Shown here: positions 1-64,000 of the stretch, piece by piece
Layout of the letters: each line of letters opens with the position of its first letter
Position numbering within the stretch: position 1 is the first letter of the stretch
Source: Sphingomonas sp. Leaf20
Lineage (GTDB): Bacteria > Pseudomonadota > Alphaproteobacteria > Sphingomonadales > Sphingomonadaceae
Direction: 5' to 3'
DNA length: 64,000 nucleotides
NCBI RefSeq assembly: GCF_001421535.1
Contig: NZ_LMKN01000001.1
Location: 1,116,001 to 1,180,000 of the forward strand
Translations under genes and position numbers: made by a program
The notes under the pieces: generated by a model
What the model was told of the DNA's origin: nothing
What the model saw: the letters and a program-made list of their open reading frames with translations, nothing else
Databases searched by the model: none

Positions 1-185
1 TCGCCGCGCTGCGTGAAATGGGCACCGAGATCGACGCGATGCGCGACCGGCTGATGCTCGACCCGTTCGCGCTCCACCGCGACTTCTTCGCCGCGCGCGG
101 GCCGGTCAGCGCAAGTGCGCCCGGCGAGCAGAAGGCGGCACGGCTGTGGCTGGCGCGGCTCGCACAGGAGGATCCGGCGGACTGA
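1..185 (+). CDS. Unidentified protein, C-terminal fragment
   Basis: This is the last 60 codons of a gene that begins before the window; the frame opens at base 3 and ends with TGA at 183-185. The visible end is charged and helical-looking, with an acidic tail (AQEDPAD), and has no membrane segment or recognisable catalytic motif. High G+C at third positions and an uninterrupted frame support it as coding. It lies on the plus strand, converging on pyrC, with a family A palindromic element between the two. I do not recognise the family and assign no function. Confidence 0.6.
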   Translation, partial: AALREMGTEIDAMRDRLMLDPFALHRDFFAARGPVSASAPGEQKAARLWLARLAQEDPAD

Positions 186-193
186 CCCCCTAC

Positions 194-275
194 CGTCATC
201 CTGACGAAAGTCAGGACCCAGGGTCACGACCGCCGCGCTGCTTGGCTCTGGATCCTGACGTTCGTCAGGATGACG
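194..275. repeat. Family A palindromic element (copy 1)
   Basis: Two inverted arms (CGTCATCCTGACGAAAGTC... and its mirror) flank a short variable centre. Each arm can fold alone into a 7-bp stem with a GAAA or TTTC loop. The right arm overlaps the pyrC stop codon. Confidence 0.9.
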
Positions 276-1311
276 GGGTAGAGACGAACCGCCACCCCGC
301 ATCGGTCCCCGCAAGGAACGGCACGACCGACGTATCCCCCTCCCCGACCCGCTCGGGCACGATCACGCTCTCACGCACCAGCGTCACCGTGCCCTCGTTC
401 AGCGGCAACCCGTAGAACCGCGCGCCATGCTCCGACGCGAACCCCTCAAACCGGTCGATCGCGCCCTCCGCGTCGAACACGCCGAGATACGCCTCGAGCG
501 CGAACGGCGCGTTGAAGATCCCCGCACAGCCGCAGCCCGATTCCTTCGCCCCCACGACATGCGGCGCGCTGTCGGTGCCGAGGAAGAAGCGCGGGCTACC
601 CGACACCGCGGCCTTCCGCACCGCGAGCCGGTGAGTCTCGCGCTTGAGCACGGGCAGGCAATAGGCGTGCGGCCTGAGCCCCCCGTCGAACAACGCGTTG
701 CGGTTGATCAGCAGATGCTGCGGCGTGATCGTCGCGGCGATCGGATGGTCCGCCTCGCTGACGAACGCCGCGGCCTCGGCGGTGGTGATGTGCTCGAGCA
801 CGATCTTCAGCCCCGGATAGTCGCGCGTCAGCGGCGTCAGGATACGCTCGACGAACACCGCCTCGCGGTCGAAGATGTCGATGCTCTTGTCCGTCACCTC
901 GCCGTGGATCAGCAGCGGCATGCCGATCCGCTGCAGCGTCTCGAGCACGCCCGTCAGCGCGCGGATATCGGTGACGCCATGCGCCGAATTGGTCGTCGCA
1001 TGCGCGGGGTAGAGCTTGCACGCGGTGAACACGCCCTCGGCATGGCCGCGCTCGATCTCGGCGGGATCGGTGCCGTCGGTCAGGTAGCAGGTCATCAGCG
1101 GCGTGAAATCGGCACCGCCGACCGCCGCGAGGACCCGCTCGCGATAGGCGCGCGCGGCGGCGATCGTCGTCACCGGCGGGGTGAGGTTGGGCATGATGAT
1201 CGCGCGCGCGAACTGCCGCGCGCTGTGCGGCGCGACCGCGTCCAGCATCGCGCCGTCGCGCAGGTGGAGATGCCAGTCGTCGGGGCGGCGGATCGTGATG
1301 CTGTCGGTCAT
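265..1311 (-). CDS. pyrC: Dihydroorotase, class II
   Basis: Catalyses reversible cyclisation of N-carbamoyl-aspartate to dihydroorotate, the third step of pyrimidine synthesis, in the cytosol. The 348-residue length fits the E. coli PyrC-type (class II) family. Visible metal and active-site residues are H14 and H16 in WHLHLRDG, the bridging lysine K99 in TACKLYP, H136 in LIHGEV, H174 in LEHITT and D247 in LGTDSAPH. It is divergent from the ygfZ-like gene with about 70 bp between. The last residues (P-S-S) and the TGA stop lie inside a family A repeat, so the extreme C-terminus is repeat-derived. Another pyrimidine gene, pyrE, lies far away at 46.8-47.4 kb. Confidence 0.96.
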   Translation of the reverse strand: MTDSITIRRPDDWHLHLRDGAMLDAVAPHSARQFARAIIMPNLTPPVTTIAAARAYRERVLAAVGGADFTPLMTCYLTDGTDPAEIERGHAEGVFTACKLYPAHATTNSAHGVTDIRALTGVLETLQRIGMPLLIHGEVTDKSIDIFDREAVFVERILTPLTRDYPGLKIVLEHITTAEAAAFVSEADHPIAATITPQHLLINRNALFDGGLRPHAYCLPVLKRETHRLAVRKAAVSGSPRFFLGTDSAPHVVGAKESGCGCAGIFNAPFALEAYLGVFDAEGAIDRFEGFASEHGARFYGLPLNEGTVTLVRESVIVPERVGEGDTSVVPFLAGTDAGWRFVSTPSS

Positions 1312-1384
1312 GCGCCCTCCTACCGACGCGCGGCAGACGACGCCAGACGGTTGCGCGCCTTGGAAATCGCCGGGCGCGCACTAG

Positions 1385-2161
1385 GTGAAGGAGATGACCG
1401 AGCCCGACAGCGCAACCCGGCCCGAGACGGCCACCTGCCTCGCCGACCGCGCGGTGCTGCGCATCGCGGGCGAGGACGTCCGCGGCTTCCTGCAGGGGCT
1501 GGTGACCGCCGACACCGCGTTGCTCGCGCCCGGCGCGCCCGCCTGGGCCGCTTTGCTGTCGCCGCAGGGCAAGGTGCTGTTCGACTTCCTCCTCTGGGCG
1601 GACGGTGCCGACGTGCTGGTCGATGTCGAGGCGTCGCAGGCCGAGGCGCTCGCCAAACGCCTGACGCTCTACCGCCTGCGCCGCGCGATCACGATCGCCC
1701 CCGATCCGCTCCATGTCCACTGGTCGCCGACGGGGACGCAGGGCCGCCCCGATCCGCGGCTTCCCGCGCTCGGCCACCGCTGGCTCGGCCCCGCGGATGC
1801 AGCGGCAGGCGATGCGTCGCCCGCCTGGCACGCGCACCGCCTGTCGCTCGGCGTGACCGAAGGCATCGCCGAGCTCGGCAGCGGCGAGACGCTCTGGCTC
1901 GAATGCAACGCGCGCGAGCTGAACGGCGTCAGCTTCACCAAGGGCTGCTATGTCGGCCAGGAGAACACCGCGCGGATGCACCACCGTTCGAAGGTCAACC
2001 GCCGCCTCGTCGTCGCGCCCTTCACCGAACCGAGCAGCCGCACGCGCGTCACCTATCCCGACCTCGCGCTGATGGTCGACCACCGCCGCACCGAAGCGCT
2101 GGGCGACGCGCGCGTTCCGGACTGGCTCGCGCCTGCGCTCGAGGCAGACTCTACCGGCTGA
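1385..2161 (+). CDS. ygfZ: YgfZ/GcvT-type folate-binding protein
   Basis: Belongs to the folate-binding YgfZ family, which supports assembly or repair of iron-sulfur clusters. The signature K-G-C-Y-V-G-Q-E is at residues 186-193, with the essential cysteine. Length (about 258 aa) is near the family norm. The start is uncertain: the longest frame begins with GTG at 1385, while an ATG at 1394 is preceded immediately by AAGGAG with no spacing, so GTG is kept. It is divergently arranged with pyrC and followed by a tandem array of palindromic repeats, with no further gene on this strand. Confidence 0.9.
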   Translation: MKEMTEPDSATRPETATCLADRAVLRIAGEDVRGFLQGLVTADTALLAPGAPAWAALLSPQGKVLFDFLLWADGADVLVDVEASQAEALAKRLTLYRLRRAITIAPDPLHVHWSPTGTQGRPDPRLPALGHRWLGPADAAAGDASPAWHAHRLSLGVTEGIAELGSGETLWLECNARELNGVSFTKGCYVGQENTARMHHRSKVNRRLVVAPFTEPSSRTRVTYPDLALMVDHRRTEALGDARVPDWLAPALEADSTG

Positions 2162-2172
2162 AGCGCCACTCC

Positions 2173-2700
2173 CGTCATCCTGACGAAAGTCAGGACCCAG
2201 GGTCACAAACGCCGCCGCTGCTGGGCTCTGGATCCTGACTTTCGTCAGGATGACGGGAAGGGAGGTATCGCTGCGAGGCTTAAGACCCTGACATGCGCCC
2301 CGCGCGGGCAACGCCGCTGCCCACCAAGGCACGCCTCCCAGCCCAGGCAAACGACCTCAACCCCAACCCCGTCATCCTGACGAAAGTCAGGATCCAGGGT
2401 TACAAACGCCGTCGCTGCTTGGCTCTGGATCCTGACTTTCGTCAGGATGACGGGAGGGGGGTTATCGCTGCCGGGTTCCAAGTCCTGACGTGCGCCCCGC
2501 GCGGGCAATCCCGCTATCCACCACGGCACGCCTCCCAGTCTAGGCACACGACCCCAGCCCCAACCCCGTCATCCTGACGAAAGTCAGGATCCAGGGTCAC
2601 GAACGCCGTCGCTGCTGGGCTCTGGGTCCTGACTTTCGTCAGGATGACGAGAGGGACATAGCGCCGGGCTAAAGGTCCTGACGTGCGGAGAATGACACCC
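2173..2700. repeat. Tandem array of three family A units, 197-bp period
   Basis: Family A elements at 2173-2255, 2370-2452 and 2567-2649 start exactly 197 bp apart. The spacers between them (2256-2369 and 2453-2566) are homologous, sharing for example GCGCCCCGCGCGGGCAA and GGCACGCCTCCCAG. A partial third spacer follows to about 2700. The 734-bp gap from 2162 to 2895 holds this array, about 110 bp with nothing recognised, and the ompA terminator; no gene was found. Confidence 0.9.
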
Positions 2701-2814
2701 CCGCGCGTAGCGCAGCACCACACTGCGGCATTGCCCACGCCGCCCACCCCAAACAACTCCGCGCCTCCGCGCCTCCGCGCGAACCAAACTTCTTCCCCCT
2801 CAAGACCACCAGAC

Positions 2815-2850
2815 AAAAGAAAAGGGAGGCCGGCTCGCGCCGACCTCCCC
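2815..2850 (-). terminator. Intrinsic terminator of the OmpA-family gene
   Basis: On the minus strand a GGGAGGTCGG...CCGGCCTCCC hairpin is followed by TTTTCTTTT, 45 bp after the ompA-like stop. The other strand has a weaker U-run (TCTTTT), so it could act in both directions. Confidence 0.85.
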
Positions 2851-2895
2851 GATCTTTTCCCGCATCCGACCCGAAAGGATCGGAAGGCAGAAGTC

Positions 2896-4017
2896 TTACT
2901 GGCCCGAACCCGGACCGTAGGTGACTTCCACGCGACGGTTCTGCACTTCGCGCACGCCATCGGCGGTGTCGACGCGCGGACGGCTCTCACCGAACGCTTC
3001 GGTCGAGATCACGCCATCCGGGATCGCATGCGACGACAGATAGGCGCGGACGCCGTCTGCACGACGCTGCGAGAGACCGACGTTGTACGATGCCGAACCC
3101 GACTTATCGGCGTGGCCTGCCAGCATGACCTGTGCGTTGCCGCACGACTGGTACTGCGTGACGGCGTTGTCGAGGATCGACGCAGCCTCAGGCGTGATGT
3201 CCGACTTGTCCCACTCGAAGAACACGATGAACGGACCTGGCGAGCAGACGACTTCGACCGGTGCTGGCGGCGGCGGCGGAGCCATGGGCTCTGGTGCCGG
3301 CGGCGGCGGCGGTGCGACTGGCTCTGCAGGCGCGCCGAAGTTGTAGGTCAGGCCGCCCAGGATGCTGTGCGAACGGTAACGACCGTCGAACACGCGGTTC
3401 GACACGTCGACCAGCTTGACGTTCTCGGCGTTGAAGAAGCGATACTTCAGCGTCGCGTCGACATGGTCGGTCAGCGGTGCACGGATACCGGCGAGGCCCT
3501 GATAGGCGAACACGGTGTCCGAGTCGTTCAGGAAGTCGCCACGGTTGTTGAGAGCGTAGTTCGCCTTGACGCGAGCAACACCGACACCACCGCCGACAAA
3601 ACCCTGGATGCCATCGTCCGGACCGAAGTCCAGCAGGCCGTTCAGCATGAAGCTGAGCGCCGACGACGAACCGCCAGCGTAATCGTAGTTACCCGTCGGA
3701 GCGTTTACGAGTGCGCCTGCACGGTTGAACGCTGGCGTGGTCGTGGTCGACGTGAAGCCGTCCACGGTTGCCTTGCGGTAGCCGACTTCGGTTTCGAGGC
3801 GGAAGCCACCGAAATCGTAGCCCATGACTGCATCGACGTCATAACCATAGTCATGGTCGACCGAAGCGGCGTTGTTGAGTGCACCGATGTCGTAATCGAT
3901 GTCTTCAACGATCATCGCACCGCCTTCGATGCCAACGTACCACGACTTGTCGCGGGCGAGGGCAGGAGTGGCGAGTGCGGTGGAGGCGAGTGCCAGAACG
4001 ACGGCAAGCTTCCGCAT
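2896..4017 (-). CDS. OmpA-family outer membrane beta-barrel protein
   Basis: An outer membrane porin-like protein that anchors the membrane to peptidoglycan. Residues 1-21 are a signal peptide ending ALA. Residues about 22-228 form an OmpA-like beta-barrel rich in alternating aromatic and Gly residues. A Pro/Ala linker with two PPPPPAP blocks spans about 229-255. Residues 256-367 are the OmpA peptidoglycan-binding domain with FFEWDKSDI, GHADKSGS and LSQRRADGV, carrying the conserved Asp and Arg that bind diaminopimelate. Length 373 aa is normal. The start has an AAAGGGG ribosome site. It stands alone with its own terminator; codon use looks adapted for high expression. Confidence 0.95.
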   Translation of the reverse strand: MRKLAVVLALASTALATPALARDKSWYVGIEGGAMIVEDIDYDIGALNNAASVDHDYGYDVDAVMGYDFGGFRLETEVGYRKATVDGFTSTTTTPAFNRAGALVNAPTGNYDYAGGSSSALSFMLNGLLDFGPDDGIQGFVGGGVGVARVKANYALNNRGDFLNDSDTVFAYQGLAGIRAPLTDHVDATLKYRFFNAENVKLVDVSNRVFDGRYRSHSILGGLTYNFGAPAEPVAPPPPPAPEPMAPPPPPAPVEVVCSPGPFIVFFEWDKSDITPEAASILDNAVTQYQSCGNAQVMLAGHADKSGSASYNVGLSQRRADGVRAYLSSHAIPDGVISTEAFGESRPRVDTADGVREVQNRRVEVTYGPGSGQ

Positions 4018-4057
4018 ATAAATCCCCTTTCATGAGTGTCACACGGACATCGCAAAC

Positions 4058-4086
4058 TCCCTATCCTCCGCCTTGTTTCCACGCAA
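4058..4086 (-). promoter_or_regulatory. Possible promoter of the OmpA-family gene
   Basis: On the minus strand TTGCGT and TAGGGA lie 17 bp apart, about 40 bp upstream of the start codon. The -10 match is weak. Confidence 0.3.
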
Positions 4087-4135
4087 GCGAACAAAAACCG
4101 GGGGTGTTGCTGGAACGACACAGTTTCCGGGGTGT

Positions 4136-4657
4136 TTACGCGGCAATCAGCCCATGGTTCCGCAACGCGGCCAAAATGGCGTCGATCGTGACCCTCGCGG
4201 AGTCGTCGACGACGCTGCCGCCGACGACGTCCGCGATCGCCGCGCCGCGGGCCTGCACCACCGGAACGCCGCCGATCACGATTCGCGCACCCGCGATGTC
4301 CGCCCCCGCCCAGGCGGTGCCGTCGAAGCGCAGCAGCATCGCCCGATCCTCGCACCACGCGGTCATCCCGGCGCGCGGCACCGCGAACCGCCAGCCGCCC
4401 GCGGTCCAGCCCGCGATCGCCTGCGCCTGCCCGGTCCAGTCGCCGCCCGGCGCCGCACCGACGATCCAGCACGCCCCCGGCACCGGATCGACGGGCGGCA
4501 CGCTCACCCCCGCCGCGACGACGCTCGCGTTGAGCACGAGGTCGAGCAGCGTCAGCGCCTCGTTGTGCACCATCTCCTTCTGCGCCTGTCCGGGTTGCAG
4601 CAGCGGCAGCCCCAGCCGCGCGCTGCGATCCCCCGTCAATCCCGTGTCGATCGTCAT
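4136..4657 (-). CDS. DUF2793 protein, end gene of the GTA cluster
   Basis: A 173-residue protein of the DUF2793 type, usually the last tail-associated gene in sphingomonad phage-like clusters. The N-terminus (LGLPLLQPGQAQKEM, HNEALTLLD) is the recognisable family signature. The rest is beta-rich, and a C-terminal segment VTIDAILAALRNHGL suggests an oligomerisation helix. Its ATG overlaps the preceding tail gene by 4 bp (ATGA) and has a GGGAG ribosome site, so it is translationally coupled to the cluster. A role as tail fibre or receptor-binding accessory is inferred from position only. Confidence 0.8.
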   Translation of the reverse strand: MTIDTGLTGDRSARLGLPLLQPGQAQKEMVHNEALTLLDLVLNASVVAAGVSVPPVDPVPGACWIVGAAPGGDWTGQAQAIAGWTAGGWRFAVPRAGMTAWCEDRAMLLRFDGTAWAGADIAGARIVIGGVPVVQARGAAIADVVGGSVVDDSARVTIDAILAALRNHGLIAA

Positions 4658-6897
4658 GTCGCCTCTCCCGCTGCTGCCACCATGATCCGCGCCGGTGCGG
4701 ACAATCCGAAAAGCCCGCGCTGCCGCACCTCGACCGCGACCGGCCCCGCGCTGCGCTCCGCGCCGGTGACGGTCACGCTGGATACGCTCGTCTCGACCGT
4801 CCGCACCGCGCCCGTCGCGGACACGATCCGCACGACATACACTTCGGCGTCCTCGCCCAGCGGCACGTCGCCGCCATCGATCCACCGCCACCCCGCACGA
4901 CTGCGCCGGATCCAGCGGACCGCGGCGTCGCCATTGCCGGCAAGCGCGACGCGGAGCCCGACGGGCGACGGCGGCAGCACCGACCGGCCGGCCAGCACGC
5001 AGCGTGCCTCGACCGGCTCGGTATCGCCGACCCCCGACGCGAGCACGCGCACCGTCTGCCCGATCGCCGCGACGGGCAGGTCGATCGTCCGCATCGCATC
5101 CGCCTCGATCAGCACGAACGCGTCGCCCGGCGCCTGCGTGCCGATCGCCGCCTCGGTCCCGCGGCGCCCGCGCCACAGCCGCGTCAGCCGCCACCGCCCC
5201 GCGCCGACCGGGTCCGCACGCCCGAACTGGATCAGCTCGTCCCCCGCCAGCGCGAGGTTGCGCCCCGCGTCGAGCCCCGCATCGTCGGCATCCGCGAGCA
5301 GCATGTCGGGCCGCGCGAGCACCACCTCGAACACCCCCGCGGCGTCGCACAGCAGCGCCCCGCGCGCCGCCGCGACCACCGCGATCCGCCCCATCGTCGC
5401 GGGCGCCGCGGTCGCACCCGCCGCGATCCAGCTCGCGCCGTCGTCGATCGAATAGAGCAAAGCCGCCTGCCGCCAGCCGGCACCGCTGCCGGCCGCCGCC
5501 ACCGTCAGCCGCGGCGCCACGAGCGGTGCGTCCTCGAGCCCGGGCGTCTCGAACGCCGCCAGCCGGCTCGCGCCGATCACCGCATCGACCGCCGCCGCGA
5601 CGCGCCCGCTGCTGCCCGCGACCGCGACCGGCGCGATCTCGACCGGCGTCAGCACCAGCGTCGTGACCATCGCCTCGACCATCGACTCGACGATCCGCCA
5701 GATCCCCGGCTCGGGCACGCCCGCCGCATCGGCGATCCGCACCACCGACCCCGGCGTCCGCGCCAGCCCACCCGGCCCCAGCCGCACCGTCCGCCGCACG
5801 CGCTCCGCCTCGGCGCGCGCCAGCACCGCCGCCGCGATCGTCTTGGCCGCGCCCGCCGACAGCACCGCGGCCAGTGCGATCCGCTCGTCGCGCCCGCCCG
5901 GCCCCGCGCCAGCCCGCCGCACGCGCTGCAACCCCGTCTGATAGTCGCGCGCGGCGTCATAATAGCCGATCGTCATCGTCCGCGGCACGCTGTCGCTCGC
6001 CGCGACCGCGCGCACCTTCATATCCGTACCCCGCCCATCCGCGCTCACGCCCGCCCTCACGCCGGCATCGACGATCACCGGCAGGTCGCCCGCCGCGCTC
6101 GTGGGATCGCACAGCGTCAGCGCGGTTCCGTCGGATCCCGGCGCGAACCAGCCGCCCGCCGCCTGCGCCAGCGTCGTAAGCACCGCGCCGACGCTGCCGC
6201 CCGCCACCGCAAACCCGTCGAGCGTCATCGCCGCCTCGCCCGCATGCTCCCCCGTTCCTTCCGTGACCTCCGCCGCGACCGCCCGCGCGATCGTCGCCAC
6301 CCCCACCGCGCCCGCGTCGGCGATCACCTCGAAGGTCAGCGACGGGATCCGGTTGCCGTACGCCGCCAGCGCCATCTGCTCGAACACCACATAGGCGCAG
6401 CCGCGATAGGCGGGCGAAACCCCCGCGCCCTCCGCCGCCGCGATCAGCGGGTCGACCGCCTGCGTCTCGCCGCCCGGATGCAGCCGGAACCCGGTCGCGG
6501 TCTTGAAGTCGCCGCCCGCGCCGCGCAGCAGCTTGCCCTCCGCCCAGATCCGCCCGACGCGCAGCACGCGCCGCGCCGACAGCAGCACCGCGAACGACGC
6601 GGCATAGCTGTACGTCGACACGCTCGGCTGCCCCTTGCCGCCGCCGCTGCGCGACCGCGTCTCGATCAGGTCGCTCGCCCAGATCACCGTCCCCGCGACG
6701 CGCATCGTCCCGAACAGCGCGGGGATCTGGCTGCCATAGGACGAGGTCTGCACCGCCAGTTCGGTCAGCCGTGGCCCCTCGCGCCGTCCCGGTCGCAGCA
6801 CCAGCCCGTCGACCGACCGCCCGATCAGCGCGCCGATCGCACCGCCGATCGGCCCGCCCACCGCGCTCCCGACCGCGGTCAACACCAGTGTCGCCAT
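4654..6897 (-). CDS. GTA tail-tip protein, gp15-like, short form
   Basis: Corresponds by position and sequence style to the large tail-tip protein encoded at the end of GTA clusters. The N-terminus (VLTAVGSAVGGPIGGAIGALIG) is a Gly-rich hydrophobic segment typical of this family. The segment around residues 45-110 (SYGSQIPALFGTMRVAG...IWASDLIE) and the middle part look like the phage-tail_3 type region. At 747 aa it is far shorter than the roughly 1300-aa Rhodobacter capsulatus homologue, and no TIM-barrel-like segment is seen. A comparable domain instead precedes the gp12-like domain at 8365-10662. It sits 1 bp after the NlpC/P60 gene and overlaps the DUF2793 gene by 4 bp. Confidence 0.85.
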   Translation of the reverse strand: MATLVLTAVGSAVGGPIGGAIGALIGRSVDGLVLRPGRREGPRLTELAVQTSSYGSQIPALFGTMRVAGTVIWASDLIETRSRSGGGKGQPSVSTYSYAASFAVLLSARRVLRVGRIWAEGKLLRGAGGDFKTATGFRLHPGGETQAVDPLIAAAEGAGVSPAYRGCAYVVFEQMALAAYGNRIPSLTFEVIADAGAVGVATIARAVAAEVTEGTGEHAGEAAMTLDGFAVAGGSVGAVLTTLAQAAGGWFAPGSDGTALTLCDPTSAAGDLPVIVDAGVRAGVSADGRGTDMKVRAVAASDSVPRTMTIGYYDAARDYQTGLQRVRRAGAGPGGRDERIALAAVLSAGAAKTIAAAVLARAEAERVRRTVRLGPGGLARTPGSVVRIADAAGVPEPGIWRIVESMVEAMVTTLVLTPVEIAPVAVAGSSGRVAAAVDAVIGASRLAAFETPGLEDAPLVAPRLTVAAAGSGAGWRQAALLYSIDDGASWIAAGATAAPATMGRIAVVAAARGALLCDAAGVFEVVLARPDMLLADADDAGLDAGRNLALAGDELIQFGRADPVGAGRWRLTRLWRGRRGTEAAIGTQAPGDAFVLIEADAMRTIDLPVAAIGQTVRVLASGVGDTEPVEARCVLAGRSVLPPSPVGLRVALAGNGDAAVRWIRRSRAGWRWIDGGDVPLGEDAEVYVVRIVSATGAVRTVETSVSSVTVTGAERSAGPVAVEVRQRGLFGLSAPARIMVAAAGEAT

Positions 6898-6898
6898 G

Positions 6899-7324
6899 TC
6901 ATGCCTCCCCCGATTGCACGGCCGGACGCCAGCATCCCAGCACCGGCTCCGCGACCGGTCCCGGCCGCTCGACCACGCGTTTCAGCACCGCATCCGCGTG
7001 GACGATCCCGCGCGCGCTGCGCACCGCGAAGTGCAGCTGCGCCGGCCCCGTCCGCAGCATCAGCACGTCGCCCGCCGCGCCCGCATCCCCACCCGCCCGC
7101 CGCGCCAGCACCCGATCGAGCCACGCCGCCACCGCGACCGGATCGCCGCCCCGCAGCGCATAGCCCGTCGGCACCGCGACGACGCACCCGCCCGCACGCA
7201 GCGCCAGCGCGACCAGCCCGACACAGTCGAGCCCCGTCGCCGCCGCGCGGCCGTGCAACCGGAACCGGCTCCCGACCGCGGCGAGCGCGGCGCGCTCGAC
7301 GGCGACGCCCGTCTCCGCGCTCAT
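6899..7324 (-). CDS. NlpC/P60 peptidoglycan peptidase, GTA gp14-like
   Basis: A 141-residue cysteine peptidase expected to open the recipient cell wall during particle entry. The catalytic cysteine is C34 in GLDCVGLVAL and the histidine is H98 in AQLHFAV. A following GIVHAD segment fits the NlpC/P60 fold. Length matches stand-alone tail peptidases of GTAs. The start codon overlaps the stop of the DUF2163 gene by 4 bp (ATGA), and the gp15-like gene follows after 1 bp, so the three tail-tip genes form a coupled block without repeats. Confidence 0.9.
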   Translation of the reverse strand: MSAETGVAVERAALAAVGSRFRLHGRAAATGLDCVGLVALALRAGGCVVAVPTGYALRGGDPVAVAAWLDRVLARRAGGDAGAAGDVLMLRTGPAQLHFAVRSARGIVHADAVLKRVVERPGPVAEPVLGCWRPAVQSGEA

Positions 7325-8130
7325 GCGCCGGGATACCGCGTCAGCAGGTCGATCCCCGGCAGATACGGCTCACCGCGAAAATTCACCGCGTTCGCAAACC
7401 GGGTCGCGCACGTCGCAAGGCTCTTGTCGCACCCCTCGACCAGCTCGACGAGCGTCCCCGCCGCGACCGCGAACGCGGGCGCGCGCTGCAGCGTCACGCT
7501 GGCACCCGCCGACGCGACGACCGCGCTCTCCAGCCCGCCGTTCGCGCCGCCGAACCAGCGCAGCACACCGCCACCCCAGCCCCCCGCGATCGGCTCCGCG
7601 GTGTCGAGCGTCACGTCGCGTCCCGCGACCGCGACCACCCTGGCGAACCGCCGCCGCGCCGCCATCGCCACGCGGCACCGCGCATCGCCCAGCTCGGCGC
7701 GACATTCGGGCGACGTCTCCTCGACCACCGCGCGGTCGAGCGCGGCACCCGCCCCGCGCAATTCGGCGGTAAAGCCGCCCTCCGTCAGCTCGACCGCGCC
7801 GATCTCTCCCCCGCCCAGCGCGAGTGCCGCGCCGCCCGGATCGGTCCAGTCGACCGCGAACACCGTCACCCGCGCGCCGTCCCACCGCCCCGCGAGCAGA
7901 TCGCGCGCGCCGATCGCCGCCGCACTCAGCGCGCCCGTAACGTCCATCGTGTCCGCCTCGAGCGCACTCCCCCGCTGGATCGCCGACGGCGTCATCCCCG
8001 GCGCCGCGCGGTGGACGAGCCCGTCCACCACCAGGTCGCGGTCGTGCGCGGTCAACCCCACCGCCACCCCGTCGCGCCGCTCCACCCGCCAGCACACCGC
8101 GATCGTCGCCAGCTCACCATCGAGAACCAT
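7321..8130 (-). CDS. DUF2163 tail hub protein, GTA gp13-like
   Basis: A 269-residue member of the DUF2163 (BR0599-like) family, the hub protein of GTA tails. The family N-terminus is seen in CWRVERRDGVAVGLTAHDRDL, and the C-terminal half holds ETSPECRAELGDARCRV and EGCDKSLATCATRFANAVNF with regularly spaced cysteines. The start at 8130 is chosen because GGAG lies 7 bp upstream; the frame continues upstream but only through a family A repeat. The gene is separated from gp12 by 234 bp that hold that repeat. Confidence 0.9.
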   Translation of the reverse strand: MVLDGELATIAVCWRVERRDGVAVGLTAHDRDLVVDGLVHRAAPGMTPSAIQRGSALEADTMDVTGALSAAAIGARDLLAGRWDGARVTVFAVDWTDPGGAALALGGGEIGAVELTEGGFTAELRGAGAALDRAVVEETSPECRAELGDARCRVAMAARRRFARVVAVAGRDVTLDTAEPIAGGWGGGVLRWFGGANGGLESAVVASAGASVTLQRAPAFAVAAGTLVELVEGCDKSLATCATRFANAVNFRGEPYLPGIDLLTRYPGA

Positions 8131-8238
8131 GTGATTTCTCCGAAAGGAGGACCCAGACACGTACGGGGCCGACGGCAAAGGAGCCGCAGCCCCCCACCCC
8201 GCCACCGTCACCCCCACACCCGCGCACCCGCCTACCCC

Positions 8239-8320
8239 CGTCATCCTGACGAAAGTCAGGACCCAGAGCCGCACAGGACGACGCTCTTGGCTCTGGATCC
8301 TGACTTTCGTCAGGATGACG
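8239..8320. repeat. Family A palindromic element between GTA genes 12 and 13
   Basis: A complete two-arm copy lies between the fused gp12-like gene and the DUF2163 gene. The remaining 108 bp before the DUF2163 start hold its ribosome site and nothing else that I recognise. Confidence 0.9.
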
Positions 8321-8364
8321 ACGAGGAAGCACCGGATCCCGCACGCCGGCCGCAAGAAACCGAC

Positions 8365-10662
8365 CTATCCCTCGCGCACCTCGACCAAAGGCACAGACCC
8401 CGCGACCCCCGCCAGAAACGTCGCGCGCGCCACGCTCAGCCGGTCCTCGGCAAACCGCACCGGCACGTCGAACGCGAACCCGGCGGTCACCACCACCCCG
8501 ACCGCGGGCGCGGTATCGAGCACCACCCACCCCCCGGCCTCGACCGAAAAGCCCGCAGTCGCGACCCCGCCGACCGCGACCGACACGCTGCCCGCCACCG
8601 GCCGCGTGATCCGCCGCGACGCCGCACCATAATATTTGACCAGCGCGAACCGCCGCTGCACCCCGTCGCCGTCGCCGACGCCGATCCGCTGCCCGACCGC
8701 GTCCGCATCGAACGGATCGCGCAGCCGGAACCCGCGCGCCGGCCCCATCCGCGCGCGAAAGAACGCCAGCAGCACCGCGATATCCGCCTCGCTCCGCAAC
8801 CCCGGTCCGACGTCATAACTCGTCCGCGCCTCCGCCCAGGCGGCGTTGCGCGTCTCCGCACCCCCCGCACTCGTCAGGATCGCGGTGGAGAATCCCGGCG
8901 CCACCTCCGCCTCGCGCCCCAGCTCGAGCGGGAACAGCACGTCGTCGAACGCGTCCACATCATCCTCCCCATCGGTCTCGAACTGCACGAACCCGTCGCG
9001 CATCACCTGCGGCAGCGCCCAGACGAAAATCTCCGCCACGCCGCGCCCCCGCGCCACGCGCGCCGCCGCCGCGATCCGCCCCCATTCGGCGACCTGCTGT
9101 GCCCCGCGCCCGGGCGTCAGCACGAACCCCGACAGATAATGCTGCCGTTCGACCGGATAGCCCAGCCGCGCGCCGACCAGCGCCACCGCGTCCGCCGACG
9201 ACGCGCTGTCCCCCGCGGTCACCCAGTCATAGTCCTCGAGCTGCAGCACATCGAACGCCGGCCACGCCCAGCCCAGCGGCATGTTCGCCCGCTTCGCCTC
9301 GGGCGCCGCGGCGTCGAGCACCGTCGGCAGATAGGTGAGCAGATGCGCCACGCACCCGCCCGCCCCCGCCTCCTGCCGCGCCGCCGCCACCAAAGCCGCG
9401 GTCGACGCCGCCAGACACGCCCCCGCCGCGTCCAGCGTCGCGATCTCGTCCGCGCTCCTCGCCCCCCGGATGCTCGCCATCGCCACCGGCGCGAACGCCG
9501 CGACCGCGCTCGCATCATAGAGGCACGGCCGCCCGTCGGGCATCACCCACCACCACGGCTCGCCGACCTGGAACCGCGCGCGCAGCCCCGCCGCGACCCC
9601 GATCGCCACGAACGCGCGCGCCACCGCCTGCAGATACGCCATCGCCCCGCCATGCGCCGGCGACAACAGCGTCGAGGGCGGCGCCCACCCCGTCAGCGCC
9701 GGCGCGCCATCCGCCGCGCGCTGTTTCCAGTCGTTCCAGCAATGCGCGTCGAACAGCTCGTAGCTCAGCGACCAGATCACGTCATAGCCAAGCGCCCCCG
9801 CCCGCCGCGCAAAATCGCGGTGCCACGCAGCGCACGCCGCGTTGAGCACGCCCCCCGCCAGCGACACGTAAAACCCGCCGCCCAGCGCCTCGAGCCGGAA
9901 ATAATGGCTCATCCCGACATAATGGACGATGCTCCCGCGGTACCCCAAGTGCAGCGCATTGCGCAGCAACCGCGCCGGCGTCAGGTTGTAGCTGTCGTCA
10001 TAGCCGCCCGCGATCCGAAGCGCGTGTTCGGGCACCACCGCCTCGCCGATCGCCAGCACCGCGCCCGGCCCGTCGCACGCGATCGCGCTCCACTCGACCC
10101 AGCCCTCGTGCATCGCCGCCAGCAGCCCGCTCCCCGCGCCATAACCCGGCGGCACCAGCGACACGAACATCCGGTCGATATCCCCCGCCCAGACGGGATC
10201 GCTGTCCGCGGGCAGGTCATACCCGCCGACCAGCGCCGCGAAATCGAGCGTCACCACCGCGTCCTCGGGCGTCCCGACCGGATAATTCCACAGCCGCACA
10301 TACCAGGCGCGCGCTCGCCCCGCGGCGTCGCGCCCCTCGATCGTCAGCGTCGGGCCATGGATCGCGTCGAGCGCGATCACACCCCCCGACCGCCACCGAA
10401 AGGACAGCCGACAGTCGCGAAAGTCGCGCGCGGTCTCATACGCCAGCAACGGATGATCGAACCGGTCCTCCGCCTCCCAGATCAGCCCGGCGAGATCGTC
10501 CTGCTTGTAGAACACCGCATCGACCCGCAGCGACTCCGGCCCCGTGGTCACCACCGACGCCATCATCGGCCGCGGAAAATCCACCGTCCAGAACCGCGCA
10601 TCGAACCGCGACACCAAGCCCCCCATTTGCCCCGTCCGCCCCGAACACAGCCAATGCCCCAT
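8365..10662 (-). CDS. Fused TIM-barrel-like and DUF2460 distal tail protein, GTA gp12-like
   Basis: The C-terminal part (about residues 572-762) is a DUF2460 domain: AFDDVLFPLELGREAEVAPG, RNAAWAEAR, YDVGPGLRSEADIAVLLAFF and RGFRLRDPFDADA. This is the distal tail protein domain, which alone is about 210 aa in R. capsulatus. Here it follows about 570 extra residues. That part looks like a glycoside-hydrolase-like TIM barrel, with acidic residues E302 in SLSYELFD and E368 in VGEPWWW as possible active-site remnants; the fold is inferred. The start at 10662 (MGHWLCSG) has GGAG 6 bp upstream; the upstream 38 codons run through a family B repeat. The product is 765 aa. In sphingomonads such proteins are often called non-contractile tail sheath proteins. 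Confidence 0.85.
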   Translation of the reverse strand: MGHWLCSGRTGQMGGLVSRFDARFWTVDFPRPMMASVVTTGPESLRVDAVFYKQDDLAGLIWEAEDRFDHPLLAYETARDFRDCRLSFRWRSGGVIALDAIHGPTLTIEGRDAAGRARAWYVRLWNYPVGTPEDAVVTLDFAALVGGYDLPADSDPVWAGDIDRMFVSLVPPGYGAGSGLLAAMHEGWVEWSAIACDGPGAVLAIGEAVVPEHALRIAGGYDDSYNLTPARLLRNALHLGYRGSIVHYVGMSHYFRLEALGGGFYVSLAGGVLNAACAAWHRDFARRAGALGYDVIWSLSYELFDAHCWNDWKQRAADGAPALTGWAPPSTLLSPAHGGAMAYLQAVARAFVAIGVAAGLRARFQVGEPWWWVMPDGRPCLYDASAVAAFAPVAMASIRGARSADEIATLDAAGACLAASTAALVAAARQEAGAGGCVAHLLTYLPTVLDAAAPEAKRANMPLGWAWPAFDVLQLEDYDWVTAGDSASSADAVALVGARLGYPVERQHYLSGFVLTPGRGAQQVAEWGRIAAAARVARGRGVAEIFVWALPQVMRDGFVQFETDGEDDVDAFDDVLFPLELGREAEVAPGFSTAILTSAGGAETRNAAWAEARTSYDVGPGLRSEADIAVLLAFFRARMGPARGFRLRDPFDADAVGQRIGVGDGDGVQRRFALVKYYGAASRRITRPVAGSVSVAVGGVATAGFSVEAGGWVVLDTAPAVGVVVTAGFAFDVPVRFAEDRLSVARATFLAGVAGSVPLVEVREG

Positions 10663-10710
10663 GATGATCTCCAGATTCCAAGAAGAACGACAAGGGCAAG
10701 CCAGCCGAAA

Positions 10711-10783
10711 AACCCCTCTCCCCCCGGGGGAGAGGGAGGGGCCCGCGCGCGCTCGCGCGTGGGAGGGTGAGGGCAAGTGAGAC
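10711..10783 (-). repeat. Family B terminator-like element before GTA gene 12
   Basis: On the transcribed strand CCCTCTCCCCC pairs with GGGGGGAGAGGG, followed by TTTTT. A second stem (CACGCGCGAGCGCGCGCG) precedes it. It fills most of the 128-bp gap between the tape measure stop and the gp12-like start. Confidence 0.9.
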
Positions 10784-10790
10784 TCCCCAA

Positions 10791-11357
10791 CTACTCCACC
10801 GCCAAAGCCGCCCGAACCGCCCGCGCCACCTGCCGCCCCGACTGCGCCAGCACCCCCGGCGCCGCCCCCGCGGCCGCATTGACGGTAATCGCCACCCGCA
10901 CCTCGCGCACCGCACCGGCACCGCCACCGGCACCAGCCTCGATCCGTCCGCTGCTCGCCGGCACGAACATCTCCGGCCCGCGCTCGCCGACGACATAGGC
11001 ACGCCCCGGCGACACCGGCCCCCCGGTCGCGCGCCCCGGCAGCCCGCCGAGCAGTCCCGCCAGCGCCCCCGCAAGACCCCCGCTCACGCCCCCGCCAAGC
11101 ACCGACTCCACCCCCGTCTTCACCGCCGCCCCGGCAATCGCATCGAGCGCCGAGACCGCCACCCCCTTCAGCTCCTCGAACCCGAGCGCCCCGGTCCGCG
11201 TCGCGCGCAGCAACGCGGCCTCGAGCCGCACCGCCGCGCGCTCCGCCCCCGCGCCCAGCACGCCGTCCAGCTCGCCGCGCATCGCCGCGACGTCGCGCGC
11301 GAACGCCGCATTATCGACGCGCACCCGCACCAGCGCGGGCTCCAGATCGTCATCCAT
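10791..11357 (-). CDS. Short tail tape measure protein, GTA gp11-like
   Basis: A 188-residue tape measure protein, very short as in GTAs, where tail length is only about 50 nm. The N-terminal half is helical (NAAFARDVAAMRGELDGVL, ERAAVRLEAALLRA). The middle is a Gly-rich hydrophobic stretch (SVLGGGVSGGLAGALAGLLGG), followed by the family segment GRATGGPVSPGRAYVVGERGPE and a Val/Ala-rich C-terminus. The ATG at 11357 overlaps the end of the chaperone gene by 8 bp and has GGAGG upstream. The tape measure assignment follows the GTA gene order and this motif. Confidence 0.88.
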   Translation of the reverse strand: MDDDLEPALVRVRVDNAAFARDVAAMRGELDGVLGAGAERAAVRLEAALLRATRTGALGFEELKGVAVSALDAIAGAAVKTGVESVLGGGVSGGLAGALAGLLGGLPGRATGGPVSPGRAYVVGERGPEMFVPASSGRIEAGAGGGAGAVREVRVAITVNAAAGAAPGVLAQSGRQVARAVRAALAVE

Positions 11358-11544
11358 CGGGAAAAGCCTCCTGCAACCGCGCGATCGCCGCCGCATCGGG
11401 CGGCGTCGGCGTGTCTCCCATCATCGCGGCGACCACCGCCCCCTGCTCGGCGGGCGTCGCGCGCCAGAACACATCCGGCGCCCAACCCAGCACCGCGCCC
11501 GCAAACCCCGCCAGCCGCGCGGCGCTCGCTGCAAAGCGCGTCAT
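11350..11544 (-). CDS. Tail assembly chaperone, GTA gp10.1-like
   Basis: A 64-residue protein of the rcc01693-type tail assembly chaperone family (Phage_TAC_6). Typical features are FAASAARLAGFAGAVLGW, the W-R-A-T-P-A-E segment and a short acidic C-terminus. A GTG at 11547 could also serve as start, but the ATG at 11544 shares its A with the TGA of the preceding gene (TGATG), the usual coupling arrangement. It lies between gp10 and the tape measure gene, where many tailed phages place paired tail chaperones. Confidence 0.85.
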   Translation of the reverse strand: MTRFAASAARLAGFAGAVLGWAPDVFWRATPAEQGAVVAAMMGDTPTPPDAAAIARLQEAFPDG

Positions 11545-11858
11545 CACCGCCCCGCCAGGATCTGCCGCAGCAACCCGCGCAACACCGGCGTCGCGACGGC
11601 CAGCCCCGCCTCGACCACCGCCTCCCCCAGCCGCTCGCGCGTCAGCCCCTCAGGGCAATCACGCAGGCAATGCCAGAACAGCGCCACCATCTCGCCAATC
11701 CCGAGCTTCCCCGCCGCCGCACGCTCGACGAGCGCAAACAACGGCCCCAGCTCGTCCTCCGCCGCCACCAGCGCCGCAAAACTCGGCCGCACCACGAGCG
11801 TCTCCCCGGAGACCCGAAGCGCCCCCTCCCCCCGCAAAGAATTCGCCACTTCGCTCAT
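11544..11858 (-). CDS. GTA gp10-like tail chaperone
   Basis: A 104-residue member of the GTA gp10 family (Phage_TAC_11). Recognisable parts are the opening MSEVANSLRGEGALRV, LVVRPSFAALVAAEDELG and the helical middle GKLGIGEMVALFWHCLRD. The start at 11858 has GGAG 7 bp upstream; longer versions of the frame run into a family B repeat. It is translationally coupled to gp10.1 (TGATG). The 328-bp gap before it, separating it from the major tail protein gene, is nearly all repeat. Confidence 0.88.
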   Translation of the reverse strand: MSEVANSLRGEGALRVSGETLVVRPSFAALVAAEDELGPLFALVERAAAGKLGIGEMVALFWHCLRDCPEGLTRERLGEAVVEAGLAVATPVLRGLLRQILAGR

Positions 11859-11871
11859 AAAATATCTCCAA

Positions 11872-11939
11872 AACCCCTCTCCCCCAGGGGGAGAGGGAGG
11901 GGCCCACGCAAAGCGTGGGAGGGTGAGGGCAAGTGAGGC
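11872..11939 (-). repeat. Family B element before GTA gene 10
   Basis: Minus-strand reading: CACGCTTTGCGTG stem, then CCCTCTCCCCCTGGGGGAGAGGG hairpin with TTTT, ending about 13 bp before the gp10 start codon region and just before its ribosome site. Confidence 0.9.
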
Positions 11940-11964
11940 CAAGAACACCGCCCCCCCGCGCGCC

Positions 11965-12141
11965 CGTCATCCTGACGAAAGTCAGGACCCAGAGCCCCAC
12001 ACACCGCGCCGCCCCCCCCCCGTCATCCTGACGAAAGTCAGGATCCAGAGCTGCAAAGGACAACGCTCGTGACCCTGGATCCTGACTTTCGTCAGGATGA
12101 CGGAAATGGGTCAGGATGACGGAGGGGGGTCAGGATGACAG
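11965..12141. repeat. Family A one-and-a-half copy with degenerate tail
   Basis: A half copy at 11965-11996 is followed by a complete element at 12021-12102. Two further partial repeats of GTCAGGATGAC run to about 12141. With the family B element it occupies the 11859-12186 gap; no gene is seen there. Confidence 0.88.
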
Positions 12142-12186
12142 GACCGGAGGTGGCCGAAGATCAACGGATCCCCCGACCCGCAACCC

Positions 12187-12594
12187 TCACCCCGCCACCA
12201 CCGCCCCCGAACTCTCGAGACTCAGCGTGTAGGATCGCTCCCCATTGAAATCCCCGGCATAATCCAGCCGCGACACGAGGAACCGGCCGGTCATCGTATC
12301 GCCCCCCTCGAACGCCAGCCGGTAATCGTCGAGCACCCCGGTCAGCGCGCTCGCCTTGATCCGCAGCTCCGCCGCCGACCCCGTGAACACCCCCGCCCCC
12401 GACACCGAGACGCTGCGCACCCCCGCCCCCGACAGCAGCTGCCGCCAGCCGCCCGAATCCTTCGTCGTCACCACGATCGCCTCGCCGTTCACCGACATCT
12501 GCGTCGTCCGCAGCCCCGCCACCGTCGCATAGACGGGCGTCGCCGCGCCGTTCCCGACCTTCAACAGGAACGCGCTCCCCTTCTCCACCGCCAT
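12187..12594 (-). CDS. Major tail protein, TP901-1 type, GTA gp9-like
   Basis: A 135-residue tube-forming tail protein. The sequence matches the TP901-1 major tail family: EKGSAFLLKVGNG, an early beta-strand with TVAGLRTTQMSVNGE, TTKDSGGWRQLL and a C-terminal YTLSLESSG. The ATG at 12594 has a GGGAG ribosome site, 14 bp after the DUF3168 gene stop. It is expected to be the most abundant tail component. It is followed by a 328-bp block of A and B repeats, the longest repeat-filled gap on the tail side. Confidence 0.92.
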   Translation of the reverse strand: MAVEKGSAFLLKVGNGAATPVYATVAGLRTTQMSVNGEAIVVTTKDSGGWRQLLSGAGVRSVSVSGAGVFTGSAAELRIKASALTGVLDDYRLAFEGGDTMTGRFLVSRLDYAGDFNGERSYTLSLESSGAVVAG

Positions 12595-12608
12595 GTCCGT
12601 CTCCCTCT

Positions 12609-12992
12609 TCAATCCTCGCGGTACATCCGCACCAGATATTCGCTCGTCCCCCGCCACCGCTCGCCGACGCGCAGCACGCGCGACCGCACCAGCTGCGCGC
12701 GCACCAGCCGCCACCCGTCGGACAGCAGCGGATCGAGCCCCTCGACCGCCGCCTCCGCCGCGCCCAGCGCCGCGCGCAGCCGCACCGGCCGCTCGCCGCC
12801 ATCGTGCAAGGTCACCACCAGCCGCCCCTCGCGCCCGCGCCACGTCGCACTGCTCCAGTCGCCCAGCACCGGATCCTCGACGACCGCATGGGGGATTGCC
12901 GCACGCACCGGCGGCGCATCGAACACCGCGCAGTCGAGCGCCGCCTGCAACTGAGCGACCACCCCCGCCTGCAACACCGCCCCCGCACTCAC
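12609..12992 (-). CDS. DUF3168 tail terminator, GTA gp8-like
   Basis: A 127-residue DUF3168 protein that caps the tail tube in GTAs. Typical features are the N-terminal LQAGVVAQLQAAL, the segment IPHAVVEDPVLGDWSSATW and the C-terminal GTSEYLVRMYRED. The GTG start at 12992 overlaps the connector gene stop by 4 bp (GTGA) and has GAGG 8 bp upstream. It directly follows the connector gene, so there is no room for a head-closure (gp7) gene between them. Confidence 0.88.
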   Translation of the reverse strand: MSAGAVLQAGVVAQLQAALDCAVFDAPPVRAAIPHAVVEDPVLGDWSSATWRGREGRLVVTLHDGGERPVRLRAALGAAEAAVEGLDPLLSDGWRLVRAQLVRSRVLRVGERWRGTSEYLVRMYRED

Positions 12993-13336
12993 GCCGTCAC
13001 CTCGGGACTGAGCCGCATCCGCCGATACGGCCGCCACAACGCCGCCACCGCCGCCGGCGGCAACGCATCGCTCTCGCGGTGATCGAACAGATGCGCCGCC
13101 AGCATCGCCACGCCCTGCGCCACCGGCGCCGGCACCGCGTCCCAGGTCTCCGCCGCGCCGTCCCCCGCCACCCGCGCGACGATCGCCCCGCCGACGAACG
13201 CCTCGCAAAGCAGGATCGCCGTCGCACAGACCCGCCCGAGCAACGCGTCCTCCGCACTCCCCTCCAGCCGCAACACCGCCCGCACGGCCACCACCGCGTC
13301 CGCGACAACGGCCACCGGCACCCCCTGCTCACCCAT
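12989..13336 (-). CDS. Head-tail connector, GTA gp6-like
   Basis: A 115-residue all-helical protein of the phage head-tail connector (gp6/QLRG-like) family. The pattern VAVRAVLRLEGSAEDALLGRV followed by an AILLCEAFVG helix and a C-terminal LWRPYRRMRL fits the family. The ATG at 13336 has GGGAG 8 bp upstream. It is preceded by a 116-bp gap carrying a family B repeat that separates it from the capsid gene, and it overlaps the DUF3168 gene by 4 bp. Confidence 0.8.
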   Translation of the reverse strand: MGEQGVPVAVVADAVVAVRAVLRLEGSAEDALLGRVCATAILLCEAFVGGAIVARVAGDGAAETWDAVPAPVAQGVAMLAAHLFDHRESDALPPAAVAALWRPYRRMRLSPEVTA

Positions 13337-13351
13337 AGGAATCTCCCAAAA

Positions 13352-13430
13352 AACCCCTCTCCCCCGCAGGGGAGAGGGAGGGGCCCACGCGCCCTTGCGC
13401 GTGGGAGGGTGAGGGCAAGCGAGGCTCGAA
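13352..13430 (-). repeat. Family B element between capsid and connector genes
   Basis: The terminator-like hairpin reads CCCTCTCCCCTGCGGGGGAGAGG then TTTTTT on the coding strand. It lies directly ahead of the connector ribosome site. Confidence 0.9.
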
Positions 13431-13452
13431 ACCCCCACCCCCTCACACCCCA

Positions 13453-14445
13453 TCAGCTCACCGAAAACTTCATCAGCTTGATCGCCTCCGAATTCGTCAC
13501 GCACCCGCCGACGCGCTTGGTCGCGTAGAAATTGACGAACGGCTTGTTCGAGTACGGATCCCGCAGGATCACCGTCTCCGCGCGCTCCGCGATCAGATAC
13601 CCCGCTTTGAAGTTCCCGAACGCGATTCCCAGCGCGTTTGCCGCGATGTCCGGCATGTCCTCCGCCTCGATCACCGGATAGCCGAGCAACGTCGCCGGCT
13701 GCCCCGCCGCCAGCGAAGGCGCCCACACGAACGCCCCGTCGCTCGTCTTGAACTTCCTGATCCGCGCCAGCGTGCTCGCATTCATGACAAAGCTCGCCCC
13801 CTGCCGATACGGCGCGCGCAGCGCCTGGACGAGGTCGATCAGCCGCTCCTGCGGGCTCGCCGAGAAATCCCCCGCGGTCCCGGAGGCCAGATATTGCAGC
13901 GTCCCGAACGCCCGCGTCCCGTCCGCGGTCGCCGCGGTCGGCTGCGTCAGGAACCCCTTGGGCCGCCCGCTGCCCGATCCGCCGACGAACGCCGCACCCT
14001 CGGCCTTGGCGAATTCCATCGCGATCTCGCCCGCCAGCCACGCCTCGACGTCGAACGCCGCATCGTCGAGCATCGCCTGGCTCGCCGCCGGATTGGCATA
14101 GAGCTCGCCGGTCGGCGGCACGATCTCGACGAACACCGGCGTCGCCGTCTCGGGCCGCGCCGCATTCTCCGCCGCCCAGCCGGACGGCGTGCCGCCCGTC
14201 GTGACCAGCTTGCGATACCCCGCCGAGCCCACCTTCACGACATTGGCGATTGAGCGGATCGGCGAGATCCCCTTCAGCACCGCATCGATCTGCGCATCCA
14301 CCTCGCGCGGCACCGCATAGCCGCCCGCATCGCCCGAGACCCCGGTAAACGCCTTCATCTCGATCGTCGCACCGCTCCGCACGAACCCCGCAAACGCGCC
14401 CGAAGGCGCCGCCCCCTCCAGCATCGGCCGATCCATCACGCTCAT
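13453..14445 (-). CDS. Major capsid protein, HK97 fold, GTA gp5-like
   Basis: A 330-residue HK97-type capsid protein. Recognisable parts include the spine and A-domain segments GGYAVPREVDAQIDAVL, SPIRSIANVVKVGS, the GWAAENAARPET segment, GELYANPAASQAMLDD, DVEAWLAGEIAMEFAKAEG and the C-terminal RVGGCVTNSEAIKLMKFS. No long N-terminal scaffold region is present, which fits GTA and short HK97-type capsids. The ATG at 14445 has GGGAG 6 bp upstream; an earlier ATG at 14451 touches that site. It is flanked on both sides by palindromic repeats and is expected to be the most abundant product of the cluster. Confidence 0.95.
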   Translation of the reverse strand: MSVMDRPMLEGAAPSGAFAGFVRSGATIEMKAFTGVSGDAGGYAVPREVDAQIDAVLKGISPIRSIANVVKVGSAGYRKLVTTGGTPSGWAAENAARPETATPVFVEIVPPTGELYANPAASQAMLDDAAFDVEAWLAGEIAMEFAKAEGAAFVGGSGSGRPKGFLTQPTAATADGTRAFGTLQYLASGTAGDFSASPQERLIDLVQALRAPYRQGASFVMNASTLARIRKFKTSDGAFVWAPSLAAGQPATLLGYPVIEAEDMPDIAANALGIAFGNFKAGYLIAERAETVILRDPYSNKPFVNFYATKRVGGCVTNSEAIKLMKFSVS

Positions 14446-14500
14446 GTCCATCTCCCTGCCAGAAACAAAAAAAGGCGCCCCGAAGGACGCCCGAAACTCA

Positions 14501-14575
14501 AAACCCCTCTCCCCCCGGGGGAGAGGGAGGGGCCCACGCAAAGCGTGGGAGGGTGAGGGCACGTGAGGCTCGAAG
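14501..14575 (-). repeat. Family B element before the capsid gene
   Basis: Same orientation as transcription: CACGCTTTGCGTG stem, then CCCTCTCCCCCGGGGGGAGAGGG and TTTTGAG. It ends about 55 bp before the capsid start. A small second hairpin (GGCGTCCTTCGGGGCGCC, then TTTTTTTG) lies between, at about 14471-14492. Confidence 0.9.
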
Positions 14576-14594
14576 CCTCACCCCCACCCCCACG

Positions 14595-14769
14595 CGTCAT
14601 CCTGACGAAAGTCAGGATCCAGAGCCCCAAGCGCCGTCCCCACCCCCCGCGTCATCCTGACGAAAGTCAGGACCCAGAGCCCCGAGCGCCGTCCCCTACG
14701 GCTCTGGATCCTGACTTTCGTCAGGATGACGGGAATAGGTCAGGATGACGGGAATGAGTCAGGATGACC
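14595..14769. repeat. Family A one-and-a-half copy with tail, protease-capsid gap
   Basis: A half copy (14595-14626) precedes a full element (14653-14735). Two more partial GTCAGGATGAC repeats follow. The last one contributes the stop codon of the prohead protease gene. The 313-bp protease-capsid gap holds nothing but repeats and the small hairpin next to the capsid start. Confidence 0.88.
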
Positions 14770-15187
14770 GAAGCGCGTCAGCACGGCGCCCCACCACCTC
14801 CACCCGAGCCAACCCCTGCATAGGCACCGCCACCAGACTCACCTCGACCAGCGCCACCCCCAGCACCTCCCGCCGAGCCCCCTGCCGAACCCGCACCGCC
14901 CGATACCCGACCGACAACCCAGCCACCGCCCCCGACCGCACCAGCCCCGCAAGCTCGGGATCCTCGACCACCCCCTCGACGCGCAACCCCCGCGCATCCT
15001 CCGCAACCGACGCAAGCACCCCCACCGCACCCCCACGATGCTGCCACAGAAGCGGCACCACCCCGGCCCCGGCAAACGCCCCCCGCCGCATCACGTCCCC
15101 CGCCCGGTCGACCACGTCGAACACCGCCGCATACCCCGCAAACGCCACCCCGCCCCGTTCGTCCCGAGTGGCGTATCGAGGGATCAC
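14759..15187 (-). CDS. Prohead protease, HK97 type (U35/S78), GTA gp4-like
   Basis: A 142-residue maturation protease that trims the capsid precursor. Family features are AFAGYAAVFDVVDRAGDVM and RGAF near the N-terminus, followed by the catalytic histidine region PLLWQHRGG and the later GLSVGYRA and LVEVSLVAVPM segments holding the serine. The GTG start at 15187 overlaps the DUF6127 gene stop by 4 bp. The final Ser-Ser and the stop are encoded by a family A repeat remnant. Confidence 0.9.
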   Translation of the reverse strand: MIPRYATRDERGGVAFAGYAAVFDVVDRAGDVMRRGAFAGAGVVPLLWQHRGGAVGVLASVAEDARGLRVEGVVEDPELAGLVRSGAVAGLSVGYRAVRVRQGARREVLGVALVEVSLVAVPMQGLARVEVVGRRADALRSS

Positions 15188-15489
15188 TTCAGCCACGCCG
15201 CAAACCCCAGCTTCACCGCCAGCCCCGCGAGCATCAGCGCCACGAACAGCCGCGCGATCCACCCCGCGACCGCCTTCCACACCGACCGTTTCGCATCGCG
15301 CCACGCCGCCAGCAGCTCGCGCAGCTCCGCCACGTCACCCCGCGCCCGCTCGTCGCTCAGCCCCAGCCGCGCCAGCGCGCGCGTCGCGCCCAGCTCGCCC
15401 GCCTCCTCCGCGATCGCGCGCAGCGTCACCAGGTCCGCCCCCCGCTCCGCCCCCTGCGCCATCAGCTGCGCCAAGACTTGGCCATCCAT
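15184..15489 (-). CDS. DUF6127-like small membrane protein of the GTA cluster
   Basis: A 101-residue protein in the position of the small gene between portal and protease in GTA clusters; sphingomonad examples are named DUF6127. The N-terminal two-thirds are helical and charged (EEAGELGATRALARLGL, DVAELRELLAAWRDAKRS). One membrane segment (ARLFVALMLAGLAVKLGFAA) ends the protein. The ATG shares its A with the TGA of the portal gene and has a GGAGG ribosome site. Its function is unknown; the topology suggests a membrane-tethered assembly helper. Confidence 0.8.
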   Translation of the reverse strand: MDGQVLAQLMAQGAERGADLVTLRAIAEEAGELGATRALARLGLSDERARGDVAELRELLAAWRDAKRSVWKAVAGWIARLFVALMLAGLAVKLGFAAWLK

Positions 15490-16610
15490 CAGACCCCCTC
15501 CTTCACATCGAGCATCGCGCGCTTCTCCGCATCGCTCAGGAACGTCGCCGCGCTGACCATGCCCCACAGCCGCTCGCGGTCCTCGACCAGCGCCGGCACC
15601 CGGTCGAGATCGACCCGCAGCGCCGCCCCCTCGAACCAGCCCGACAGTCCCTGCGCTATCCCCGTCAGCACGCTCGTCGCCAGCGGCAGGATCGCCAGCC
15701 GCCACAGCGCCCGGTTCGCCTCGCGGTAATTGGCATAGCTATTGTCCCCCGGCAGCCCGAGCAGCATCGGCGGCACCCCGAACGCCAGCGCGATCTCGCG
15801 CGCCGCCGCGCTCCGCGTCCCCGCAAAATCCATGTCCGCGGGCGTCAGGCTCAGCGCCTGCCATTTCAGCCCGCCCTCGAGCAGCATCGGCCGCCCCGCA
15901 TTCCCGCTCCCCGCAAACGACGCCTCGAGCTCGCTCTTCAGCCGCGCGAACTGGTCCGCCGACAGCGCCGACCCGTCGCCGGGATCATAGACCAAGGCCC
16001 CCGAGGGGCGCGCCGCATTGTCGAGCAACGCCGTGTTCCACCGCGCCGCCGCATTATGGATCCCGACCGCCGCCGCCGCCGCGCCCAGGCACCCCAGCCC
16101 GTAATGATCGTCGACCGGATGAAACGCCTTCAGGTGGATCACCTGCGGCCGCACCGGATCCGCCGACAGCCGCGTCACCCGCGCGCCGACCGCATAGCGA
16201 TACGCCGCCGGCCACCCGCCCGCATCCGCCTCGACGCTCACCCGCTCGGGCCGCAGCGCATAGAGCTCGGCCGCGCCCCCGTCGGCATCGCGCAGCACCT
16301 GGACATAGGCATTGCCGTGGAGCAGCAGCTGCGCCGCCACCGTCTCGATCAGCATCTGCCCCCCCGACCGCGCGGTGACGAGCGCGACCAGCGCCGGATC
16401 CGACCCGTCGAGCGGCGCCGACCCGACCCCTTCGACGACCAGCTTCACCGCGCGCTGCGCCACCGCATTCCCCAGATACGCCTCGCGCACCTGCGCCTCA
16501 TACCCCCGCGCCCCCGCGACACCGCCCGCCCCCGCCCAGCCAAGACTCCCCGCCCCCGACAAAGCCGGCCGCGCGCCCTCCCGCCCGGACTTCCACCCGA
16601 ACAACCCCAT
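15489..16610 (-). CDS. Portal protein, HK97 type, GTA gp3-like
   Basis: A 373-residue portal protein forming the ring through which DNA is packaged. Family features are AYLGNAVAQRAVKLVVEGV, LLLHGNAYVQVLRDADG, ELYALRPERVSVE, VIHLKAFHPVDDHYGL, ALDLL-like NTALLDN, and the C-terminal FGVPPMLLGLPGDNSYANYREANRA. The ATG at 16610 has a GGGAGGG ribosome site 4 bp upstream; the longer frame includes a family B repeat and is rejected. It is separated from the large terminase by a 392-bp block of four repeats and is coupled to the DUF6127 gene downstream. Confidence 0.94.
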   Translation of the reverse strand: MGLFGWKSGREGARPALSGAGSLGWAGAGGVAGARGYEAQVREAYLGNAVAQRAVKLVVEGVGSAPLDGSDPALVALVTARSGGQMLIETVAAQLLLHGNAYVQVLRDADGGAAELYALRPERVSVEADAGGWPAAYRYAVGARVTRLSADPVRPQVIHLKAFHPVDDHYGLGCLGAAAAAVGIHNAAARWNTALLDNAARPSGALVYDPGDGSALSADQFARLKSELEASFAGSGNAGRPMLLEGGLKWQALSLTPADMDFAGTRSAAAREIALAFGVPPMLLGLPGDNSYANYREANRALWRLAILPLATSVLTGIAQGLSGWFEGAALRVDLDRVPALVEDRERLWGMVSAATFLSDAEKRAMLDVKEGV

Positions 16611-16636
16611 AATACCCTCCCGAAAAACCATAACCA

Positions 16637-16992
16637 AAACCCCTCTCCCCCCGGGGGAGAGGGAGGGGCCCACGCAAAGCGTGGGAGGGTGAGGGCACGT
16701 GAGGCTCGAACCCCCACCCCCACCCGTCATCCTGACGAAAGTCAGGACCCAGAGCCAAGCAGCGCCACCCCCCGCAACCCTGGATCCTGACTTTCGTCAG
16801 GATGACGGAAGGGGAACCACGAACTCCCTCTCCCCTCGGGGGAGAGGGAGGGGCCCGCGCGAAGCGTGGGAGGGTGAGGGCACGTGAGGCTCGAACCCCC
16901 ACCCCACCCGTCATCCTGACGAAAGTCAGGACCCAGAGCCAAGCAGCCCCACCCCCCGCAACCCTGGATCCTGACCTTCGTCAGGATGACGG
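16637..16992. repeat. Alternating B-A-B-A repeat block between terminase and portal
   Basis: Order in window coordinates: B 16637-16710, A 16725-16807, B 16823-16895, A 16909-16992. The two B-A pairs start 186 bp apart, so this looks like a duplication of a B-A unit. The 16611-17002 gap otherwise holds only the portal ribosome site. Confidence 0.9.
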
Positions 16993-17002
16993 AAGGGGGA
17001 CC

Positions 17003-18340
17003 TCAAACCACCCGAACCCCCACCTCAACCCGCCGCCGCAAGCACAATTCCGTCAGCGCCCACACCAGCGCATCCGCCCGATCCGGCGAGCGCCCGGGCC
17101 CCACATACCCCCCGCTCACCAGCCCGCAGAGCTCGTCCTCGAGCGCCGGAAACGCCCCGACATGAAAGACCCGCCGCCCCTCGTACAAGGTCGCCACCGG
17201 CTCCGCCCGCGCGACCTTGCCGCGGCTCGCATGGACCAGCCGCACCGGCAGCCCGCAGTCCGCCGCCATCAGCACGCTGCGCACCATCTCCCCGCCCTGG
17301 TTGCACTCGGCGACCACGCGGTCCGCGCCATGCCGCGCCGCACAGTCCGCCACCGCGCGCGCCCAGCCTTCGGGCGACAACCCCGAAACGCTCGCATCCT
17401 CGAGCACATAGGCAAGATCGTCCGCCCCCAGCGCGACGCACACGATCCCGCACGCATCGCCGCTGGTCCCCGCAGGCGGATCGACCCCCACGACGACACG
17501 CACCAAAGCGGGCAGCCCGAAATCCGCCCCGCACCGCTGCCGCTCGAGCAAGTCGCGCGTCCACAGCGCCCCCTCGACATCGTCGATCAGCTCGCCGTCC
17601 AGCTCCTGCCGGCCCAGCCGCGTTCCCGCATAGGTCTGGGTCATCGCCGCCACGAACGACGCGGGCAGGTACGGATTCTCCCCCGTCCCCCCGCGCGATT
17701 CATACAGCCCCGGCAACGCCAGCAGCCGCCGCATCAGCGGCACCGGCCGCGGCGTCGTCGTCACCAGCACGCGCGGCCGCTCGCCGATCCGCAAGCCCAT
17801 CATCAGATTGTCCCAGGTCGCGTCGCCGTACCGCCACTTGGCCAGCTCGTCGCACCACGCCGCATGATGCTCGGGCCCGCGCAGTTTCTCGGGGGCTTCG
17901 GCCGAATAGACGAACGCGCGCGCGCCGCTGTCGAACACGAACTCGCCCGCGTCGCGTCGCCAGCGATAGGTCTCGCCCGCCTGCGCCACCGCGATCAGCC
18001 CGCTTTCGCCCTCGACCATCACCTTGCGCACGTCGTCCGCGGTCCCGCCGACCATCGCGATCCGCGCGCCCGGCGTCGCGCGCGCGACCGCGCTCACCCA
18101 TTCGGCGCCTGCGCGCGTCTTGCCGAACCCGCGCCCCGCGCGGATCAGCCAGACATGCCAGTCCGCCTCGGGCTCGCGCTGCCCCGGCATCGCCCAGATC
18201 GCCCAGCTCTCGTGAAACGCGCGCAGCTCGGGCTCGGGCAGCGCGCGCAGCACCGCCAGCCGATCCGCCGCCGACAGCCGCGCCAGCCGCACGAGCAGCC
18301 CCCGGTCGAACAGGACCGGCGCCATCCCCCCCGCGCTCAC
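17003..18340 (-). CDS. Terminase large subunit, GTA gp2-like
   Basis: The 445-residue ATPase-nuclease that cuts and pumps DNA into the head. The Walker A-type motif AGRGFGKT is at about residues 68-75 and Walker B with catalytic Glu at WCDELAKW (about 162-169). The C-terminal RNase H-like nuclease begins at VGVDPPAG, with further acidic residues in VAECNQGGEMV and SPDRADALVWA. The GTG start at 18340 overlaps the small-subunit gene stop by 4 bp and has GGAGG 7 bp upstream. In GTAs this enzyme packages random host DNA headfuls. Confidence 0.95.
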   Translation of the reverse strand: MSAGGMAPVLFDRGLLVRLARLSAADRLAVLRALPEPELRAFHESWAIWAMPGQREPEADWHVWLIRAGRGFGKTRAGAEWVSAVARATPGARIAMVGGTADDVRKVMVEGESGLIAVAQAGETYRWRRDAGEFVFDSGARAFVYSAEAPEKLRGPEHHAAWCDELAKWRYGDATWDNLMMGLRIGERPRVLVTTTPRPVPLMRRLLALPGLYESRGGTGENPYLPASFVAAMTQTYAGTRLGRQELDGELIDDVEGALWTRDLLERQRCGADFGLPALVRVVVGVDPPAGTSGDACGIVCVALGADDLAYVLEDASVSGLSPEGWARAVADCAARHGADRVVAECNQGGEMVRSVLMAADCGLPVRLVHASRGKVARAEPVATLYEGRRVFHVGAFPALEDELCGLVSGGYVGPGRSPDRADALVWALTELCLRRRVEVGVRVV

Positions 18341-18873
18341 GACCCGTCCTCCGCCGCACCCGCCTGCCCGCGCCGCGCGATCGCGTCGAGCCTGGCGACC
18401 AGCGCCGCCTCGACCTCGGCGATCGTCGCGCGCTTGCACGACGGCCCGCGCCCGCCCGCCGCCGCATCGCGCCGCCGGAACCCCAGCGCCTGCACCGCCA
18501 CCCGCGGATCGAAATGCGCCCCGCGCGACTCCGCCGCCGCATCCCCGTCAGCGACCCTGTCAGCGACCCTGGCAGCTTCCGCCTCAGCCTCCCCCTCGGC
18601 CTCCCCCAGCGCATAGGCGAGCAACCGCGCCTCGAGCGTCTCGTACGCCGCCTCGATCGCCGCCGCCCAGTCCGCCGCGAACACCGCATCGCGCGCCTTG
18701 AGCGCATGCGCCCCGCGCGGCGCCATCCCGACCGCGCGCGCCGAAGCCGCGATGTTGCACGTCCCTGCCAGATGCTCGAGGAACGCCGCGCGCTTGGCGG
18801 GCGTCCAGCCGCCCCTGGCGGCCTTGCGCACCTGCAACCGGCCCCCAGCTTTCCCGCCCGCCCCCGCTCCCAT
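18337..18873 (-). CDS. Terminase small subunit-like DNA-packaging protein, GTA gp1-like
   Basis: A 178-residue basic protein at the head of the GTA cluster. The N-terminal part (GWTPAKRAAFLEHLAGTCNI, AASARAVGMAPRGAHAL) looks like the helix-turn-helix DNA-binding domain of small terminases. A central helix (AAIEAAYETLEARLLAYALG) could drive ring assembly. The C-terminal half is Ala-rich and acidic then basic. It overlaps the large subunit gene by 4 bp. Identity rests on position and the HTH-like segment rather than on a strong family match. Confidence 0.75.
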   Translation of the reverse strand: MGAGAGGKAGGRLQVRKAARGGWTPAKRAAFLEHLAGTCNIAASARAVGMAPRGAHALKARDAVFAADWAAAIEAAYETLEARLLAYALGEAEGEAEAEAARVADRVADGDAAAESRGAHFDPRVAVQALGFRRRDAAAGGRGPSCKRATIAEVEAALVARLDAIARRGQAGAAEDGS

Positions 18874-18960
18874 GCGCCATCCCCCAAATGGATCGGGCCG
18901 GTCCGCCGCCGGGGGATCACCCCGACCGCGTCCGGCCCGACTCGCAATTCGTCATCGTTC

Positions 18961-18993
18961 CTGTTATGTGCCAGAACAGCGTGACGATGTCAA
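18961..18993 (-). promoter_or_regulatory. Candidate GTA promoter with overlapping dyad
   Basis: On the minus strand a perfect -35 hexamer TTGACA (18993-18988) lies 19 bp from CATAAC (18968-18963), about 90 bp upstream of the first GTA gene. A near-perfect dyad CTGTTATG-TGC-CAGAACAG (18961-18979) covers the -10 region and could be an operator. GTTC-N7-GTGC at 18957-18971 is one base from the alphaproteobacterial LexA box; this is weak. The 139-bp gap holds no gene. Confidence 0.45.
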
Positions 18994-19012
18994 GGGTGAA
19001 TAACCGATATGG

Positions 19013-19882
19013 TTAGCGCGTCGGTACCGGCTCCGCACCCGAATAGTCATAGAAGCCGCGCTTGGTCTTGCGCCCGAACCACCCCGCCTCGACATATTTC
19101 ACCAGCAGCGGCGCAGGCCGGAACTTCGGATCGCCGGTCCCCTCGAACAGCACGCGCGTGATCTCCAGGCACGTGTCGAGCCCGATGAAATCGGCCAGGG
19201 TCAAAGGCCCCATCGGGTGATTGAGCCCCAGCTGGCACGCCAGGTCGATGTCGCGCACCCCCGCCACGCCTTCGCCCAGCGCAAAGCACGCCTCGTTGAT
19301 CATCGGCATCAGCACGCGGTTGACGATGAAGCCCGGCGCGTCGTTCGCGTGCACGACCTGCTTGCCGAGCTTTTCGGCGAACGCCTCGACCGCGGCGACC
19401 GTCTCGTCCGACGTGGCGAGCCCGCGGATCAGCTCGATCGGCCGCATCACGGGGACGGGATTGAAGAAATGCACCCCCATGAACCGCGCGGCGTCGGGCG
19501 CCGCCTGCGCGAGCCGCGTGATCGGGATCGACGAGGTGTTCGACGCCAGGATCGCGTCGGCTTTCAGCACCTTGCCGACTTCGGCGAAGATCGTCCGCTT
19601 GATCGCCTCGCGCTCGGTCGCGGCCTCGACGACGATGAAACAGTCGCCCATCTCGGCGACGCTCGCGACCGGCTCGATATTGGCCAAAGTCGTCTCGCGG
19701 AAGTCGGCGGTGATCTTCTCCTTCTCGACCAGCCGCGCCATCGCCTTGCCGATCCCCGCCTTGCCCGCCTCGGCCTGGGGCAGGCCCATATCGGCCAGCA
19801 GCACGCGGTAGCCCGCCTGCGCGGCGACCTGCGCGATCCCCGCGCCCATCTGTCCCGCGCCGATTACGCCGATCGTCTGCAT
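19013..19882 (-). CDS. 3-hydroxybutyryl-CoA dehydrogenase
   Basis: NAD-dependent oxidation of 3-hydroxyacyl-CoA in fatty acid or butyrate-type metabolism. The Rossmann motif [14 protein letters not shown] opens the protein. Later segments are [13 protein letters not shown] (catalytic Ser), [17 protein letters not shown] (catalytic His), [18 protein letters not shown] and [15 protein letters not shown]. Length 289 aa is normal for Hbd/PaaH single-function enzymes. The ATG at 19882 is preferred over 19894 because GGAG lies 6 bp upstream. It lies upstream of the GTA cluster on the same strand; a functional link is not implied. Confidence 0.94.
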
Positions 19883-19988
19883 CGCACTCTCCATCGTGAT
19901 TGCCGCCCCTTACCATTGATGGTTGTTCGACTATGACGTCGCCCCTATCGAAGCGGGACCGTCGCCGCCAGACCGGTCAGGAGGTCGC

Positions 19989-21125
19989 ATGCGCTATCCA
20001 GTTCTCGTTTCGCTTCTGCTCGCTACGACGGCCTGCAGCCCCAGCGGCGACACCAGCGCGCCCAACGACGCCACCGTCCCGCTCGAAACCCCCGCCCGCC
20101 CCAAACCGCGCCCGATCGCGCGCGGCGCCGCCCCGCAGGGCCCCGCGGAGCCCGCCGTCGATTCGAAGGCACGCCCCCGCCCGACCGACACGCGAAGCTT
20201 CGGTGCCTGGGGAGTCGCGTGCGACAACGGCGGCTATTGCACCGCGGTCTCGATGGCGCCCGATGATTCGAGCATCGCCGAGCTGTCGATCGTGGTCGAG
20301 CGCGGCCCCGCCGCCGACGCGCCCGTCACGGTGACGATCGGCAGCCCCGGCGCGCCTGTGAAACGCGTCGTGGTCGCGATCGACGGCACCCCGCTCGCCA
20401 GCGGCAATCCGGGCGACGACCAGCGCTTCACCGTCACCGGCCCGGTCGCGATGACGCTCGCCCGCCGCCTCGCGACCGGCACCGCGATGACCGCGCGACT
20501 CGACGGCCGGACGATCCCCGTCGTCATCACCGGCGCCGCCGCCGCGCTGCGCTATGCCGACGCGCAGCAGGGCCGCGCGGGCACCCCCGGCGCACTCGTC
20601 GCGACCGGCGACACGCCGCCCGCAACCACTCCGCCCGCACTCCCGACGATCCTTGCAGCCCCGCTCACCGACCGCCGCGCGCAGCCCCCCGCCGCGCCGC
20701 TCGTCGCGCAGATGCGCCAGCGCACCGGCTGCGCCGCGGACGAGTTCGGCCCCGTCACCAACGAGACGCATGCACTCGACGCGACGACCGATCTCGTCCT
20801 GCTATCCTGCGGATCGGGCGCGTATAATGTCATCACCCGCGCGCTGATCGTCCGCGACGGCAAGGCCAGCGAAGCGCCGTTCGACCTGCCCCCGCAATTC
20901 GGCGAACCCGGCGCCAAACCCGCACTCGTCAACGCCGGCTACGACCCGAAGACCGGGCTGCTCAGCTCCTACGCCAAGGGCCGCGGCATCGGCGACTGCG
21001 GCGTCGGCCAGGACTATGTCTGGGACGGCACCCGCTTCCGCCTCGCCGAGATGCGCAAGATGGGCGACTGCCGCGGCGCGATCACCTGGCCCGTCATCTG
21101 GCGCACGACGGTCGCCCGCAACTAG
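19989..21125 (+). CDS. DUF1176-like exported protein
   Basis: A 378-residue exported protein resembling the DUF1176 family. The N-terminus (RYPVLVSLLLATTACSPSG) is a signal peptide, perhaps a lipoprotein signal, although the lipobox (TTAC) is poor. A Pro-rich linker follows to about residue 60. The first domain starts at SFGAWGVACDNGGYCTAVS; a C-terminal domain contains GCAADEF, LLSCGSGAYNVI, KGRGIGDCGVGQDYVWDG and EMRKMGDCRG, with paired cysteines. The start at 19989 has AGGAGG 4 bp upstream. Function is unknown. Confidence 0.82.
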   Translation: MRYPVLVSLLLATTACSPSGDTSAPNDATVPLETPARPKPRPIARGAAPQGPAEPAVDSKARPRPTDTRSFGAWGVACDNGGYCTAVSMAPDDSSIAELSIVVERGPAADAPVTVTIGSPGAPVKRVVVAIDGTPLASGNPGDDQRFTVTGPVAMTLARRLATGTAMTARLDGRTIPVVITGAAAALRYADAQQGRAGTPGALVATGDTPPATTPPALPTILAAPLTDRRAQPPAAPLVAQMRQRTGCAADEFGPVTNETHALDATTDLVLLSCGSGAYNVITRALIVRDGKASEAPFDLPPQFGEPGAKPALVNAGYDPKTGLLSSYAKGRGIGDCGVGQDYVWDGTRFRLAEMRKMGDCRGAITWPVIWRTTVARN

Positions 21126-21143
21126 CCCGTCATCCCCTTCTCC

Positions 21144-21226
21144 CGTCATCCTGACGAAAGTCAGGACCCAGAGCCAAACAGGACAGCGCCAAGTAACTCT
21201 GGGTCCTGACTTTCGTCAGGATGACG
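21144..21226. repeat. Family A palindromic element
   Basis: A complete copy in the convergent gap between the DUF1176 gene and the acetyltransferase gene, where it could serve as a bidirectional terminator-like structure. Confidence 0.9.
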
Positions 21227-21243
21227 ACCCCACCGAGGGCCCC

Positions 21244-21720
21244 CTACCGCCCCGCCAGCTTCACCAGCGCATCCCCCGTCAACCGCTGGATCGTCCAGTC
21301 CTCCATCCCCACCGCACCCAGCTTGCGATAGACCGCGATCGCATCCGCATTCCAGTCGAGCACCGACCATTCGAACCGCGCGCACCCGCGGTCGATCGCG
21401 ATCCCCGCCAGATGCGCGAGCAGCGCACCGCCGACCCCCTGCCCGCGCGCCTCGGGCGTCACGTACAGATCCTCCAGATACACCCCGCGCTTCCCCGTCC
21501 ACGTCGAGAAATTGTGGAAAAACACCGCAAAACCAACCGGTCCGGCAGTCCCGTCCGCAATCACCGCCTCCGCCGCGGGGGCATCCCCGAACAGCGCCTC
21601 GCCCAGCGTCACCTCGGTCGCCTCGACCGCGTCGGGTTCGCGCTCGAACGCCGCGAGTTCGCGCACGAAGCGCAGGATCGTGCCGGTATCGGCGCGGGTG
21701 GCGGAACGGATCTGGGTCAT
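21244..21720 (-). CDS. GNAT family N-acetyltransferase
   Basis: A 158-residue acetyl-CoA-dependent transferase. The acetyl-CoA binding motif is LYVTPEARGQGVGGALLAHL (about residues 90-110), preceded by the beta-strands VGFAVFF and YLEDLYV. It has the look of the spermidine/diamine acetyltransferase-like group (FVRELAAFEREPDAVEAT, FHNFSTWTGKRGVYLEDL, DWTIQRLTG), but the substrate cannot be assigned. The ATG overlaps the DMT transporter stop by 4 bp and has GGAGG upstream, so the two genes form a coupled pair. Confidence 0.9.
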   Translation of the reverse strand: MTQIRSATRADTGTILRFVRELAAFEREPDAVEATEVTLGEALFGDAPAAEAVIADGTAGPVGFAVFFHNFSTWTGKRGVYLEDLYVTPEARGQGVGGALLAHLAGIAIDRGCARFEWSVLDWNADAIAVYRKLGAVGMEDWTIQRLTGDALVKLAGR

Positions 21721-22619
21721 GCGGCGGCCTCCATCGACGTCTGCGCGATATCGCGCCGCCGCGCCGCATACAGGCACGCGACGACGATGACACCCGCGCC
21801 GCACGCGGTAAATGCCGACACCCGCTCGCCGAACACCAGATAGCCGAGCCCCGCGGCATAGACGAACGAGCTATATTCGGTCGTCGCCAGAAATCCCGTG
21901 TCGCCGTGCGCATAGGCCCAGCCGAGCAGCCACAGCGACGCGGTCGCCAGCCCCGCCGCCAGCAGCAGCCGCGGCCATGTCGCCGCGTCGGGCACCACCG
22001 CGAGCCACGGCGCGGCGAGCGCAAGCGTCGCGGTGATCACCATCGCCTGGAAGAACGCGATCTCGCCCGGCCGCGCCGCCTGCGCCTGCACCCGCGCGAT
22101 CACCAGATTGACCGCGTACAGCACCGCCGATCCGAGCACCGCGGCGACCCCCGCGAGGTTCGCCGCCCCCGCCGCGCCCTCGCGGCCATGCCCGATCATC
22201 ACGATCGCGACCCCGCCCAGCGCGACGACCGACGCGATCACGACCTTGCGCCCGACGCGCTCGCCGAGCGTGACGGCGGCGAGCAGCAACGCGAGGATCG
22301 GCGAGATGTAGGTGAGCGAAATCGCCTGCGCCATCGGCACGCGCGCCAGCCCCCAGAAGAACAGCAGCGCCATCGCCGCGGTCACCAACCCCCTGGCAAG
22401 ATGGAGTTTCAGCGCCCGCCCGCTCGGCCGCCCGCTCCGTCCGAGCTTCCAGGCGACCGCTCCCAGCCCGACGCTCGTCATCTGCCGCCACAGCAGCGCG
22501 TTATACACCCCGATCCCTAGCACCAGCGACTTCATCACCGCGTCCATGACCGAAAACAACCCGATCCCGAGCGCCGCGACGCCGAACGCCAGCGCAGGCG
22601 AAACGCTACGCCCCGTCAC
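21717..22619 (-). CDS. EamA/DMT-family inner membrane transporter
   Basis: A 300-residue permease with ten predicted membrane segments arranged as two EamA repeats (about 1-138 and 150-290). Characteristic segments are ALGIGLFSVMDAVMKSL, VPMAQAISLTYISPILALLLA, the glycine-rich LGGVAIVMIG, and FLATTEYSSFVYAAGLGYLVFGE in the second half. These exporters move small metabolites; the substrate is unknown. The GTG start at 22619 gives the normal family length; longer frames run into repeats. It is coupled to the acetyltransferase gene. Confidence 0.88.
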   Translation of the reverse strand: MTGRSVSPALAFGVAALGIGLFSVMDAVMKSLVLGIGVYNALLWRQMTSVGLGAVAWKLGRSGRPSGRALKLHLARGLVTAAMALLFFWGLARVPMAQAISLTYISPILALLLAAVTLGERVGRKVVIASVVALGGVAIVMIGHGREGAAGAANLAGVAAVLGSAVLYAVNLVIARVQAQAARPGEIAFFQAMVITATLALAAPWLAVVPDAATWPRLLLAAGLATASLWLLGWAYAHGDTGFLATTEYSSFVYAAGLGYLVFGERVSAFTACGAGVIVVACLYAARRRDIAQTSMEAAA

Positions 22620-22710
22620 ACCGTCCGCCCCGCCGCCGAGAAAATGCCAATACCCATCCACCCCGCTTAACCGGCAACATCCCGAGGCGCCATCATCGTC
22701 GGCGGCCACA

Positions 22711-22735
22711 GTTCCCCCGCGAAAGCAGGGGCCCA
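22711..22735. repeat. Family F half-element (CCCCCGCGAAAGCAGGGG type)
   Basis: A short palindrome resembling one arm of the family F elements at 37957-38003 and 54301-54350. The 22620-22808 stretch holds nothing else recognised. Confidence 0.6.
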
Positions 22736-22808
22736 GAAGCCCCACCCGCACCACCAATAATTCTCGCCCCCCGCCTACGCGTAAGAACGGAACGCCCCCA
22801 AAAACCCC

Positions 22809-23315
22809 CGTCATCCTGACGAAAGTCAGGATCCAGAGCCAAACAGCACCACCCCCCGCCACCCTGGATCCCGACCGTCGTCAGGATGACGAAAAAGAGG
22901 AAGACCCGCCCTCCATCTCCGTGCCCCGCACGCGAGGCATGATCACCCGCGCCCCCCTCCCCGCTCATGCTGCGCGCAGTCGAAGCACCGCCAAAGCCGC
23001 AACGTTCGTCGCCCCCACCCCGTCATCCTGACGAAAGTCAGGATCCAGAGCCAAACAGCACCACCCCCGCCACCCTGGATCCTGACCTGCGTCAGGATGA
23101 CGGAAAAGAGGAAGGTCCGCCCTTCATTCCCGTGCCGCTCACGCCAGGCGCGATCACCCGCGCGCCCCTCCCCGCTCGTGCTGGAGCGAAGTCGAACCAC
23201 CGCCAAAGCCGCAACGTTCGTGGCCCCCACCCCGTCACCCTGACGAAAGTCAGGACCCCGAGCCAAGCAACACCCCCCCCCGCCACCCTGGATCCGGACC
23301 TGCGTCAGGATGACG
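22809..23315. repeat. Tandem array of three family A units, 212-bp period
   Basis: Family A elements at 22809, 23021 and 23233 start exactly 212 bp apart. The spacers are homologous: each has AGAGGAAG, GATCACCCGCGC, CCTCCCCGCTC, a GTGCTG...AGTCGAA motif and CGCCAAAGCCGCAACGTTCG. Base changes have accumulated in the arms, especially in the third copy (CGTCACCCTGACG). With the flanking sequence this fills the 745-bp gap 22620-23364; no gene was found. Confidence 0.9.
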
Positions 23316-23364
23316 GAAGGCGAGGACGGCACGCAGGACCGCCATCCGCCTGGTAAAACCCCGC

Positions 23365-24504
23365 TTATTCCGCCGCCATCTCCGGCACCAGCGCTGCGAC
23401 CGCGGCATCCGCCGCCTCGATCTCCGCCGCCTTGGCCTCGACGAGCCGAACGATGTGGTTCACCATGTCCGCGTCCTGGACATGATGGTCGGTCACCCCC
23501 GACAGATACACCATGTGCTTGCCGTTGCCGCCGCCGGTGATCCCGATATCGGTCTCGCGCGCCTCGCCCGGCCCGTTCACGACGCAGCCGAGCACGCTCA
23601 GCGACATCGGCGTGCGGATATGCTGCAACCGCTCCTCGAGCGCCTGGACGGTGCGGATCACGTCGAACCCCTGCCGCGCACAGCTCGGGCACGACACGAC
23701 GCGCACGCCGCGGTTGCGGATGCCGAGCGCCTTCAGGATCTCGAACCCGACGCGCACTTCCTCCTCGGGCTCGGCCGACAGCGAGACGCGGATCGTGTCG
23801 CCGATGCCGTACCAGAGCAGGCTGCCCATCCCTATCGCCGACTTGACCGTACCGCCGACGAACCCGCCCGCCTCGGTGATGCCGAGGTGCAGCGGGCAGT
23901 CGACCTGTTCGGCGAGCTGCTGATAGGCCGCGACCGCGAGGAACAGGTCGGACGCCTTCACCGCGACCTTGAACTCGTGGAAATCATGGTCCTGCAGCAA
24001 CTTGATGTGGTCGAGCGCCGATTCGACCAGCGCATCGGGGCACGGCTCGCCATATTTCTCGAGCAGATGCCGCTCGAGGCTCCCGCCGTTCACGCCGATC
24101 CGGATCGCGCAGCCATTGGATTTCGCCGCGTCGACGACCTCCTTCACGCGGCTCGCAGACCCGATATTGCCCGGGTTGATCCGCAGGCACGCCGCGCCCG
24201 CATCCGCCGCCTCGAGCGCGCGCTTATAGTGGAAATGGATATCCGCGACGATCGGCACGCGGCTCGCGCGGACGATCTGCTTGAGCGCGCTGGTCGATTC
24301 GACGTCGGGGCAGCTGACGCGGATGATGTCGACGCCCGCCTCTTCGCAGCGGCGGATCTGGTCGACCGTCGCCTTGATGTCGTCGGTCGGCGTGTTGGTC
24401 ATCGTCTGCACGGTGACGGGCGCATCGCCGCCGACGGGGACGTTGCCGACCATGATCTGGCGGCTCGTACGGCGGGTGATATCGCGCCAGGGACGAAGGG
24501 ACAT
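23365..24504 (-). CDS. ispG: 4-hydroxy-3-methylbut-2-enyl diphosphate synthase
   Basis: The penultimate step of the MEP isoprenoid pathway, converting MEcPP to HMBPP. The [4Fe-4S] ligands are C272 and C275 in [10 protein letters not shown]307 in [10 protein letters not shown], and E314, at the spacing of the E. coli enzyme. The N-terminal TIM-barrel part includes [19 protein letters not shown] and [11 protein letters not shown]. Length 379 aa is normal for the bacterial form. The ATG at 24504 has GAGGAA upstream. It is a single gene followed by the 212-bp tandem repeat array. Confidence 0.97.
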
Positions 24505-24619
24505 GAAGATTCCTCGTGGGTTCACCGTCGTATATAGCGGCTGGACGCGGCGAGCGAAACAACGCTGGCACATGCCGTCGCACGGCCATAGGCTGCCGCA
24601 TCTCAGCGGAGCCCGATCG

Positions 24620-25141
24620 ATGACCCTGTCCCTCTACGATGCGACGATCCCCTCCAACCTCCAGGTCCTGCGCGCGCTCGACGCGCTGCTCGACAAGGCG
24701 GAAGCCTTCGCCACCGAACGCGGGATCGACCCCGCCACGCTGATCGACGCGAAGCTCGCCGACGACATGCTCCCCTTCGGCTATCAGGTGAAGTCGTGCG
24801 TCGCGCATTCGGTCGGCGGCGTCGAGGGCGTCCGCGCCGGCGTCTTCTCGCCCGACCGCAGCGCCTGGCCGACCGATTTCGCCGGGCTCCACGCCGCGGT
24901 CCAGGGCGCGATCGCGACGCTCGAGGCCTATGACCCGGCCGAGTTCGACACGCTCGCCACCGCCGCGACGAAATTCGAATTCGGCAGCTATGTCATGCCC
25001 TTCACCGGCGCGAACTTCCTGTTGTCCTTCTCGCAGCCCAATTTCTACTTCCACGCCAGCATCGCCTACGCGATCCTGCGCGCGCAGGGCGTCCCGCTCG
25101 GCAAACGTGACTTCCTCGGCGTCCCCCGCATGGCCGCCTGA
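24620..25141 (+). CDS. DUF1993 protein
   Basis: A 173-residue soluble protein of the DUF1993 family, whose fold is thought to resemble the DinB four-helix bundle. Typical segments are [29 protein letters not shown] near the start, [72 protein letters not shown] at the end. The ATG at 24620 has GGAG 8 bp upstream. It is divergent from ispG. Function is unknown. Confidence 0.88.
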
Positions 25142-25183
25142 GCGAGAAAAACGCTCGCTCCGTACCCGCCCCGGCGAACCACC

Positions 25184-25325
25184 TCAAAATCCTCCCCCGC
25201 AAGGGGGAGGTGGCAGGCGCCAGCCTGACGGAGGGGGCGGCAAGCACGAACCCCTGTCGCGCCTCCTCCCCCTCCGACGCCTCCGGCGCCACCTCCCCCT
25301 GGCGGGGGAGGATGCAGAACCTTGA
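25184..25325. repeat. Family C inverted repeat pair (CCTCCCCCGCAAGGGGGAGG type)
   Basis: Two related elements, 25184-25240 and 25262-25325, face each other. Each has a strong CCTCCCCC/GGGGGAGG hairpin. The 241-bp gap between the DUF1993 gene and the acyltransferase gene contains no gene. Confidence 0.85.
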
Positions 25326-25382
25326 GCCCCCCCCGACCGCCCCAAGCTTGCAGCCCCGTCACCCGCCGCCTAGGGCGCTGCG

Positions 25383-26564
25383 ATGACCCGGCATTACGGC
25401 ATGGACTGGCTGCGGATCGGCGCCTTCGCCCTGCTGATCCTTTACCATATCGCGATGGTCTTCGTGCCGTGGAACTTCCATGTGAAGTCGTCGCATGTCG
25501 AGGACTGGGTGCGGCTGCCGATGCTCGCCGCCAACGCGTGGCGGCTGACGTTGCTGTTCGTCGTCTCGGGCTATGCCAGCCGCGCGCTGCTCCGCCGGTC
25601 GAGCGGCCCGGTCCGCTTCTTCGCGACGCGCTGCTACCGGCTGCTCGTGCCGCTCGGCTTCGGCCTCGTCGTCATCGTCCCCCCGCAACCCTGGGTCGAG
25701 CTCGTCACGCGGCACGGCTATACGGGCAGCTACTGGACGTTCTGGACGCACGACGCGTTCCGCTTCGCCCCGCTCGACGGGCTCTGGCTGCCTGCGTGGA
25801 ACCACCTCTGGTTCGTCGTCTATCTCTTTGTCTATACTGCGGTCCTGACGCTCGGCGTCGCGCTGGTCCGGGGCCCGCGAAGCCTGCGCAGCCACCAGAA
25901 TGTCCGCAGCCGCGGCGCACAGCGGTTGTTCGACCGCGTCTTCGGCGGCTGGCTCGTGCTGCTGCTGCCGCTCGCCTGGCTGATCTTCGTCCATGGCTGG
26001 TGGCTGCGCATGGCGGGCGAGAGCCAGGCGCTGTTCGGCGACTGGCTCGCACACGTCACCTATTTCCCCGCCTTCCTGTTCGGCTTCGGCCTCGCGCGCT
26101 CCGAACCCGCGATCGCCGCGATCGCGCGGCTGTGGAAGATCGGCGGCGGGCTCGCGCTGCTCGGCTATGCGACGATCCTCGGGATCGAGCTCGGCTGGCC
26201 CGCGGGCGTCGCCACGCCGCGCTGGGTCTATACGCCCTACGGTATCGCGCATGCGCTCGAGCAATGGGGCGGGATCGTCGCGCTGATCGGGCTCGCCGAA
26301 CGCCATTTCAACCGCGACCATCGCTGGCGGCCGATGCTGACCGAGGCGGTGTTCCCCTTCTACCTGATCCACCAGACGATCATCGTCCTCGTCATGTACG
26401 CGCTGCTCCCCGCCGGCCTGCCCGGCTGGGCGGAGTTCGTACTGCTGCTGCTCGCGACCGTCGCGGGCTGCTTCGCCTTCTACCGGATCGGCCGCAGGAT
26501 CGCCCCCTTGCGCCCGCTGATCGGGCTGCGTCTCCACCTTCGTCCCACCCCGCCAACCTTGTGA
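25383..26564 (+). CDS. Acyltransferase 3 family integral membrane protein
   Basis: A 393-residue membrane protein with about ten hydrophobic segments, typical of the Acyl_transf_3/OpgC group that acylates cell-surface glycans. The family N-terminus is visible as GMDWLRIGAFALLILYHIAMV with the conserved His, followed by RLTLLFVVSGYASRALLRR and RFFATRCYRLLVPLGFG. The end has PFYLIHQTIIVLVMYAL. The acceptor cannot be told. No good ribosome site precedes the ATG. It is followed 8 bp later by the isoaspartyl peptidase gene. Confidence 0.9.
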   Translation: MTRHYGMDWLRIGAFALLILYHIAMVFVPWNFHVKSSHVEDWVRLPMLAANAWRLTLLFVVSGYASRALLRRSSGPVRFFATRCYRLLVPLGFGLVVIVPPQPWVELVTRHGYTGSYWTFWTHDAFRFAPLDGLWLPAWNHLWFVVYLFVYTAVLTLGVALVRGPRSLRSHQNVRSRGAQRLFDRVFGGWLVLLLPLAWLIFVHGWWLRMAGESQALFGDWLAHVTYFPAFLFGFGLARSEPAIAAIARLWKIGGGLALLGYATILGIELGWPAGVATPRWVYTPYGIAHALEQWGGIVALIGLAERHFNRDHRWRPMLTEAVFPFYLIHQTIIVLVMYALLPAGLPGWAEFVLLLLATVAGCFAFYRIGRRIAPLRPLIGLRLHLRPTPPTL

Positions 26565-26572
26565 AAGCCCCC

Positions 26573-27502
26573 ATGCCCCAACCCAACTGGACCCTCGTCA
26601 TCCACGGCGGCGCGGGCAAGCTCGACCGCGAGATGCTCTCCGCCGAGCAGGATTCGGGCGCGCGCGCCGGCCTGTCGCGCGCACTCGACGCCGGCTCCGC
26701 GGTGCTTTCGGGCGGCGGCACCGCGCTCGACGCGGTCGAGGCCGCGGTCCGCGTGCTCGAGGACGATCCACACTTCAATTCGGGCCGCGGCGCGGTCTTC
26801 ACGCATGACGGCGGGATCGAGCTCGACGCCGCGATCATGGACGGCCGTACGCGCGCCGCGGGCGCGGTCGCCGCCGCCACCGCGACACGCAGCCCGGTCG
26901 GCCTCGCGCGCGCGATCCTCGACGACGGCCGCCACGTCTTCCTCGCAAGTACCGGCGCGGACGCGTTTTCGCGCGAGCACGGCCTCGAACAGGCGGGCCC
27001 GGACTGGTTCGCCACTGACGAGCGCCGCCGCCAGTTCGCCGAGCTTCAGGCGAGCGGCGACATGTTCGACGTCGACATGAAATACGGCACCGTCGGCGCG
27101 GTCGCCTGCGACACGCACGGCCATGTCGCCGCCGCCACCTCGACCGGCGGCGTCACCGGCAAGCGCTGGGGCCGGATCGGCGATTCGCCCGTCATCGGTG
27201 CCGGCACCTTCGCCGACGATCGCGCCTGTGCGGTGTCGTGCACCGGCTCGGGCGAGTTCTTCCTGCGCGTCGGCGTCGGGCACGAGATCGCCGCGCGCGT
27301 CCGCCTGACCGGCGAATCGCTTCAGGCCGCGACCGAGGCGGTCCTCGCCGAGGTCCGCGCGCTCGGCGGCACCGGCGGCGCGATCGTCGTCGCCCCCGAT
27401 GGCACCATGGCCTGGTCGTTCACCACGCCGGGCATGTACCGCGGCACCGCGTCCGCAAAGGGCGCGCGCAGCGTCGCCATCTACGCTAGTGAGCAGTCAT
27501 GA
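26573..27502 (+). CDS. Isoaspartyl peptidase / plant-type L-asparaginase
   Basis: A 309-residue Ntn-hydrolase precursor that removes isoaspartyl residues from peptides and hydrolyses asparagine. The autocleavage site is before T173 in KYGTVGAVACD, which becomes the catalytic nucleophile. Other family parts are VIHGGAGKLDRE near the start, HFNSGRGAVFTHDGGIELDAAIMDG, STGGVTGKRWGRIGDSPVIGAGTFAD and SCTGSGEFFLR. No signal peptide is seen. The stop overlaps the start of the nuclease gene by 4 bp, indicating cotranscription. Confidence 0.94.
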   Translation: MPQPNWTLVIHGGAGKLDREMLSAEQDSGARAGLSRALDAGSAVLSGGGTALDAVEAAVRVLEDDPHFNSGRGAVFTHDGGIELDAAIMDGRTRAAGAVAAATATRSPVGLARAILDDGRHVFLASTGADAFSREHGLEQAGPDWFATDERRRQFAELQASGDMFDVDMKYGTVGAVACDTHGHVAAATSTGGVTGKRWGRIGDSPVIGAGTFADDRACAVSCTGSGEFFLRVGVGHEIAARVRLTGESLQAATEAVLAEVRALGGTGGAIVVAPDGTMAWSFTTPGMYRGTASAKGARSVAIYASEQS

Positions 27503-28365
27503 TTCGCAAGTCCCTGACCGCGCTCGGCATCCTCGCCGCGACCGCGCTGACCGCCGCCCCCGCCACCGCCTATTGGGAATATGGGCATGAGACGGTCGCG
27601 CAGATCGCCTATGCCAATGTCGCGCCGCGCACAAAGGTCGCGATCCGCCGCATCCTCGCGCAGCAGGCGCTGCTCGACACCCCCGAATGCCCCGCCGGCA
27701 CGATCGAGCAGGCAAGTGTCTGGGCGGATTGCATAAAGCCGCTCAAGACCGCCGACGGCAAGTCGCGCTTCGGCTTCGCCTACAGCTGGCATTACCAGAA
27801 TGTCGATGTCTGCGCGCCGTTCGACCTGACGCCTGCCTGCAAGGACGGCGACTGCGTCTCCGCGCAGATCGACCGCGACGTGACTTTGCTCCGCGACCGC
27901 AAGACGTCGCCGCACGACCGCGTCCAGGCGCTCGCCTTCCTCATCCACTTCGTCGGCGATCTCCACCAGCCGCTCCACGCGGGCGATCGCCACGACAAGG
28001 GCGGCAACGACGTGAAGACCGATTACGGCATCTACGCCCCCGCCCGGCTCAATCTCCACTCGGTCTGGGACGGCACGCTCGCCGAACGCGCGATCTCCGC
28101 GCCACCCTCGCTCGTCCGCCGCTACCCCGCCGCCGAACGCGCGCGCATCGCCGCGGGCACCGTCGCCGACTGGAGCCGCGAAAGCTGGCAGGTCGCGCAC
28201 GACGTCACCTATGCCTCGGCTCTCGGCGGCGACGCGTGCAGCCCCGTCCCGCCGCGCGTGAAACTCGACGAAGCCACGATCGCCCGCATCGCCCCCGTCT
28301 CGCGCGAAGAAGTCCGCAAAGGCGGCCTCCGCCTGGCAAAGCTCCTAGACAAGGCGCTCAGCTAA
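27499..28365 (+). CDS. S1/P1-type zinc nuclease, exported
   Basis: A 288-residue exported nuclease cleaving single-stranded nucleic acids with a trinuclear zinc site. A signal peptide covers about residues 1-24 (ending PATA). The mature N-terminal Trp (W26) is a zinc ligand in this family, and H30 follows. Further ligands are in YSWHYQNVD and LIHFVGDLHQPLHAGDRHDKGGND, then NLHSVWDG. It overlaps the isoaspartyl peptidase gene by 4 bp. The TAA stop is immediately adjacent to a family B repeat, leaving no other space for a terminator. Confidence 0.93.
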   Translation: MIRKSLTALGILAATALTAAPATAYWEYGHETVAQIAYANVAPRTKVAIRRILAQQALLDTPECPAGTIEQASVWADCIKPLKTADGKSRFGFAYSWHYQNVDVCAPFDLTPACKDGDCVSAQIDRDVTLLRDRKTSPHDRVQALAFLIHFVGDLHQPLHAGDRHDKGGNDVKTDYGIYAPARLNLHSVWDGTLAERAISAPPSLVRRYPAAERARIAAGTVADWSRESWQVAHDVTYASALGGDACSPVPPRVKLDEATIARIAPVSREEVRKGGLRLAKLLDKALS

Positions 28366-28512
28366 AACCCCTCTCCCCTCGGGGGAGAGGGAGGGGCCCA
28401 CGCAAAGCGTGGGAGGGTGAGGGCACGAGGCTCGAGACATGGATCCCAACGCCCCCTCACCCTCCCGTCGCAAGCGCTCCTCCTTCCCTCTCCCCCAGGG
28501 GGAGAGGGAAAA
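28364..28512 (-). repeat. Family B element and related half-copy between nuclease and pal
   Basis: A full B element (28365-28436) and a second hairpin CCCTCTCCCCCAGGGGGAGAGGG (28488-28510) lie in the convergent gap between the nuclease and pal. Read on the minus strand the full copy has the terminator-like order, so it could end the tol-pal transcript. Confidence 0.85.
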
Positions 28513-28517
28513 GAGCG

Positions 28518-29045
28518 TCAGTTCAGCACGATCGTAACCGCCCGACGATTCTCCGCCCAGGCCGCATCGTCCGACCCCTGCGCCACCGGCCGCTCCGACC
28601 CATAGCTGATCGTCGTCATCCGCGACGCCGACACGCCGCGTGCAGCGAGGTAATTCTTCGCCGAATTGGCGCGCCGGTCGCCGAGCGCGAGATTATACTC
28701 ACGCGTGCCGCGCTCGTCGCAATGCCCCTCGATCGTGATCCGGACATTGGGGTTGCGCGCCAGCCACTCGGCCTGGCTGTCGAGGATCGCGCGCGCGGTC
28801 GGATCGATATCGTACATGTCGAGCGCGAAGTTGACCGTGTTGCTCTGCACCGAGCGGCGGAAATCGGCATCCGACCCGGGCACGATCGCGCCGTTTGCAC
28901 CGCCATTGGGCAGGCCGCCGGTCGGATCGACCCCCGCCGACGAATCGACCGGTGCCGGCGGCAAGGTCGCGGGCCGCTTCTTGGCGCAACCGGCGACGGC
29001 GATCAGCGCGGTCGCGCACAGCAGCGTTGTCGTGAACTTGGCCAT
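28518..29045 (-). CDS. pal: Peptidoglycan-associated lipoprotein Pal
   Basis: A 175-residue outer membrane lipoprotein that binds peptidoglycan and TolB. A lipoprotein signal ends at ALIAVAGC, so Cys20 is the lipidated residue. The OmpA-like domain includes VNFALDMYDIDPTARAILDSQAEWLA, VRITIEGHCDERGTREYNLALGDRRA and the C-terminal AENRRAVTIVLN. The ATG has a GGGAG site 8 bp upstream. It ends the tol-pal gene series, 52 bp after tolB. Confidence 0.96.
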   Translation of the reverse strand: MAKFTTTLLCATALIAVAGCAKKRPATLPPAPVDSSAGVDPTGGLPNGGANGAIVPGSDADFRRSVQSNTVNFALDMYDIDPTARAILDSQAEWLARNPNVRITIEGHCDERGTREYNLALGDRRANSAKNYLAARGVSASRMTTISYGSERPVAQGSDDAAWAENRRAVTIVLN

Positions 29046-29097
29046 GTAATCTTCTCCCGTGATCGGAACATATTCGAACATAGATTGCAGAGTCGGT

Positions 29098-30489
29098 CTA
29101 GGGTCGCAGCGGACCCCAGGCCGGATCGGACCCGTCGAGCGGCGTCGGAATCTTGCGCTCGTTGACACCCGTCAGGTCGACCGACCACAGATCCGCCTTG
29201 CCGCCGCCGCCGCGTCCGGAGCGGAAGAAGTTGATCACGCGGCCGTTCGGCGACCAGCTCGGCCCCTCGTCCTGCCAGTCGTTGGTCAGCAGCTTCTCGC
29301 CCCCGCCGCTCGGGCTCATGATCCCGATCCGGAACCCCCCGCCCAGCTTGGTGAACGCGATCAGGTCGCCGCGCGGGCTCCATACCGGCGTCGCATAGCG
29401 CCCGCCGCCGAAGCTGATCCGCTGCTGGTTCGATCCGTCGGCGTTCATGACATAGATCTGCTGCCCGCCCGACCGGTCGCTCTCGAACACGATTTTCGAT
29501 CCGTCGGGCGAATAGCTCCCGCCCGTGTCGATCCCCGGCGAATTGGTCAGCCGCTGCGGCGCACCGCCCTGCGACGACACGCGGTACACATCGGTATTCC
29601 CGCCCTGCGCCATCGAGAACAGGATGTTGCGGCCATCGGGCGAGAAGCGCGGCGCAAAGGTCAGGCTCGCATTCTGCACGACGAGCCGCTGCCGCCCGGT
29701 GCCGATGTCATAGACATAGATCGCCGGCCGGTTGTTCACATAGCTCATATACACGATCGACTGCTGGTTCGGCGCGAAGCGCGGCGTCAGCACGATCGAC
29801 TGGCCGTTGGTCAGGAACCGGTGGTTCGCACCATCCTGGTCCATGATCGCCAGCCGCTTGATGCGGCGGTTTTTGGGTCCGGTTTCCGAGACATAGACGA
29901 CGCGGCTGTCGAAATAGGCGCCCTCGCCGGTCAGTCGCGTATAGACCATGTCCGCGCATTTATGCCCCGCACGCCGCCAGTCGGACGGCGGCACGACGAA
30001 CCCCTGCCGGGTCAGCTCGGCACGCGACGACACGTCGTACAGATAGCAGCCGACCGTCAGGTTCCCGTCGCCATTTGCGCGGATGAAGCCCTGCACCAGC
30101 GCCTGCGCACCCGTGCTGCCCCAGTAGTCGAACCCCGGCGCGGTGACCTCGGGAAAGCCGATCGGCCGCAGCTGCCCGGGCGCGAGCGGCGTGAACAGCC
30201 CCGAATTGCGCAGGTCGTTGGTGACGATATCGGCGAGCTGCCGCCCGAGCACGTCGGTCGACCCCGCCGGCGTCGACACCACCGCGGAGGTCGGCATCAC
30301 CGGCACCGCGATCGGCATCGGCGCGGAGATCCCGCCCGTCACGTCGACCACCAGCCCGCCGGCCTGATCGTCTGCCGCCGGCGCGCCCGCGGGCGCTGCC
30401 TGAGGTGCCGGCGCAGTCTGTGCGTTGACGGAGGCCCCGAACATGCAGGCCATGACCCCAGCCGAGGCGAGAACCGAGCGCACCCGCAC
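29098..30489 (-). CDS. tolB: Tol-Pal periplasmic protein TolB
   Basis: A periplasmic six-bladed beta-propeller that links TolA and Pal. Segments of the amino-terminal domain (DYWGSTGAQALVQGFI) and repeated propeller motifs (TPRFAPNQQSIVYMSY, APRFSPDGRNILFS, GGSYSPDGSKIVFESDR, TPVWSPRGDLIAF, GPSWSPNGRVINFF) are clear. The GTG at 30489 gives a 463-aa product with a signal peptide ending SVNA and has GGAG 6 bp upstream. Longer frames run through a family D repeat located in the tolA-tolB gap. The start is the least certain point. Confidence 0.93.
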   Translation of the reverse strand: MRVRSVLASAGVMACMFGASVNAQTAPAPQAAPAGAPAADDQAGGLVVDVTGGISAPMPIAVPVMPTSAVVSTPAGSTDVLGRQLADIVTNDLRNSGLFTPLAPGQLRPIGFPEVTAPGFDYWGSTGAQALVQGFIRANGDGNLTVGCYLYDVSSRAELTRQGFVVPPSDWRRAGHKCADMVYTRLTGEGAYFDSRVVYVSETGPKNRRIKRLAIMDQDGANHRFLTNGQSIVLTPRFAPNQQSIVYMSYVNNRPAIYVYDIGTGRQRLVVQNASLTFAPRFSPDGRNILFSMAQGGNTDVYRVSSQGGAPQRLTNSPGIDTGGSYSPDGSKIVFESDRSGGQQIYVMNADGSNQQRISFGGGRYATPVWSPRGDLIAFTKLGGGFRIGIMSPSGGGEKLLTNDWQDEGPSWSPNGRVINFFRSGRGGGGKADLWSVDLTGVNERKIPTPLDGSDPAWGPLRP

Positions 30490-30497
30490 GCGACGCT

Positions 30498-30601
30498 CCA
30501 CCCCGGCGAAGGCCGGGGCCCGATTGGGGGACATTGCTGACAAGGGTCCGCGCATCGTTATTGAAGCCTCTCCTATTGGGCCCCGGCCTTCGCCGGGGTG
30601 G
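30498..30601. repeat. Family D inverted repeat in the tolA-tolB gap
   Basis: Two arms of CACCCCGGCGAAGGCCGGGG type face each other around GGGGGACATTGCTGACAAGG. The left edge touches the tolB ribosome site. Copies occur at 37814-37917 and 54166-54263. Confidence 0.88.
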
Positions 30602-30665
30602 CGACGCGTATGCGGCGAGCCTGAGACGCGCAAACCGCTGATCGATCGGAACATAACGGACATCC

Positions 30666-31730
30666 TCATCCGGGAAGCTTGTAGCGCAGGCTGAATTTGC
30701 TCCAGCCATTCTGCACGTCATACAGGTCGTCGGGCAAACCGCGCAGCGGCGAACAGCCGGTAAACGTCGCGATCGCCAGATCGTCGACGCGCGCGACATA
30801 GCGGCGATTCTCGTCGTCGACGCCCGCATGGTCGCTGATCGTCGGCCGCGCGGCAAGCGATCCGTCGCGATTGAGCCGCAGGTTGATCGTCACGCGGATC
30901 CGCTCCGCGCCCGGCCCCGGCGTCACCTGCCGGTTCGCGCAGGGCTGCACCTGCCGCAGGATCGCCGAGCCGATATTGGCCGCCGCCTGCGCGCCGAGCT
31001 TGGCCGCCTTGGGCGTCTCCGACTTGCTTGGCGACGGATCCGCCGACAGCCCTTTGAGGAAGTTGTCGCCAAGCCGCGACCCGCGCGGCCGCGCCGCCTT
31101 GGCGTCCGCAGTCGACCCGCTGCCCTTGCTCGTCGACGGTTTCGCCGCAGCCGAGGACGAGGACTTGGACGTGGATTTGGACGCCGACGCCTTCGACGGC
31201 GCCGCGCTCTTCGCAGGCGCGGGCTTGGCGGCAGGCTTCGCCGGCGCAGGTTTCGCCGGAGCGGGCTTGGCTGGCGCTGGCTTTGCAGGCGCGGGTTGCG
31301 GCTTGGCCACGGGCTTTGGCACCGGCGCAGGCTTCGCGACGGGCTTCGGCGGCGCCGGCTTGGGCTTGGCCACCGGTTTCGGCTCAGGCTTGGGGACAGG
31401 CTGCGGCTTGGGCGGTGCGGGTTTAGGCGGCGCCGGCTGCGGTGGCGGCGGCGCGGGATCGGGCTGCGGCGCGGGCTCGGCCTCGTCAGGCGCGGGCGGC
31501 GCGGCATCCTCGGGCGCGCCCTCATCGGGTGCGACCGACTCGGCGGGCGTCTCGGCCGATTGCGGCGCGGTCGCCTCGAGCGCCACGTCGGGGACGAGGC
31601 TGATGTCGATCGGCTGCTGCTCGACCTTCGGCAGCTCGGGCGCATCGAGAAATCCGACCGACAACAGGCCGAACAGCAGGACGTGCCCGGCGAGCGCGAC
31701 GCCCAGCCCGATCTTTTCGGAACGATCCAT
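30666..31730 (-). CDS. tolA: TolA-like envelope protein
   Basis: A 354-residue inner membrane protein spanning the periplasm. One N-terminal membrane helix (GLGVALAGHVLLFGLLSVGF) is followed by an acidic region and a long Pro/Lys/Ala-rich stretch (repeats of KPAPAKPAPA, about residues 95-180), then a Ser/Lys-rich segment. The C-terminal domain (about 245-354; SAILRQVQPCANRQV, RVTINLRLNRDGSL, AIATFTGCSPL) has paired cysteines and resembles TolA domain III. An overlapping GTG-ATG pair gives 31733 or 31730 as start. It lies 22 bp after tolR. Confidence 0.9.
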   Translation of the reverse strand: MDRSEKIGLGVALAGHVLLFGLLSVGFLDAPELPKVEQQPIDISLVPDVALEATAPQSAETPAESVAPDEGAPEDAAPPAPDEAEPAPQPDPAPPPPQPAPPKPAPPKPQPVPKPEPKPVAKPKPAPPKPVAKPAPVPKPVAKPQPAPAKPAPAKPAPAKPAPAKPAAKPAPAKSAAPSKASASKSTSKSSSSAAAKPSTSKGSGSTADAKAARPRGSRLGDNFLKGLSADPSPSKSETPKAAKLGAQAAANIGSAILRQVQPCANRQVTPGPGAERIRVTINLRLNRDGSLAARPTISDHAGVDDENRRYVARVDDLAIATFTGCSPLRGLPDDLYDVQNGWSKFSLRYKLPG

Positions 31731-31752
31731 CACGACAGGCCCGTCATCGGCA

Positions 31753-32184
31753 TCAGTTCTGGTTGCCCTCGACCGTCACCAGCGCGACGCGGTTCAGCCC
31801 GGCGCGGTTCAGTTCGCCCATCACGCGCATCACGCGCCCGTAATCGAGCTGGCGATCCGCGCGCAGCAGCACCTGCGGCTCGTTGCCGACCGCGCGGCTC
31901 GCCGCGATCGCCGCCAGCCGCACGGGCAGCGCGTCCTCGCTCACCTGGTCGGTATCGATGAACACCGCACCCGTCCCGTCCATCGAGATCTCGACCGGTT
32001 TCTGCTCCTGCTCCAGCGCCTTGGCGCGCGCGTCGGGCAGGTTCACCGGCACGCCCGCGGTCATCAGCGGCGCGGTCACCATGAAGATGATCAGCAGCAC
32101 GAGCATCACGTCGACCAGCGGCGTGACGTTGATGTCCGCCATCGGAGCACGACGACCGCGGCCGCGCGACGAGGGAAGGTTCAT
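31753..32184 (-). CDS. tolR: TolR/ExbD family proton-channel subunit
   Basis: A 143-residue partner of TolQ in the proton-driven motor. A single N-terminal membrane helix follows ADINVTPLVDVMLVLL; the Asp in PLVDVML is the conserved channel residue. The periplasmic domain has VPVNLPDARA and LLRADRQLDYGRVMRVMGELNRAGLNRVALVTV. ATG at 32184 has GAGG 5 bp upstream; a GTG at 32190 is the alternative. It lies 48 bp after tolQ. Confidence 0.95.
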   Translation of the reverse strand: MNLPSSRGRGRRAPMADINVTPLVDVMLVLLIIFMVTAPLMTAGVPVNLPDARAKALEQEQKPVEISMDGTGAVFIDTDQVSEDALPVRLAAIAASRAVGNEPQVLLRADRQLDYGRVMRVMGELNRAGLNRVALVTVEGNQN

Positions 32185-32232
32185 CGCCACCTCACGCGCC
32201 TCGCACGGGCAGCGGACACGCCCCGACGCGGC

Positions 32233-32925
32233 TCATCGCGAGCCGTCCAGCTGGCGCGACAGCGTCGCGTGGAAGCCGTCGGCGAAGCGGTTCAGGCTCG
32301 CCTCGATCCGGTTGATCCCGTGGCTGAAGCGGTTGTACGCGATCACCGCCGGAATGGCCGCGAACAGCCCGATCGCGGTCGCGAACAGCGCCTCCGCGAT
32401 CCCCGGCGCGACCACCGCCAGCGACGTGTTCTGCGCCGCCGCGATGCTCGTGAAGCTGCGCATGATCCCCCAGACGGTGCCGAACAGCCCGACGAACGGC
32501 GCCACCGATCCGACCGTCGCGAGCACGTTCAGCCGGTCCGACAGCCGGTCGATCTCGTGCGCGGTCGCCGCACCCATCGTCGTCGCCAGCCGCTCGCGCG
32601 TGCCGCTCTTGTCGATCGTGCCGCCCGCGGTCGATCGCCGCCACTCGGTCACGCCCGCCGCAAAGACGCGCGCGGACGGAAGGTCGGTCTCGCTCTCGGC
32701 CTTGTAGAACACGTCGATGTCCTCGGCCTTCCAGAAGTCGCGCTCGAACCGCACCAGTCCCTTGCGCGTCTTGCCGATCCGCCGCCAGAACGCGACGATC
32801 AGCGCCCATGTCCAGATGCTGGCGAGCAACAGCCCGATCATCACGCCCTTCACCACCCAGTCGGCCTGGAGGAACAGGTGGATCGGCGACAGCGTCGCGC
32901 TATCCATAGTCAGAACCGGATTCAT
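32233..32925 (-). CDS. tolQ: TolQ proton-channel subunit
   Basis: A 230-residue MotA/TolQ/ExbB family protein with three membrane helices: one near residues 18-45 (WVVKGVMIGLLLASIWTWALI) and two in the second half (LNVLATVGSVAPFVGLFGTVWGIMRSF and GIAEALFATAIGLFAAIPAVIAYN). Together with TolR it forms the proton channel that energises TolA for outer membrane constriction at division. The gene overlaps ybgC by 4 bp at its start, the usual order in tol-pal operons. Confidence 0.96.
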   Translation of the reverse strand: MNPVLTMDSATLSPIHLFLQADWVVKGVMIGLLLASIWTWALIVAFWRRIGKTRKGLVRFERDFWKAEDIDVFYKAESETDLPSARVFAAGVTEWRRSTAGGTIDKSGTRERLATTMGAATAHEIDRLSDRLNVLATVGSVAPFVGLFGTVWGIMRSFTSIAAAQNTSLAVVAPGIAEALFATAIGLFAAIPAVIAYNRFSHGINRIEASLNRFADGFHATLSRQLDGSR

Positions 32926-33383
32926 GCTTCCCCCTGCCAGACAAGGCGTTCGTAGATGTCAGTCCATGCGCGTGGCTGGCGACGCGGCCGGCCGTTGGGG
33001 GCGATCAAGGCCGCCACCACGTCCGCCTCTGCCAAGACAACCCCGCCGCACATGACTCGTTGATGAATGGCCACGCTGGCCGCGCGGACCTGCGTGATCC
33101 GCGAGACGATCACCAGCGCGTCGTCGAGCCGCGCGGGCGCGGCATAGCGGATGTTGAGACTGGCGATCGCATAGGACCCCTCGGCCGCGTCGAACGCGGC
33201 GCGCTGGTCGATCCCGCCGACGCGCAGCATGTCCGACCGCGCGCGTTCCATGTAGCGCAGATAGTTGGCGTGATAGACGACGCCCGACAGGTCGGTGTCC
33301 TCGAAATACACGCGCAGCGCGAACCGGTGCTCGCGCCCCGCAAAGCGCCCTCCCGCCGGTTGATCCTGGTCTGCGTCCGCCAT
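32922..33383 (-). CDS. ybgC: YbgC-type acyl-CoA thioesterase
   Basis: A hot-dog fold thioesterase that begins most tol-pal operons. The family motif with the catalytic Asp is YFEDTDLSGVVYHANYLRYMERARS. Later segments IRYAAPARLDDALVI and the C-terminal Arg-rich tail fit. The start at 33383 gives 153 aa with a GGGA close upstream; ATG at 33407 would add eight residues. The stop overlaps the tolQ start (ATGA). Confidence 0.93.
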   Translation of the reverse strand: MADADQDQPAGGRFAGREHRFALRVYFEDTDLSGVVYHANYLRYMERARSDMLRVGGIDQRAAFDAAEGSYAIASLNIRYAAPARLDDALVIVSRITQVRAASVAIHQRVMCGGVVLAEADVVAALIAPNGRPRRQPRAWTDIYERLVWQGEA

Positions 33384-33489
33384 TCCCGCGGCTGTTAACC
33401 CAACCATCGCCGCGAAGAAAGCGCTCGCGCGACACGCCCGTCATTTGGCCGTCGGTCGGTCCGGGGAATCGCAGCCACGCCGCAGCGGC

Positions 33490-33520
33490 GATCGGGGTCG
33501 AGCGTGGTCGCGCCCCGATC
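33490..33520 (-). terminator. Possible terminator hairpin after the lipoprotein gene
   Basis: GATCGGGG and CCCCGATC pair around a 15-base loop, 15-45 bp past the lipoprotein stop. No U-run follows, so termination is uncertain. Confidence 0.35.
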
Positions 33521-33534
33521 GGGGAATCACCCAG

Positions 33535-34353
33535 TTATTGAAAGACGCTGGGATCGAGCTGCAGCTGCGGACGCGGCGCAGGCGACGCGACGGGCAATGG
33601 CGGCTGCGAGACCGGCTTCAACTGCGCCTGCAACCCGCTCGCGGGATAGGACACCGGCGTCGCGCGCGGGGCCGGCGTCATGCCGGCCGGCGCGACGGGA
33701 ACCGCGCCGTTGCTCGCGAACACCACGCGCTGCGTCGTCAGCGGCTGCGTCGCGGTGCCGCGCCACGCGTCGAACGCGCGATAGAAATCGGTGAAGGGCT
33801 GCTCGAGCATCGGCAGCCGCGTCGCCGCAAAGCTCGCGAGCATCGGCCCCGGCACGCTCGCGCCCTCCGCGAGCACGCGCCCCGCCGCCTGGCAGAACGC
33901 ATCGCGCGACGGCGACTGGGAGAAGAAATTGTACAGCCGCGTCATCGAATCGTCGTAGCGATCCTGCCAGTCGCCGCCGCCCGCGCGATATTCCGCCGAA
34001 TAGGTCGCCTCGGCCTTCGCCAGCACGGGCTTCTGCGCGGCGAGCATCGCGTTATACCCCGCGACGATCACCGCCTCGTCCGCCCCCCGACACGCCAGCG
34101 CGGCGACGTTGAGCGCGGCGCGCAGATGCCAGATCTTCGCCGATTCGGTCAGGTTGCGGTTCGGCGTCGGATAGGTGCCGTCGGCGAGCACCGCGGGGAT
34201 CTTCATGCCCGGAAACGCACCCTTGGGGAGCGGCGCTGCGACCGGCACCGGCGCGACCGGCGTCGGCGCGGGCGCTGCGACCTCGACGGGTTTCGACGCG
34301 CACCCGGCGAGCAGGGCTGCGGTCACGGCTACCATCGCAAACTGACGCTTCAT
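33535..34353 (-). CDS. Exported lipoprotein of unknown function
   Basis: A 272-residue protein with a clear lipoprotein signal (MVAVTAALLAGC; Cys18). A Pro/Val/Ala-rich linker runs to about residue 45. The middle is mainly helical with NRNLTESAKIWHLRAALNVAALACRGADEAVIVAGYNAML and GDWQDRYDDSMTRLYNFFSQSP, holding two or three cysteines. A Pro-rich tail ends the protein. It lies upstream of ybgC on the same strand with 151 bp between. I do not recognise the family; similar lipoproteins occur in sphingomonads. Confidence 0.85.
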   Translation of the reverse strand: MKRQFAMVAVTAALLAGCASKPVEVAAPAPTPVAPVPVAAPLPKGAFPGMKIPAVLADGTYPTPNRNLTESAKIWHLRAALNVAALACRGADEAVIVAGYNAMLAAQKPVLAKAEATYSAEYRAGGGDWQDRYDDSMTRLYNFFSQSPSRDAFCQAAGRVLAEGASVPGPMLASFAATRLPMLEQPFTDFYRAFDAWRGTATQPLTTQRVVFASNGAVPVAPAGMTPAPRATPVSYPASGLQAQLKPVSQPPLPVASPAPRPQLQLDPSVFQ

Positions 34354-34508
34354 CGACTCAAGTCCTCGCTGTCCCCCGACAGATTCAGAACTGCCCCGAT
34401 AAGGTTAACACGGTATAAACCCCGCGCACGCCCGCAACCCGAATGCGACGAATGGCATGATCGCAGCGGGTTATTGCAACAAATACCCCCCGGACCGCGT
34501 ACCCGCCG

Positions 34509-35528
34509 TCAGGCCGCGCGCGCCTCCAGCGCCGACGCCGCCTGTGCCATCAGCTCGGCGATGATGTCCGCGACCGGCTCTTCCTTGGTGACCATGCCGA
34601 CCGACTGGCCCGCCATCACCGATCCATGCTCGACATCGCCGTCGACCACCGCGCGGCGCAGCGCGCCTGCCCAGTAATGTTCGATCTGCAACTGCGCCTC
34701 GCCCATCGCCACGCGCCCCTCGTCGAGATGCCCCGCAACCTCGCGCTGCTTGGCCGAGAACAGCTCGCCCGCCGCATTCTTCAGCGCGCGCACCGGGATC
34801 ACCGGCAGCCGCGCGTCGAGCTGGACGCTGGCGATCGCATCGCGCGCCGAGGCACGAATGAACGCCTTCTTGAAATTGGCATGCGCGATTGATTCGGTCC
34901 CGCAGACGAACCGCGTGCCGAGCTGTACGCCCGCCGCACCCATGTCGAGATAGCCCGCAATCGCCTCGCCGCGACCGATCCCGCCCGCGACGAACACCGG
35001 CACCAGCTCGGCGATCTCGGGCAGCATCTCCTGCGCCAGCACGCTCGTCGACACCGGGCCGATATGCCCGCCGGCCTCCATCCCCTCGATCACCAGCGCG
35101 TCGACGCCGCTACGGATCAGCTTCTTGGCCAGCGCCAGCGTCGGTGCGAAACAGATGACCTTTGCGCCGCCCGCCTTGATCGCCTCGAGGCTGCCCTTGG
35201 GCGGCAATCCGCCCGCCAGCACGACATGGCCGACCTTGTGCCGCGTGCACACCGCGATCAGCTCGACCAGGTCGGGATGCATCGTGATCAGGTTCACGCC
35301 GAACGGCTTGTCCGTCATCGCCTGCGTCGCGGCGATCTCGGCATCGAGCAACGCGGGCGTCATCGCCCCGCACGCGATCACCCCGAACCCGCCCGCATTC
35401 GAGATCGCGGAGACGAGATTGCGCTCGCTCACCCACGACATCGCCCCGCCAAGGATCGCGACCTCCGACCCGAGGAATGCGGCGCCACGCGCCATCCGGC
35501 GTTGCAGCCGCTCAGTACCGATCGTCAT
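34509..35528 (-). CDS. NMO/FabK-like FMN flavoenzyme
   Basis: A 339-residue TIM-barrel flavoprotein of the nitronate monooxygenase / enoyl-ACP reductase II group. Visible features are AILGGAMSWVSERNLVSAISNAGGFGVIACG at the N-terminus, GVNLITMHPDL, IEGMEAGGHIG and the phosphate-binding VFVAGGIGRGEAIAGYLDMGAAGVQLGTRFV. The exact substrate is unclear; nitronate oxidation and fatty acid elongation are both possible. The ATG at 35528 is chosen because the upstream frame runs into a family E repeat. The gene lies between the lipoprotein gene and lysC. Confidence 0.88.
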   Translation of the reverse strand: MTIGTERLQRRMARGAAFLGSEVAILGGAMSWVSERNLVSAISNAGGFGVIACGAMTPALLDAEIAATQAMTDKPFGVNLITMHPDLVELIAVCTRHKVGHVVLAGGLPPKGSLEAIKAGGAKVICFAPTLALAKKLIRSGVDALVIEGMEAGGHIGPVSTSVLAQEMLPEIAELVPVFVAGGIGRGEAIAGYLDMGAAGVQLGTRFVCGTESIAHANFKKAFIRASARDAIASVQLDARLPVIPVRALKNAAGELFSAKQREVAGHLDEGRVAMGEAQLQIEHYWAGALRRAVVDGDVEHGSVMAGQSVGMVTKEEPVADIIAELMAQAASALEARAA

Positions 35529-35555
35529 GCATACATTCCCGTCGCGATTACAGTC

Positions 35556-35700
35556 GTCATCCCAGCAACCGCCGGGATCTCCCCGTGATAGCATGCGCGC
35601 TCGCTGCCACCACACCCGTCATCCCAGCGAAAGCTGGGATCTCCCCGTGATAGCGCCCGTCCTCGCCCCACGAGACCCCAGCTTTCGCTGGGGTGACGGC
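35556..35700. repeat. Family E repeats (GTCATCCCAGCGAAAGCTGGGAT type)
   Basis: Two direct copies and one inverted copy of a palindromic unit, each with GATCTCCCCGTGATAGC or related sequence attached. It lies upstream of the flavoenzyme gene and downstream of lysC; the GAAA loop resembles family A in design. Confidence 0.85.
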
Positions 35701-35749
35701 GCGGTCGTAACGGCGTTGGTAGCCACGACGTCACCGACGGCGCCCAGAC

Positions 35750-37003
35750 TCAAGCCGCATCCTCGGCGTCGAGCCCGTAAGCCGTGTGCAGCACGCGCAC
35801 CGCCAGCTCGGTATAATCCTCTTCGATCAGCACGCTGACCTTGATCTCCGACGTCGCGATCGCCTGGATGTTGATCCCGCGTTCGCCGAGCGTCGTGAAC
35901 ATCGTCGAGGCGACACCCGCATGGCTGCGCATCCCGACGCCGACCACCGACACCTTGGCGACGCGCGTGTCGTGGACGAGGCTCGCGAAACCGATCGCGT
36001 CTTTCGCCTTGTCGAGCACGTCGAGCGTGCGCGCCAGATCCGCCGAGGGCACGGTGAACGTCACGTCGGTCGACCCCGTCGAATGCGCGACGTTCTGGAC
36101 GATCATGTCGACGTTGATCCCCGCATCGGCGAGCGGCGCGAAGATCGCCGCGACCGATCCCGGGCGATCGCTGACCTGCGTCAGCGTGATCTTCGCCTCG
36201 TTCTTGTCATGCGCGATGCCGGTGATGAGCTGGCGTTCCATATCGTCGATTTCCTCTTCGCCCACGATCAGCGTGCCGCGGTGTCCGTCACTGGTATCGC
36301 CATCCTCGAACGAGGACAGCACGCGCACGCGCACATTCTCTTTCATTGCCAGGCCGACAGACCGCGTCTGCAGCACCTTGGCGCCGACGCTGGCGAGTTC
36401 CAGCATCTCCTCATACGTCACCTTGCCGAGTTTCCGGGCCCGCGGCACGATCCTGGGATCGGTGGTGTAGACGCCGTCGACATCGGTATAGATGTCGCAG
36501 CGATCGGCCTTCATCGCCGCCGCCATCGCGACCGCCGACGTATCCGACCCGCCGCGCCCCAGCGTCGTGACGCGCTGGCCTTCCGCGACGCCCTGGAATC
36601 CCGGGATCACCGCGACGACACCGTCCGCCAGACTCGCATCAAGCGCGACCGTGTCGATCTCGCCGATCCGGGCCGAGCCATGCGCGTCCGACGTGTTGAT
36701 CGGCAGCTGCCACCCGAGCCAGCTGCGCGCCTTGCAGCCAGCCGCCTGCAACGCGATCGCGAGCAGCCCGCTCGTGATCTGCTCGCCCGCCGAGACGACA
36801 ACGTCATATTCCTTCGCATCGTACAGCGACGACGCCTCGCGGCAGAAGCCGACCAGCCGGTCGGTCTCGCCCGCCATCGCGGAGACGACGACCGCGACCT
36901 CGTTGCCCGCATCGACCTCGCGCTTCACGCGCGCCGCGACGTTGCGGATACGTTCGATCCCGGCCATCGACGTCCCGCCGAATTTCATCACGATACGGGC
37001 CAT
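35750..37003 (-). CDS. lysC: Aspartate kinase
   Basis: Phosphorylates aspartate as the first step toward lysine, threonine, methionine and diaminopimelate. The kinase signature KFGGTSMAG lies at residues 7-15, with VVVSAMAGETDRLVG and FTEVDGV-type segment IYTDVDGVYTTDPRIVP. Two ACT regulatory domains follow from about residue 265 (TLTQVSDRPGSVAAIFAPLAD and VSVVGVGMRSHAGVASTMF), so feedback inhibition by end products is likely. 417 aa is normal. It is divergent from ubiG with 52 bp between. Confidence 0.96.
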   Translation of the reverse strand: MARIVMKFGGTSMAGIERIRNVAARVKREVDAGNEVAVVVSAMAGETDRLVGFCREASSLYDAKEYDVVVSAGEQITSGLLAIALQAAGCKARSWLGWQLPINTSDAHGSARIGEIDTVALDASLADGVVAVIPGFQGVAEGQRVTTLGRGGSDTSAVAMAAAMKADRCDIYTDVDGVYTTDPRIVPRARKLGKVTYEEMLELASVGAKVLQTRSVGLAMKENVRVRVLSSFEDGDTSDGHRGTLIVGEEEIDDMERQLITGIAHDKNEAKITLTQVSDRPGSVAAIFAPLADAGINVDMIVQNVAHSTGSTDVTFTVPSADLARTLDVLDKAKDAIGFASLVHDTRVAKVSVVGVGMRSHAGVASTMFTTLGERGINIQAIATSEIKVSVLIEEDYTELAVRVLHTAYGLDAEDAA

Positions 37004-37055
37004 GGGCAGCGTAAATCCCTTTGGGTCGAAGCGGCGGCCCTGATAGGTAGCGCGC

Positions 37056-37796
37056 ATGATACTGGCAAGTGACCGCAACGTAAGCGCAACAATCGATCCG
37101 AAGGAAGCCGCGCATTTCGGCACGATGGCGGCCGACTGGTGGAACCCGAAGGGCTCGTCCGCACCGCTCCACCAGCTTAATCCGCCCCGCCTGCGCTACA
37201 TCCGCGACCAGGTCGACGCGCACTGGCACGGCGACGGCGCGGGCTTCACCCCGCTCGCGGGCCGGACCGCGCTCGACGTCGGCTGCGGCGCGGGGCTGCT
37301 CTGCGAACCGCTCGCGCGGCTCGGCGCCAGCGTGACGGGTATCGACGCCGCGCCCGAAAATATCGCCGCGGCGGAGATCCATGCGGCGCAGAGCGGGCTC
37401 GCGATCGACTATCGCGCTGGCGGCGTCGAGGGGCTCGACGGCCGGTTCGATCTCGTCACCAGCCTCGAGGTGATCGAGCATGTCAGCGACCCTGCAGGCT
37501 TCGTCCGCGGCCTCGCGCGCGTGCTGGCAGAGGGCGGCCTGCTGATCCTGTCGACCCCCAACCGCACGCCGCTGTCGCGGCTCGCGATGATCACGATCGC
37601 GGAAGGCACCGGCCGCATCCCGCGCGGCACGCACGACTGGAACAAGTTCCTCACCCCCGACGAACTGACCGCCTTGCTGCGCGACGCCGGCCTGCGCGTC
37701 ATCGACACGCGCGGGCTCGGCTTCTCACCGGCGACCGGGTTCACGCTCAGCGATTCGACCAGCCTCGACTATTTCCTGACCGCGGTAAAAGCCTGA
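37056..37796 (+). CDS. ubiG: Ubiquinone biosynthesis O-methyltransferase
   Basis: A 246-residue SAM-dependent enzyme doing both O-methylations in ubiquinone synthesis. The start of the family is visible as HFGTMAADWWNPKGSSAPLHQLNPPRLRYIRD. The SAM motif is ALDVGCGAGLLCEPLARLGASVTGID, followed by TSLEVIEHVSDP and the HDWNKFLTPDEL segment. It is the only quinone gene in the window. It is followed by a family D and a family F repeat. Confidence 0.96.
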   Translation: MILASDRNVSATIDPKEAAHFGTMAADWWNPKGSSAPLHQLNPPRLRYIRDQVDAHWHGDGAGFTPLAGRTALDVGCGAGLLCEPLARLGASVTGIDAAPENIAAAEIHAAQSGLAIDYRAGGVEGLDGRFDLVTSLEVIEHVSDPAGFVRGLARVLAEGGLLILSTPNRTPLSRLAMITIAEGTGRIPRGTHDWNKFLTPDELTALLRDAGLRVIDTRGLGFSPATGFTLSDSTSLDYFLTAVKA

Positions 37797-37813
37797 GCCG
37801 TCTCTCCCCCACA

Positions 37814-38003
37814 CCACCCCGGCGAAGGCCGGGGCCCAATTGGGAAGGCCGGGGTAACGCAGCGCTGAACCCGGCCATGACCGTCCCCCAATTGGGCCCC
37901 GGCCTCCGCCGGGGTGGGACCGAATAATGGAGCATAGCCCTCCCCACCCCCATTCGCTCGCGAAGGCGGGTGCCCAGACTGGACACCCGCCTTCGCGGGT
38001 GAA
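37814..38003. repeat. Family D element followed by family F element
   Basis: D: 37814-37917, arms CCACCCCGGCGAAGGCC and its mirror. F: 37957-38003, CGAAGGCGGGTGCCCAG and its mirror. The last bases of F (GCGGGTGA) include the likely GTG start of the next gene. Confidence 0.85.
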
Positions 38004-39495
38004 CATCCTGTGGCTCGCGGCGCTGGCGATCCTCTACGTCACGCTCGCGCTCCTCCGCCCCGTCGACCATGACGAGAGCCAGTATGTCGCCGCGACCGTC
38101 CTCACCGCGCACGGGCTGCTCCCCTATCGCGACTTCGCCTATCTCCAGACCCCGCTCCAGCCCGTCCTCTTCGCGCCGATCGCGCTGTTCGCCGGCACGC
38201 TGACCTGGCCCGCCCTCCGCCTGACCAACGCGCTGCTCGGTCTCGCGGCCGTAGCGTTCGTCCACGCCGCCGCGCGCCGCGCCGGCGCGAGCCCGGCCAT
38301 CGCCCGCACCTGCGCCGCGTTGTTCGCGACCACCGACATCCTGCTCTTCAGCATCGGCACCGCGCGCAACGACGCGCTCCCCGCCGCCTGCCTCGCCGCC
38401 GCGCTCTGGCTGATCGCGCGTTCCGGCCACGACCGGCGCACCGCGCTCGCGATCGGCCTGCTGCTCGCCGCAGCGACCGCCGCGAAGATCTCCTACGCCT
38501 TCCCCGCCGCCGCCTACGGCCTCTACGCGCTCGCCCGTCCGCCCCACCGCCCCTGGCTCGTCGCGCTCGGCGCGCTCCCGGTCGCCGCGTTCGTCACCTG
38601 GACCGTCACGCTCTCGCCCGAGGGCTTCCTGTTCGGCACCATTCATTTCCCCGCAGCGGCACCCGCAGAATTCTACGCCGACCGCCCCTGGAAACTCTCG
38701 CTCGCCGCCAAGCTCGTCGACACGCTCAAGTTCATGGCGCTTGGCGCAGCGCTGCCCGCCGCCCTGTTCGCCGTGCGCGCCGCCATCCACCGCCGCCGCG
38801 CAGCGCCGTTCGATCTGCTCGCGTTCGCCGGGCTCGTCGCCGCGCTGCTGCCCGTGCCGACGTGGCGCCAGTATCTCCTGCCGATGCTCCCGCCGCTGTT
38901 CGTCGCGCTCGCCATCCTCTGGCAGGCCAGCCCCCCGGCGCGCGGCTGGCGGATCGCACTGGGGGTATTCGCGCTGCTCGGCCTGAGCCCGACGATCGCA
39001 GCGTTGCTCGAACCCGGCCGCCTCTCGCTCGCCAGCGCGCTCCGCGAAGGGGCGATCCTCAGGGCGACGCTCGACACACACCGCATCACCGGTCCGATCG
39101 CCACCTTGTCGCCCGAAATCCTGCCCGCGACCGGCCGCCTCCCCGATGCGCGCTTCGCCGCGGGCCCCTTCTATTTCCGCAGCCGCACGCTGCTCGACGA
39201 AGCTGCCGAGCGCCGCCTCCACGTCGTCGCGCGCGACAGGATGGACTTCGCCCCCGGCACCCCCATCCTGACCGGCGCGGAAAACGCCGCGACCGCGGGC
39301 GACCCCGCGCTCGACGCCGCGCTCGCTGCCGCGGGCGGCCGGGCCATTCCCGTCCCCGGCACGCGCTTCCGCCTCTATCTCACGCCGCCAGCCGCCGCTT
39401 CGCCGCCAGCAGCCCCGCATAATAGTCGACCAGTTCCACCGCATGCTCGCGGTCGGACCGGACATGCGCCGCCGCAACCACCGCCGCACGCCTGA
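37999..39495 (+). CDS. GT39-like membrane glycosyltransferase
   Basis: A polytopic glycosyltransferase of the ArnT/PMT style that transfers sugars from polyprenyl carriers. After the first membrane helix comes the acidic motif PVDHDESQYV, in the position of the catalytic DE pair of the GT39/GT83 clan. About ten hydrophobic segments follow (for example LLPYRDFAYLQTPLQPVLFAPIALF) and a soluble C-terminal part. The GTG at 37999 lies within a family F repeat; ATG 37927 would add 24 residues that are repeat-derived. The C-terminus overlaps the convergent GT4 gene by about 116 bp, so the last 38 residues are low in certainty. Confidence 0.75.
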   Translation: MNILWLAALAILYVTLALLRPVDHDESQYVAATVLTAHGLLPYRDFAYLQTPLQPVLFAPIALFAGTLTWPALRLTNALLGLAAVAFVHAAARRAGASPAIARTCAALFATTDILLFSIGTARNDALPAACLAAALWLIARSGHDRRTALAIGLLLAAATAAKISYAFPAAAYGLYALARPPHRPWLVALGALPVAAFVTWTVTLSPEGFLFGTIHFPAAAPAEFYADRPWKLSLAAKLVDTLKFMALGAALPAALFAVRAAIHRRRAAPFDLLAFAGLVAALLPVPTWRQYLLPMLPPLFVALAILWQASPPARGWRIALGVFALLGLSPTIAALLEPGRLSLASALREGAILRATLDTHRITGPIATLSPEILPATGRLPDARFAAGPFYFRSRTLLDEAAERRLHVVARDRMDFAPGTPILTGAENAATAGDPALDAALAAAGGRAIPVPGTRFRLYLTPPAAASPPAAPHNSRPVPPHARGRTGHAPPQPPPHA

Positions 39496-40570
39496 GCATC
39501 GCCCGGTCGCACGCATGGAGCCGCGCGATCGCCTCCGCCGCGGACACCGCATCGCGCGCCGCATACAGCGCACTCGCGCGAGCGTCGGCGACCTCCGCGC
39601 AGCCCCCCGTATCGGGCACGATCAGCGGCAGTCCCGACGCCATCGCCTCCGACGCGACCAGCCCGAACGGCTCGGCCTCCGACCCGTGGATCAGCGCGTC
39701 GCAGCTCGCCATGATCCGCGCCAGCCGCTCGCGGTCATAGACCGGCGCGAACATCCGCATGTGCGGCGATCCGCCGATCCGCCGCGCGATCGTCGCGCTC
39801 TGGCTGCCCGTGCCGAGCAGGATCAGCCCGATCGGCAGCGTGGTTCCCGCGCGCGCGACAGCGTCGACGACCAGCGGCCACCGCTTCTCGCCGTGGTGCC
39901 GCCCCAGTCCCAGCAACAGCATCCCCTCGTCGGGCAGTCCGCATTGCCGGAGCAGCCGCCGCCGCAGATCCTCGTCGCGCAGCTCGGGCGAGAAATGCCC
40001 GCGCTCGATCCCCAGCGGCATCGCCGCATCGATCCGCACCCCGCGCGCGCGCAACCGTTTCTCGAGCGCCGGCCCGTTGGTGACGACCGTGTCGAACTTC
40101 GCGAGAAACCGCCCCATATAGCGGCTGTACCAGGCAAAGCCCTGCTCGATCCGCTCATGGCTCGCCAGGCCTGCGAACCAGCGCTGCGCATAGGCGGCGA
40201 TATTGTCGTTGTGCATGAAGAACGCCTTCAGCACGTCCCGCCCCGCCGGCGGCTGCCAGTCCCCGACGAACCAGGCGGGGCGCCACGGCGAACAGCATTC
40301 GACGACGTCGGGATCGAGCGCGTCGAGCACGCGGTGGATCGCCTCGCGGTCCCAGAACAGCCCGTAATTGCGGTCGAACGGCATCCCCGGCGACTTGAGA
40401 TAGATCACGCGCCCGCCGCCCGGCCGCTCTTCGACCCGGTCCTCGCGCCCTGGCGCGACGACGATCAGCTCGTGCCCCAGATCGGCGAGGATCCCCATCT
40501 TGCGATCGACATAGGTGCGAACCCCGCCACCCGTCGGCGAGTAGAATTCGTTGACGTCGACGATCCGCAT
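39380..40570 (-). CDS. GT4 family glycosyltransferase
   Basis: A 396-residue GT-B fold glycosyltransferase of family 4. N-terminal acceptor part: NEFYSPTGGGVRTYVDRKMGIL. The nucleotide-sugar part has LLGLGRHHGEKRWPLVVDAV, and the E-x7-E motif is SEAEPFGLVASEAMASGLP. It is probably involved in envelope polysaccharide or glycolipid synthesis. It is followed at a short distance upstream by the DUF2141 gene and membrane protein gene on the same strand, so a shared transcript 42090 to 39380 is plausible. Confidence 0.92.
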   Translation of the reverse strand: MRIVDVNEFYSPTGGGVRTYVDRKMGILADLGHELIVVAPGREDRVEERPGGGRVIYLKSPGMPFDRNYGLFWDREAIHRVLDALDPDVVECCSPWRPAWFVGDWQPPAGRDVLKAFFMHNDNIAAYAQRWFAGLASHERIEQGFAWYSRYMGRFLAKFDTVVTNGPALEKRLRARGVRIDAAMPLGIERGHFSPELRDEDLRRRLLRQCGLPDEGMLLLGLGRHHGEKRWPLVVDAVARAGTTLPIGLILLGTGSQSATIARRIGGSPHMRMFAPVYDRERLARIMASCDALIHGSEAEPFGLVASEAMASGLPLIVPDTGGCAEVADARASALYAARDAVSAAEAIARLHACDRAMLRRAAVVAAAHVRSDREHAVELVDYYAGLLAAKRRLAA

Positions 40571-40588
40571 GTCAGCCGCCCCACATCG

Positions 40589-41134
40589 TCAATCACCCGG
40601 GATCGGCGCGAACCCGCCAAGCCCGCGCAGATATTGCGCGCGGATCGCGACATGCGTCACGCCCGTCCCGACCTCGACCAGCGCCTGCTCGACCTTCGGC
40701 CGCGATCGGCCCAGCCTGTCGCCCTTGGCGAACCCTGCGCCATCCGACCAGAAGCTGAACTTGTTCTTGCCGTCGCGGTCGTGCGTGAACAGCAGCGCAT
40801 AGCGCCCGGGCCGCGGTACCGCGATGCACAGCACCGTCGGGCCGCTCGCGGGTGCCGCGACGCTGACGCGCCGGAACGTCTTGCCCGCGGCGATCAGGTC
40901 GCGGTCGTCATCGAGGAAATCGGCCTCGGTCGGCGGATAGAGCTCGAGCTTCAGATTGCCCTTTCGATCCTTCAGCCCGGTGATCGTCGCCTCGATCGCC
41001 GATCCGCCGCCGCGCTGGCACGCCGCCGCATCGCTGCCGAGCAGCTGTGCCTCCGCCGCGACCGGGATCATCGCCCCCAGCATGCCTCCCGCCAGCCCCA
41101 CGACCGTCACCGCCGCCATCCTGAACCGCATCAT
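40589..41134 (-). CDS. DUF2141 exported protein
   Basis: A 181-residue periplasmic protein with a signal peptide (about residues 1-29, ending AEAQ). DUF2141 features are IEATITGLKDRKGNLKLELYP, TVLCIAVPRPGRYALLFTHDRDGKNKFSF and the C-terminal GTGVTHVAIRAQYL. Function is unknown. The ATG overlaps the stop of the upstream membrane protein gene by 4 bp, so expression is coupled. A GT4 glycosyltransferase gene follows 18 bp downstream. Confidence 0.88.
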   Translation of the reverse strand: MMRFRMAAVTVVGLAGGMLGAMIPVAAEAQLLGSDAAACQRGGGSAIEATITGLKDRKGNLKLELYPPTEADFLDDDRDLIAAGKTFRRVSVAAPASGPTVLCIAVPRPGRYALLFTHDRDGKNKFSFWSDGAGFAKGDRLGRSRPKVEQALVEVGTGVTHVAIRAQYLRGLGGFAPIPGD

Positions 41135-42090
41135 CCGCGCGCCCTCGTCGCCACCGCATGCGCGCTGAATAGGATGATCAGCACGACATGCACCAGCAGC
41201 GTCAGCGCCGCGGTGAACGCGATCAGCTCGGACAGCGCCTGGTCCTGCCCGATCAGCAGGATCGCGAAATTGGCGAACAGCAGGTCCTTGTTCGGCACCA
41301 GCGGCAACCGCGACACGAGCAGCCGCCCCGCGGCGAGGAACAGCCACATCGCGATCGTCACGTCCGGCATCGCGAAATGCCACGCGAGCGCGATCAGCAG
41401 CGACCCGCACATCAGCCGGATGCAGTGGATCATGAACACCCACCACAAGGTCGCGCGCGGCAGCGAGAAGACGCGCCGCGAGAAGATCAGGAATGGCAAC
41501 GAGATCGCGAAGGTGATCCCTGCGGACCCCAGCACCGTCCGGAACATCTCGGGCGGCAACAGCTCGCGGCTCAGCGGCAGCGCGATCGCCACCATCGCCA
41601 GCGTGATGCCGTTGCCCGCGATCGCCGACAGGATCGTGACGTCCTTCACCGCGCCGAACGGCGACGCCACCATCTGCGCCTTCGCCCGCGCCCAGGCATA
41701 GAAATACGCGTCACCCGAATAGCCGAACACCACCTCGTTCGCGATCCGCTTCTTGATCAGCGCGACCAGCCCCGCGACGGGTATCCCCCAGAGTCGGCGG
41801 AAGATGACATAGTCCCCGGTCGGCGGCGACATGTAGAGCAGCGCGAAACACAGGTAGAATCGCGGATCGGACGGGACCGAGCGCGACAGGCCGGCCAGTC
41901 CGTTCCCAAACAGTTCGCGCGCCAGCCCGCCGATCATCGCGAGCGTCAGCACCGCGCCGATGATCGCGGGCCAGCGGCTGCGGAACGTCTTGAGCGGCTC
42001 GAGCCCGGCGATGTCCCCCCGCTCGGACTCCGCGCCGAGGATCATCTGGCCGCCGCCCCCGGAGGGAAAGCCCGTCATACGCGTACGCAT
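41131..42090 (-). CDS. Polytopic inner membrane protein, unidentified
   Basis: A 319-residue protein with about eight hydrophobic segments. The cytosolic N-terminus has ESERGDIAGLEPLKTFRSRW. Membrane helices include AIIGAVLTLAMIGGLARELF, FYLCFALLYMSPPTGDYVIF and AIAGNGITLAMVAIALPL. The spacing resembles UPF0104/flippase-type proteins associated with glycan or lipid export, but no diagnostic motif is visible. The ATG at 42090 has GAGG 9 bp upstream. It begins the 42090-39380 gene series with DUF2141 and the GT4 gene. Function is inferred only from neighbours. Confidence 0.85.
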   Translation of the reverse strand: MRTRMTGFPSGGGGQMILGAESERGDIAGLEPLKTFRSRWPAIIGAVLTLAMIGGLARELFGNGLAGLSRSVPSDPRFYLCFALLYMSPPTGDYVIFRRLWGIPVAGLVALIKKRIANEVVFGYSGDAYFYAWARAKAQMVASPFGAVKDVTILSAIAGNGITLAMVAIALPLSRELLPPEMFRTVLGSAGITFAISLPFLIFSRRVFSLPRATLWWVFMIHCIRLMCGSLLIALAWHFAMPDVTIAMWLFLAAGRLLVSRLPLVPNKDLLFANFAILLIGQDQALSELIAFTAALTLLVHVVLIILFSAHAVATRARG

Positions 42091-42343
42091 CGATCGATCC
42101 TCGACTTGACCCGCGCACCCGGCACACCCGGGCAGCCCACGCGGCGCCAATAGCCGCCCCGTCAGGCCGTTGCACGTGAAGATCGCGTCACCCGCCGCAC
42201 CCCGCCGTCATCCTGCCGAAAGTGGCTCGCGGGCGCACGGCGGCATAGCCCCGCAAGCCCTTGATCACGCCCGCGGACGCGGCAGGCGTTCGCCGAGCCC
42301 GCACGCTCTCGCCATTTCCCCCCGATCACGCCATCACGCGCCG

Positions 42344-43432
42344 ATGGCGACCGCGCATCACATCCTGACCTATGCCGAGACGCTGTCGGGCGGCGGCGTC
42401 GAACGCGCGCAATTGCGGCTCGCGCGCGGCTGGATCGCGCTTGGGCGTCGCGTCACGCTCGTCATCGGCGATCCGACCGGCCCGCTCGCGGCCGAGATCC
42501 CGCCCGGGCTCGAGCTGATCACCGGCGCGGCGCGTGCGCTTCCGACGATCATCCGCACTCTCGCGCCCGACATCGTCTTCTGTCCGGGCAATCACTATAC
42601 GGGGATCGCGGCGTGGATCCGCATCGCGTTGCGCGGCGCCTGCCCGCCGATCGTCGCCAAGATGTCCAACGCGCCCGATCGCGGCGATCACGGTCCCGTC
42701 CTGCGTGCCGCGCACCGGTTCTGGCTCGCGCGTCACGCCCGGTTTCTCGATCACCTCGTCGCGATGACCCCCGCGACCGCCGCGGAGGCCGCCGCCGCGA
42801 CGCGCATGCACGGCCGCGTCAGCGTCATCCCCAACCCGCCGGCCCTGTCCAGTCCGGCCCCGTCCGGTCCGGCCGCACCGGATCTGCCGTTACCGCCCCG
42901 CTTCATCCTCGGCGTCGGACGGCTCGAACCACAGAAGCGCTGGGACCGCCTGATCGCCGCGCTGGAGCGGATCGCCGACCGCGACACCGCGCTCGTCATC
43001 CTCGGCGAAGGCACGCTCCGCCCCGCGCTCGAGGCGCAGGTCCGCTCGCTCGGCCTCGACGGACGCGTCCATCTCCCCGGCCATGTCGCCGACCCGCTGT
43101 CGGTCATGCGCCGCGCACGCGTGGTGGCGCTGACGTCCACGTTCGAAGGCGTGCCGGGTGTGCTGCGCGAGGCGCTGTCGGTGGGCACGCCCGTCGTCGC
43201 GACCGACTCGAGCAGGGCGATCCCCGAGATCGTCGACACCGCGTCGCGCGGCACGATCGTCCCGCGCGACGATCCCGATGCGCTCGTCGCCGCGCTCGAT
43301 GCGTGGCTCGCGCCGGATGCGCCGCGTCCGCTTCCCGTGCCGCAACCCGGCGCCACCGCGGCCGCGCGTTATCTCGCGCTCTTCGATTCGCTCGTCATGT
43401 CGCCCCAGCGGCCCCTGCCGCGTCCTCTTTAG
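42344..43432 (+). CDS. GT4 family glycosyltransferase (second copy)
   Basis: A 362-residue GT-B glycosyltransferase. The acceptor side has TYAETLSGGGVERAQLRLARGW. The C-terminal domain has FILGVGRLEPQKRWDRLIAALE, GEGTLRPALEAQV and the donor-binding SEFEGVP-like region TSTFEGVPGVLREALSVGTPVVATDSSRAIPEIV. The pattern resembles GT4 enzymes of lipopolysaccharide or capsule clusters. The ATG at 42344 is chosen because upstream codons lack coding character. It is divergent from the membrane protein gene; the end overlaps the AI-2E permease gene by 38 bp. A partial family A arm at 42206-42223 lies in the 253-bp divergent gap. Confidence 0.9.
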   Translation: MATAHHILTYAETLSGGGVERAQLRLARGWIALGRRVTLVIGDPTGPLAAEIPPGLELITGAARALPTIIRTLAPDIVFCPGNHYTGIAAWIRIALRGACPPIVAKMSNAPDRGDHGPVLRAAHRFWLARHARFLDHLVAMTPATAAEAAAATRMHGRVSVIPNPPALSSPAPSGPAAPDLPLPPRFILGVGRLEPQKRWDRLIAALERIADRDTALVILGEGTLRPALEAQVRSLGLDGRVHLPGHVADPLSVMRRARVVALTSTFEGVPGVLREALSVGTPVVATDSSRAIPEIVDTASRGTIVPRDDPDALVAALDAWLAPDAPRPLPVPQPGATAAARYLALFDSLVMSPQRPLPRPL

Positions 43433-44501
43433 CGTCCGCTGCCGCCTTCTCATCCTCGCGATCCGACCGACGCTCCAGCGCGGTCTTGAGCATCGCGGTC
43501 ATCGGGTCGGCCAGCGCCAGCCCGAGGATCCCGAACAGCGCGCTGGCGAGAATCTGCGCACCCAGCGTCAGCGCAGGCGGCAGGTCGACGGTCCGCTTGG
43601 CGACCATCGGCACGATCACGTATCCGTCGATCGTCTGCACGACTAGATAAGTGCCGATCGCCCAATAGCCGGTGTCGACGCCCGCGCTGAACCCGACCGA
43701 GACCATCAGCACGCCCGTCACGATCGCGCCGATATTGGGAATGAACGCGAGGATCCCCGCGATGATGCCGAGCAGCATCGCCATCGGCACGCCCCCGATC
43801 GCCAGCGCGATACCCGTCGCGATGCCCTCGACCGCCATGCCGAGCAGCCGCCCGGCGAGCAGCCGCCGCATCGTGTCGCCCATCTTGACCATCGTCCGCG
43901 CGAACTCGTCGCGCAGGTCGATCGGCACCATCCATTGCAGCCCGCGCGAATAGGTCCCGGGATCCATCGCGATGAACAGGCCGAGCACGAGGATCATGAA
44001 CAGGCTGGTCAGCGCGCCGATCGCGGTGCCGACCCATGAGGTCACGCGTCCGACCGATCCCAGCGCCTCCTTGACGATCCCGTTGACGTCGGACGCGCCC
44101 GGCATCAGCCCCTGCGTCGCGAGAAAGCTCGTGAAACGGGTGGCCTGCTGCTCGAGCGTCGAGCGCAGCTGCGTCGCCTGCTCGGTGACCTGCACCCCCG
44201 TCAGATAGAAGGTCCCGATCAGGAATGCGGCGACGCAGACGACGACGATCAGCAGCCGCCAGCCGCGCCCGATCGGCAACACGCGCCCGAGCAACCGGAC
44301 GCCGCCGTCGAGCAGCGACGCGAACACGATCGCGGCGAAGATCAGCAGCAGCGGCTGGACGAGCACGATCGCCAGCGCGATCAGGCAGGCGAGCCCCAGC
44401 CAGATCGACGCGCGCTTGGTTTCCCTGCGCACGAACGGATCGCGCATCTCGACCGGGCTGGCCTCGTCGACGCGCGTCGTCACGCGGGCATCCTCGGCCA
44501 T
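43395..44501 (-). CDS. AI-2E family transporter (YdiK/PerM-like)
   Basis: A 368-residue inner membrane permease of the AI-2E/UPF0118 family. Helices near the N-terminus (LGLACLIALAIVLVQPLLLIFAAIVFASLLDGG) and the conserved C-terminal half GIAGILAFIPNIGAIVTGVL and YLVVQTIDGYVIVPMV identify the family. The name comes from a quorum signal exporter; most members have other or unknown substrates, so no quorum role is implied. It starts 1 bp after the lepB stop and likely shares the pyrE-pdxJ-acpS-lepB transcript. The end is Lys/Ala-rich and overlaps the convergent GT4 gene. Confidence 0.9.
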   Translation of the reverse strand: MAEDARVTTRVDEASPVEMRDPFVRRETKRASIWLGLACLIALAIVLVQPLLLIFAAIVFASLLDGGVRLLGRVLPIGRGWRLLIVVVCVAAFLIGTFYLTGVQVTEQATQLRSTLEQQATRFTSFLATQGLMPGASDVNGIVKEALGSVGRVTSWVGTAIGALTSLFMILVLGLFIAMDPGTYSRGLQWMVPIDLRDEFARTMVKMGDTMRRLLAGRLLGMAVEGIATGIALAIGGVPMAMLLGIIAGILAFIPNIGAIVTGVLMVSVGFSAGVDTGYWAIGTYLVVQTIDGYVIVPMVAKRTVDLPPALTLGAQILASALFGILGLALADPMTAMLKTALERRSDREDEKAAADAKEDAAGAAGAT

Positions 44502-44502
44502 C

Positions 44503-45486
44503 TCAGTTGGCAGCGGCTGGATGCAGCGACGTGCCCGCGCGGTCCGATCGCAACGATCCCCACCAGGTCAACGGGTTGAGTGTCGCATCGCCATCGAGGC
44601 TGAAGGTGATGAATTCGGCACGACCGCCGAGATTCTCGTACGGTACCGGCCCGCCCAGCCCGAGCTGCGTCAGCGCGAACCGGCTGTCCGCCGACCGATC
44701 GCGGTTGTCGCCCATCAGGAAGACATGGTCCGCGGGGATCGTGATCGGGCCATAATCGTCGCCCGGGCTCCACCCCAGCTCGATCGTGTCGTAACGCCGG
44801 CCGTTGGGCAGCGTCTCGGTCACCGTCGGCAGGCGACAGATCATCGCGCCGTTCGCGCGCTTCTCGAGCGCGCCCGGATACTCGTCCTCGCTGCACGGGC
44901 TGTTGGTGTCGACCGGGATCAGCGTGTCGTGCATCGGCCCGCGCTTCACCGGCACGCCGTTCAGGATGACCGCGCCGCCGCGCACCTCGAGCCGGTCGCC
45001 CGGCAGGCCGATCACGCGCTTGATGTAATCATTGTGCGTCCCCGGCGGCGTCACGATCACGACGTCGCCGCGCGTCGGCAGCGATCCGAACAGCCGCCCC
45101 TTGATGAACGGCATCTGCACGCTCCAGCTCTCCTCGGGCTGGCGCAGCACCACGCTCTTGAAGATGGCGAGCGGGTCGGGGATCGTCGGCGACACGAACG
45201 ACCAGCCATAGGCGAACTTGGTCACGACCAGCCGGTCGCCGATCCGAAGCCCCGGCAGCATCGACTCGCTCGGGATATAGAATGGCTTGGCGATGAAGCT
45301 GTGAAAGCCCAGCACGACCAGGATCAGCCAGAAGATCCCCTTGACCTCGCCCCACCAGTCGGTGCCGCGCCGCTGTGGCGCCGCGGGGCCGACGGGCGGC
45401 GGAACGTCGCTGTTCGACGGCGTGGCGGGTGCCACCCCGACCTGCTTTTCGAGCGACTCATTGCCGTCCAACGCCGCTTCCTTCAT
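44503..45486 (-). CDS. lepB: Signal peptidase I
   Basis: Cleaves signal peptides on the periplasmic face of the inner membrane. One membrane helix (residues 49-66; [15 protein letters not shown]) precedes the catalytic serine S75 in IPSESMLP; the lysine base is K156 in [12 protein letters not shown]. The C-terminal region holds [11 protein letters not shown]. At 327 aa with one membrane segment it fits the alphaproteobacterial form. The start overlaps acpS by 4 bp. It is the fourth of five genes transcribed from about 47350. Confidence 0.95.
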
Positions 45487-45905
45487 CGATTCATATCCGC
45501 GGATAACAGGGGTATCGCTTCGATCACCACGAAAGCCTGCGCCCAGGGATGATCGTCCGTCATGGTCAGGTGTACGCGCGCGGCGTGGCCTTCGGGGGTC
45601 AACGCGTCAAGCCTCGCCTTGGCCCCGCCCGTCAGCGCAAGCGTCGGCGCACCGCTCGCGGCGTTGACGACGCCGATGTCCTTCATGAAGACGCCCGCGC
45701 GGAACCCGGTGCCGACCGCCTTGGAGAACGCCTCCTTCGCGGCAAACCGCTTGGCGAGCGTCCCCGCCTTGGTGAACGGCCGCCGCGCCGCCTTGGCCAG
45801 CTCCACCTCGGTAAATACGCGCCGCTCGAACCGCTCGCCGAACCGCGCGACCGACGCCGCAATCCGCTCGATATTGCACAGGTCCGACCCCAGCCCGATG
45901 ATCAT
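45483..45905 (-). CDS. acpS: Holo-ACP synthase
   Basis: Transfers phosphopantetheine from CoA to acyl carrier protein. The magnesium-binding motif is [12 protein letters not shown] at the N-terminus (Asp8) with the Glu in [17 protein letters not shown]. 140 aa is normal for AcpS. It overlaps lepB by 4 bp. A 135-bp gap with a small inverted repeat separates it from pdxJ. Confidence 0.95.
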
Positions 45906-45937
45906 CGCGACGCCTGGAGTCGGAAGAAAAGATGTGC

Positions 45938-46029
45938 TCTCGCGAAGGCGCGAAGGCGCGAAGCAAGCGGGAGACGCGAGCCCAAGGCGATCTTCAGACT
46001 CGTCGCGCCATCGCGCCTTCGCGTGAACA
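45938..46029. repeat. Inverted repeat pair (CGCGAAGGCGCGAAG type), family H
   Basis: TCTCGCGAAGGCGCGAAGGCG at the left edge and CGCGCCTTCGCGTG at the right edge are inverted, forming a large stem across the pdxJ-acpS gap. Seen once in the window. Confidence 0.7.
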
Positions 46030-46040
46030 AACCTTCCAGA

Positions 46041-46769
46041 CTACCGCGCCGCATCCATCGCCTCGCGCATCGTCCGAACCGCCTCGCCCAGCCCGACGAA
46101 CAGCGCCTCGCCCACGAGGAAATGCCCGATGTTGAGTTCGCGCACCTGCCGGATCGCCGCGATCGGCGCGACATTGTCAAAGGTCAGCCCATGCCCGGCA
46201 TGCACCTCGATGCCGTTCTTCGCCGCGAGCGCCGCCGCATCCATCAGCCGCCGCAACTCCGCGGCGCGCGCTTCGCCCGCGACCTCGGCATATAATCCCG
46301 TGTGCAACTCGATCACCGGCACGCCAAGCCGCACCGCGGCCTCGATCTGCCGCGCATCGGGCTCGATGAAGAGCGACACGCGGATCCCCGCGCCGCCCAG
46401 CGTGTCGACGAGCCGCGCCATCCGGTCATAATGCCCCGCGACGTCGAGCCCGCCCTCGGTGGTCAGTTCCTCGCGTTTCTCTGGCACGATGCACGCGGCA
46501 TGCGGCCGGTGCCGCAGCGCGATGCTCAGCATCTCGTCGGTCGCCGCCATTTCCAGGTTCAGCGGGATCGACAGTTCGGCCGACAGCCGGGCGATATCGT
46601 CGTCGGTGATATGGCGCCGGTCCTCGCGCAGATGCGCGGTGATCCCGTCCGCGCCCGCCTGCGCCGCGACCAGCGCCGCGCGCACCGGATCGGGATACCC
46701 CGCACCGCGCGCGTTCCGGACGGTCGCGACGTGGTCGATATTGACGCCGAGGCGCAGGTCGCGGCTCAT
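46041..46769 (-). CDS. pdxJ: Pyridoxine 5-phosphate synthase
   Basis: Condenses deoxyxylulose phosphate with aminoacetone phosphate to make PNP, the B6 vitamer. The opening [18 protein letters not shown] is diagnostic, and [26 protein letters not shown] and [15 protein letters not shown] follow. 242 aa fits. Its ATG overlaps pyrE by 4 bp (ATGA). Confidence 0.97.
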
Positions 46770-47350
46770 GCGGCGGCCCTGCTGCCCGGCTTGATCGCGG
46801 GGATCGCCGCTAGTTCGGGCGGCAGCGCGTCGGCGGCATAGGTCGGCACGTCGAGCCGGATCAGCGGGAAGAACGGCACGCCCAGATCGGCCGCGCCGCT
46901 CGACCGGTCAACCAGCGCCGCTGCGGCGACGGTCACGCCGCCGGCCCGGCCGATCGCCGCGATCGCCTCCTTCGACGACAGCCCGGTCGTGACCACGTCC
47001 TCCATCATCAGCACGCGCTGTCCGGGCGCAAGCCGGAACCCGCGGCGAAGCTCGAACACGCCGTCGGGCCGTTCGAGGAACATCGCCTCCACCCCCAGCG
47101 CGCGCGCCATCTCGTGTCCGCAGATGACGCCGCCCATCGCGGGCGACACCACCGCGCTGATCGATGCGCGCAGATCGTCGGGTATCCGGGCGACCAGCGC
47201 CTCGGCGAGCCGCGCGCCGCGCCGCGGATCCATCAGCACGCGCGCACATTGCAGATAGCGCGAACTCCGCAGCCCCGAGGACAGGATGAAATGCCCCTCG
47301 AGCAACGCCTCGGCAGCGCGGAATTCGGCGAGCACATCGTCTTCGGTCAT
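46766..47350 (-). CDS. pyrE: Orotate phosphoribosyltransferase
   Basis: Adds PRPP-derived ribose phosphate to orotate in pyrimidine synthesis, later than the PyrC step. PRPP-binding motif: [19 protein letters not shown]. Further features are [19 protein letters not shown] and [20 protein letters not shown]. The ATG at 47350 gives 194 aa, the long (alphaproteobacterial) PyrE length. It opens the pyrE-pdxJ-acpS-lepB-AI-2E series; the divergent gap to ctaC is 313 bp and holds a predicted cta promoter and a degenerate family A trace at 47432-47452, nothing else recognised. Confidence 0.94.
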
Positions 47351-47559
47351 CGCAGGTCGTCGCTCCAAACTATCCTGCGCTGATACGAGCGGAGCAGGGC
47401 CCACGCAACGGCCCCGCGCGGCCGCGCACGCGTCATCGTGACGAAAGTCGGCGCGCCGGGGCCATGCGAACCCTCCCGAATACGACGTTCGTGACCTGCC
47501 TAACGCACCGGCCTGCAACGACAAATCACACAAACCCCGCACCTGCCGACGCACTGGGC

Positions 47560-47588
47560 TTGAGGCATTTGGTTCCGCGGCCTATAGC
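47560..47588 (+). promoter_or_regulatory. Predicted sigma-70-type promoter for ctaC-ctaD
   Basis: TTGAGG (47560-47565) and TATAGC (47583-47588) are separated by 17 bp and lie about 75 bp upstream of the ctaC start. Confidence 0.5.
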
Positions 47589-47663
47589 CAATGGTCAAAA
47601 TGATAAGCAGACATCCGCGCGTCCGTGGTACGGGTTCGCAGTAAACCGGGGTCAAGAAAAACG

Positions 47664-48902
47664 ATGCGCATACTGGGGATGAGAGGATTGGCGATGGCAG
47701 CAGGGCTCGCAATGGCGAGTCTTGGTGGTGTCGCAGGGTACGCCGCACCGGCGCCGCAGGCGGCTGCCGCCGATGCCGCACCGGCGGGCGCTGCCCAGGC
47801 CACGCCTGACGCGGCGGCCCCGGCACCGCAGGCCGCAGCAGGCCCCGCGGGCGTGTCGAACACCGCCCCGACCACCGCTGCCGCGACACCGACCGCCGAT
47901 CCGGCAAGCCCCGCGCTCGCCGTCGACGGCGCCTATGGGCTGACCGCGACGCCTGGCGTCGGCCAGCCGACCCCGGGGGTCGTCGGGCTCCAGCCGCAGG
48001 TTACAAAGAACGGTGTGTTCGCGCACTGGATGCACAATGCGATCCTGATGCCGACGATCACCGCAGTCTCGCTGCTGGTGCTCGCTTTGCTGTTCTGGGT
48101 GGTGTTCCGCTATCGCCGCGCCGCCAACCCGGTGCCGTCGAAGACCAGCCACAACACCGTGATCGAGATCATCTGGACGCTCGCGCCGGTCATCATCCTC
48201 GTGCTGATCGCGGTGCCGTCGATCGGGCTGCTCTCCGCACAGTTCAAGCCCGCGCCCGCGGGTGCGGTGACGATCAAGGCGATCGGCAACCAGTGGTACT
48301 GGACCTACCAGTATCCGGATAACGGCGGCTTCGAAGTCACCGCGAACATGCTCAAGGAAGCCAAGGACGTCGGCGCGGGTGAACGCGCGCGCACCGATGC
48401 AGACGGCCCCCGCCTGCTCGCGACCGACAACCGCATCGTCCTGCCGGTCGGCGTGCCGATCCGCCTGATCACGACCGCGAACGACGTCATCCACAGCTGG
48501 GCGGTCCCCGCCTTCTGGATCAAGCTCGACGCGATCCCGGGTCGCCTGAACGAGACCAGCTTCACGATCGACAAGCCGGGCCTGTATTTCGGCCAGTGCT
48601 CCGAGCTGTGCGGCGCACGCCACGCCTTCATGCCGATCGCGGTCGAGGCCGTCTCGCCCGCACAGTTCGCGGCGTGGGTCCGCGCCAAGGGCGGCACGAT
48701 GCCCGCCCCGGGCAAGGCATCCGACAAGGTCATCCCGCAGCCCGGCGCCGACGGCTCCGCGGCGAAGGTCGAGGAGGCGGAGGATACCGCCAACGCCACC
48801 GGCCCCGTCGAGAACGTGACGACCCCCGCCAACGCAACCGCCCCTGCCACGACGCAGGGCGCCACCTCCAATCCGGCCGGCGCCGGTAACGCGGGACAGT
48901 AA
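47664..48902 (+). CDS. ctaC: Cytochrome c oxidase subunit II (aa3 type)
   Basis: Receives electrons from cytochrome c at the CuA centre and passes them to subunit I. After a signal peptide and an unusually long Ala/Pro-rich segment (about residues 25-90), two membrane helices follow ([20 protein letters not shown] and [20 protein letters not shown]). The CuA ligands are in [12 protein letters not shown] and [17 protein letters not shown]. No fused cytochrome c domain is present; the 60-residue tail is low complexity. The ATG at 47664 is chosen; ATG 47679 is an alternative. ctaD follows 1 bp later. Confidence 0.95.
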
Positions 48903-48903
48903 G

Positions 48904-50568
48904 ATGACCGACACCGCTCTCAACCCGTCGGCATTCGTTGCCCATGATGCGCACGAGCATCACCACGATGCCGATCACAAGCCCGGTTTCTTCGCGCGTT
49001 GGTTCATGTCGACCAACCACAAGGACATCGGCACGCTCTATCTGATCTTCGCGATCGTCGCGGGGATCATCGGCGGCTCGGTCTCGGGCCTCATGCGCGC
49101 CGAGCTCGCCGAGCCCGGCATCCAGTATCTGCAGGGCTGGGCCGGCATGCTCCATGGCGGCAGCGCCAGCCTCGACGAATCGCTCCACCTCTGGAACGTG
49201 CTCATCACCGCGCACGGCCTGATCATGGTGTTCTTCATGGTCATGCCGGCGATGGTCGGCGGGTTCGGCAACTGGTTCGTGCCGATCATGATCGGCGCGC
49301 CCGACATGGCGTTCCCGCGCATGAACAACGTGTCGTTCTGGCTGCTGATTCCCGCCTTCACGCTGCTGCTCGCCTCGCCGTTCTTCGGTGGCGCCGGCAA
49401 TGGCTGGACGCTCTACGCCCCGCTCTCGACCTATGGCGAGCCCGGGCCGTCGACCGACATGGCGATCCTCGCGCTCCATCTCGCCGGTGCGTCGTCGATC
49501 CTCGGCGCGATCAACTTCATCACGACGATCTTCAACATGCGCGCGCCGGGCATGACGTTGCACAAGATGCCGCTGTTCGTGTGGTCGATGCTCGTCACCG
49601 CGTTCCTGCTGCTGCTCGCGCTCCCGGTCCTCGCGGCCGCGATCACGATGCTGCTGACCGATCGCAACTTCGGCACGACCTTCTTCGATCCCGCCGGCGG
49701 CGGCGATCCCGTCCTCTACCAGCATCTGTTCTGGTTCTTCGGCCATCCCGAAGTCTACATCATGATCCTGCCGGGCTTCGGCATTGTCAGCCAGATCATC
49801 TCGACGTTCAGCCGCAAGCCCGTCTTCGGCTATCTCGGCATGGCCTATGCCATGGTCGCGATCGGCGTGGTCGGCTTCGTCGTCTGGGCGCACCACATGT
49901 TCACCACCGGCCTGTCGGTGAACACCAAGATGTACTTCACCGCCGCGACGATGGTCATCGCGGTCCCCACCGGCATCAAGATCTTCTCGTGGATCGCGAC
50001 GATGTGGGGCGGGTCGATGACCTTCAAGACGCCGATGGTGTGGTCGATCGGCTTCATCTTCATGTTCACCGTCGGCGGCGTGACCGGCGTCGTGCTCGCC
50101 AATGGCGGCATCGACGATTACATGCAGGACACCTATTACGTGGTGGCGCATTTCCACTACGTGCTGAGCCTCGGCGCGGTGTTCTCGCTGTTCGCGGGCT
50201 TCTACTACTGGTTCCCGAAGATGTCGGGCAAGATGTACAACGAGTTCCTCGGCCAGCTCCACTTCTGGGTGTTCTTCATCGGCGTGAACGTCATGTTCTT
50301 CCCGATGCACTTCCTCGGGCTCCAGGGCATGCCGCGCCGCTATCCGGACTATCCCGACGCCTACGCGCACTGGAACTATGTCGCGACGGTGGGCTACATG
50401 ATCATGGCCGCAGGCATGGCGATCTTCTTCGTCAACCTGATCTGGTCGCTGATCGCGGGCAAGAAGGCGGCGGACAATCCGTGGGGCGAAGGCGCCACGA
50501 CGCTCGAATGGACGATCTCGTCGCCCCCGCCCTATCACCAGTTCGAGACGCTCCCGAAGATCGACTAA
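48904..50568 (+). CDS. ctaD: Cytochrome c oxidase subunit I (aa3 type)
   Basis: The catalytic subunit with haem a, haem a3 and CuB. 554 residues with twelve membrane helices. Recognisable parts are [20 protein letters not shown] at the start, [24 protein letters not shown] (haem a ligand), [24 protein letters not shown] (CuB His and Tyr crosslink), [10 protein letters not shown] and [25 protein letters not shown] (haem ligands). It is separated from ctaC by one base, and a hairpin and terminator follow within 130 bp. Confidence 0.97.
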
Positions 50569-50623
50569 GGCGGATCAGGGCATAAAGCCCCCGCCCGGCC
50601 GGCGCGGCAAAGCCGCGTCCGAC

Positions 50624-50646
50624 GACACGGGACTAGCTCCCGTGTC
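50624..50646 (+). other. Perfect 9-bp hairpin after ctaD
   Basis: GACACGGGA and TCCCGTGTC pair around CTAGC. A smaller stem GCGGC-AAA-GCCGC lies just upstream (about 50604-50616). They may protect the ctaCD message 3 prime end or be part of a small RNA. Confidence 0.55.
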
Positions 50647-50667
50647 GGGGCCAGTCAGGACAAAGAA

Positions 50668-50694
50668 CGCCTCGGGGAAACCCGGGGCGTTTTT
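50668..50694 (+). terminator. Intrinsic terminator of ctaCD
   Basis: CGCCTCGGG-GAAA-CCCGGGGCG followed by TTTTT, a GNRA-looped terminator 100 bp after the ctaD stop. It implies that ldt and the downstream ctaB operon have their own promoter. Confidence 0.85.
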
Positions 50695-50710
50695 CATTTC
50701 CAGCCCCCCC

Positions 50711-50741
50711 CGTCATCCTGACGAAAGTCAGGACCCAGAGC
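50711..50741. repeat. Family A half-element
   Basis: A single arm with CGTCATCCTGACGAAAGTC and CAGGACCCAGAGCC lies between the terminator and the L,D-transpeptidase gene. The rest of 50569-50837 holds only the hairpins above. Confidence 0.85.
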
Positions 50742-50837
50742 CACGCACGCCCCGGCCTCCCGGAAAATCCGTCCCACCCCGGCACGCCCGGAAATCCCCC
50801 GCTAGCCAAACCACCCCGGCGTCCCCACACAGGGCGG

Positions 50838-51503
50838 ATGCCCACCCGTCAGCATCTCGCCGCCACGATTCTCGGCCTCACGCTCGCCGGCGGCACCGCG
50901 ATCGCGCTGACCGGCGCGCGCCCCGTCACCGCCGCGCCCGATCCCGCCTCGCCGCGGATCGCGCCGAAAGCCCGCCCCGCGCCGGCCGCGGCCACCGCGC
51001 CCGCCCAGAGCCCTGCCCCAAATCCCGCCCCCGACCCCGCCGCCTACACCGTCAAGCGCATCCTCCAGATCCCCGGCCCGATGCGGCAGGGCGATCATTA
51101 CTGGGACGAGACCGGCGCGCCCCTGGGCCCCGTCGTCGTCACCGTCGACCTTGCCGCGCAGACCGTCTCGGTCTTCCGCGCCGGCTACGAGATCGGCACC
51201 GCGGTCATCATCTACGGCGCCGACGACAAGCCGACCCCGCTGGGCGTCTTCCCGATCACGCAGAAGGACGCGGATCACGTGTCCAACCTCTACAATGCGC
51301 CGATGCCGTACATGCTGCGGCTGACCAATGACGGCATCTCGATCCATGGCAGCGAGGTCGGCGACGGCTATGTCACGCATGGCTGCATCGGCGTGCCCAG
51401 GGCGTTCGCGAAACGGATCTTCGACGCGGTGAAGCTCGGCGACCGGGTGATCGTCACGAACGGCGAACGGCTCGATCTGGGCCAGCCGATCACCGCCGCC
51501 TGA
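50838..51503 (+). CDS. L,D-transpeptidase (YkuD family), exported
   Basis: A 221-residue periplasmic enzyme that crosslinks peptidoglycan or attaches proteins to it. A signal peptide (about residues 1-32) is followed by a Pro/Ala-rich linker. The YkuD domain has VVVTVDLAAQTVSVF, PTPLGVFPITQKD and the catalytic ISIHGSEVGDGYVTHGCIGVPRAFA with His and Cys. It lies between ctaD and the ctaB operon, an unusual place; no ribosome site is strong. It is separated from both by terminator or about 100 bp. Confidence 0.93.
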   Translation: MPTRQHLAATILGLTLAGGTAIALTGARPVTAAPDPASPRIAPKARPAPAAATAPAQSPAPNPAPDPAAYTVKRILQIPGPMRQGDHYWDETGAPLGPVVVTVDLAAQTVSVFRAGYEIGTAVIIYGADDKPTPLGVFPITQKDADHVSNLYNAPMPYMLRLTNDGISIHGSEVGDGYVTHGCIGVPRAFAKRIFDAVKLGDRVIVTNGERLDLGQPITAA

Positions 51504-51599
51504 TCGCCGGCCGGCCGGGCACCATACCCGGTCTTCGATTTATCGCGCCGAACCATGGCTTTCCCCCGAGGCCCCGGTCGCGTATAGCCGTCCGCAATC

Positions 51600-52499
51600 A
51601 TGACCACCGCGACGCCCCTGCTTCCCCCCGCCGAATGGCGCGACTTCCTGGCGCTGACCAAGCCGCGGGTGATGACGCTCGTCGTGTTCACCGGGCTGTG
51701 CGGCATGCTCGCCGCCCCCGTCGGCATCCATCCCGTGATCGGTTTCACCGCGATCCTGTGCATCGCGCTCGGCGCGGGCGCGGCGGGTGCACTCAACCAA
51801 TGGTATGAATCCGATATCGACGCGGTGATGCGCCGGACGCAGAAGCGCCCGCTCCCCGCGGGCCGGATGGACCGTCAGGCCGCGCTGCATTTCGGCGTCG
51901 GGCTCGCGAGCTTCTCGGTCCTGCTGATGGGGCTCGCGGTCAACATCGCCGCGGCCGCGATCCTGACCGTCTCGATCCTGTTCTACGTGCTCGTCTACAC
52001 CGTCTGGCTCAAGCGCCGCACGCCGCAGAACATCGTCATCGGTGGTGCGGCGGGCGCGTTCCCGCCGCTGATCGGCTGGGCCGCGGCGACGGGCGACGTC
52101 GCGCTGCTCCCGCTGCTGCTGTTCGGTCTCGTCTTCCTGTGGACGCCGCCGCATTTCTGGGCGCTCGCGCTGTTCGTGAAGACCGATTACGCCAATGCGG
52201 GCGTGCCGATGCTCCCCGTCGTCGCGGGCGAGCGCGTCACGCGGACGCAGATCGGCCTCTACACCATCCCGATGGCCGCCGCCGCGGTGCTCCCCTGGCC
52301 GCTTGGCCTTGTCGGCAATTTCTACGGCGTGGTCGCGACCGTCCTGACGGGCATCTTCGCCTGGCTGGTGGTCGTCGTCGCGACGCGCACGACCGGCGCC
52401 GACGACGCGATGAAGCCCGAGCGGCGGCTGTTCAAATATTCGATCCTGTATCTCTTTGCGATGTTCGGCGCGCTCGTCGTCGATAGGTGGCTGGCATGA
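51600..52499 (+). CDS. ctaB: Protohaem IX farnesyltransferase (haem O synthase)
   Basis: Adds a farnesyl group to haem b, giving haem O for the aa3 oxidase. 299 residues, about nine membrane helices. The prenyl-diphosphate binding motif is [25 protein letters not shown] and a second polar region is [27 protein letters not shown] and [13 protein letters not shown]. The stop overlaps the next small gene (ATGA). Confidence 0.96.
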
Positions 52500-52639
52500 A
52501 CGACGACAAGACCCGCGAAGACCTGATCCGCCGCCGCCAGAATGGCCGCGCCAGGGTCATGGCGCTGCTGCTCGGCGCGTTCGTCATCCTCGTCTTCGCC
52601 ATCTCGATCGCCAAGATCCAGGCGGGGATGCCGCACTGA
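52496..52639 (+). CDS. Small membrane protein between ctaB and ctaG
   Basis: A 47-residue gene that overlaps ctaB by 4 bp at its start and ctaG by 1 bp at its end (TGATG). The first half is charged ([20 protein letters not shown]) and the second half is one membrane helix ([19 protein letters not shown]). Its position and topology match the small CoxF-type proteins seen between these genes in alphaproteobacteria, whose role in oxidase assembly is not established. The tight overlaps make translation very likely. Confidence 0.85.
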
Positions 52640-53178
52640 TGCGCATCGAACGCACGACGCGGACCGCGCTGCTCGCGGTGCTCGGCATCTGCTTCATGAC
52701 GGGTCTCGCCTTTGCCAGCGTGCCGCTCTACCGCCTGTTCTGCCAGGTGACGGGGCTCAACGGCACGACGCAGCGCGGTCTCGCCGCGCCCGGCGCGACC
52801 GATCGCCAGATCCGCGTCGATTTCGATGCCAATGTCAGTCCCAAGCTGCCGTGGAAGTTCGCGCCCGAGAACCCGTCGGACACGATCGCGGTCGGGGCGC
52901 GCGACATGGCGTTCTTCACCGCGACCAACACGTCGAACCGCCCGGTCACCGGCACCGCGACGTTCAACGTCACGCCCGCGCAGGCCGGCAAATATTTCAC
53001 CAAGATCCAGTGTTTCTGCTTTACCGAGCAGACGCTGAAACCCGGCGAGACCGCGCGGATGCCGGTGATCTTCTTCGTCGATCCGAAGATCCTGAAGGAT
53101 CCCGACGCGGCAGATATCCAGACGATCACGCTCAGCTACACGTTTTACCCGGTGGATTCCGCGAAAGACGCAAGCTAG
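52639..53178 (+). CDS. ctaG: Cytochrome c oxidase assembly protein CtaG/Cox11
   Basis: A copper chaperone that inserts CuB. 179 residues with one N-terminal membrane helix (TALLAVLGICFMTGLAFASVPLYRLFCQ) and a periplasmic domain. Copper ligands are expected in FCQVTGLNGTTQ and the KIQCFCFTEQTLKPGE motif (Cys-x-Cys). VNVSPKLPWKF-type segment VSPKLPWKFAP and YTFYP near the end are typical. Coupled to the preceding small gene. Confidence 0.95.
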   Translation: MRIERTTRTALLAVLGICFMTGLAFASVPLYRLFCQVTGLNGTTQRGLAAPGATDRQIRVDFDANVSPKLPWKFAPENPSDTIAVGARDMAFFTATNTSNRPVTGTATFNVTPAQAGKYFTKIQCFCFTEQTLKPGETARMPVIFFVDPKILKDPDAADIQTITLSYTFYPVDSAKDAS

Positions 53179-53208
53179 GACAGCCGTTAAAGAGAATAGG
53201 GGAGTTAC

Positions 53209-54135
53209 ATGGCCGGCGCCAAGAACCACGATTATCACATTCTTCCCCCCAGCGTCTGGCCCCTGGTCGGTTCGATGTCCGCGCTCGTGATGGCGGTCGG
53301 CGGCATCATGTGGATGCATGGCGGCCATGTCGACAAGCCCAATGGCGGTGGCTGGATCTTCTTCATCGGCCTCGCAGGCCTGCTCTTCACCTTCTACAGC
53401 TGGTGGGCGCAGGTCATCGCCGAGGCACGCGCGGGCGACCACACCCCCGTCGTCCAGCTCCATTTCCGCTACGGGATGATCCTGTTCATCGCCTCCGAGG
53501 TCATGTTCTTCGTCGGCTGGTTCTGGGCGTTCTTCGACTTCTCGCTGTTCCCGACCGCGATGACGATCGTCGATGGTCAGGTCGAACGCGCGGTCGAGGG
53601 TGCGGCCGCGGTCGCCGCACAGTGGCCGCCAAAGGGCCTCACTGTCATCAACCCGTTCGAGCTTCCGCTGCTCAACACGCTGATCCTGCTGACCTCGGGC
53701 ACCACCGTCACCTGGGCGCACCATGCGCTGATCCACAACCAGCGCGGCGGCGAGAAGACCGGGCTGTGGGGCATGATCGGCGTCGGCAACCGCGACGGCG
53801 TGCTCAAGGGGCTCTGGCTGACCGTCATCCTCGGCGCGCTGTTCAGCGCGATCCAGGCCTATGAGTATGTCCACGCACCGTTCCCGTTCAAGGGGATCAA
53901 CTTCGGCGCGGCGTTCTTCATGGCGACCGGGTTCCACGGCTTCCACGTGCTCATCGGCACGATCTTCCTGATCGTCTGCCTCGTGCGCGCCTATAAGGGC
54001 GACTTCACCCCGCGCCAGCATTTCGGCTTCGAAGCCGCCGCCTGGTACTGGCATTTCGTCGACGTCGTCTGGCTGTTCCTGTTCGTCACCGTCTATGTCT
54101 GGGGCGGCTGGGGCGCCCCCGTCCACGGCGGTTGA
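53209..54135 (+). CDS. ctaE: Cytochrome c oxidase subunit III
   Basis: A 308-residue membrane protein with seven helices. Features are YHILPPSVWPLVGSMSAL, LFIASEVMFFVGWFWAFFDFSLFP (with the conserved lipid-contacting Glu), TSGTTVTWAHHALIHN and ATGFHGFHVLIGTIFLIVCLVRA, and WHFVDVVWLFLFVTVYVWG at the end. It has an about 60-residue loop including EGAAAVAAQWPPKGLT. It follows ctaG by 30 bp and is followed by a D and F repeat. Confidence 0.96.
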   Translation: MAGAKNHDYHILPPSVWPLVGSMSALVMAVGGIMWMHGGHVDKPNGGGWIFFIGLAGLLFTFYSWWAQVIAEARAGDHTPVVQLHFRYGMILFIASEVMFFVGWFWAFFDFSLFPTAMTIVDGQVERAVEGAAAVAAQWPPKGLTVINPFELPLLNTLILLTSGTTVTWAHHALIHNQRGGEKTGLWGMIGVGNRDGVLKGLWLTVILGALFSAIQAYEYVHAPFPFKGINFGAAFFMATGFHGFHVLIGTIFLIVCLVRAYKGDFTPRQHFGFEAAAWYWHFVDVVWLFLFVTVYVWGGWGAPVHGG

Positions 54136-54165
54136 GCACCGCCCGCTCCATTCCTGCCCTCCCCC

Positions 54166-54350
54166 CCGGCGAAGGCCGGGGCCCAACTGGGAAGGCCGCG
54201 GTAACGAAGCGCTGCCGTCCGTTACCCCCGTCCCCCAATTGGGCCCCGGCCTCCGCCGGGGTGGTAACGAGCAGCGACACGCCCGCCCTCCCCAATCTGT
54301 TCTCCCGCGAAGGCGGGAGCCCAGCCTGGCTCCCCGCCTTCGCGGGGAGA
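54166..54350. repeat. Family D and family F elements between ctaE and the DUF983 gene
   Basis: D: 54166-54263. F: 54301-54350 (TTCTCCCGCGAAGGCGGGAGCCCAG and its mirror). This D-then-F order, about 38-40 bp apart, is the same as at 37814-38003, pointing to a joint mobile or duplicated unit. Confidence 0.85.
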
Positions 54351-54373
54351 CACACCGGGCAAAGCGACCACGC

Positions 54374-54757
54374 ATGACCGAAGACCCCTACCCCCTCGCC
54401 GCGGCCCCGCCCGTCGCGCAGGTCGCGCTCAAGGGCCTGTGCCCGCGCTGCGGCAAGCCCACGCTCTTCGCCAGATGGGCCGAATTCGCCGAGCGCTGTC
54501 CGAATTGCGGCCTCGACTTCAGCAAGTTCAACGTCGGTGACGGCCCTGCCGCGTTCCTGACGCTGATCCTCGGTGCGATCGTCGTCGCGCTCGCGATCAC
54601 GCTCGAGCTGACGCTGCACCCGCCGCTCTGGCTGCACATGCTGGTCTGGATCCCGTTCACCGCCGGGGGCGTCATCCTGTCGCTCCGCGCCGCCAAGGGT
54701 GCGCTCATGTCCGCCGAATATCGCAACGCCGCGCGCGAGGGCCGCAGCCAGCCGTGA
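54374..54757 (+). CDS. DUF983 protein
   Basis: A 127-residue protein with two zinc-knuckle-like pairs (LCPRCGKPTLF and RCPNCGLDFSKF) followed by two membrane helices (AAFLTLILGAIVVALAITLEL and WLHMLVWIPFTAGGVILSL). It is found next to cytochrome oxidase assembly genes in alphaproteobacteria; an assembly role is inferred from that. The ATG at 54374 is preferred; the overlap with surf1 (GTGA) supports cotranscription. Confidence 0.88.
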   Translation: MTEDPYPLAAAPPVAQVALKGLCPRCGKPTLFARWAEFAERCPNCGLDFSKFNVGDGPAAFLTLILGAIVVALAITLELTLHPPLWLHMLVWIPFTAGGVILSLRAAKGALMSAEYRNAAREGRSQP

Positions 54758-55386
54758 CGACGACCCGGCGTTTCCCCGTCCTCCCGACTCTGCTCGTCAC
54801 GCTTTCGGTCGCGGCGATGATCGCGCTCGGCCTGTGGCAGCTGCTCGACCGCCTCCCGAAGAAGGAGGCGTTCCTAGCCCAGCTCGCCGCCAACCCCGCG
54901 CGTCCGCCGATGGCGTTCCCGAGTTTCCCCGACGAGACGCTGCTGTTCCGCCGCGCGACGGGCGTCTGCCTCGAGCCGACCGCGATTCGCCTCGCCGGCG
55001 CGGGCAAGGCGGGGTTCCGCGTCATCGCCGACTGCCGCACCGGCGCCGAGGGCCCCGGCATGATCGTCCAGCTCGGCACCACGCGTGATCCCAAGCTCAA
55101 GCCGCAATGGCCGGGCGGCCCGGTCTCGGGCTATATCACCCACGCTCCCGACGGCCGCTCGCTGATCGGTTCGCTGTTCGACCGCACCCCGGCGCGGCTG
55201 ATGCTCGTCGCCGACACGCCACCCGCCGGCCTCGCCCCCAACGGCAAGCCCGACCTCGAAGCGGTCCCGAACAACCACCTCGCCTATGCCGGCCAGTGGT
55301 TCTTCTTCGCCGCCATCGCCGCGATCATTTATGTCCTGGCACTGGGCAGGCGCGGCAAACTTGTGTCGAAAGCTGCGTCCCGCTAA
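54754..55386 (+). CDS. SURF1-family oxidase assembly protein
   Basis: A 210-residue inner membrane protein with a helix at each end (LPTLLVTLSVAAMIALGLWQL and QWFFFAAIAAIIYVLAL) and a periplasmic region between. SURF1 supports haem a insertion into subunit I. Typical parts are LGLWQLLDRLPKKEAFLAQL, RATGVCLEP and NNHLAYAGQWFFFA. The GTG start overlaps the DUF983 gene by 4 bp. thrC follows after 11 bp. Confidence 0.93.
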   Translation: MTTTRRFPVLPTLLVTLSVAAMIALGLWQLLDRLPKKEAFLAQLAANPARPPMAFPSFPDETLLFRRATGVCLEPTAIRLAGAGKAGFRVIADCRTGAEGPGMIVQLGTTRDPKLKPQWPGGPVSGYITHAPDGRSLIGSLFDRTPARLMLVADTPPAGLAPNGKPDLEAVPNNHLAYAGQWFFFAAIAAIIYVLALGRRGKLVSKAASR

Positions 55387-55397
55387 CCGGCTTGGCC

Positions 55398-56798
55398 ATG
55401 CGTTACATCAGCACCCGCGGCTCGGCCCCCGTCCTCGATTTCGAAGCGGCGACGCTCGCCGGTCTCGCATCCGATGGCGGGCTCTACCTCCCCGAGACAT
55501 GGCCGACGATGACCCGCGACGAGATCGCCGCGCTCGCGGGCCTCTCCTATGTCGACACCGCGGTCGCCGTCATGGCGCCGTTCGTCGGCGACGCGATGAG
55601 CCGCGACGAGCTGAAGGCGCTCTGCGACCAGGCCTATGGCCGTTTCTCGCACGCCGCGGTCGTCCCGCTGGTCCAGCTCGACCACGACCAGTGGCTGCTC
55701 GAACTCTTCCACGGCCCGACGCTCGCGTTCAAGGACGTCGCGCTCCAGCTGCTCGGCCTCTTCTTCGAGCGCTTCCTTGCAGGGACCACCAAGCGCCTGA
55801 CGATCGTCGGCGCGACCAGCGGCGACACCGGCTCGGCCGCGATCGACGCGGTCGCGGGGCGCGAGGGCATCGACATCTTCATGCTCCACCCCGCAGGCCG
55901 CATCTCGGAGGTGCAGCGCCGCCAGATGACGACGGTGCTCAGCCCCAACGTCTACAACATCGCGATCGAAGGCAGCTTCGACGACGCGCAGGCGCTCGTG
56001 AAGGCGATGTTCAACGATCCCGCCTTCTCCGACCGGTTCGCGCTGTCGGCGGTCAACTCGATCAACTGGGCGCGGCTGATGGCGCAGGTCGTGTATTTCT
56101 TCTACGCCGCGATCCGCCTCGGCGCGCCCGACCGCGAGGTCGCCTTCTCCGTCCCGACCGGCAATTTCGGCGACGTCTTCGCGGGCTATGTCGCCGCGCG
56201 GATGGGCCTCCCCGTCGCGCGGCTGGTGGTCGCGACCAACGTCAACGACATCCTCCACCGCGCGCTCAGCAGCGGCGACTATTCGAAGAGCGGCGTCGAA
56301 CAGACCCCGACCCCGTCGATGGACATCCAGGTCAGCTCGAACTTCGAACGCCTGTTGTTCGACCTCGGCGGCCGCGACGGCGCCGTTCTCGCCACACAGA
56401 TGGCCGGCTTCGAATCCTCGGGTTCGATGCGCCTCACCAACGCGCAGTCGCAGGGTGCCGCCGCGCTGTTCCAGAGCGACCGCGTCGATCTCGACGACAT
56501 GACGCTCGCGATGCGCTGGGCGCACGAGCATGCCGGGCAGGTGATCGACCCGCACACCGCGATCGGCCTCGCCGCCGCGCTGCGCACCGAGGTGCCGCCA
56601 GGCACCCCGATCGTCACGCTCGCGACCGCGCATGCCGCCAAGTTCGGCGACGCGGTCGAGCGCGCCACCGGCGTCCGCCCCTCGCTGCCGGCACGCGTCG
56701 GCGACCTGTTCCAGCGCGAGGAACGCTACGTCACCTTGCCTGCGACCTTCGACGCGATCACCGCCTACATCGCCGACCGTGCAAAGCCGTCGGCATGA
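55398..56798 (+). CDS. thrC: Threonine synthase
   Basis: Converts phosphohomoserine to threonine with pyridoxal phosphate. PLP lysine K112 in PTLAFKDVALQ. Family segments include RYISTRGSAPVLDFEAATLAGLASDGGLYLPETWP, IVGATSGDTGSAAIDAVAGR and the phosphate-binding SVPTGNFGDVFAGYVA. 466 aa places it in the long (bacterial, E. coli-like) class. It lies directly after the oxidase assembly genes and overlaps the methyltransferase gene by 4 bp. Confidence 0.96.
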   Translation: MRYISTRGSAPVLDFEAATLAGLASDGGLYLPETWPTMTRDEIAALAGLSYVDTAVAVMAPFVGDAMSRDELKALCDQAYGRFSHAAVVPLVQLDHDQWLLELFHGPTLAFKDVALQLLGLFFERFLAGTTKRLTIVGATSGDTGSAAIDAVAGREGIDIFMLHPAGRISEVQRRQMTTVLSPNVYNIAIEGSFDDAQALVKAMFNDPAFSDRFALSAVNSINWARLMAQVVYFFYAAIRLGAPDREVAFSVPTGNFGDVFAGYVAARMGLPVARLVVATNVNDILHRALSSGDYSKSGVEQTPTPSMDIQVSSNFERLLFDLGGRDGAVLATQMAGFESSGSMRLTNAQSQGAAALFQSDRVDLDDMTLAMRWAHEHAGQVIDPHTAIGLAAALRTEVPPGTPIVTLATAHAAKFGDAVERATGVRPSLPARVGDLFQREERYVTLPATFDAITAYIADRAKPSA

Positions 56799-57670
56799 AG
56801 ACGCTCGACACGCTCATTGGCGAACCCTGGGCCGATTACGGCCTGATCGATTCCGGCCACGGCAAGAAGCTCGAACGCTATGGCCGCTTCCGCTTCATCC
56901 GCCCCGAACCCCAGGCGATGTGGGCGCCCGCCTCGACCGACTGGAAGGCGCAAGGCGAGTTCGTTCCCGGCTCGGACGAGGATGGCGGCGGCCGCTGGGA
57001 GTTCTCGGAGCCCGTCCCCCGCGAGGGCTGGACGCTCAAGTGGAACGAGGTGTCCTACACCGCGCAGACCACGCCCTTTCGCCATCTCGGCTTCTTCCCC
57101 GACATGGCGCCGGTGTGGAGCTGGATGCGCGAGCGCGTCGCGGGGCTCGACAGCCCCGAATGCATGAACCTGTTCGGCTATACCGGCGTCGGCACGCTCG
57201 CGATGGCGACCAAGGGCGTCCGCATGGTCCATGTCGATGCATCGAAGAAATCGGTCGAGGCGGCGAAGGCCAATGCGCGCCTGTCGGGCATGGCCGACGC
57301 GCCGATCCGCTGGATGACCGACGACGCCGCCAAGTTCGTCGCGCGCGAGGTTCGCCGCGGCCGTCGCTATGACGGCATCCTGCTCGACCCGCCCAAATAT
57401 GGCCGCGGTCCCGAGGGTGAGGTCTGGCGGCTCGAGGAGGACTTGCCCCGCCTCATCGCCGACTGCCGCAAGCTGCTCGACGAGAATTCGCGCTTCCTGT
57501 TCCTCACCGTCTACGCGGTCCGCATGTCCGCGCTCGCGATCGGCGAACTGCTTAACCAGGTCTTTGCCGATCTGCCCGGCAAGGTCGAGGCCGGCGAACT
57601 CGGCGTCCGCGAGGAAACCCGCGGCCTCACGCTCCCCACCGCCATCTGGGCCCGCTGGTCCCGCGACTGA
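56795..57670 (+). CDS. SAM-dependent methyltransferase (RlmI/RlmK-like)
   Basis: A 291-residue Rossmann-fold methyltransferase. The N-terminal part is RNA-methyltransferase-like (LIDSGHGKKLERYGRFRFIRPEPQAMW). The SAM-binding segment is NLFGYTGVGTLAMATKGVRMVHVDASKKSVEAAKANARLSG, and the catalytic LLDPPKYGRGPEGE motif resembles the N/DPPY motif. The target is probably rRNA, but the site is unknown. Coupled to thrC (ATGA). Confidence 0.88.
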   Translation: MKTLDTLIGEPWADYGLIDSGHGKKLERYGRFRFIRPEPQAMWAPASTDWKAQGEFVPGSDEDGGGRWEFSEPVPREGWTLKWNEVSYTAQTTPFRHLGFFPDMAPVWSWMRERVAGLDSPECMNLFGYTGVGTLAMATKGVRMVHVDASKKSVEAAKANARLSGMADAPIRWMTDDAAKFVAREVRRGRRYDGILLDPPKYGRGPEGEVWRLEEDLPRLIADCRKLLDENSRFLFLTVYAVRMSALAIGELLNQVFADLPGKVEAGELGVREETRGLTLPTAIWARWSRD

Positions 57671-57699
57671 CGCGGGACCCGCGCGGTCCTCCTAGATCC

Positions 57700-57725
57700 G
57701 TTCGTGCTGAGCGAAGTCGAAGCAC
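57700..57725. repeat. Family G half-element (GTTCGTGCTGAGCGAAGTCGAAGCAC)
   Basis: The same motif occurs in altered form within the spacers of the 212-bp tandem array (around 22966 and 23170). It lies in the 71-bp convergent gap between the methyltransferase gene and ccmB. Confidence 0.75.
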
Positions 57726-57741
57726 CCGCCCCAGCGCGCGC

Positions 57742-58383
57742 CTAGTCCATCCCCGCCCGCATCGCCGCCCCCGCCACGAACGGCGCCCCCGCAACGAGCA
57801 CCAGGCTGACCGCACCAAGCAGCTTGAACGCCCCCGCCCCGCCGACCGGATCGAGCGCGCCCGCGCCAAAGATCAGCAACGGCACCGCGAGCGGCAGCAT
57901 CACCAGCCCCGCCACCGCGCTCCCGCTCCGCAACCCCGCGACCAGCGCGCCGGTCGTCACCGCGAGCGCGGCGAGCCCCGGCGTCCCGATCGCGAGCCCG
58001 ATCTCGACCCGCGCCAGCGTCGCCCCCGACAGGTCGAGCAACCCCGCCGCGATCACCGTCGCGAGCATCAACGGCGGCGCGAACGCGATCCAGTGCGCGA
58101 CGATCTTCGCCGCCGCGACCAGCGCCAGCGACACCCCGCGCACGCGCAGCTGGTCGAGCACCCCGCTCTCCAGGTCGGGCGCAACCAGCCGCTCGACCGG
58201 CAACAGCGCCGCGAGCAACGCCGCCGCCCAGATCACCCCGCCCCCGACGCGCGCGAGCACAACCGCATCGGGCCCGATCGCAAATGGGAACAGGATCGTC
58301 ACGAGCAGGAAGAACGCGACGACCAATGTCGCGCCGCCCCCCGCATAGCCCCGCCGCACATCGCGCAAGGTCAGCGCGAGCAT
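57742..58383 (-). CDS. ccmB: Haem exporter membrane protein CcmB
   Basis: A 213-residue inner membrane permease of the CcmAB cytochrome c maturation ABC system. Six membrane helices are seen, with the CcmB start LALTLRDVRRGYAGGGATLVVAFFLLVTILFPFAIG and the later LLPVERLVAPDLESGVLDQLRVRG (a cytosolic loop typical of CcmB). Its ATG overlaps the ccmA stop (TGATG). No ccmC follows; the next gene downstream is convergent. Confidence 0.93.
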   Translation of the reverse strand: MLALTLRDVRRGYAGGGATLVVAFFLLVTILFPFAIGPDAVVLARVGGGVIWAAALLAALLPVERLVAPDLESGVLDQLRVRGVSLALVAAAKIVAHWIAFAPPLMLATVIAAGLLDLSGATLARVEIGLAIGTPGLAALAVTTGALVAGLRSGSAVAGLVMLPLAVPLLIFGAGALDPVGGAGAFKLLGAVSLVLVAGAPFVAGAAMRAGMD

Positions 58384-58967
58384 CACGCCGTGCCCTCCCC
58401 CAACAGGCTGATGATCCGCGCATCGGGCATGGCGAGCGGCAGATGCGTCGCCGCGAGCACGATCCCGCCCGCGCCACGATGCCGCGCGATCAGCGCCTCG
58501 AGCTGCCCGAGCGACGCCGCATCGAGCCCGTTGCCCGGCTCGTCGAGCAGCCAGATCGGCGCGCCCGACGCGACCACGCGCGCCATCGCCACGCGCCGCC
58601 GCTGCCCGGTCGACAGCATCCGCACCGGCACGCCCGCGAGCGCCGCCAGCCCGACATCGTCGAGCGCGCGCGTCACCGCCGCCGCATCCGCGCCGTCGAG
58701 CTTTGCCCAGAATCGCAATGCCTCGCATACCGTGCGCTCCGCATCGAGCGCGGCCGCCTCGGCGAGCAGCGCGATGCGCCCGGTCACCGCGACTTCCCCC
58801 TCGGCGGGCGACAACAGCCCCGCGGCGATCCGGATGAGACTCGATTTGCCGACGCCGTTCAGCCCCGCGACGACCGCCGCCTCGCCCGCCGCCAGCGCGA
58901 ACGACACCCCCTCGAACAGTCGCCGCGCGCCGCGATCGCAGGCGACACCGCGAAACGCGAGGCTCAC
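58383..58967 (-). CDS. ccmA: Haem exporter ATP-binding protein CcmA
   Basis: A 194-residue ABC ATPase. Walker A: GLNGVGKSS; signature LSTGQRRRVAMAR; Walker B IWLLDEPGNGLD, then a switch His in ATHLPL. Length and the FEGVSFALAAGEA opening fit CcmA. The GTG start overlaps the zincin gene stop by 4 bp. With CcmB it releases haem from the CcmE chaperone for c-type cytochrome assembly. Confidence 0.95.
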   Translation of the reverse strand: MSLAFRGVACDRGARRLFEGVSFALAAGEAAVVAGLNGVGKSSLIRIAAGLLSPAEGEVAVTGRIALLAEAAALDAERTVCEALRFWAKLDGADAAAVTRALDDVGLAALAGVPVRMLSTGQRRRVAMARVVASGAPIWLLDEPGNGLDAASLGQLEALIARHRGAGGIVLAATHLPLAMPDARIISLLGEGTA

Positions 58968-59407
58968 GCCGCGGCGTCTTCCAGCGCATGCATGTCGTCG
59001 TCGCTCAGCCCGAAATGATGCCCGATCTCGTGGATCGTGACATGCGCGACCAGATCGTCCAGCCGCACCCCCGTCTCGATCCATTCCTCGAGGATCGCAC
59101 GCCGATACAGCACGATACGGTCGGGCATCGCGCCTGTATCCATCGACGATTTCTCGCCGAGCGGACGCCCGTGATACAGCCCCGTCAGGTCGAGCGGGTG
59201 CTCGATGCCGAGTGCGGCCAGCGTCTCCTCGTCGGCGAACTCCTCGATCGCAAAGACGATGTCGCCCAGATGCACGCGGAATTCGGCAGGCAGCCGCGCG
59301 ATCGTCGCGCGCCCGATCGCCTCGATCGCAGCCGCATCGGGCGCGAGCCCCTGCGTCCTGGGCGCGAGCCCCTGCGTATCGCCGTGGATTGTCGCTTGCT
59401 CGCTCAT
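58964..59407 (-). CDS. Zincin-like metallopeptidase family protein
   Basis: A 147-residue small zincin (PF06262 type). The metal motif HEIGHHFG with third ligand candidate Asp in SDDDM lies near the C-terminus. An N-terminal direct repeat [12 protein letters not shown] is unusual. The substrate is unknown; homologues often lie by ccmAB or pterin dehydratase genes. It overlaps ccmA by 4 bp, so it is the first gene of a zincin-ccmA-ccmB transcript divergent from the pterin dehydratase gene. Confidence 0.9.
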
Positions 59408-59454
59408 GGCTCCAGCCATACGCGTTGGCGATCCATAGCTGCAAGGGTACGCGA

Positions 59455-59751
59455 ATGATCGAGGCACTGAACGAGACCGAGCGGGCCGAGGCGCTCGATG
59501 GGCTCGACGAGTGGGATTATGACGATGCGCGCGACGCGATCACGCGGACGATCGTGTTCGCCGATTTCGTCGAGGCGTTCGGCTTCATGACCCAGGTCGC
59601 GCTGATCGCCGAGCGCGCCAACCATCACCCCGAATGGAAGAACGTCTGGAACCGCGTCGAAATCCTGCTGACGACGCACGACGCAGGCGGCCTGTCCCCG
59701 CGCGACATCGAAATGGCCGAAGCGATCGACGCCATCGTCGGCGACGCCTGA
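59455..59751 (+). CDS. phhB: 4a-hydroxytetrahydrobiopterin dehydratase (PCD)
   Basis: A 98-residue pterin carbinolamine dehydratase that recycles the tetrahydropterin cofactor of aromatic hydroxylases. The catalytic motif is [32 protein letters not shown]. The start at 59455 has AAGGG 7 bp upstream. It may also act in molybdopterin synthesis or as a coactivator, as described for other members. It is divergent from the zincin gene, 47 bp apart. Confidence 0.93.
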
Positions 59752-59761
59752 CGGCCCTCAC

Positions 59762-59896
59762 CGTCATCCTGACGAAAGTCAGGACCCAGAGCCCCAAACG
59801 GCAACGCCCGTAACCCTGGGTCCCGGGTCAAGCCCGGGATGACGGCCAAGGCACAACACCCCCACTCCCGTCATCCTGACGAAAGTCAGGATGACG
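59762..59896. repeat. Family A hybrid and short palindrome
   Basis: A left A arm (59762-59794) is joined to a different right arm (TCCCGGGTCAAGCCCGGGATGACGG), so it is a hybrid of two repeat types. A compact perfect palindrome CGTCATCCTGACGAAAGTC... lies at 59869-59896. Confidence 0.85.
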
Positions 59897-59908
59897 CAAC
59901 GCCCCCCC

Positions 59909-60694
59909 TTATCGCGCACGCCCCCGTCGCATCTGCTTGCGCAGCGCGCCGGGCATCCAGCGCGCGGCGAACGCCATCCGCCGCGCGGTCTTGCCGACAT
60001 AGGTGTGGACCGTGTCGCCGTGCACCGCCGCCCACGCGGCTTCGGCGACCGTGTCGACCCCGGTCAGTTCGAGCCCCGCCCCCGTCACCGTCTCGCGGAT
60101 CGACCGGTTGGTCCCCGCCGTGCCCGCGTTGAGCAGTGGCGTGTCGATGAAACTCGGCACGAGGTCGCGCACCTTGATCCCGTCCGCCGCCCATTCGCCG
60201 TCGAGCGCCTCGGTGATCGCGCGCACGCCGAACTTGGTCGCCGAATAGGGCGCGAGCCCCGACGAGCCATAGATCGCCGATGCCGACGCGGTGTTGAGCA
60301 GGCACGATCCCGGCGTGCGCTTCAGATACGCATGACCGATCTTCGCACCGTTGAGCACGCCGACCAGATTGACCCCGATCACCCGGTCGATCTCGGCGAA
60401 ATCAGTCAGCACCAGCGGCCCGCCGGTGCCGATCCCGGCATTGTTGAACAGCACGTCGAGCCGCCCGCCCGTCGTCGCGGTGAACGCCTCCAGCGCGTCG
60501 CGCCACGCGTCGCGGTCGCGCACGTCCATGACATAGGTCGACGCGCCCTCGGGCAACGCCGCCGCGGTCTCGGCCAGCCCCGCGACGTTGACGTCGGCGA
60601 GCCCGACCCTCCAGCCCTTGCGCGCGAACAGCAATGCGGTCGCGCGGCCGATCCCCGACCCGCCACCGGTAATGAATATGCTCTGCTGGCTCAT
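59909..60694 (-). CDS. Short-chain dehydrogenase/reductase
   Basis: A 261-residue classical SDR. Cofactor motif TGGGSGIGRA; NNAG motif FNNAGIG; catalytic triad Ser in LLNTASASAIYGSSG and YSATK. The substrate is not predictable; LADVNVAGLAETAAALP suggests NAD-binding preference (Asp after beta-2). The ATG at 60694 has GAGAGGA 8 bp upstream. It is divergent from the ABC importer genes. Confidence 0.93.
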   Translation of the reverse strand: MSQQSIFITGGGSGIGRATALLFARKGWRVGLADVNVAGLAETAAALPEGASTYVMDVRDRDAWRDALEAFTATTGGRLDVLFNNAGIGTGGPLVLTDFAEIDRVIGVNLVGVLNGAKIGHAYLKRTPGSCLLNTASASAIYGSSGLAPYSATKFGVRAITEALDGEWAADGIKVRDLVPSFIDTPLLNAGTAGTNRSIRETVTGAGLELTGVDTVAEAAWAAVHGDTVHTYVGKTARRMAFAARWMPGALRKQMRRGRAR

Positions 60695-60747
60695 GGCCGA
60701 TCCTCTCCGTTTGATTTTGCGGTATGTTTCCCGCATCCTGCGCCCAG

Positions 60748-61509
60748 ATGCCAGATCATTCTCCAGCGCTCGCTTTCGAATGCGTCACCAAGCGGTTCGG
60801 CGCGACCACCGCCGTCGATGCGGTCTCGCTGGACATCGCGGGCGGCAGCTTCGTCGCGCTCGTCGGCACGTCGGGATCGGGCAAGTCGACGCTGCTGAAG
60901 ACGATCAACCGCCTGATCGAGCCGAGCGACGGCCGCGTCGCGATCGACGGCACCGACGTCGCGACGGGGCCCGCGTCCGACCTCCGCCGCCGGATCGGCT
61001 ATGTCTTCCAGAATATCGGGCTGTTCCCGCACATGACGATCGCCGAGAACATCGCGATCGGGCTGCGCATCGCGGGTCGCGCGCAGGACGCGCGCATCGA
61101 CGACCTGCTCGACCTCGTCGACCTGCCGCGCGCCATTGCCGGGCGGCTCCCCGACGCGCTCTCGGGCGGTCAGCGACAGCGCGTCGGGATCGCGCGCGCG
61201 CTCGCGCCGGGGGCAAAACTGCTGCTGCTCGACGAGGCGTTCGGCGCGCTCGACCCGGTGACGCGCGACGCGCTCGGCACGCGGATCCGCGACCTCCACG
61301 ACCGGCTGGGCCTCACCACGATCCTCGTCACGCACGACATGGCGGAGGCGCTGCTGCTCGCCGACCGCGTCCTCGTCATGAAGGCGGGCCGGATCGTCGC
61401 CGACGCGACGCCCGCCGATCTCGTCGCGGGCAAGGGCGGCGACGACGCGCAGGCGCTCGTCCAGGTCCCGCGCGCGCAGGCCGAACGCCTCCAGGCGCTC
61501 GTCGCATGA
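60748..61509 (+). CDS. ABC importer ATPase, OpuA/OpuC-type
   Basis: A 253-residue ABC ATPase. Walker A GTSGSGKST, signature LSGGQRQRV, Walker B LLLLDEAFGALD, switch His in VTHDMAEALL. The segment FQNIGLFPHMTIAENIAIGLRI is typical of quaternary amine (OpuCA/YehX) importers. No CBS domains are present at its end. The start is either 60748 (used here) or 60724. It overlaps the fused permease gene by 4 bp. Confidence 0.92.
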   Translation: MPDHSPALAFECVTKRFGATTAVDAVSLDIAGGSFVALVGTSGSGKSTLLKTINRLIEPSDGRVAIDGTDVATGPASDLRRRIGYVFQNIGLFPHMTIAENIAIGLRIAGRAQDARIDDLLDLVDLPRAIAGRLPDALSGGQRQRVGIARALAPGAKLLLLDEAFGALDPVTRDALGTRIRDLHDRLGLTTILVTHDMAEALLLADRVLVMKAGRIVADATPADLVAGKGGDDAQALVQVPRAQAERLQALVA

Positions 61510-63047
61510 GCGCGTTCCTCGACGCGCTCACCCGCGTACCGCCGCTGCTCGCCAGTCACGTGCTGCTGTCCGCGGCCGCGCTGCTGCTGGGGATCGCGAT
61601 CAGCCTGCCGCTCGGCGTGTGGGCGGCGCGCAACGCCGCGGTCGCGCGCGTCGCGCTGGGCTTTGCCAGCCTCGTCCAGACGATCCCGAGCCTCGCGCTG
61701 CTCGCGCTCTTCTACCCGCTGCTGCTCAGCCTGTCCGCGCTGGTCGGCGGCGGCATCCCTGCGCTCGGCTTCCTGCCCTCGCTGATCGCGCTGACGCTCT
61801 ATGCGCTGCTGCCGATCCTGCGCAACGCGGTTGCGGGGCTGCAGGGGATCGACCCCGCGATCGTGCAGGCGGCCGATGCGGTCGGCATGACGCGCGCGCA
61901 GAAGCTCCGCCTCGTCGAGGCGCCGCTCGCCGCGCCCGTGGTGATCGCAGGCATCCGTACCGCCGCGGTCTGGACGATCGGCGCGGCGACGCTGTCGACA
62001 ACGGTCGGCCAGCCGAGTCTGGGCGACATGATCTTCGCCGGGCTCCAGACGCAGAACTGGGCGCTCGTTCTCGCGGGCTGCCTGTCCGCCGCCGCGCTCG
62101 CCTTGAGCGTCGACGCGCTGATCGGCGGGATCGAATTCGGGATCCGCACGCGCCGCCGCTGGCTCTGGATCGCGAGCGCCATCCTGCTCGTCGCGGGGGC
62201 CGCGGCCGCCACCGCGCCGCTCTGGCCGCGCGGCGGCGGCGGTGACCGGACCGTCGTCGTCGGCGCGAAGAATTTCGCCGAGCAATATATCCTCGCGCGC
62301 CTGATCGGCGACCGGCTCGAACGCGCGGGCTACACCGTGCAATACCGCGACGGGCTCGGCTCGGCGGTCGTCTTCGGTGCGCTCGCGGGGGACGATATCG
62401 ACGTCTATGTCGATTATGCGGGCACGATCTGGTCGAACGAGATGAAACGCCGCGACGTGCCCGATCGCGGCGCGATGGTCAGCGCGATCGGCGACTGGGC
62501 ACGCCGCACGCACGGCGTCGGCCTCGTCGGCGCGCTCGGCTTCGAGAACGCCTATGCGTTCGCGATGAAACGCGACGCCGCGCGCGACCAGCGTATCGTC
62601 AGCCTCGACGAACTCGTCCGCGCCGCGCCGCGGCTCGCGCTGGGCAGCGATCTCGAATTTCTCGAACGCCCCGAATGGGCGGCGGTCAAGCGCGCCTATC
62701 CGCTGCGTTTCGCCCGGACGACGCCGTACAGCCCGACCTTCATGTACCGCGCGCTGCAGAGCGGGAACGTCGACGTGATCTCGGCCTTCTCGTCCGACGG
62801 CCGGATCGCCGCCGACCGGCTGACCGTCCTCACCGATCCGCGCCGTGCGATCCCCGGTTATGACGCGATCCTGATGGTCGCCCCGGCGCGTGCCCGCGAC
62901 GCCGCCTTCCTCGCCGCGCTCAGGCCGCTGGTCGGCCGCGTCCCCGTCGAGGCGATGCGCACCGCCAATTATCAGGTCGACCGCGACACCGACAAACAGA
63001 CGCCCGAGGCCGCCGCCCGCTGGCTCGCGGCGAAAATCGGTCTGTAA
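61506..63047 (+). CDS. Fused ABC importer permease and substrate-binding protein
   Basis: A 513-residue protein combining two ABC importer parts. Residues 1-205 are a BPD_transp permease (TIPSLALLALFYPLLL, LLPILRNAVAGLQGIDPAIVQAADAVGM with the EAA-like loop). Another helix at about 216-237 links to an OpuAC-type binding domain (about 248-513; VVVGAKNFAEQYILARLIGDRLERAG, DDIDVYVDYAGTIW, FARTTPYSPTFMYRALQSGNVDVISAFSSDGRI). This layout is known for osmolyte and ergothioneine (EgtU-type) importers. The substrate may be glycine betaine, choline, carnitine or ergothioneine. Confidence 0.9.
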   Translation: MSAFLDALTRVPPLLASHVLLSAAALLLGIAISLPLGVWAARNAAVARVALGFASLVQTIPSLALLALFYPLLLSLSALVGGGIPALGFLPSLIALTLYALLPILRNAVAGLQGIDPAIVQAADAVGMTRAQKLRLVEAPLAAPVVIAGIRTAAVWTIGAATLSTTVGQPSLGDMIFAGLQTQNWALVLAGCLSAAALALSVDALIGGIEFGIRTRRRWLWIASAILLVAGAAAATAPLWPRGGGGDRTVVVGAKNFAEQYILARLIGDRLERAGYTVQYRDGLGSAVVFGALAGDDIDVYVDYAGTIWSNEMKRRDVPDRGAMVSAIGDWARRTHGVGLVGALGFENAYAFAMKRDAARDQRIVSLDELVRAAPRLALGSDLEFLERPEWAAVKRAYPLRFARTTPYSPTFMYRALQSGNVDVISAFSSDGRIAADRLTVLTDPRRAIPGYDAILMVAPARARDAAFLAALRPLVGRVPVEAMRTANYQVDRDTDKQTPEAAARWLAAKIGL

Positions 63048-63070
63048 CCAGAAAGGAGACCTGCCCCCCG

Positions 63071-63189
63071 CGTCATCCTGCCCCCTCCCGTCATCCTGCC
63101 CCCCCCCCGTCATCCTGACGAAAGTCAGGATCCAGAGCCAGGCAGGACAGCGCTCCGTCATCCTGGACCCCGACTTTCGTCAGACGACG
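63071..63189. repeat. Degenerate family A element with partial tandem left arms
   Basis: CGTCATCCTGCC is repeated twice before a full arm at 63108, and the right arm is mutated (CCGACTTTCGTCAGACGACGG). It lies in the convergent gap between the fused transporter and the receptor gene. Confidence 0.85.
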
Positions 63190-63204
63190 GGACGGACGAC
63201 GGCC

Positions 63205-64000
63205 TCAGAAGAACAGCTTGCGCACGCTCAACCGCACCGTCCGCCCGAGGGGGTCGAGATACCCCGGCTGATAGGTGTTCGGCACCACCCCCGTCGCGTC
63301 GGTCACCTCCTGACGCGTGTTGAACAGGTTCGCGACCGACAGGCTGACGCGCATCCCGCGCAGCCACGGCCGCGCCTTCACCCATTCGAGCCGCTGCCCC
63401 AGATCGACGAACAGCCGCGCATCCGCGGTCGCGAGCCCGCCGAAATTGAGCGTCTCGGGCGCCGCCGCGGTCCCGCCATCGACTGTCGTTCCCGTCGCAT
63501 AGCGTCCCGACAGCCGCACGCCGATGCCGTTGTTGCTATACCCCGCCTGCGCCTCGAACTCGTGCCGCGCCTGCCCGCCAGTATTGCCGATCGCATCGCC
63601 GTTGAGCAGGTCCAGCCGCGGCCCGCCCTCCTGCACCAGCACGCGGTCGGTGAAGTGCCAGGTATGGTAGAGCGCGAACTGGACGCGCCCGCCCGCCTGT
63701 CCGCCGCGACCCCCGCCGCCGCGACCGAAGCCCCCGCCCCCGCGGCCGCCGCCACCGCCGGGACCACCACCGGGACCGCCGCCGCCAGGACCGCCGCCCT
63801 CACGCGACGCGTTCGCACCGCGCGCGCCGGGGGCGTCGCCGCCCTCGCCGCGACGCCGCCCCCCCGGCGGCTGCATCCCCTCGAACGGGTTGGGGCCGGT
63901 CCCCGCGCGAAACGCCTCGAGCTCGCGCTGGACCTTCGACTTCAGCGGCGCGGAAAAATTGATCCCCCAGCGCAGTTCGGACCGCTCGCTGCGCGCGAAG
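63205..64000 (-). CDS. TonB-dependent receptor, C-terminal part
   Basis: The last 264 codons of an outer membrane receptor whose start lies beyond the window. The end NLFNTRQEVTDATG...GYLDPLGRTVRLSVRKLFF is the terminal beta-strand ending in Phe, the usual outer membrane insertion signal. Repeated beta-strands (RVQFALYHTWHFTDRVLVQEG, YSNNGIGVRLSGRYATGTTV) fit the barrel. A Gly/Arg-rich loop (about 63690-63830 in the window) interrupts the barrel, as in a sphingomonad group of TonB receptors. The part before it reads LRWGINFSAPLKSKVQRELEAF and is in frame through the window edge. Confidence 0.9.
   Translation of the reverse strand, partial: FARSERSELRWGINFSAPLKSKVQRELEAFRAGTGPNPFEGMQPPGGRRRGEGGDAPGARGANASREGGGPGGGGPGGGPGGGGGRGGGGFGRGGGGRGGQAGGRVQFALYHTWHFTDRVLVQEGGPRLDLLNGDAIGNTGGQARHEFEAQAGYSNNGIGVRLSGRYATGTTVDGGTAAAPETLNFGGLATADARLFVDLGQRLEWVKARPWLRGMRVSLSVANLFNTRQEVTDATGVVPNTYQPGYLDPLGRTVRLSVRKLFF

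Follow-up and report, generated by a model that had tools for sequence, protein, structure and literature searches.

The window, that is the whole 64-kb stretch of Sphingomonas sp. Leaf20 DNA that was analysed, holds on the minus strand, at positions 4136–18873, a cluster of 17 genes running from terminase to tail tip, with head and tail genes throughout (Table 1). All 17 reading frames are open and point in one direction, from the small terminase-like gene (18337–18873) to the DUF2793 gene (4136–4657), and the largest intergenic gap measures 392 nt. The gene products were assigned with Pfam, NCBIfam and PHROGs models. A sequence-only reading of the same DNA had described sixteen consecutive minus-strand genes in gene transfer agent (GTA) order; strand and order stand, while the number becomes 17 because the 65-aa g10.1 (TAC) sits between g10 and the tape measure. 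The small sizes of the capsid (330 aa) and of the tape measure (188 aa) were found as claimed, and it was fair to call the cluster near-complete, g7 being the only member of the RcGTA series without a counterpart. The peptidase described as stand-alone is indeed a separate gene, g14; its NlpC/P60 identity, instead, is only weakly indicated, through a peptidoglycan hydrolase family of NCBIfam (E = 3.6e-4) and a single solved structure of an NlpC/P60 chain (E = 0.0074), with no Pfam or PHROG family matched.

Table 1. Genes and hairpins of the cluster (positions in the window).
Feature	Position	Strand	Basis
g1, small terminase-like, 178 aa	18337..18873	-	PHROG 4044 terminase small subunit, E 4.9e-7
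g2, large terminase, 440 aa	17003..18325	-	Terminase_6N + Terminase_6C
Terminator-like hairpin before portal	16640..16664	-	
g3, portal, 373 aa	15489..16610	-	Phage_portal E 2.3e-70; TIGR01537
g3.5, 101 aa	15184..15489	-	DUF6127 E 3.4e-27
g4, prohead protease, 145 aa	14759..15196	-	Peptidase_S78
Terminator-like hairpin before capsid	14504..14528	-	
Second hairpin + T-run, 27 nt before capsid start	14473..14492	-	similar ones in some relatives
g5, HK97-type major capsid, 330 aa	13453..14445	-	TIGR01554; RcGTA Rcc01687 chain 6tb9, E 1e-89
Terminator-like hairpin before g6	13354..13379	-	
g6, reduced head-tail adaptor, 115 aa	12989..13336	-	TIGR02215/TIGR01560; alignment with relatives; weak RcGTA adaptor match
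g8, tail terminator, 127 aa	12609..12992	-	PF11367 E 2.7e-8
g9, tail tube, 135 aa	12187..12594	-	Phage_tail_2; TIGR02126
Terminator-like hairpin before g10	11873..11898	-	
g10, 104 aa	11544..11858	-	PF11836 'GTA-gp10', E 7.3e-21
g10.1, TAC / rcc01693 family, 65 aa	11350..11547	-	PF09550; TIGR02216 under its cut-off
g11, short tape measure, 188 aa	10791..11357	-	PHROG tape-measure families
Terminator-like hairpin before g12	10713..10737	-	
g12 fusion, 765 aa	8365..10662	-	NCTSP_N 17-206, TIM-barrel_NCTSP 211-558, DUF2460/Dit 571-763
g13, hub, 269 aa	7321..8130	-	TIGR02218 'phage/gene transfer agent baseplate hub protein'; RcGTA hub chain 6tba_7A
g14, NlpC/P60-like tail peptidase, 141 aa	6899..7324	-	weak NlpC/P60 matches; position
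g15, megatron without TIM-barrel domain, 747 aa	4654..6897	-	NF048004 373 bits (cut-off 800); RcGTA megatron alignment; model
DUF2793 tail-fibre-like, 173 aa	4136..4657	-	PF10983; PHROG tail fibre families; siphophage R4C chain 8gtc_S, E 2e-9

Four features lie beyond the sequence-only reading, namely a fusion in g12, a short g15, a stripped neck (no g7, internal deletion in g6) and the terminator-like hairpins. A GTA is a virus-like particle through which bacteria hand DNA to one another. GTA-like clusters of Sphingomonadales are, as that reading stated, a known family already in print, and RcGTA-like clusters of this order were reportedly described by Viswanathan et al. in 2017.

A comparison of the products with RcGTA had been proposed as a check. 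Among solved structures, chains of the RcGTA particle ranked first for the capsid (E = 1e-89), for the Dit portion of g12 (2.2e-32) and for g15 (7.9e-42); for g13 they ranked second (5e-41), behind phage R4C. The cluster contains at least nine RcGTA head-tail homologues with neighbours within 5 kb, by which GTAs are recognised in PMC6821227, some of them being counted through general phage families only. The Phage_integrase model has 12 matches in the genome and, in agreement with the absence of an integrase claimed earlier, none in the window, where no tRNA was found either. An OmpA neighbour is common to nine of the ten relatives, from five families, in which the flank was read (G030 and G035 included), as expected of a resident locus; in G283 the sole OmpA match, a partial one at a contig end, about 9 kb from the cluster and on the opposite strand, was not counted. 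Moreover, dN/dS (Nei-Gojobori, six comparisons) was below 1 for every gene and pair computed, with a maximum of 0.84, and ranged from 0.03 to 0.54 against locus L031. Taken with the DUF6456 regulator described below, these data support the earlier call of an RcGTA-type GTA rather than a prophage, as judged from gene content and order, apparent purifying selection and conserved neighbourhood.

A gafA homologue elsewhere in the genome, also suggested as a check, was found as one DUF6456 gene (E = 1.2e-38), 126 kb from the cluster and paired with a divergent HTH gene, which its place and domain make a putative RogA homologue. GafA homologues are annotated as DUF6456 or HTH proteins (PMC9638019). 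No second Pfam domain was seen in this protein, nor in two DUF6456 proteins of greater length from other families, and no GafY partner was found adjoining the gene. Counting the Leaf20 genome itself, 36 of 41 genomes have DUF6456, namely 26 of 27 with the g12 module vs 10 of 14 without it (Fisher p = 0.04); since so many relatives without the module have it, presence alone is weak evidence, and adjacency to the terminase genes, observed in all 11 other-family genomes having DUF6456, is the stronger one. A GafZ-like activator of this type probably switches the cluster on, and anti-termination at the cluster-internal hairpins, as shown for Caulobacter GafZ (PMC9632790, PMC11150451), could be part of the control.

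These hairpins occupy 5 of the 6 long gaps, vs 0–5% after shuffling, and the genome contains their pattern 53 times, with six of these sites in the cluster where 0.18 are expected, which argues against generic sequence. When the region was scanned for terminators in general, 9 sites were found vs 6.0 ± 2.2 in shuffled sequence, not significant by itself, and in the relatives' gaps other than protease-capsid a hairpin was present in a minority only. As they belong in part to a 53-site repeat and recur in a minority of the relatives' gaps, the hairpins may be repeats rather than regulation.

The main peculiarity of the cluster is g12, of 765 aa vs the usual ~210. Its N-terminal part matches NCTSP_N (E = 4e-97) and TIM-barrel_NCTSP (E = 6e-165), the sheath domains of N4 type, in one frame with the Dit domain, so that these are not separate sheath proteins; on its domain matches, g12 is an N4-phage-type 'non-contractile tail sheath' module joined to the usual Dit domain. 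A long g12 was found in all 79 loci with a readable frame (80 loci kept of 223), and within the genus 6 of 25 genomes are without the module. Literature searches returned no published mention of the fusion or of a g15 without TIM barrel, and the available portions of Kogay et al. (PMC6821227, PMC9765227) were found to mention neither of these two features, nor the lost g6 domain, nor hairpins inside the cluster. The Sphingomonadales GTA clusters and the lack of g7 in most of them are published.

The tail protein g15 scored 373 bits against the megatron equivalog NF048004, i.e. below the cut-off of 800 for a full-length member, and aligned to residues 1–250 and 835–1303 of the RcGTA megatron. 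Its predicted model has no TIM barrel, GTA_TIM (PF13547) has no match anywhere in the genome, and g15 is short in 59 of 59 loci. Among 289 alphaproteobacterial genomes drawn, the NCTSP barrel was present in 4, GTA_TIM in 29 and both in none. The draft genome G012 (450 contigs, 85% complete) carries both barrels on different contigs; the g12 of the GTA_TIM contig is short, so that the cluster there is of RcGTA type, and the assembly is presumably contaminated. We rejected the idea that the megatron barrel had moved into g12: profile-profile comparison of 119 NCTSP and 26 megatron barrels gave a probability of 0.6%, which points to replacement and not transfer, the two barrels having no detectable relationship in sequence. 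The g15 model also matches hub-type chains of phages JBD30 and Chi (727 and 769 residues) that lack a TIM barrel, so g15 may never have carried one.

The predicted model of g12 (mean pLDDT 80) superimposes its barrel on the N4 gp64 structure with Z = 28.7 and an rmsd of 2.4 over 297 residues, gp64 being 27% identical to it. Phage chains apart, those of the matches listed that come nearest in structure are clan-A glycosidase-type barrels (Z = 23.1 to GH42 1kwg, 22.2 to PgaB 4p7l), and the Z of 20–23 to GH42, PgaB and beta-amylase assigns the modelled barrel to the clan-A fold. All 119 fetched copies (some being the same gene fetched twice) have the three glutamates E302, E368 and E476, which are also kept in N4 gp64; in the model E368 follows strand 4, and E302 and E476 lie where strands 3 and 6 end. 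Of their two catalytic acids, clan-A glycoside hydrolases have one on strand 4 and one on strand 7. We take E368 alone of the three to be at the acid/base place, and no acid was seen in the model after strand 7, where the nucleophile usually sits. The barrel also contains the invariant, Trp/Glu-rich motifs GEPWWW and QLEDYDW, which to our own eye look like a sugar site.

If g12 forms the usual hexameric distal-tail ring, each particle would have six copies of NCTSP_N and TIM barrel around the tail tip. We propose that this six-fold collar would bind, and possibly hydrolyse, polysaccharide on the recipient, that in this lineage it would replace the TIM barrel of the RcGTA megatron, to which its own barrel is unrelated, and that it would perhaps also stand in for the detachable tailspike TspA of Rhodobacterales. 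A serious competitor, though we would give it less than even odds, is that the NCTSP module is purely structural, a tail-tip scaffold or spacer which neither binds nor cuts sugar: the N4 homologues form a sheath round the tail, of which gp64 is described as a subunit, the literature covered reports no enzyme activity for gp64 or other NCTSP barrels (PMC12633501), and the invariant residues may serve the fold. On the other hand, the listed glycosidase-type neighbours and the sugar-site look of the two motifs speak for a function in binding or cutting, as does N4 gp65, which belongs to the same sheath and binds the receptor (PMC12633501). The widest form of the proposal is tentative, and we would not bet on it: in Sphingomonadales GTAs a six-fold, N4-type glycosidase-like ring built into the distal tail protein would recognise and cut polysaccharide of the recipient and replace both the megatron barrel and TspA. 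In that case GTA-type baseplates would have acquired sugar-processing TIM barrels on three or more occasions, affecting g15, g12 and, in a relative that resembles a phage, the hub g13.

The neck of the particle appears to be stripped. The genes g8 and g6 overlap by 4 nt, which leaves no space for g7, the stopper, and g6 has 115 aa vs ~182 aa, the middle beta domain of its longer homologues being missing from the alignment; on this comparison g6 has lost the capsid-attachment domain. A coverage test found the domain missing in 4 of 52 loci (L029, L031, L037 and L056), and in the alignments of L029 and L031 only the residues flanking it match. One could suspect a once functional GTA in decay, unable to make particles any more after losing g7, the g6 attachment domain and some of the capsid N-terminus. 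The missing g7 and the shortened g6 would fit, as would the genomes of the genus without the g12 module and three of the four loci fetched from other families of the order (L193, L194, L196), which keep regulator and head genes and in which the queries found no RcGTA-type tail genes (the fourth, L195, ends too soon for this comparison). We consider decay improbable, because all the frames are open and dN/dS stays below 1, against L031 as in the five other comparisons; moreover, in HK97 a short adaptor made of helices only, gp6, suffices. In Sphingomonadales clusters g7 was reported in 7 of 55, another gene in 22 and none in 26, yet the GTA genes of the order are under strong selection (Kogay et al., PMC9765227).

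A prophage, intact or defective, of an RcGTA-like phage kind is very hard to sustain: R4C and other phages do have the same proteins, IMG/VR holds such clusters as viral contigs and locus L134 has a hub-fused NCTSP module in a region with long-tail phage genes, but the window lacks Phage_integrase and tRNA, the flank is conserved, the tape measure is very short and g12 is covered to 80% by just 1 of 419 matching phage records, a 5.4-kb unannotated fragment. The explanation that we favour as a whole, with a probability of roughly 70%, is a resident RcGTA-type GTA locus, under selection, with a GafZ-like activator and a g12 collar on the tail tip. The cluster would build a small tailed particle packing host DNA, whose delivery would then follow the RcGTA scheme via g13, g14 and g15.

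A 2026 preprint assigns no function to the TIM-barrel domain of the megatron and states that GTA carriers outside Rhodobacterales are without the TspA tailspike (PMC13420450). The collar would bear on how GTAs pass the capsule or biofilm of the recipient, and the apparent natural swap across much of an order, with a barrel-less megatron and a Dit carrying an unrelated barrel, makes the role of the barrel directly testable in a tractable soil and leaf genus. In addition, PMC6821227 quotes a 60% (or 40%) overlap rule, and since only about a quarter of the order's g12 is Dit, it would fail this rule with RcGTA g12 as query; the long g12 is thus a likely blind spot of length-filtered GTA searches.

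With RcGTA of Rhodobacter capsulatus (PMC7296036, PMC13420450) the cluster shares the order and kind of its head-tail genes, with homologous capsid, Dit, hub and megatron among the solved chains, whereas here g12 bears ~570 extra residues (NCTSP), g15 has no TIM-barrel domain, g7 is missing, g6 lacks the attachment domain, the capsid has 330 vs 386 aa and the DUF6456 protein is without a second Pfam domain. The RcGTA-like clusters of Sphingomonadales (Kogay et al. 2019, PMC6821227; 2022, PMC9765227) have the same gene order, and a gafA/DUF6456 homologue is known for them. The Caulobacter crescentus GTA, controlled by RogA, GafY, GafZ and IHF (PMC9632790, PMC11150451), has in common with our locus a DUF6456 regulator of GafZ type, a divergent HTH gene and terminator-like elements inside the cluster; unlike there, no GafY was found beside DUF6456 here. 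Finally, phage N4 gp64/gp65 share with g12 the NCTSP_N and TIM-barrel domains (PMC12633501), but the N4 sheath is built from two distinct proteins, whereas here a single module is fused to the GTA Dit.

The head and tail genes of the cluster, numbered after the gene transfer agent (GTA) of Rhodobacter capsulatus, RcGTA, lie on one strand throughout (table below). The limits assigned by the sequence-only reading, which had claimed a near-complete GTA cluster and not a prophage, were exact, but its 16 genes became 17 in our count. Gaps of 116–392 nt separate six neighbour pairs; the ten remaining pairs overlap or stand at most 14 nt apart. The family model search of the cluster proteins identified terminase, portal, DUF6127, protease, HK97 capsid and connector in the head, and terminator, tube, GTA-gp10, TAC, tape measure, Dit, hub, megatron parts and DUF2793 in the tail. 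Against solved structures, the capsid matched Rcc01687 of RcGTA (E 1e-89), the Dit part of g12 matched Rcc01695 (E 2.2e-32), g13 the hubs of phage R4C (E 2.8e-43) and RcGTA (E 5e-41), and g15 the RcGTA megatron (E 7.9e-42). The capsid begins at about residue 81 of the RcGTA capsid, and a prohead protease gene is present despite only 23 capsid residues ahead of the shared part.

Coordinates of the features discussed (window positions unless otherwise stated)
Feature	Position	Strand	E-value
Head and tail gene cluster	4136-18873	minus	
OmpA-family gene	2896-4017	minus	
Capsid gene	13453-14445	minus	
NCTSP_N	g12 residues 17-206		4e-97
TIM-barrel_NCTSP	g12 residues 211-558		6e-165
DUF2460/Dit	g12 residues 571-763		8.6e-62
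GTCATCCTGACGAAAGTCAGGA palindromic repeat	183-2655, 8225-8333, 12007-12115, 14584-14744, 16714-16997, 21133-23321		
Paired CCCTCTCCCC-GGGGAGAGGG hairpins	28369-28391, 28486-28508		
DUF6456 gene	G000:C1:1261171-1261548 (own genome)	minus	
Hub-fused module, locus L133	9205-11904 (L133)		
Hub-fused module, locus L134	9103-11997 (L134)		

A departure from RcGTA was observed in g12: whereas the RcGTA Dit has 210 residues, here Dit is fused behind NCTSP_N and a TIM barrel, the non-contractile tail sheath module (NCTSP) of the N4-phage type. The best named relatives, at 83–85%, were from S. faeni, Sphingomonas sp. UV9 and S. aerolata, and a genome scan using the g12 alignment returned at least 565. 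From 223 loci found, 80 were kept, from genera including Sphingomonas, Sphingobium, Stakelama, Hephaestia and Sphingorhabdus; g12 was long in all 79 readable frames, with 749–781 residues except in L032, whose interrupted frame gives 637. In our genome and 40 relatives the barrel occurred in 27 of 41 (19/25 of the genus and 8/16 others), and an internal stop was present in one of the 28 matches. Some part of g12 was matched by 419 phage records, just one of which, an unannotated 5.4-kb fragment, reached 80% coverage. The remaining 39 of the 40 matches listed spanned about 71%, starting at residue 15 or 20 and ending at 559, and so took in the sheath module but not Dit. The contig L029, of 14,220 bases and entered as viral in IMG/VR, carries a g12 100% identical to that of the window. 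Two records, L201 (Arthrobacter sp. TPD3018) and L233 (Microvirga sp. SRT01), hold a Sphingomonas-like g12 at 72%, and are probably misnamed or contaminated.

The second change concerns g15, which is alignable to residues 1–250 and 835–1303 of the RcGTA megatron, the peripheral domain of which spans 230–744 (PMC7296036), and which scored 373 bits with the NCBIfam megatron model (cut-off 800). Its AlphaFold model (pLDDT 84) shows an N-terminal helix (2–33) followed mostly by strands, with no barrel, and its top structural matches were the tail-tip proteins of phages JBD30, R4C and Chi and of RcGTA. All 59 frames read encode 578–747 residues, while in the four clusters opened that have the RcGTA megatron barrel (GTA_TIM) g15 measures 1253–1494 and g12 204–213. 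Among 289 genomes of the class, GTA_TIM was present in 29, the NCTSP barrel in 4 and both in none; one draft among the 41 genomes has both, on separate contigs. A third layout was seen in two loci, L133 and L134, whose hub g13 is the protein fused with the NCTSP module; their g12 is short, and their g15 measures 772 or 751 residues. The L133 genome (G198) is listed only at the level of the same class; that of L134 also carries the usual cluster, and the L134 region, with a tape measure of 815 residues, looks like a prophage.

As for the function of the fused module, the barrel occupies residues 212–565 in the g12 model (pLDDT 80). The best match was N4 gp64 (Z 28.7, rmsd 2.4 over 297 residues, 27% identity), followed by a GH42 galactosidase (Z 23.1), PgaB (Z 22.2) and beta-amylases; gp64 and gp65 were recovered by sequence search too, and no sequence relation between the g12 and megatron barrels was detectable. 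E302, E368, E476 and W370–W372 are invariant in all 119 barrels fetched (hub-fused copies included, some genes present twice), and the three glutamates are also retained in gp64. The N4 tail is ringed by six gp64–gp65 heterodimers, of which gp65 binds the receptor (PMC12633501). Since the RcGTA Dit is a hexamer (PMC7296036), homology suggests six modules per particle. In Rhodobacterales, the tailspike TspA degrades biofilm and docks on tail tube, Dit and megatron; GTA carriers outside this order are reported to be without TspA (PMC13420450). The g12 module may take on its role.

The neck is also reduced. The overlap of g6 and g8 leaves g7 absent, as already described for most Sphingomonadales (PMC9765227). 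Among 51 loci with a measurable g6–g8 gap, a putative g7 of about 105 residues, by place and length, was present in 4; the gap was 156–244 nt in 29, in some of which a frame of about 65–70 residues is readable, and the place was empty in 18, including L029 from the same species. Moreover, g6 lacks the beta domain between helices; the RcGTA adaptor contacts the capsid via an attachment domain, strands 1–5 (PMC7296036), to which adaptor the longer g6 of L036 aligned weakly (E 0.0023). The domain is missing in 4/52 loci (L029, L031, L037, L056), each one of those whose g7 place is empty: 4/18 against 0/33 of the others (p 0.012, kinship ignored).

With regard to a prophage origin, none of the 12 genomic Phage_integrase matches falls inside the window, in agreement with the absence of integrase claimed from the sequence, and no tRNA was found there. 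The OmpA-family gene at the tail-fibre end, on the same strand, is a neighbour in nine of ten other genomes with the flank fetched (G003, G008, G010, G018, G024, G027, G030, G035 and G037, not G283), at 30–92% identity, pointing to a single ancestral position. Nei-Gojobori dN/dS (own script, six loci) was 0.03–0.54 across the 17 genes against L031, the nearest full relative, with a maximum over all comparisons of 0.84 (g8 against L037). The dS against L031 was uneven: portal, g3.5, capsid and g9 had low values of 0.07–0.13, g12–g15 had 0.3–0.4 and the DUF2793 gene had 0.8, a pattern that would fit an exchange of parts.

A candidate gafA homologue elsewhere in the genome, for which the sequence-only reading had proposed a search, is a single DUF6456 gene about 126 kb from the cluster, next to a divergent HTH gene; DUF6456 is the annotation of GafA homologues (PMC9638019; table of PMC9765227). 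Upstream of the cluster lies a 3-hydroxyacyl-CoA dehydrogenase gene; in all 11 other-family genomes that have DUF6456, the DUF6456 gene adjoins the terminase genes. The HTH neighbour recurs in 8/11 of those genomes and in 15/20 loci of the genus. In L173 (G011), a genus genome without the g12 module, the regulator holds an internal TGA. Five of the six long gaps contain an 11-bp hairpin followed by at least four T, 15–58 nt ahead of portal, capsid, g6, g10 and g12, compared with 0–5% of shuffled gaps. In relatives' gaps of 60–1000 nt, hairpins precede capsid in 16/25, portal 6/24, g6 7/31, g9 3/31, g10 3/12, g12 4/30 and g13 4/14, where at most 0.3 per gap type are expected, and were found in 0/32 g6–g8 gaps; their sequences vary from lineage to lineage. 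Such hairpins might attenuate within the cluster, and a GafZ-like protein might lift the attenuation; in Caulobacter, control of the cluster is exerted by RogA, a repressor, and GafZ, which acts as anti-terminator (PMC9632790, PMC11150451). The CCCTCTCCCC-GGGGAGAGGG hairpins, mostly single in the cluster, are frequently paired elsewhere in the genome, and two more copies form a close pair in the window. The palindromic repeat with GTCATCCTGACGAAAGTCAGGA core has 242 genomic matches at ≤1 mismatch, and at least 7 were seen within the cluster against 0.8 expected.

In four loci of other families, L193 (G029), L194 (G038), L195 (G032) and L196 (G025), the regulator and head genes are kept. In the stretches read of L193, L194 and L196, our queries matched no tail genes of the RcGTA type; the L195 stretch stops in portal at the contig end. 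A 507-aa frame of L194 combines a protease-like start with a Phage-tail_3 domain.

Neither the fusion in g12 nor the absence of a TIM barrel from g15, the missing g6 domain or the cluster hairpins appeared in the literature searched, which consisted of parts of main texts of papers other than Viswanathan et al. 2017; according to PMC6821227, that study described an element of this kind as a conserved prophage. RcGTA-like clusters in Sphingomonadales, the loss of g7 and gafA homologues are already known.
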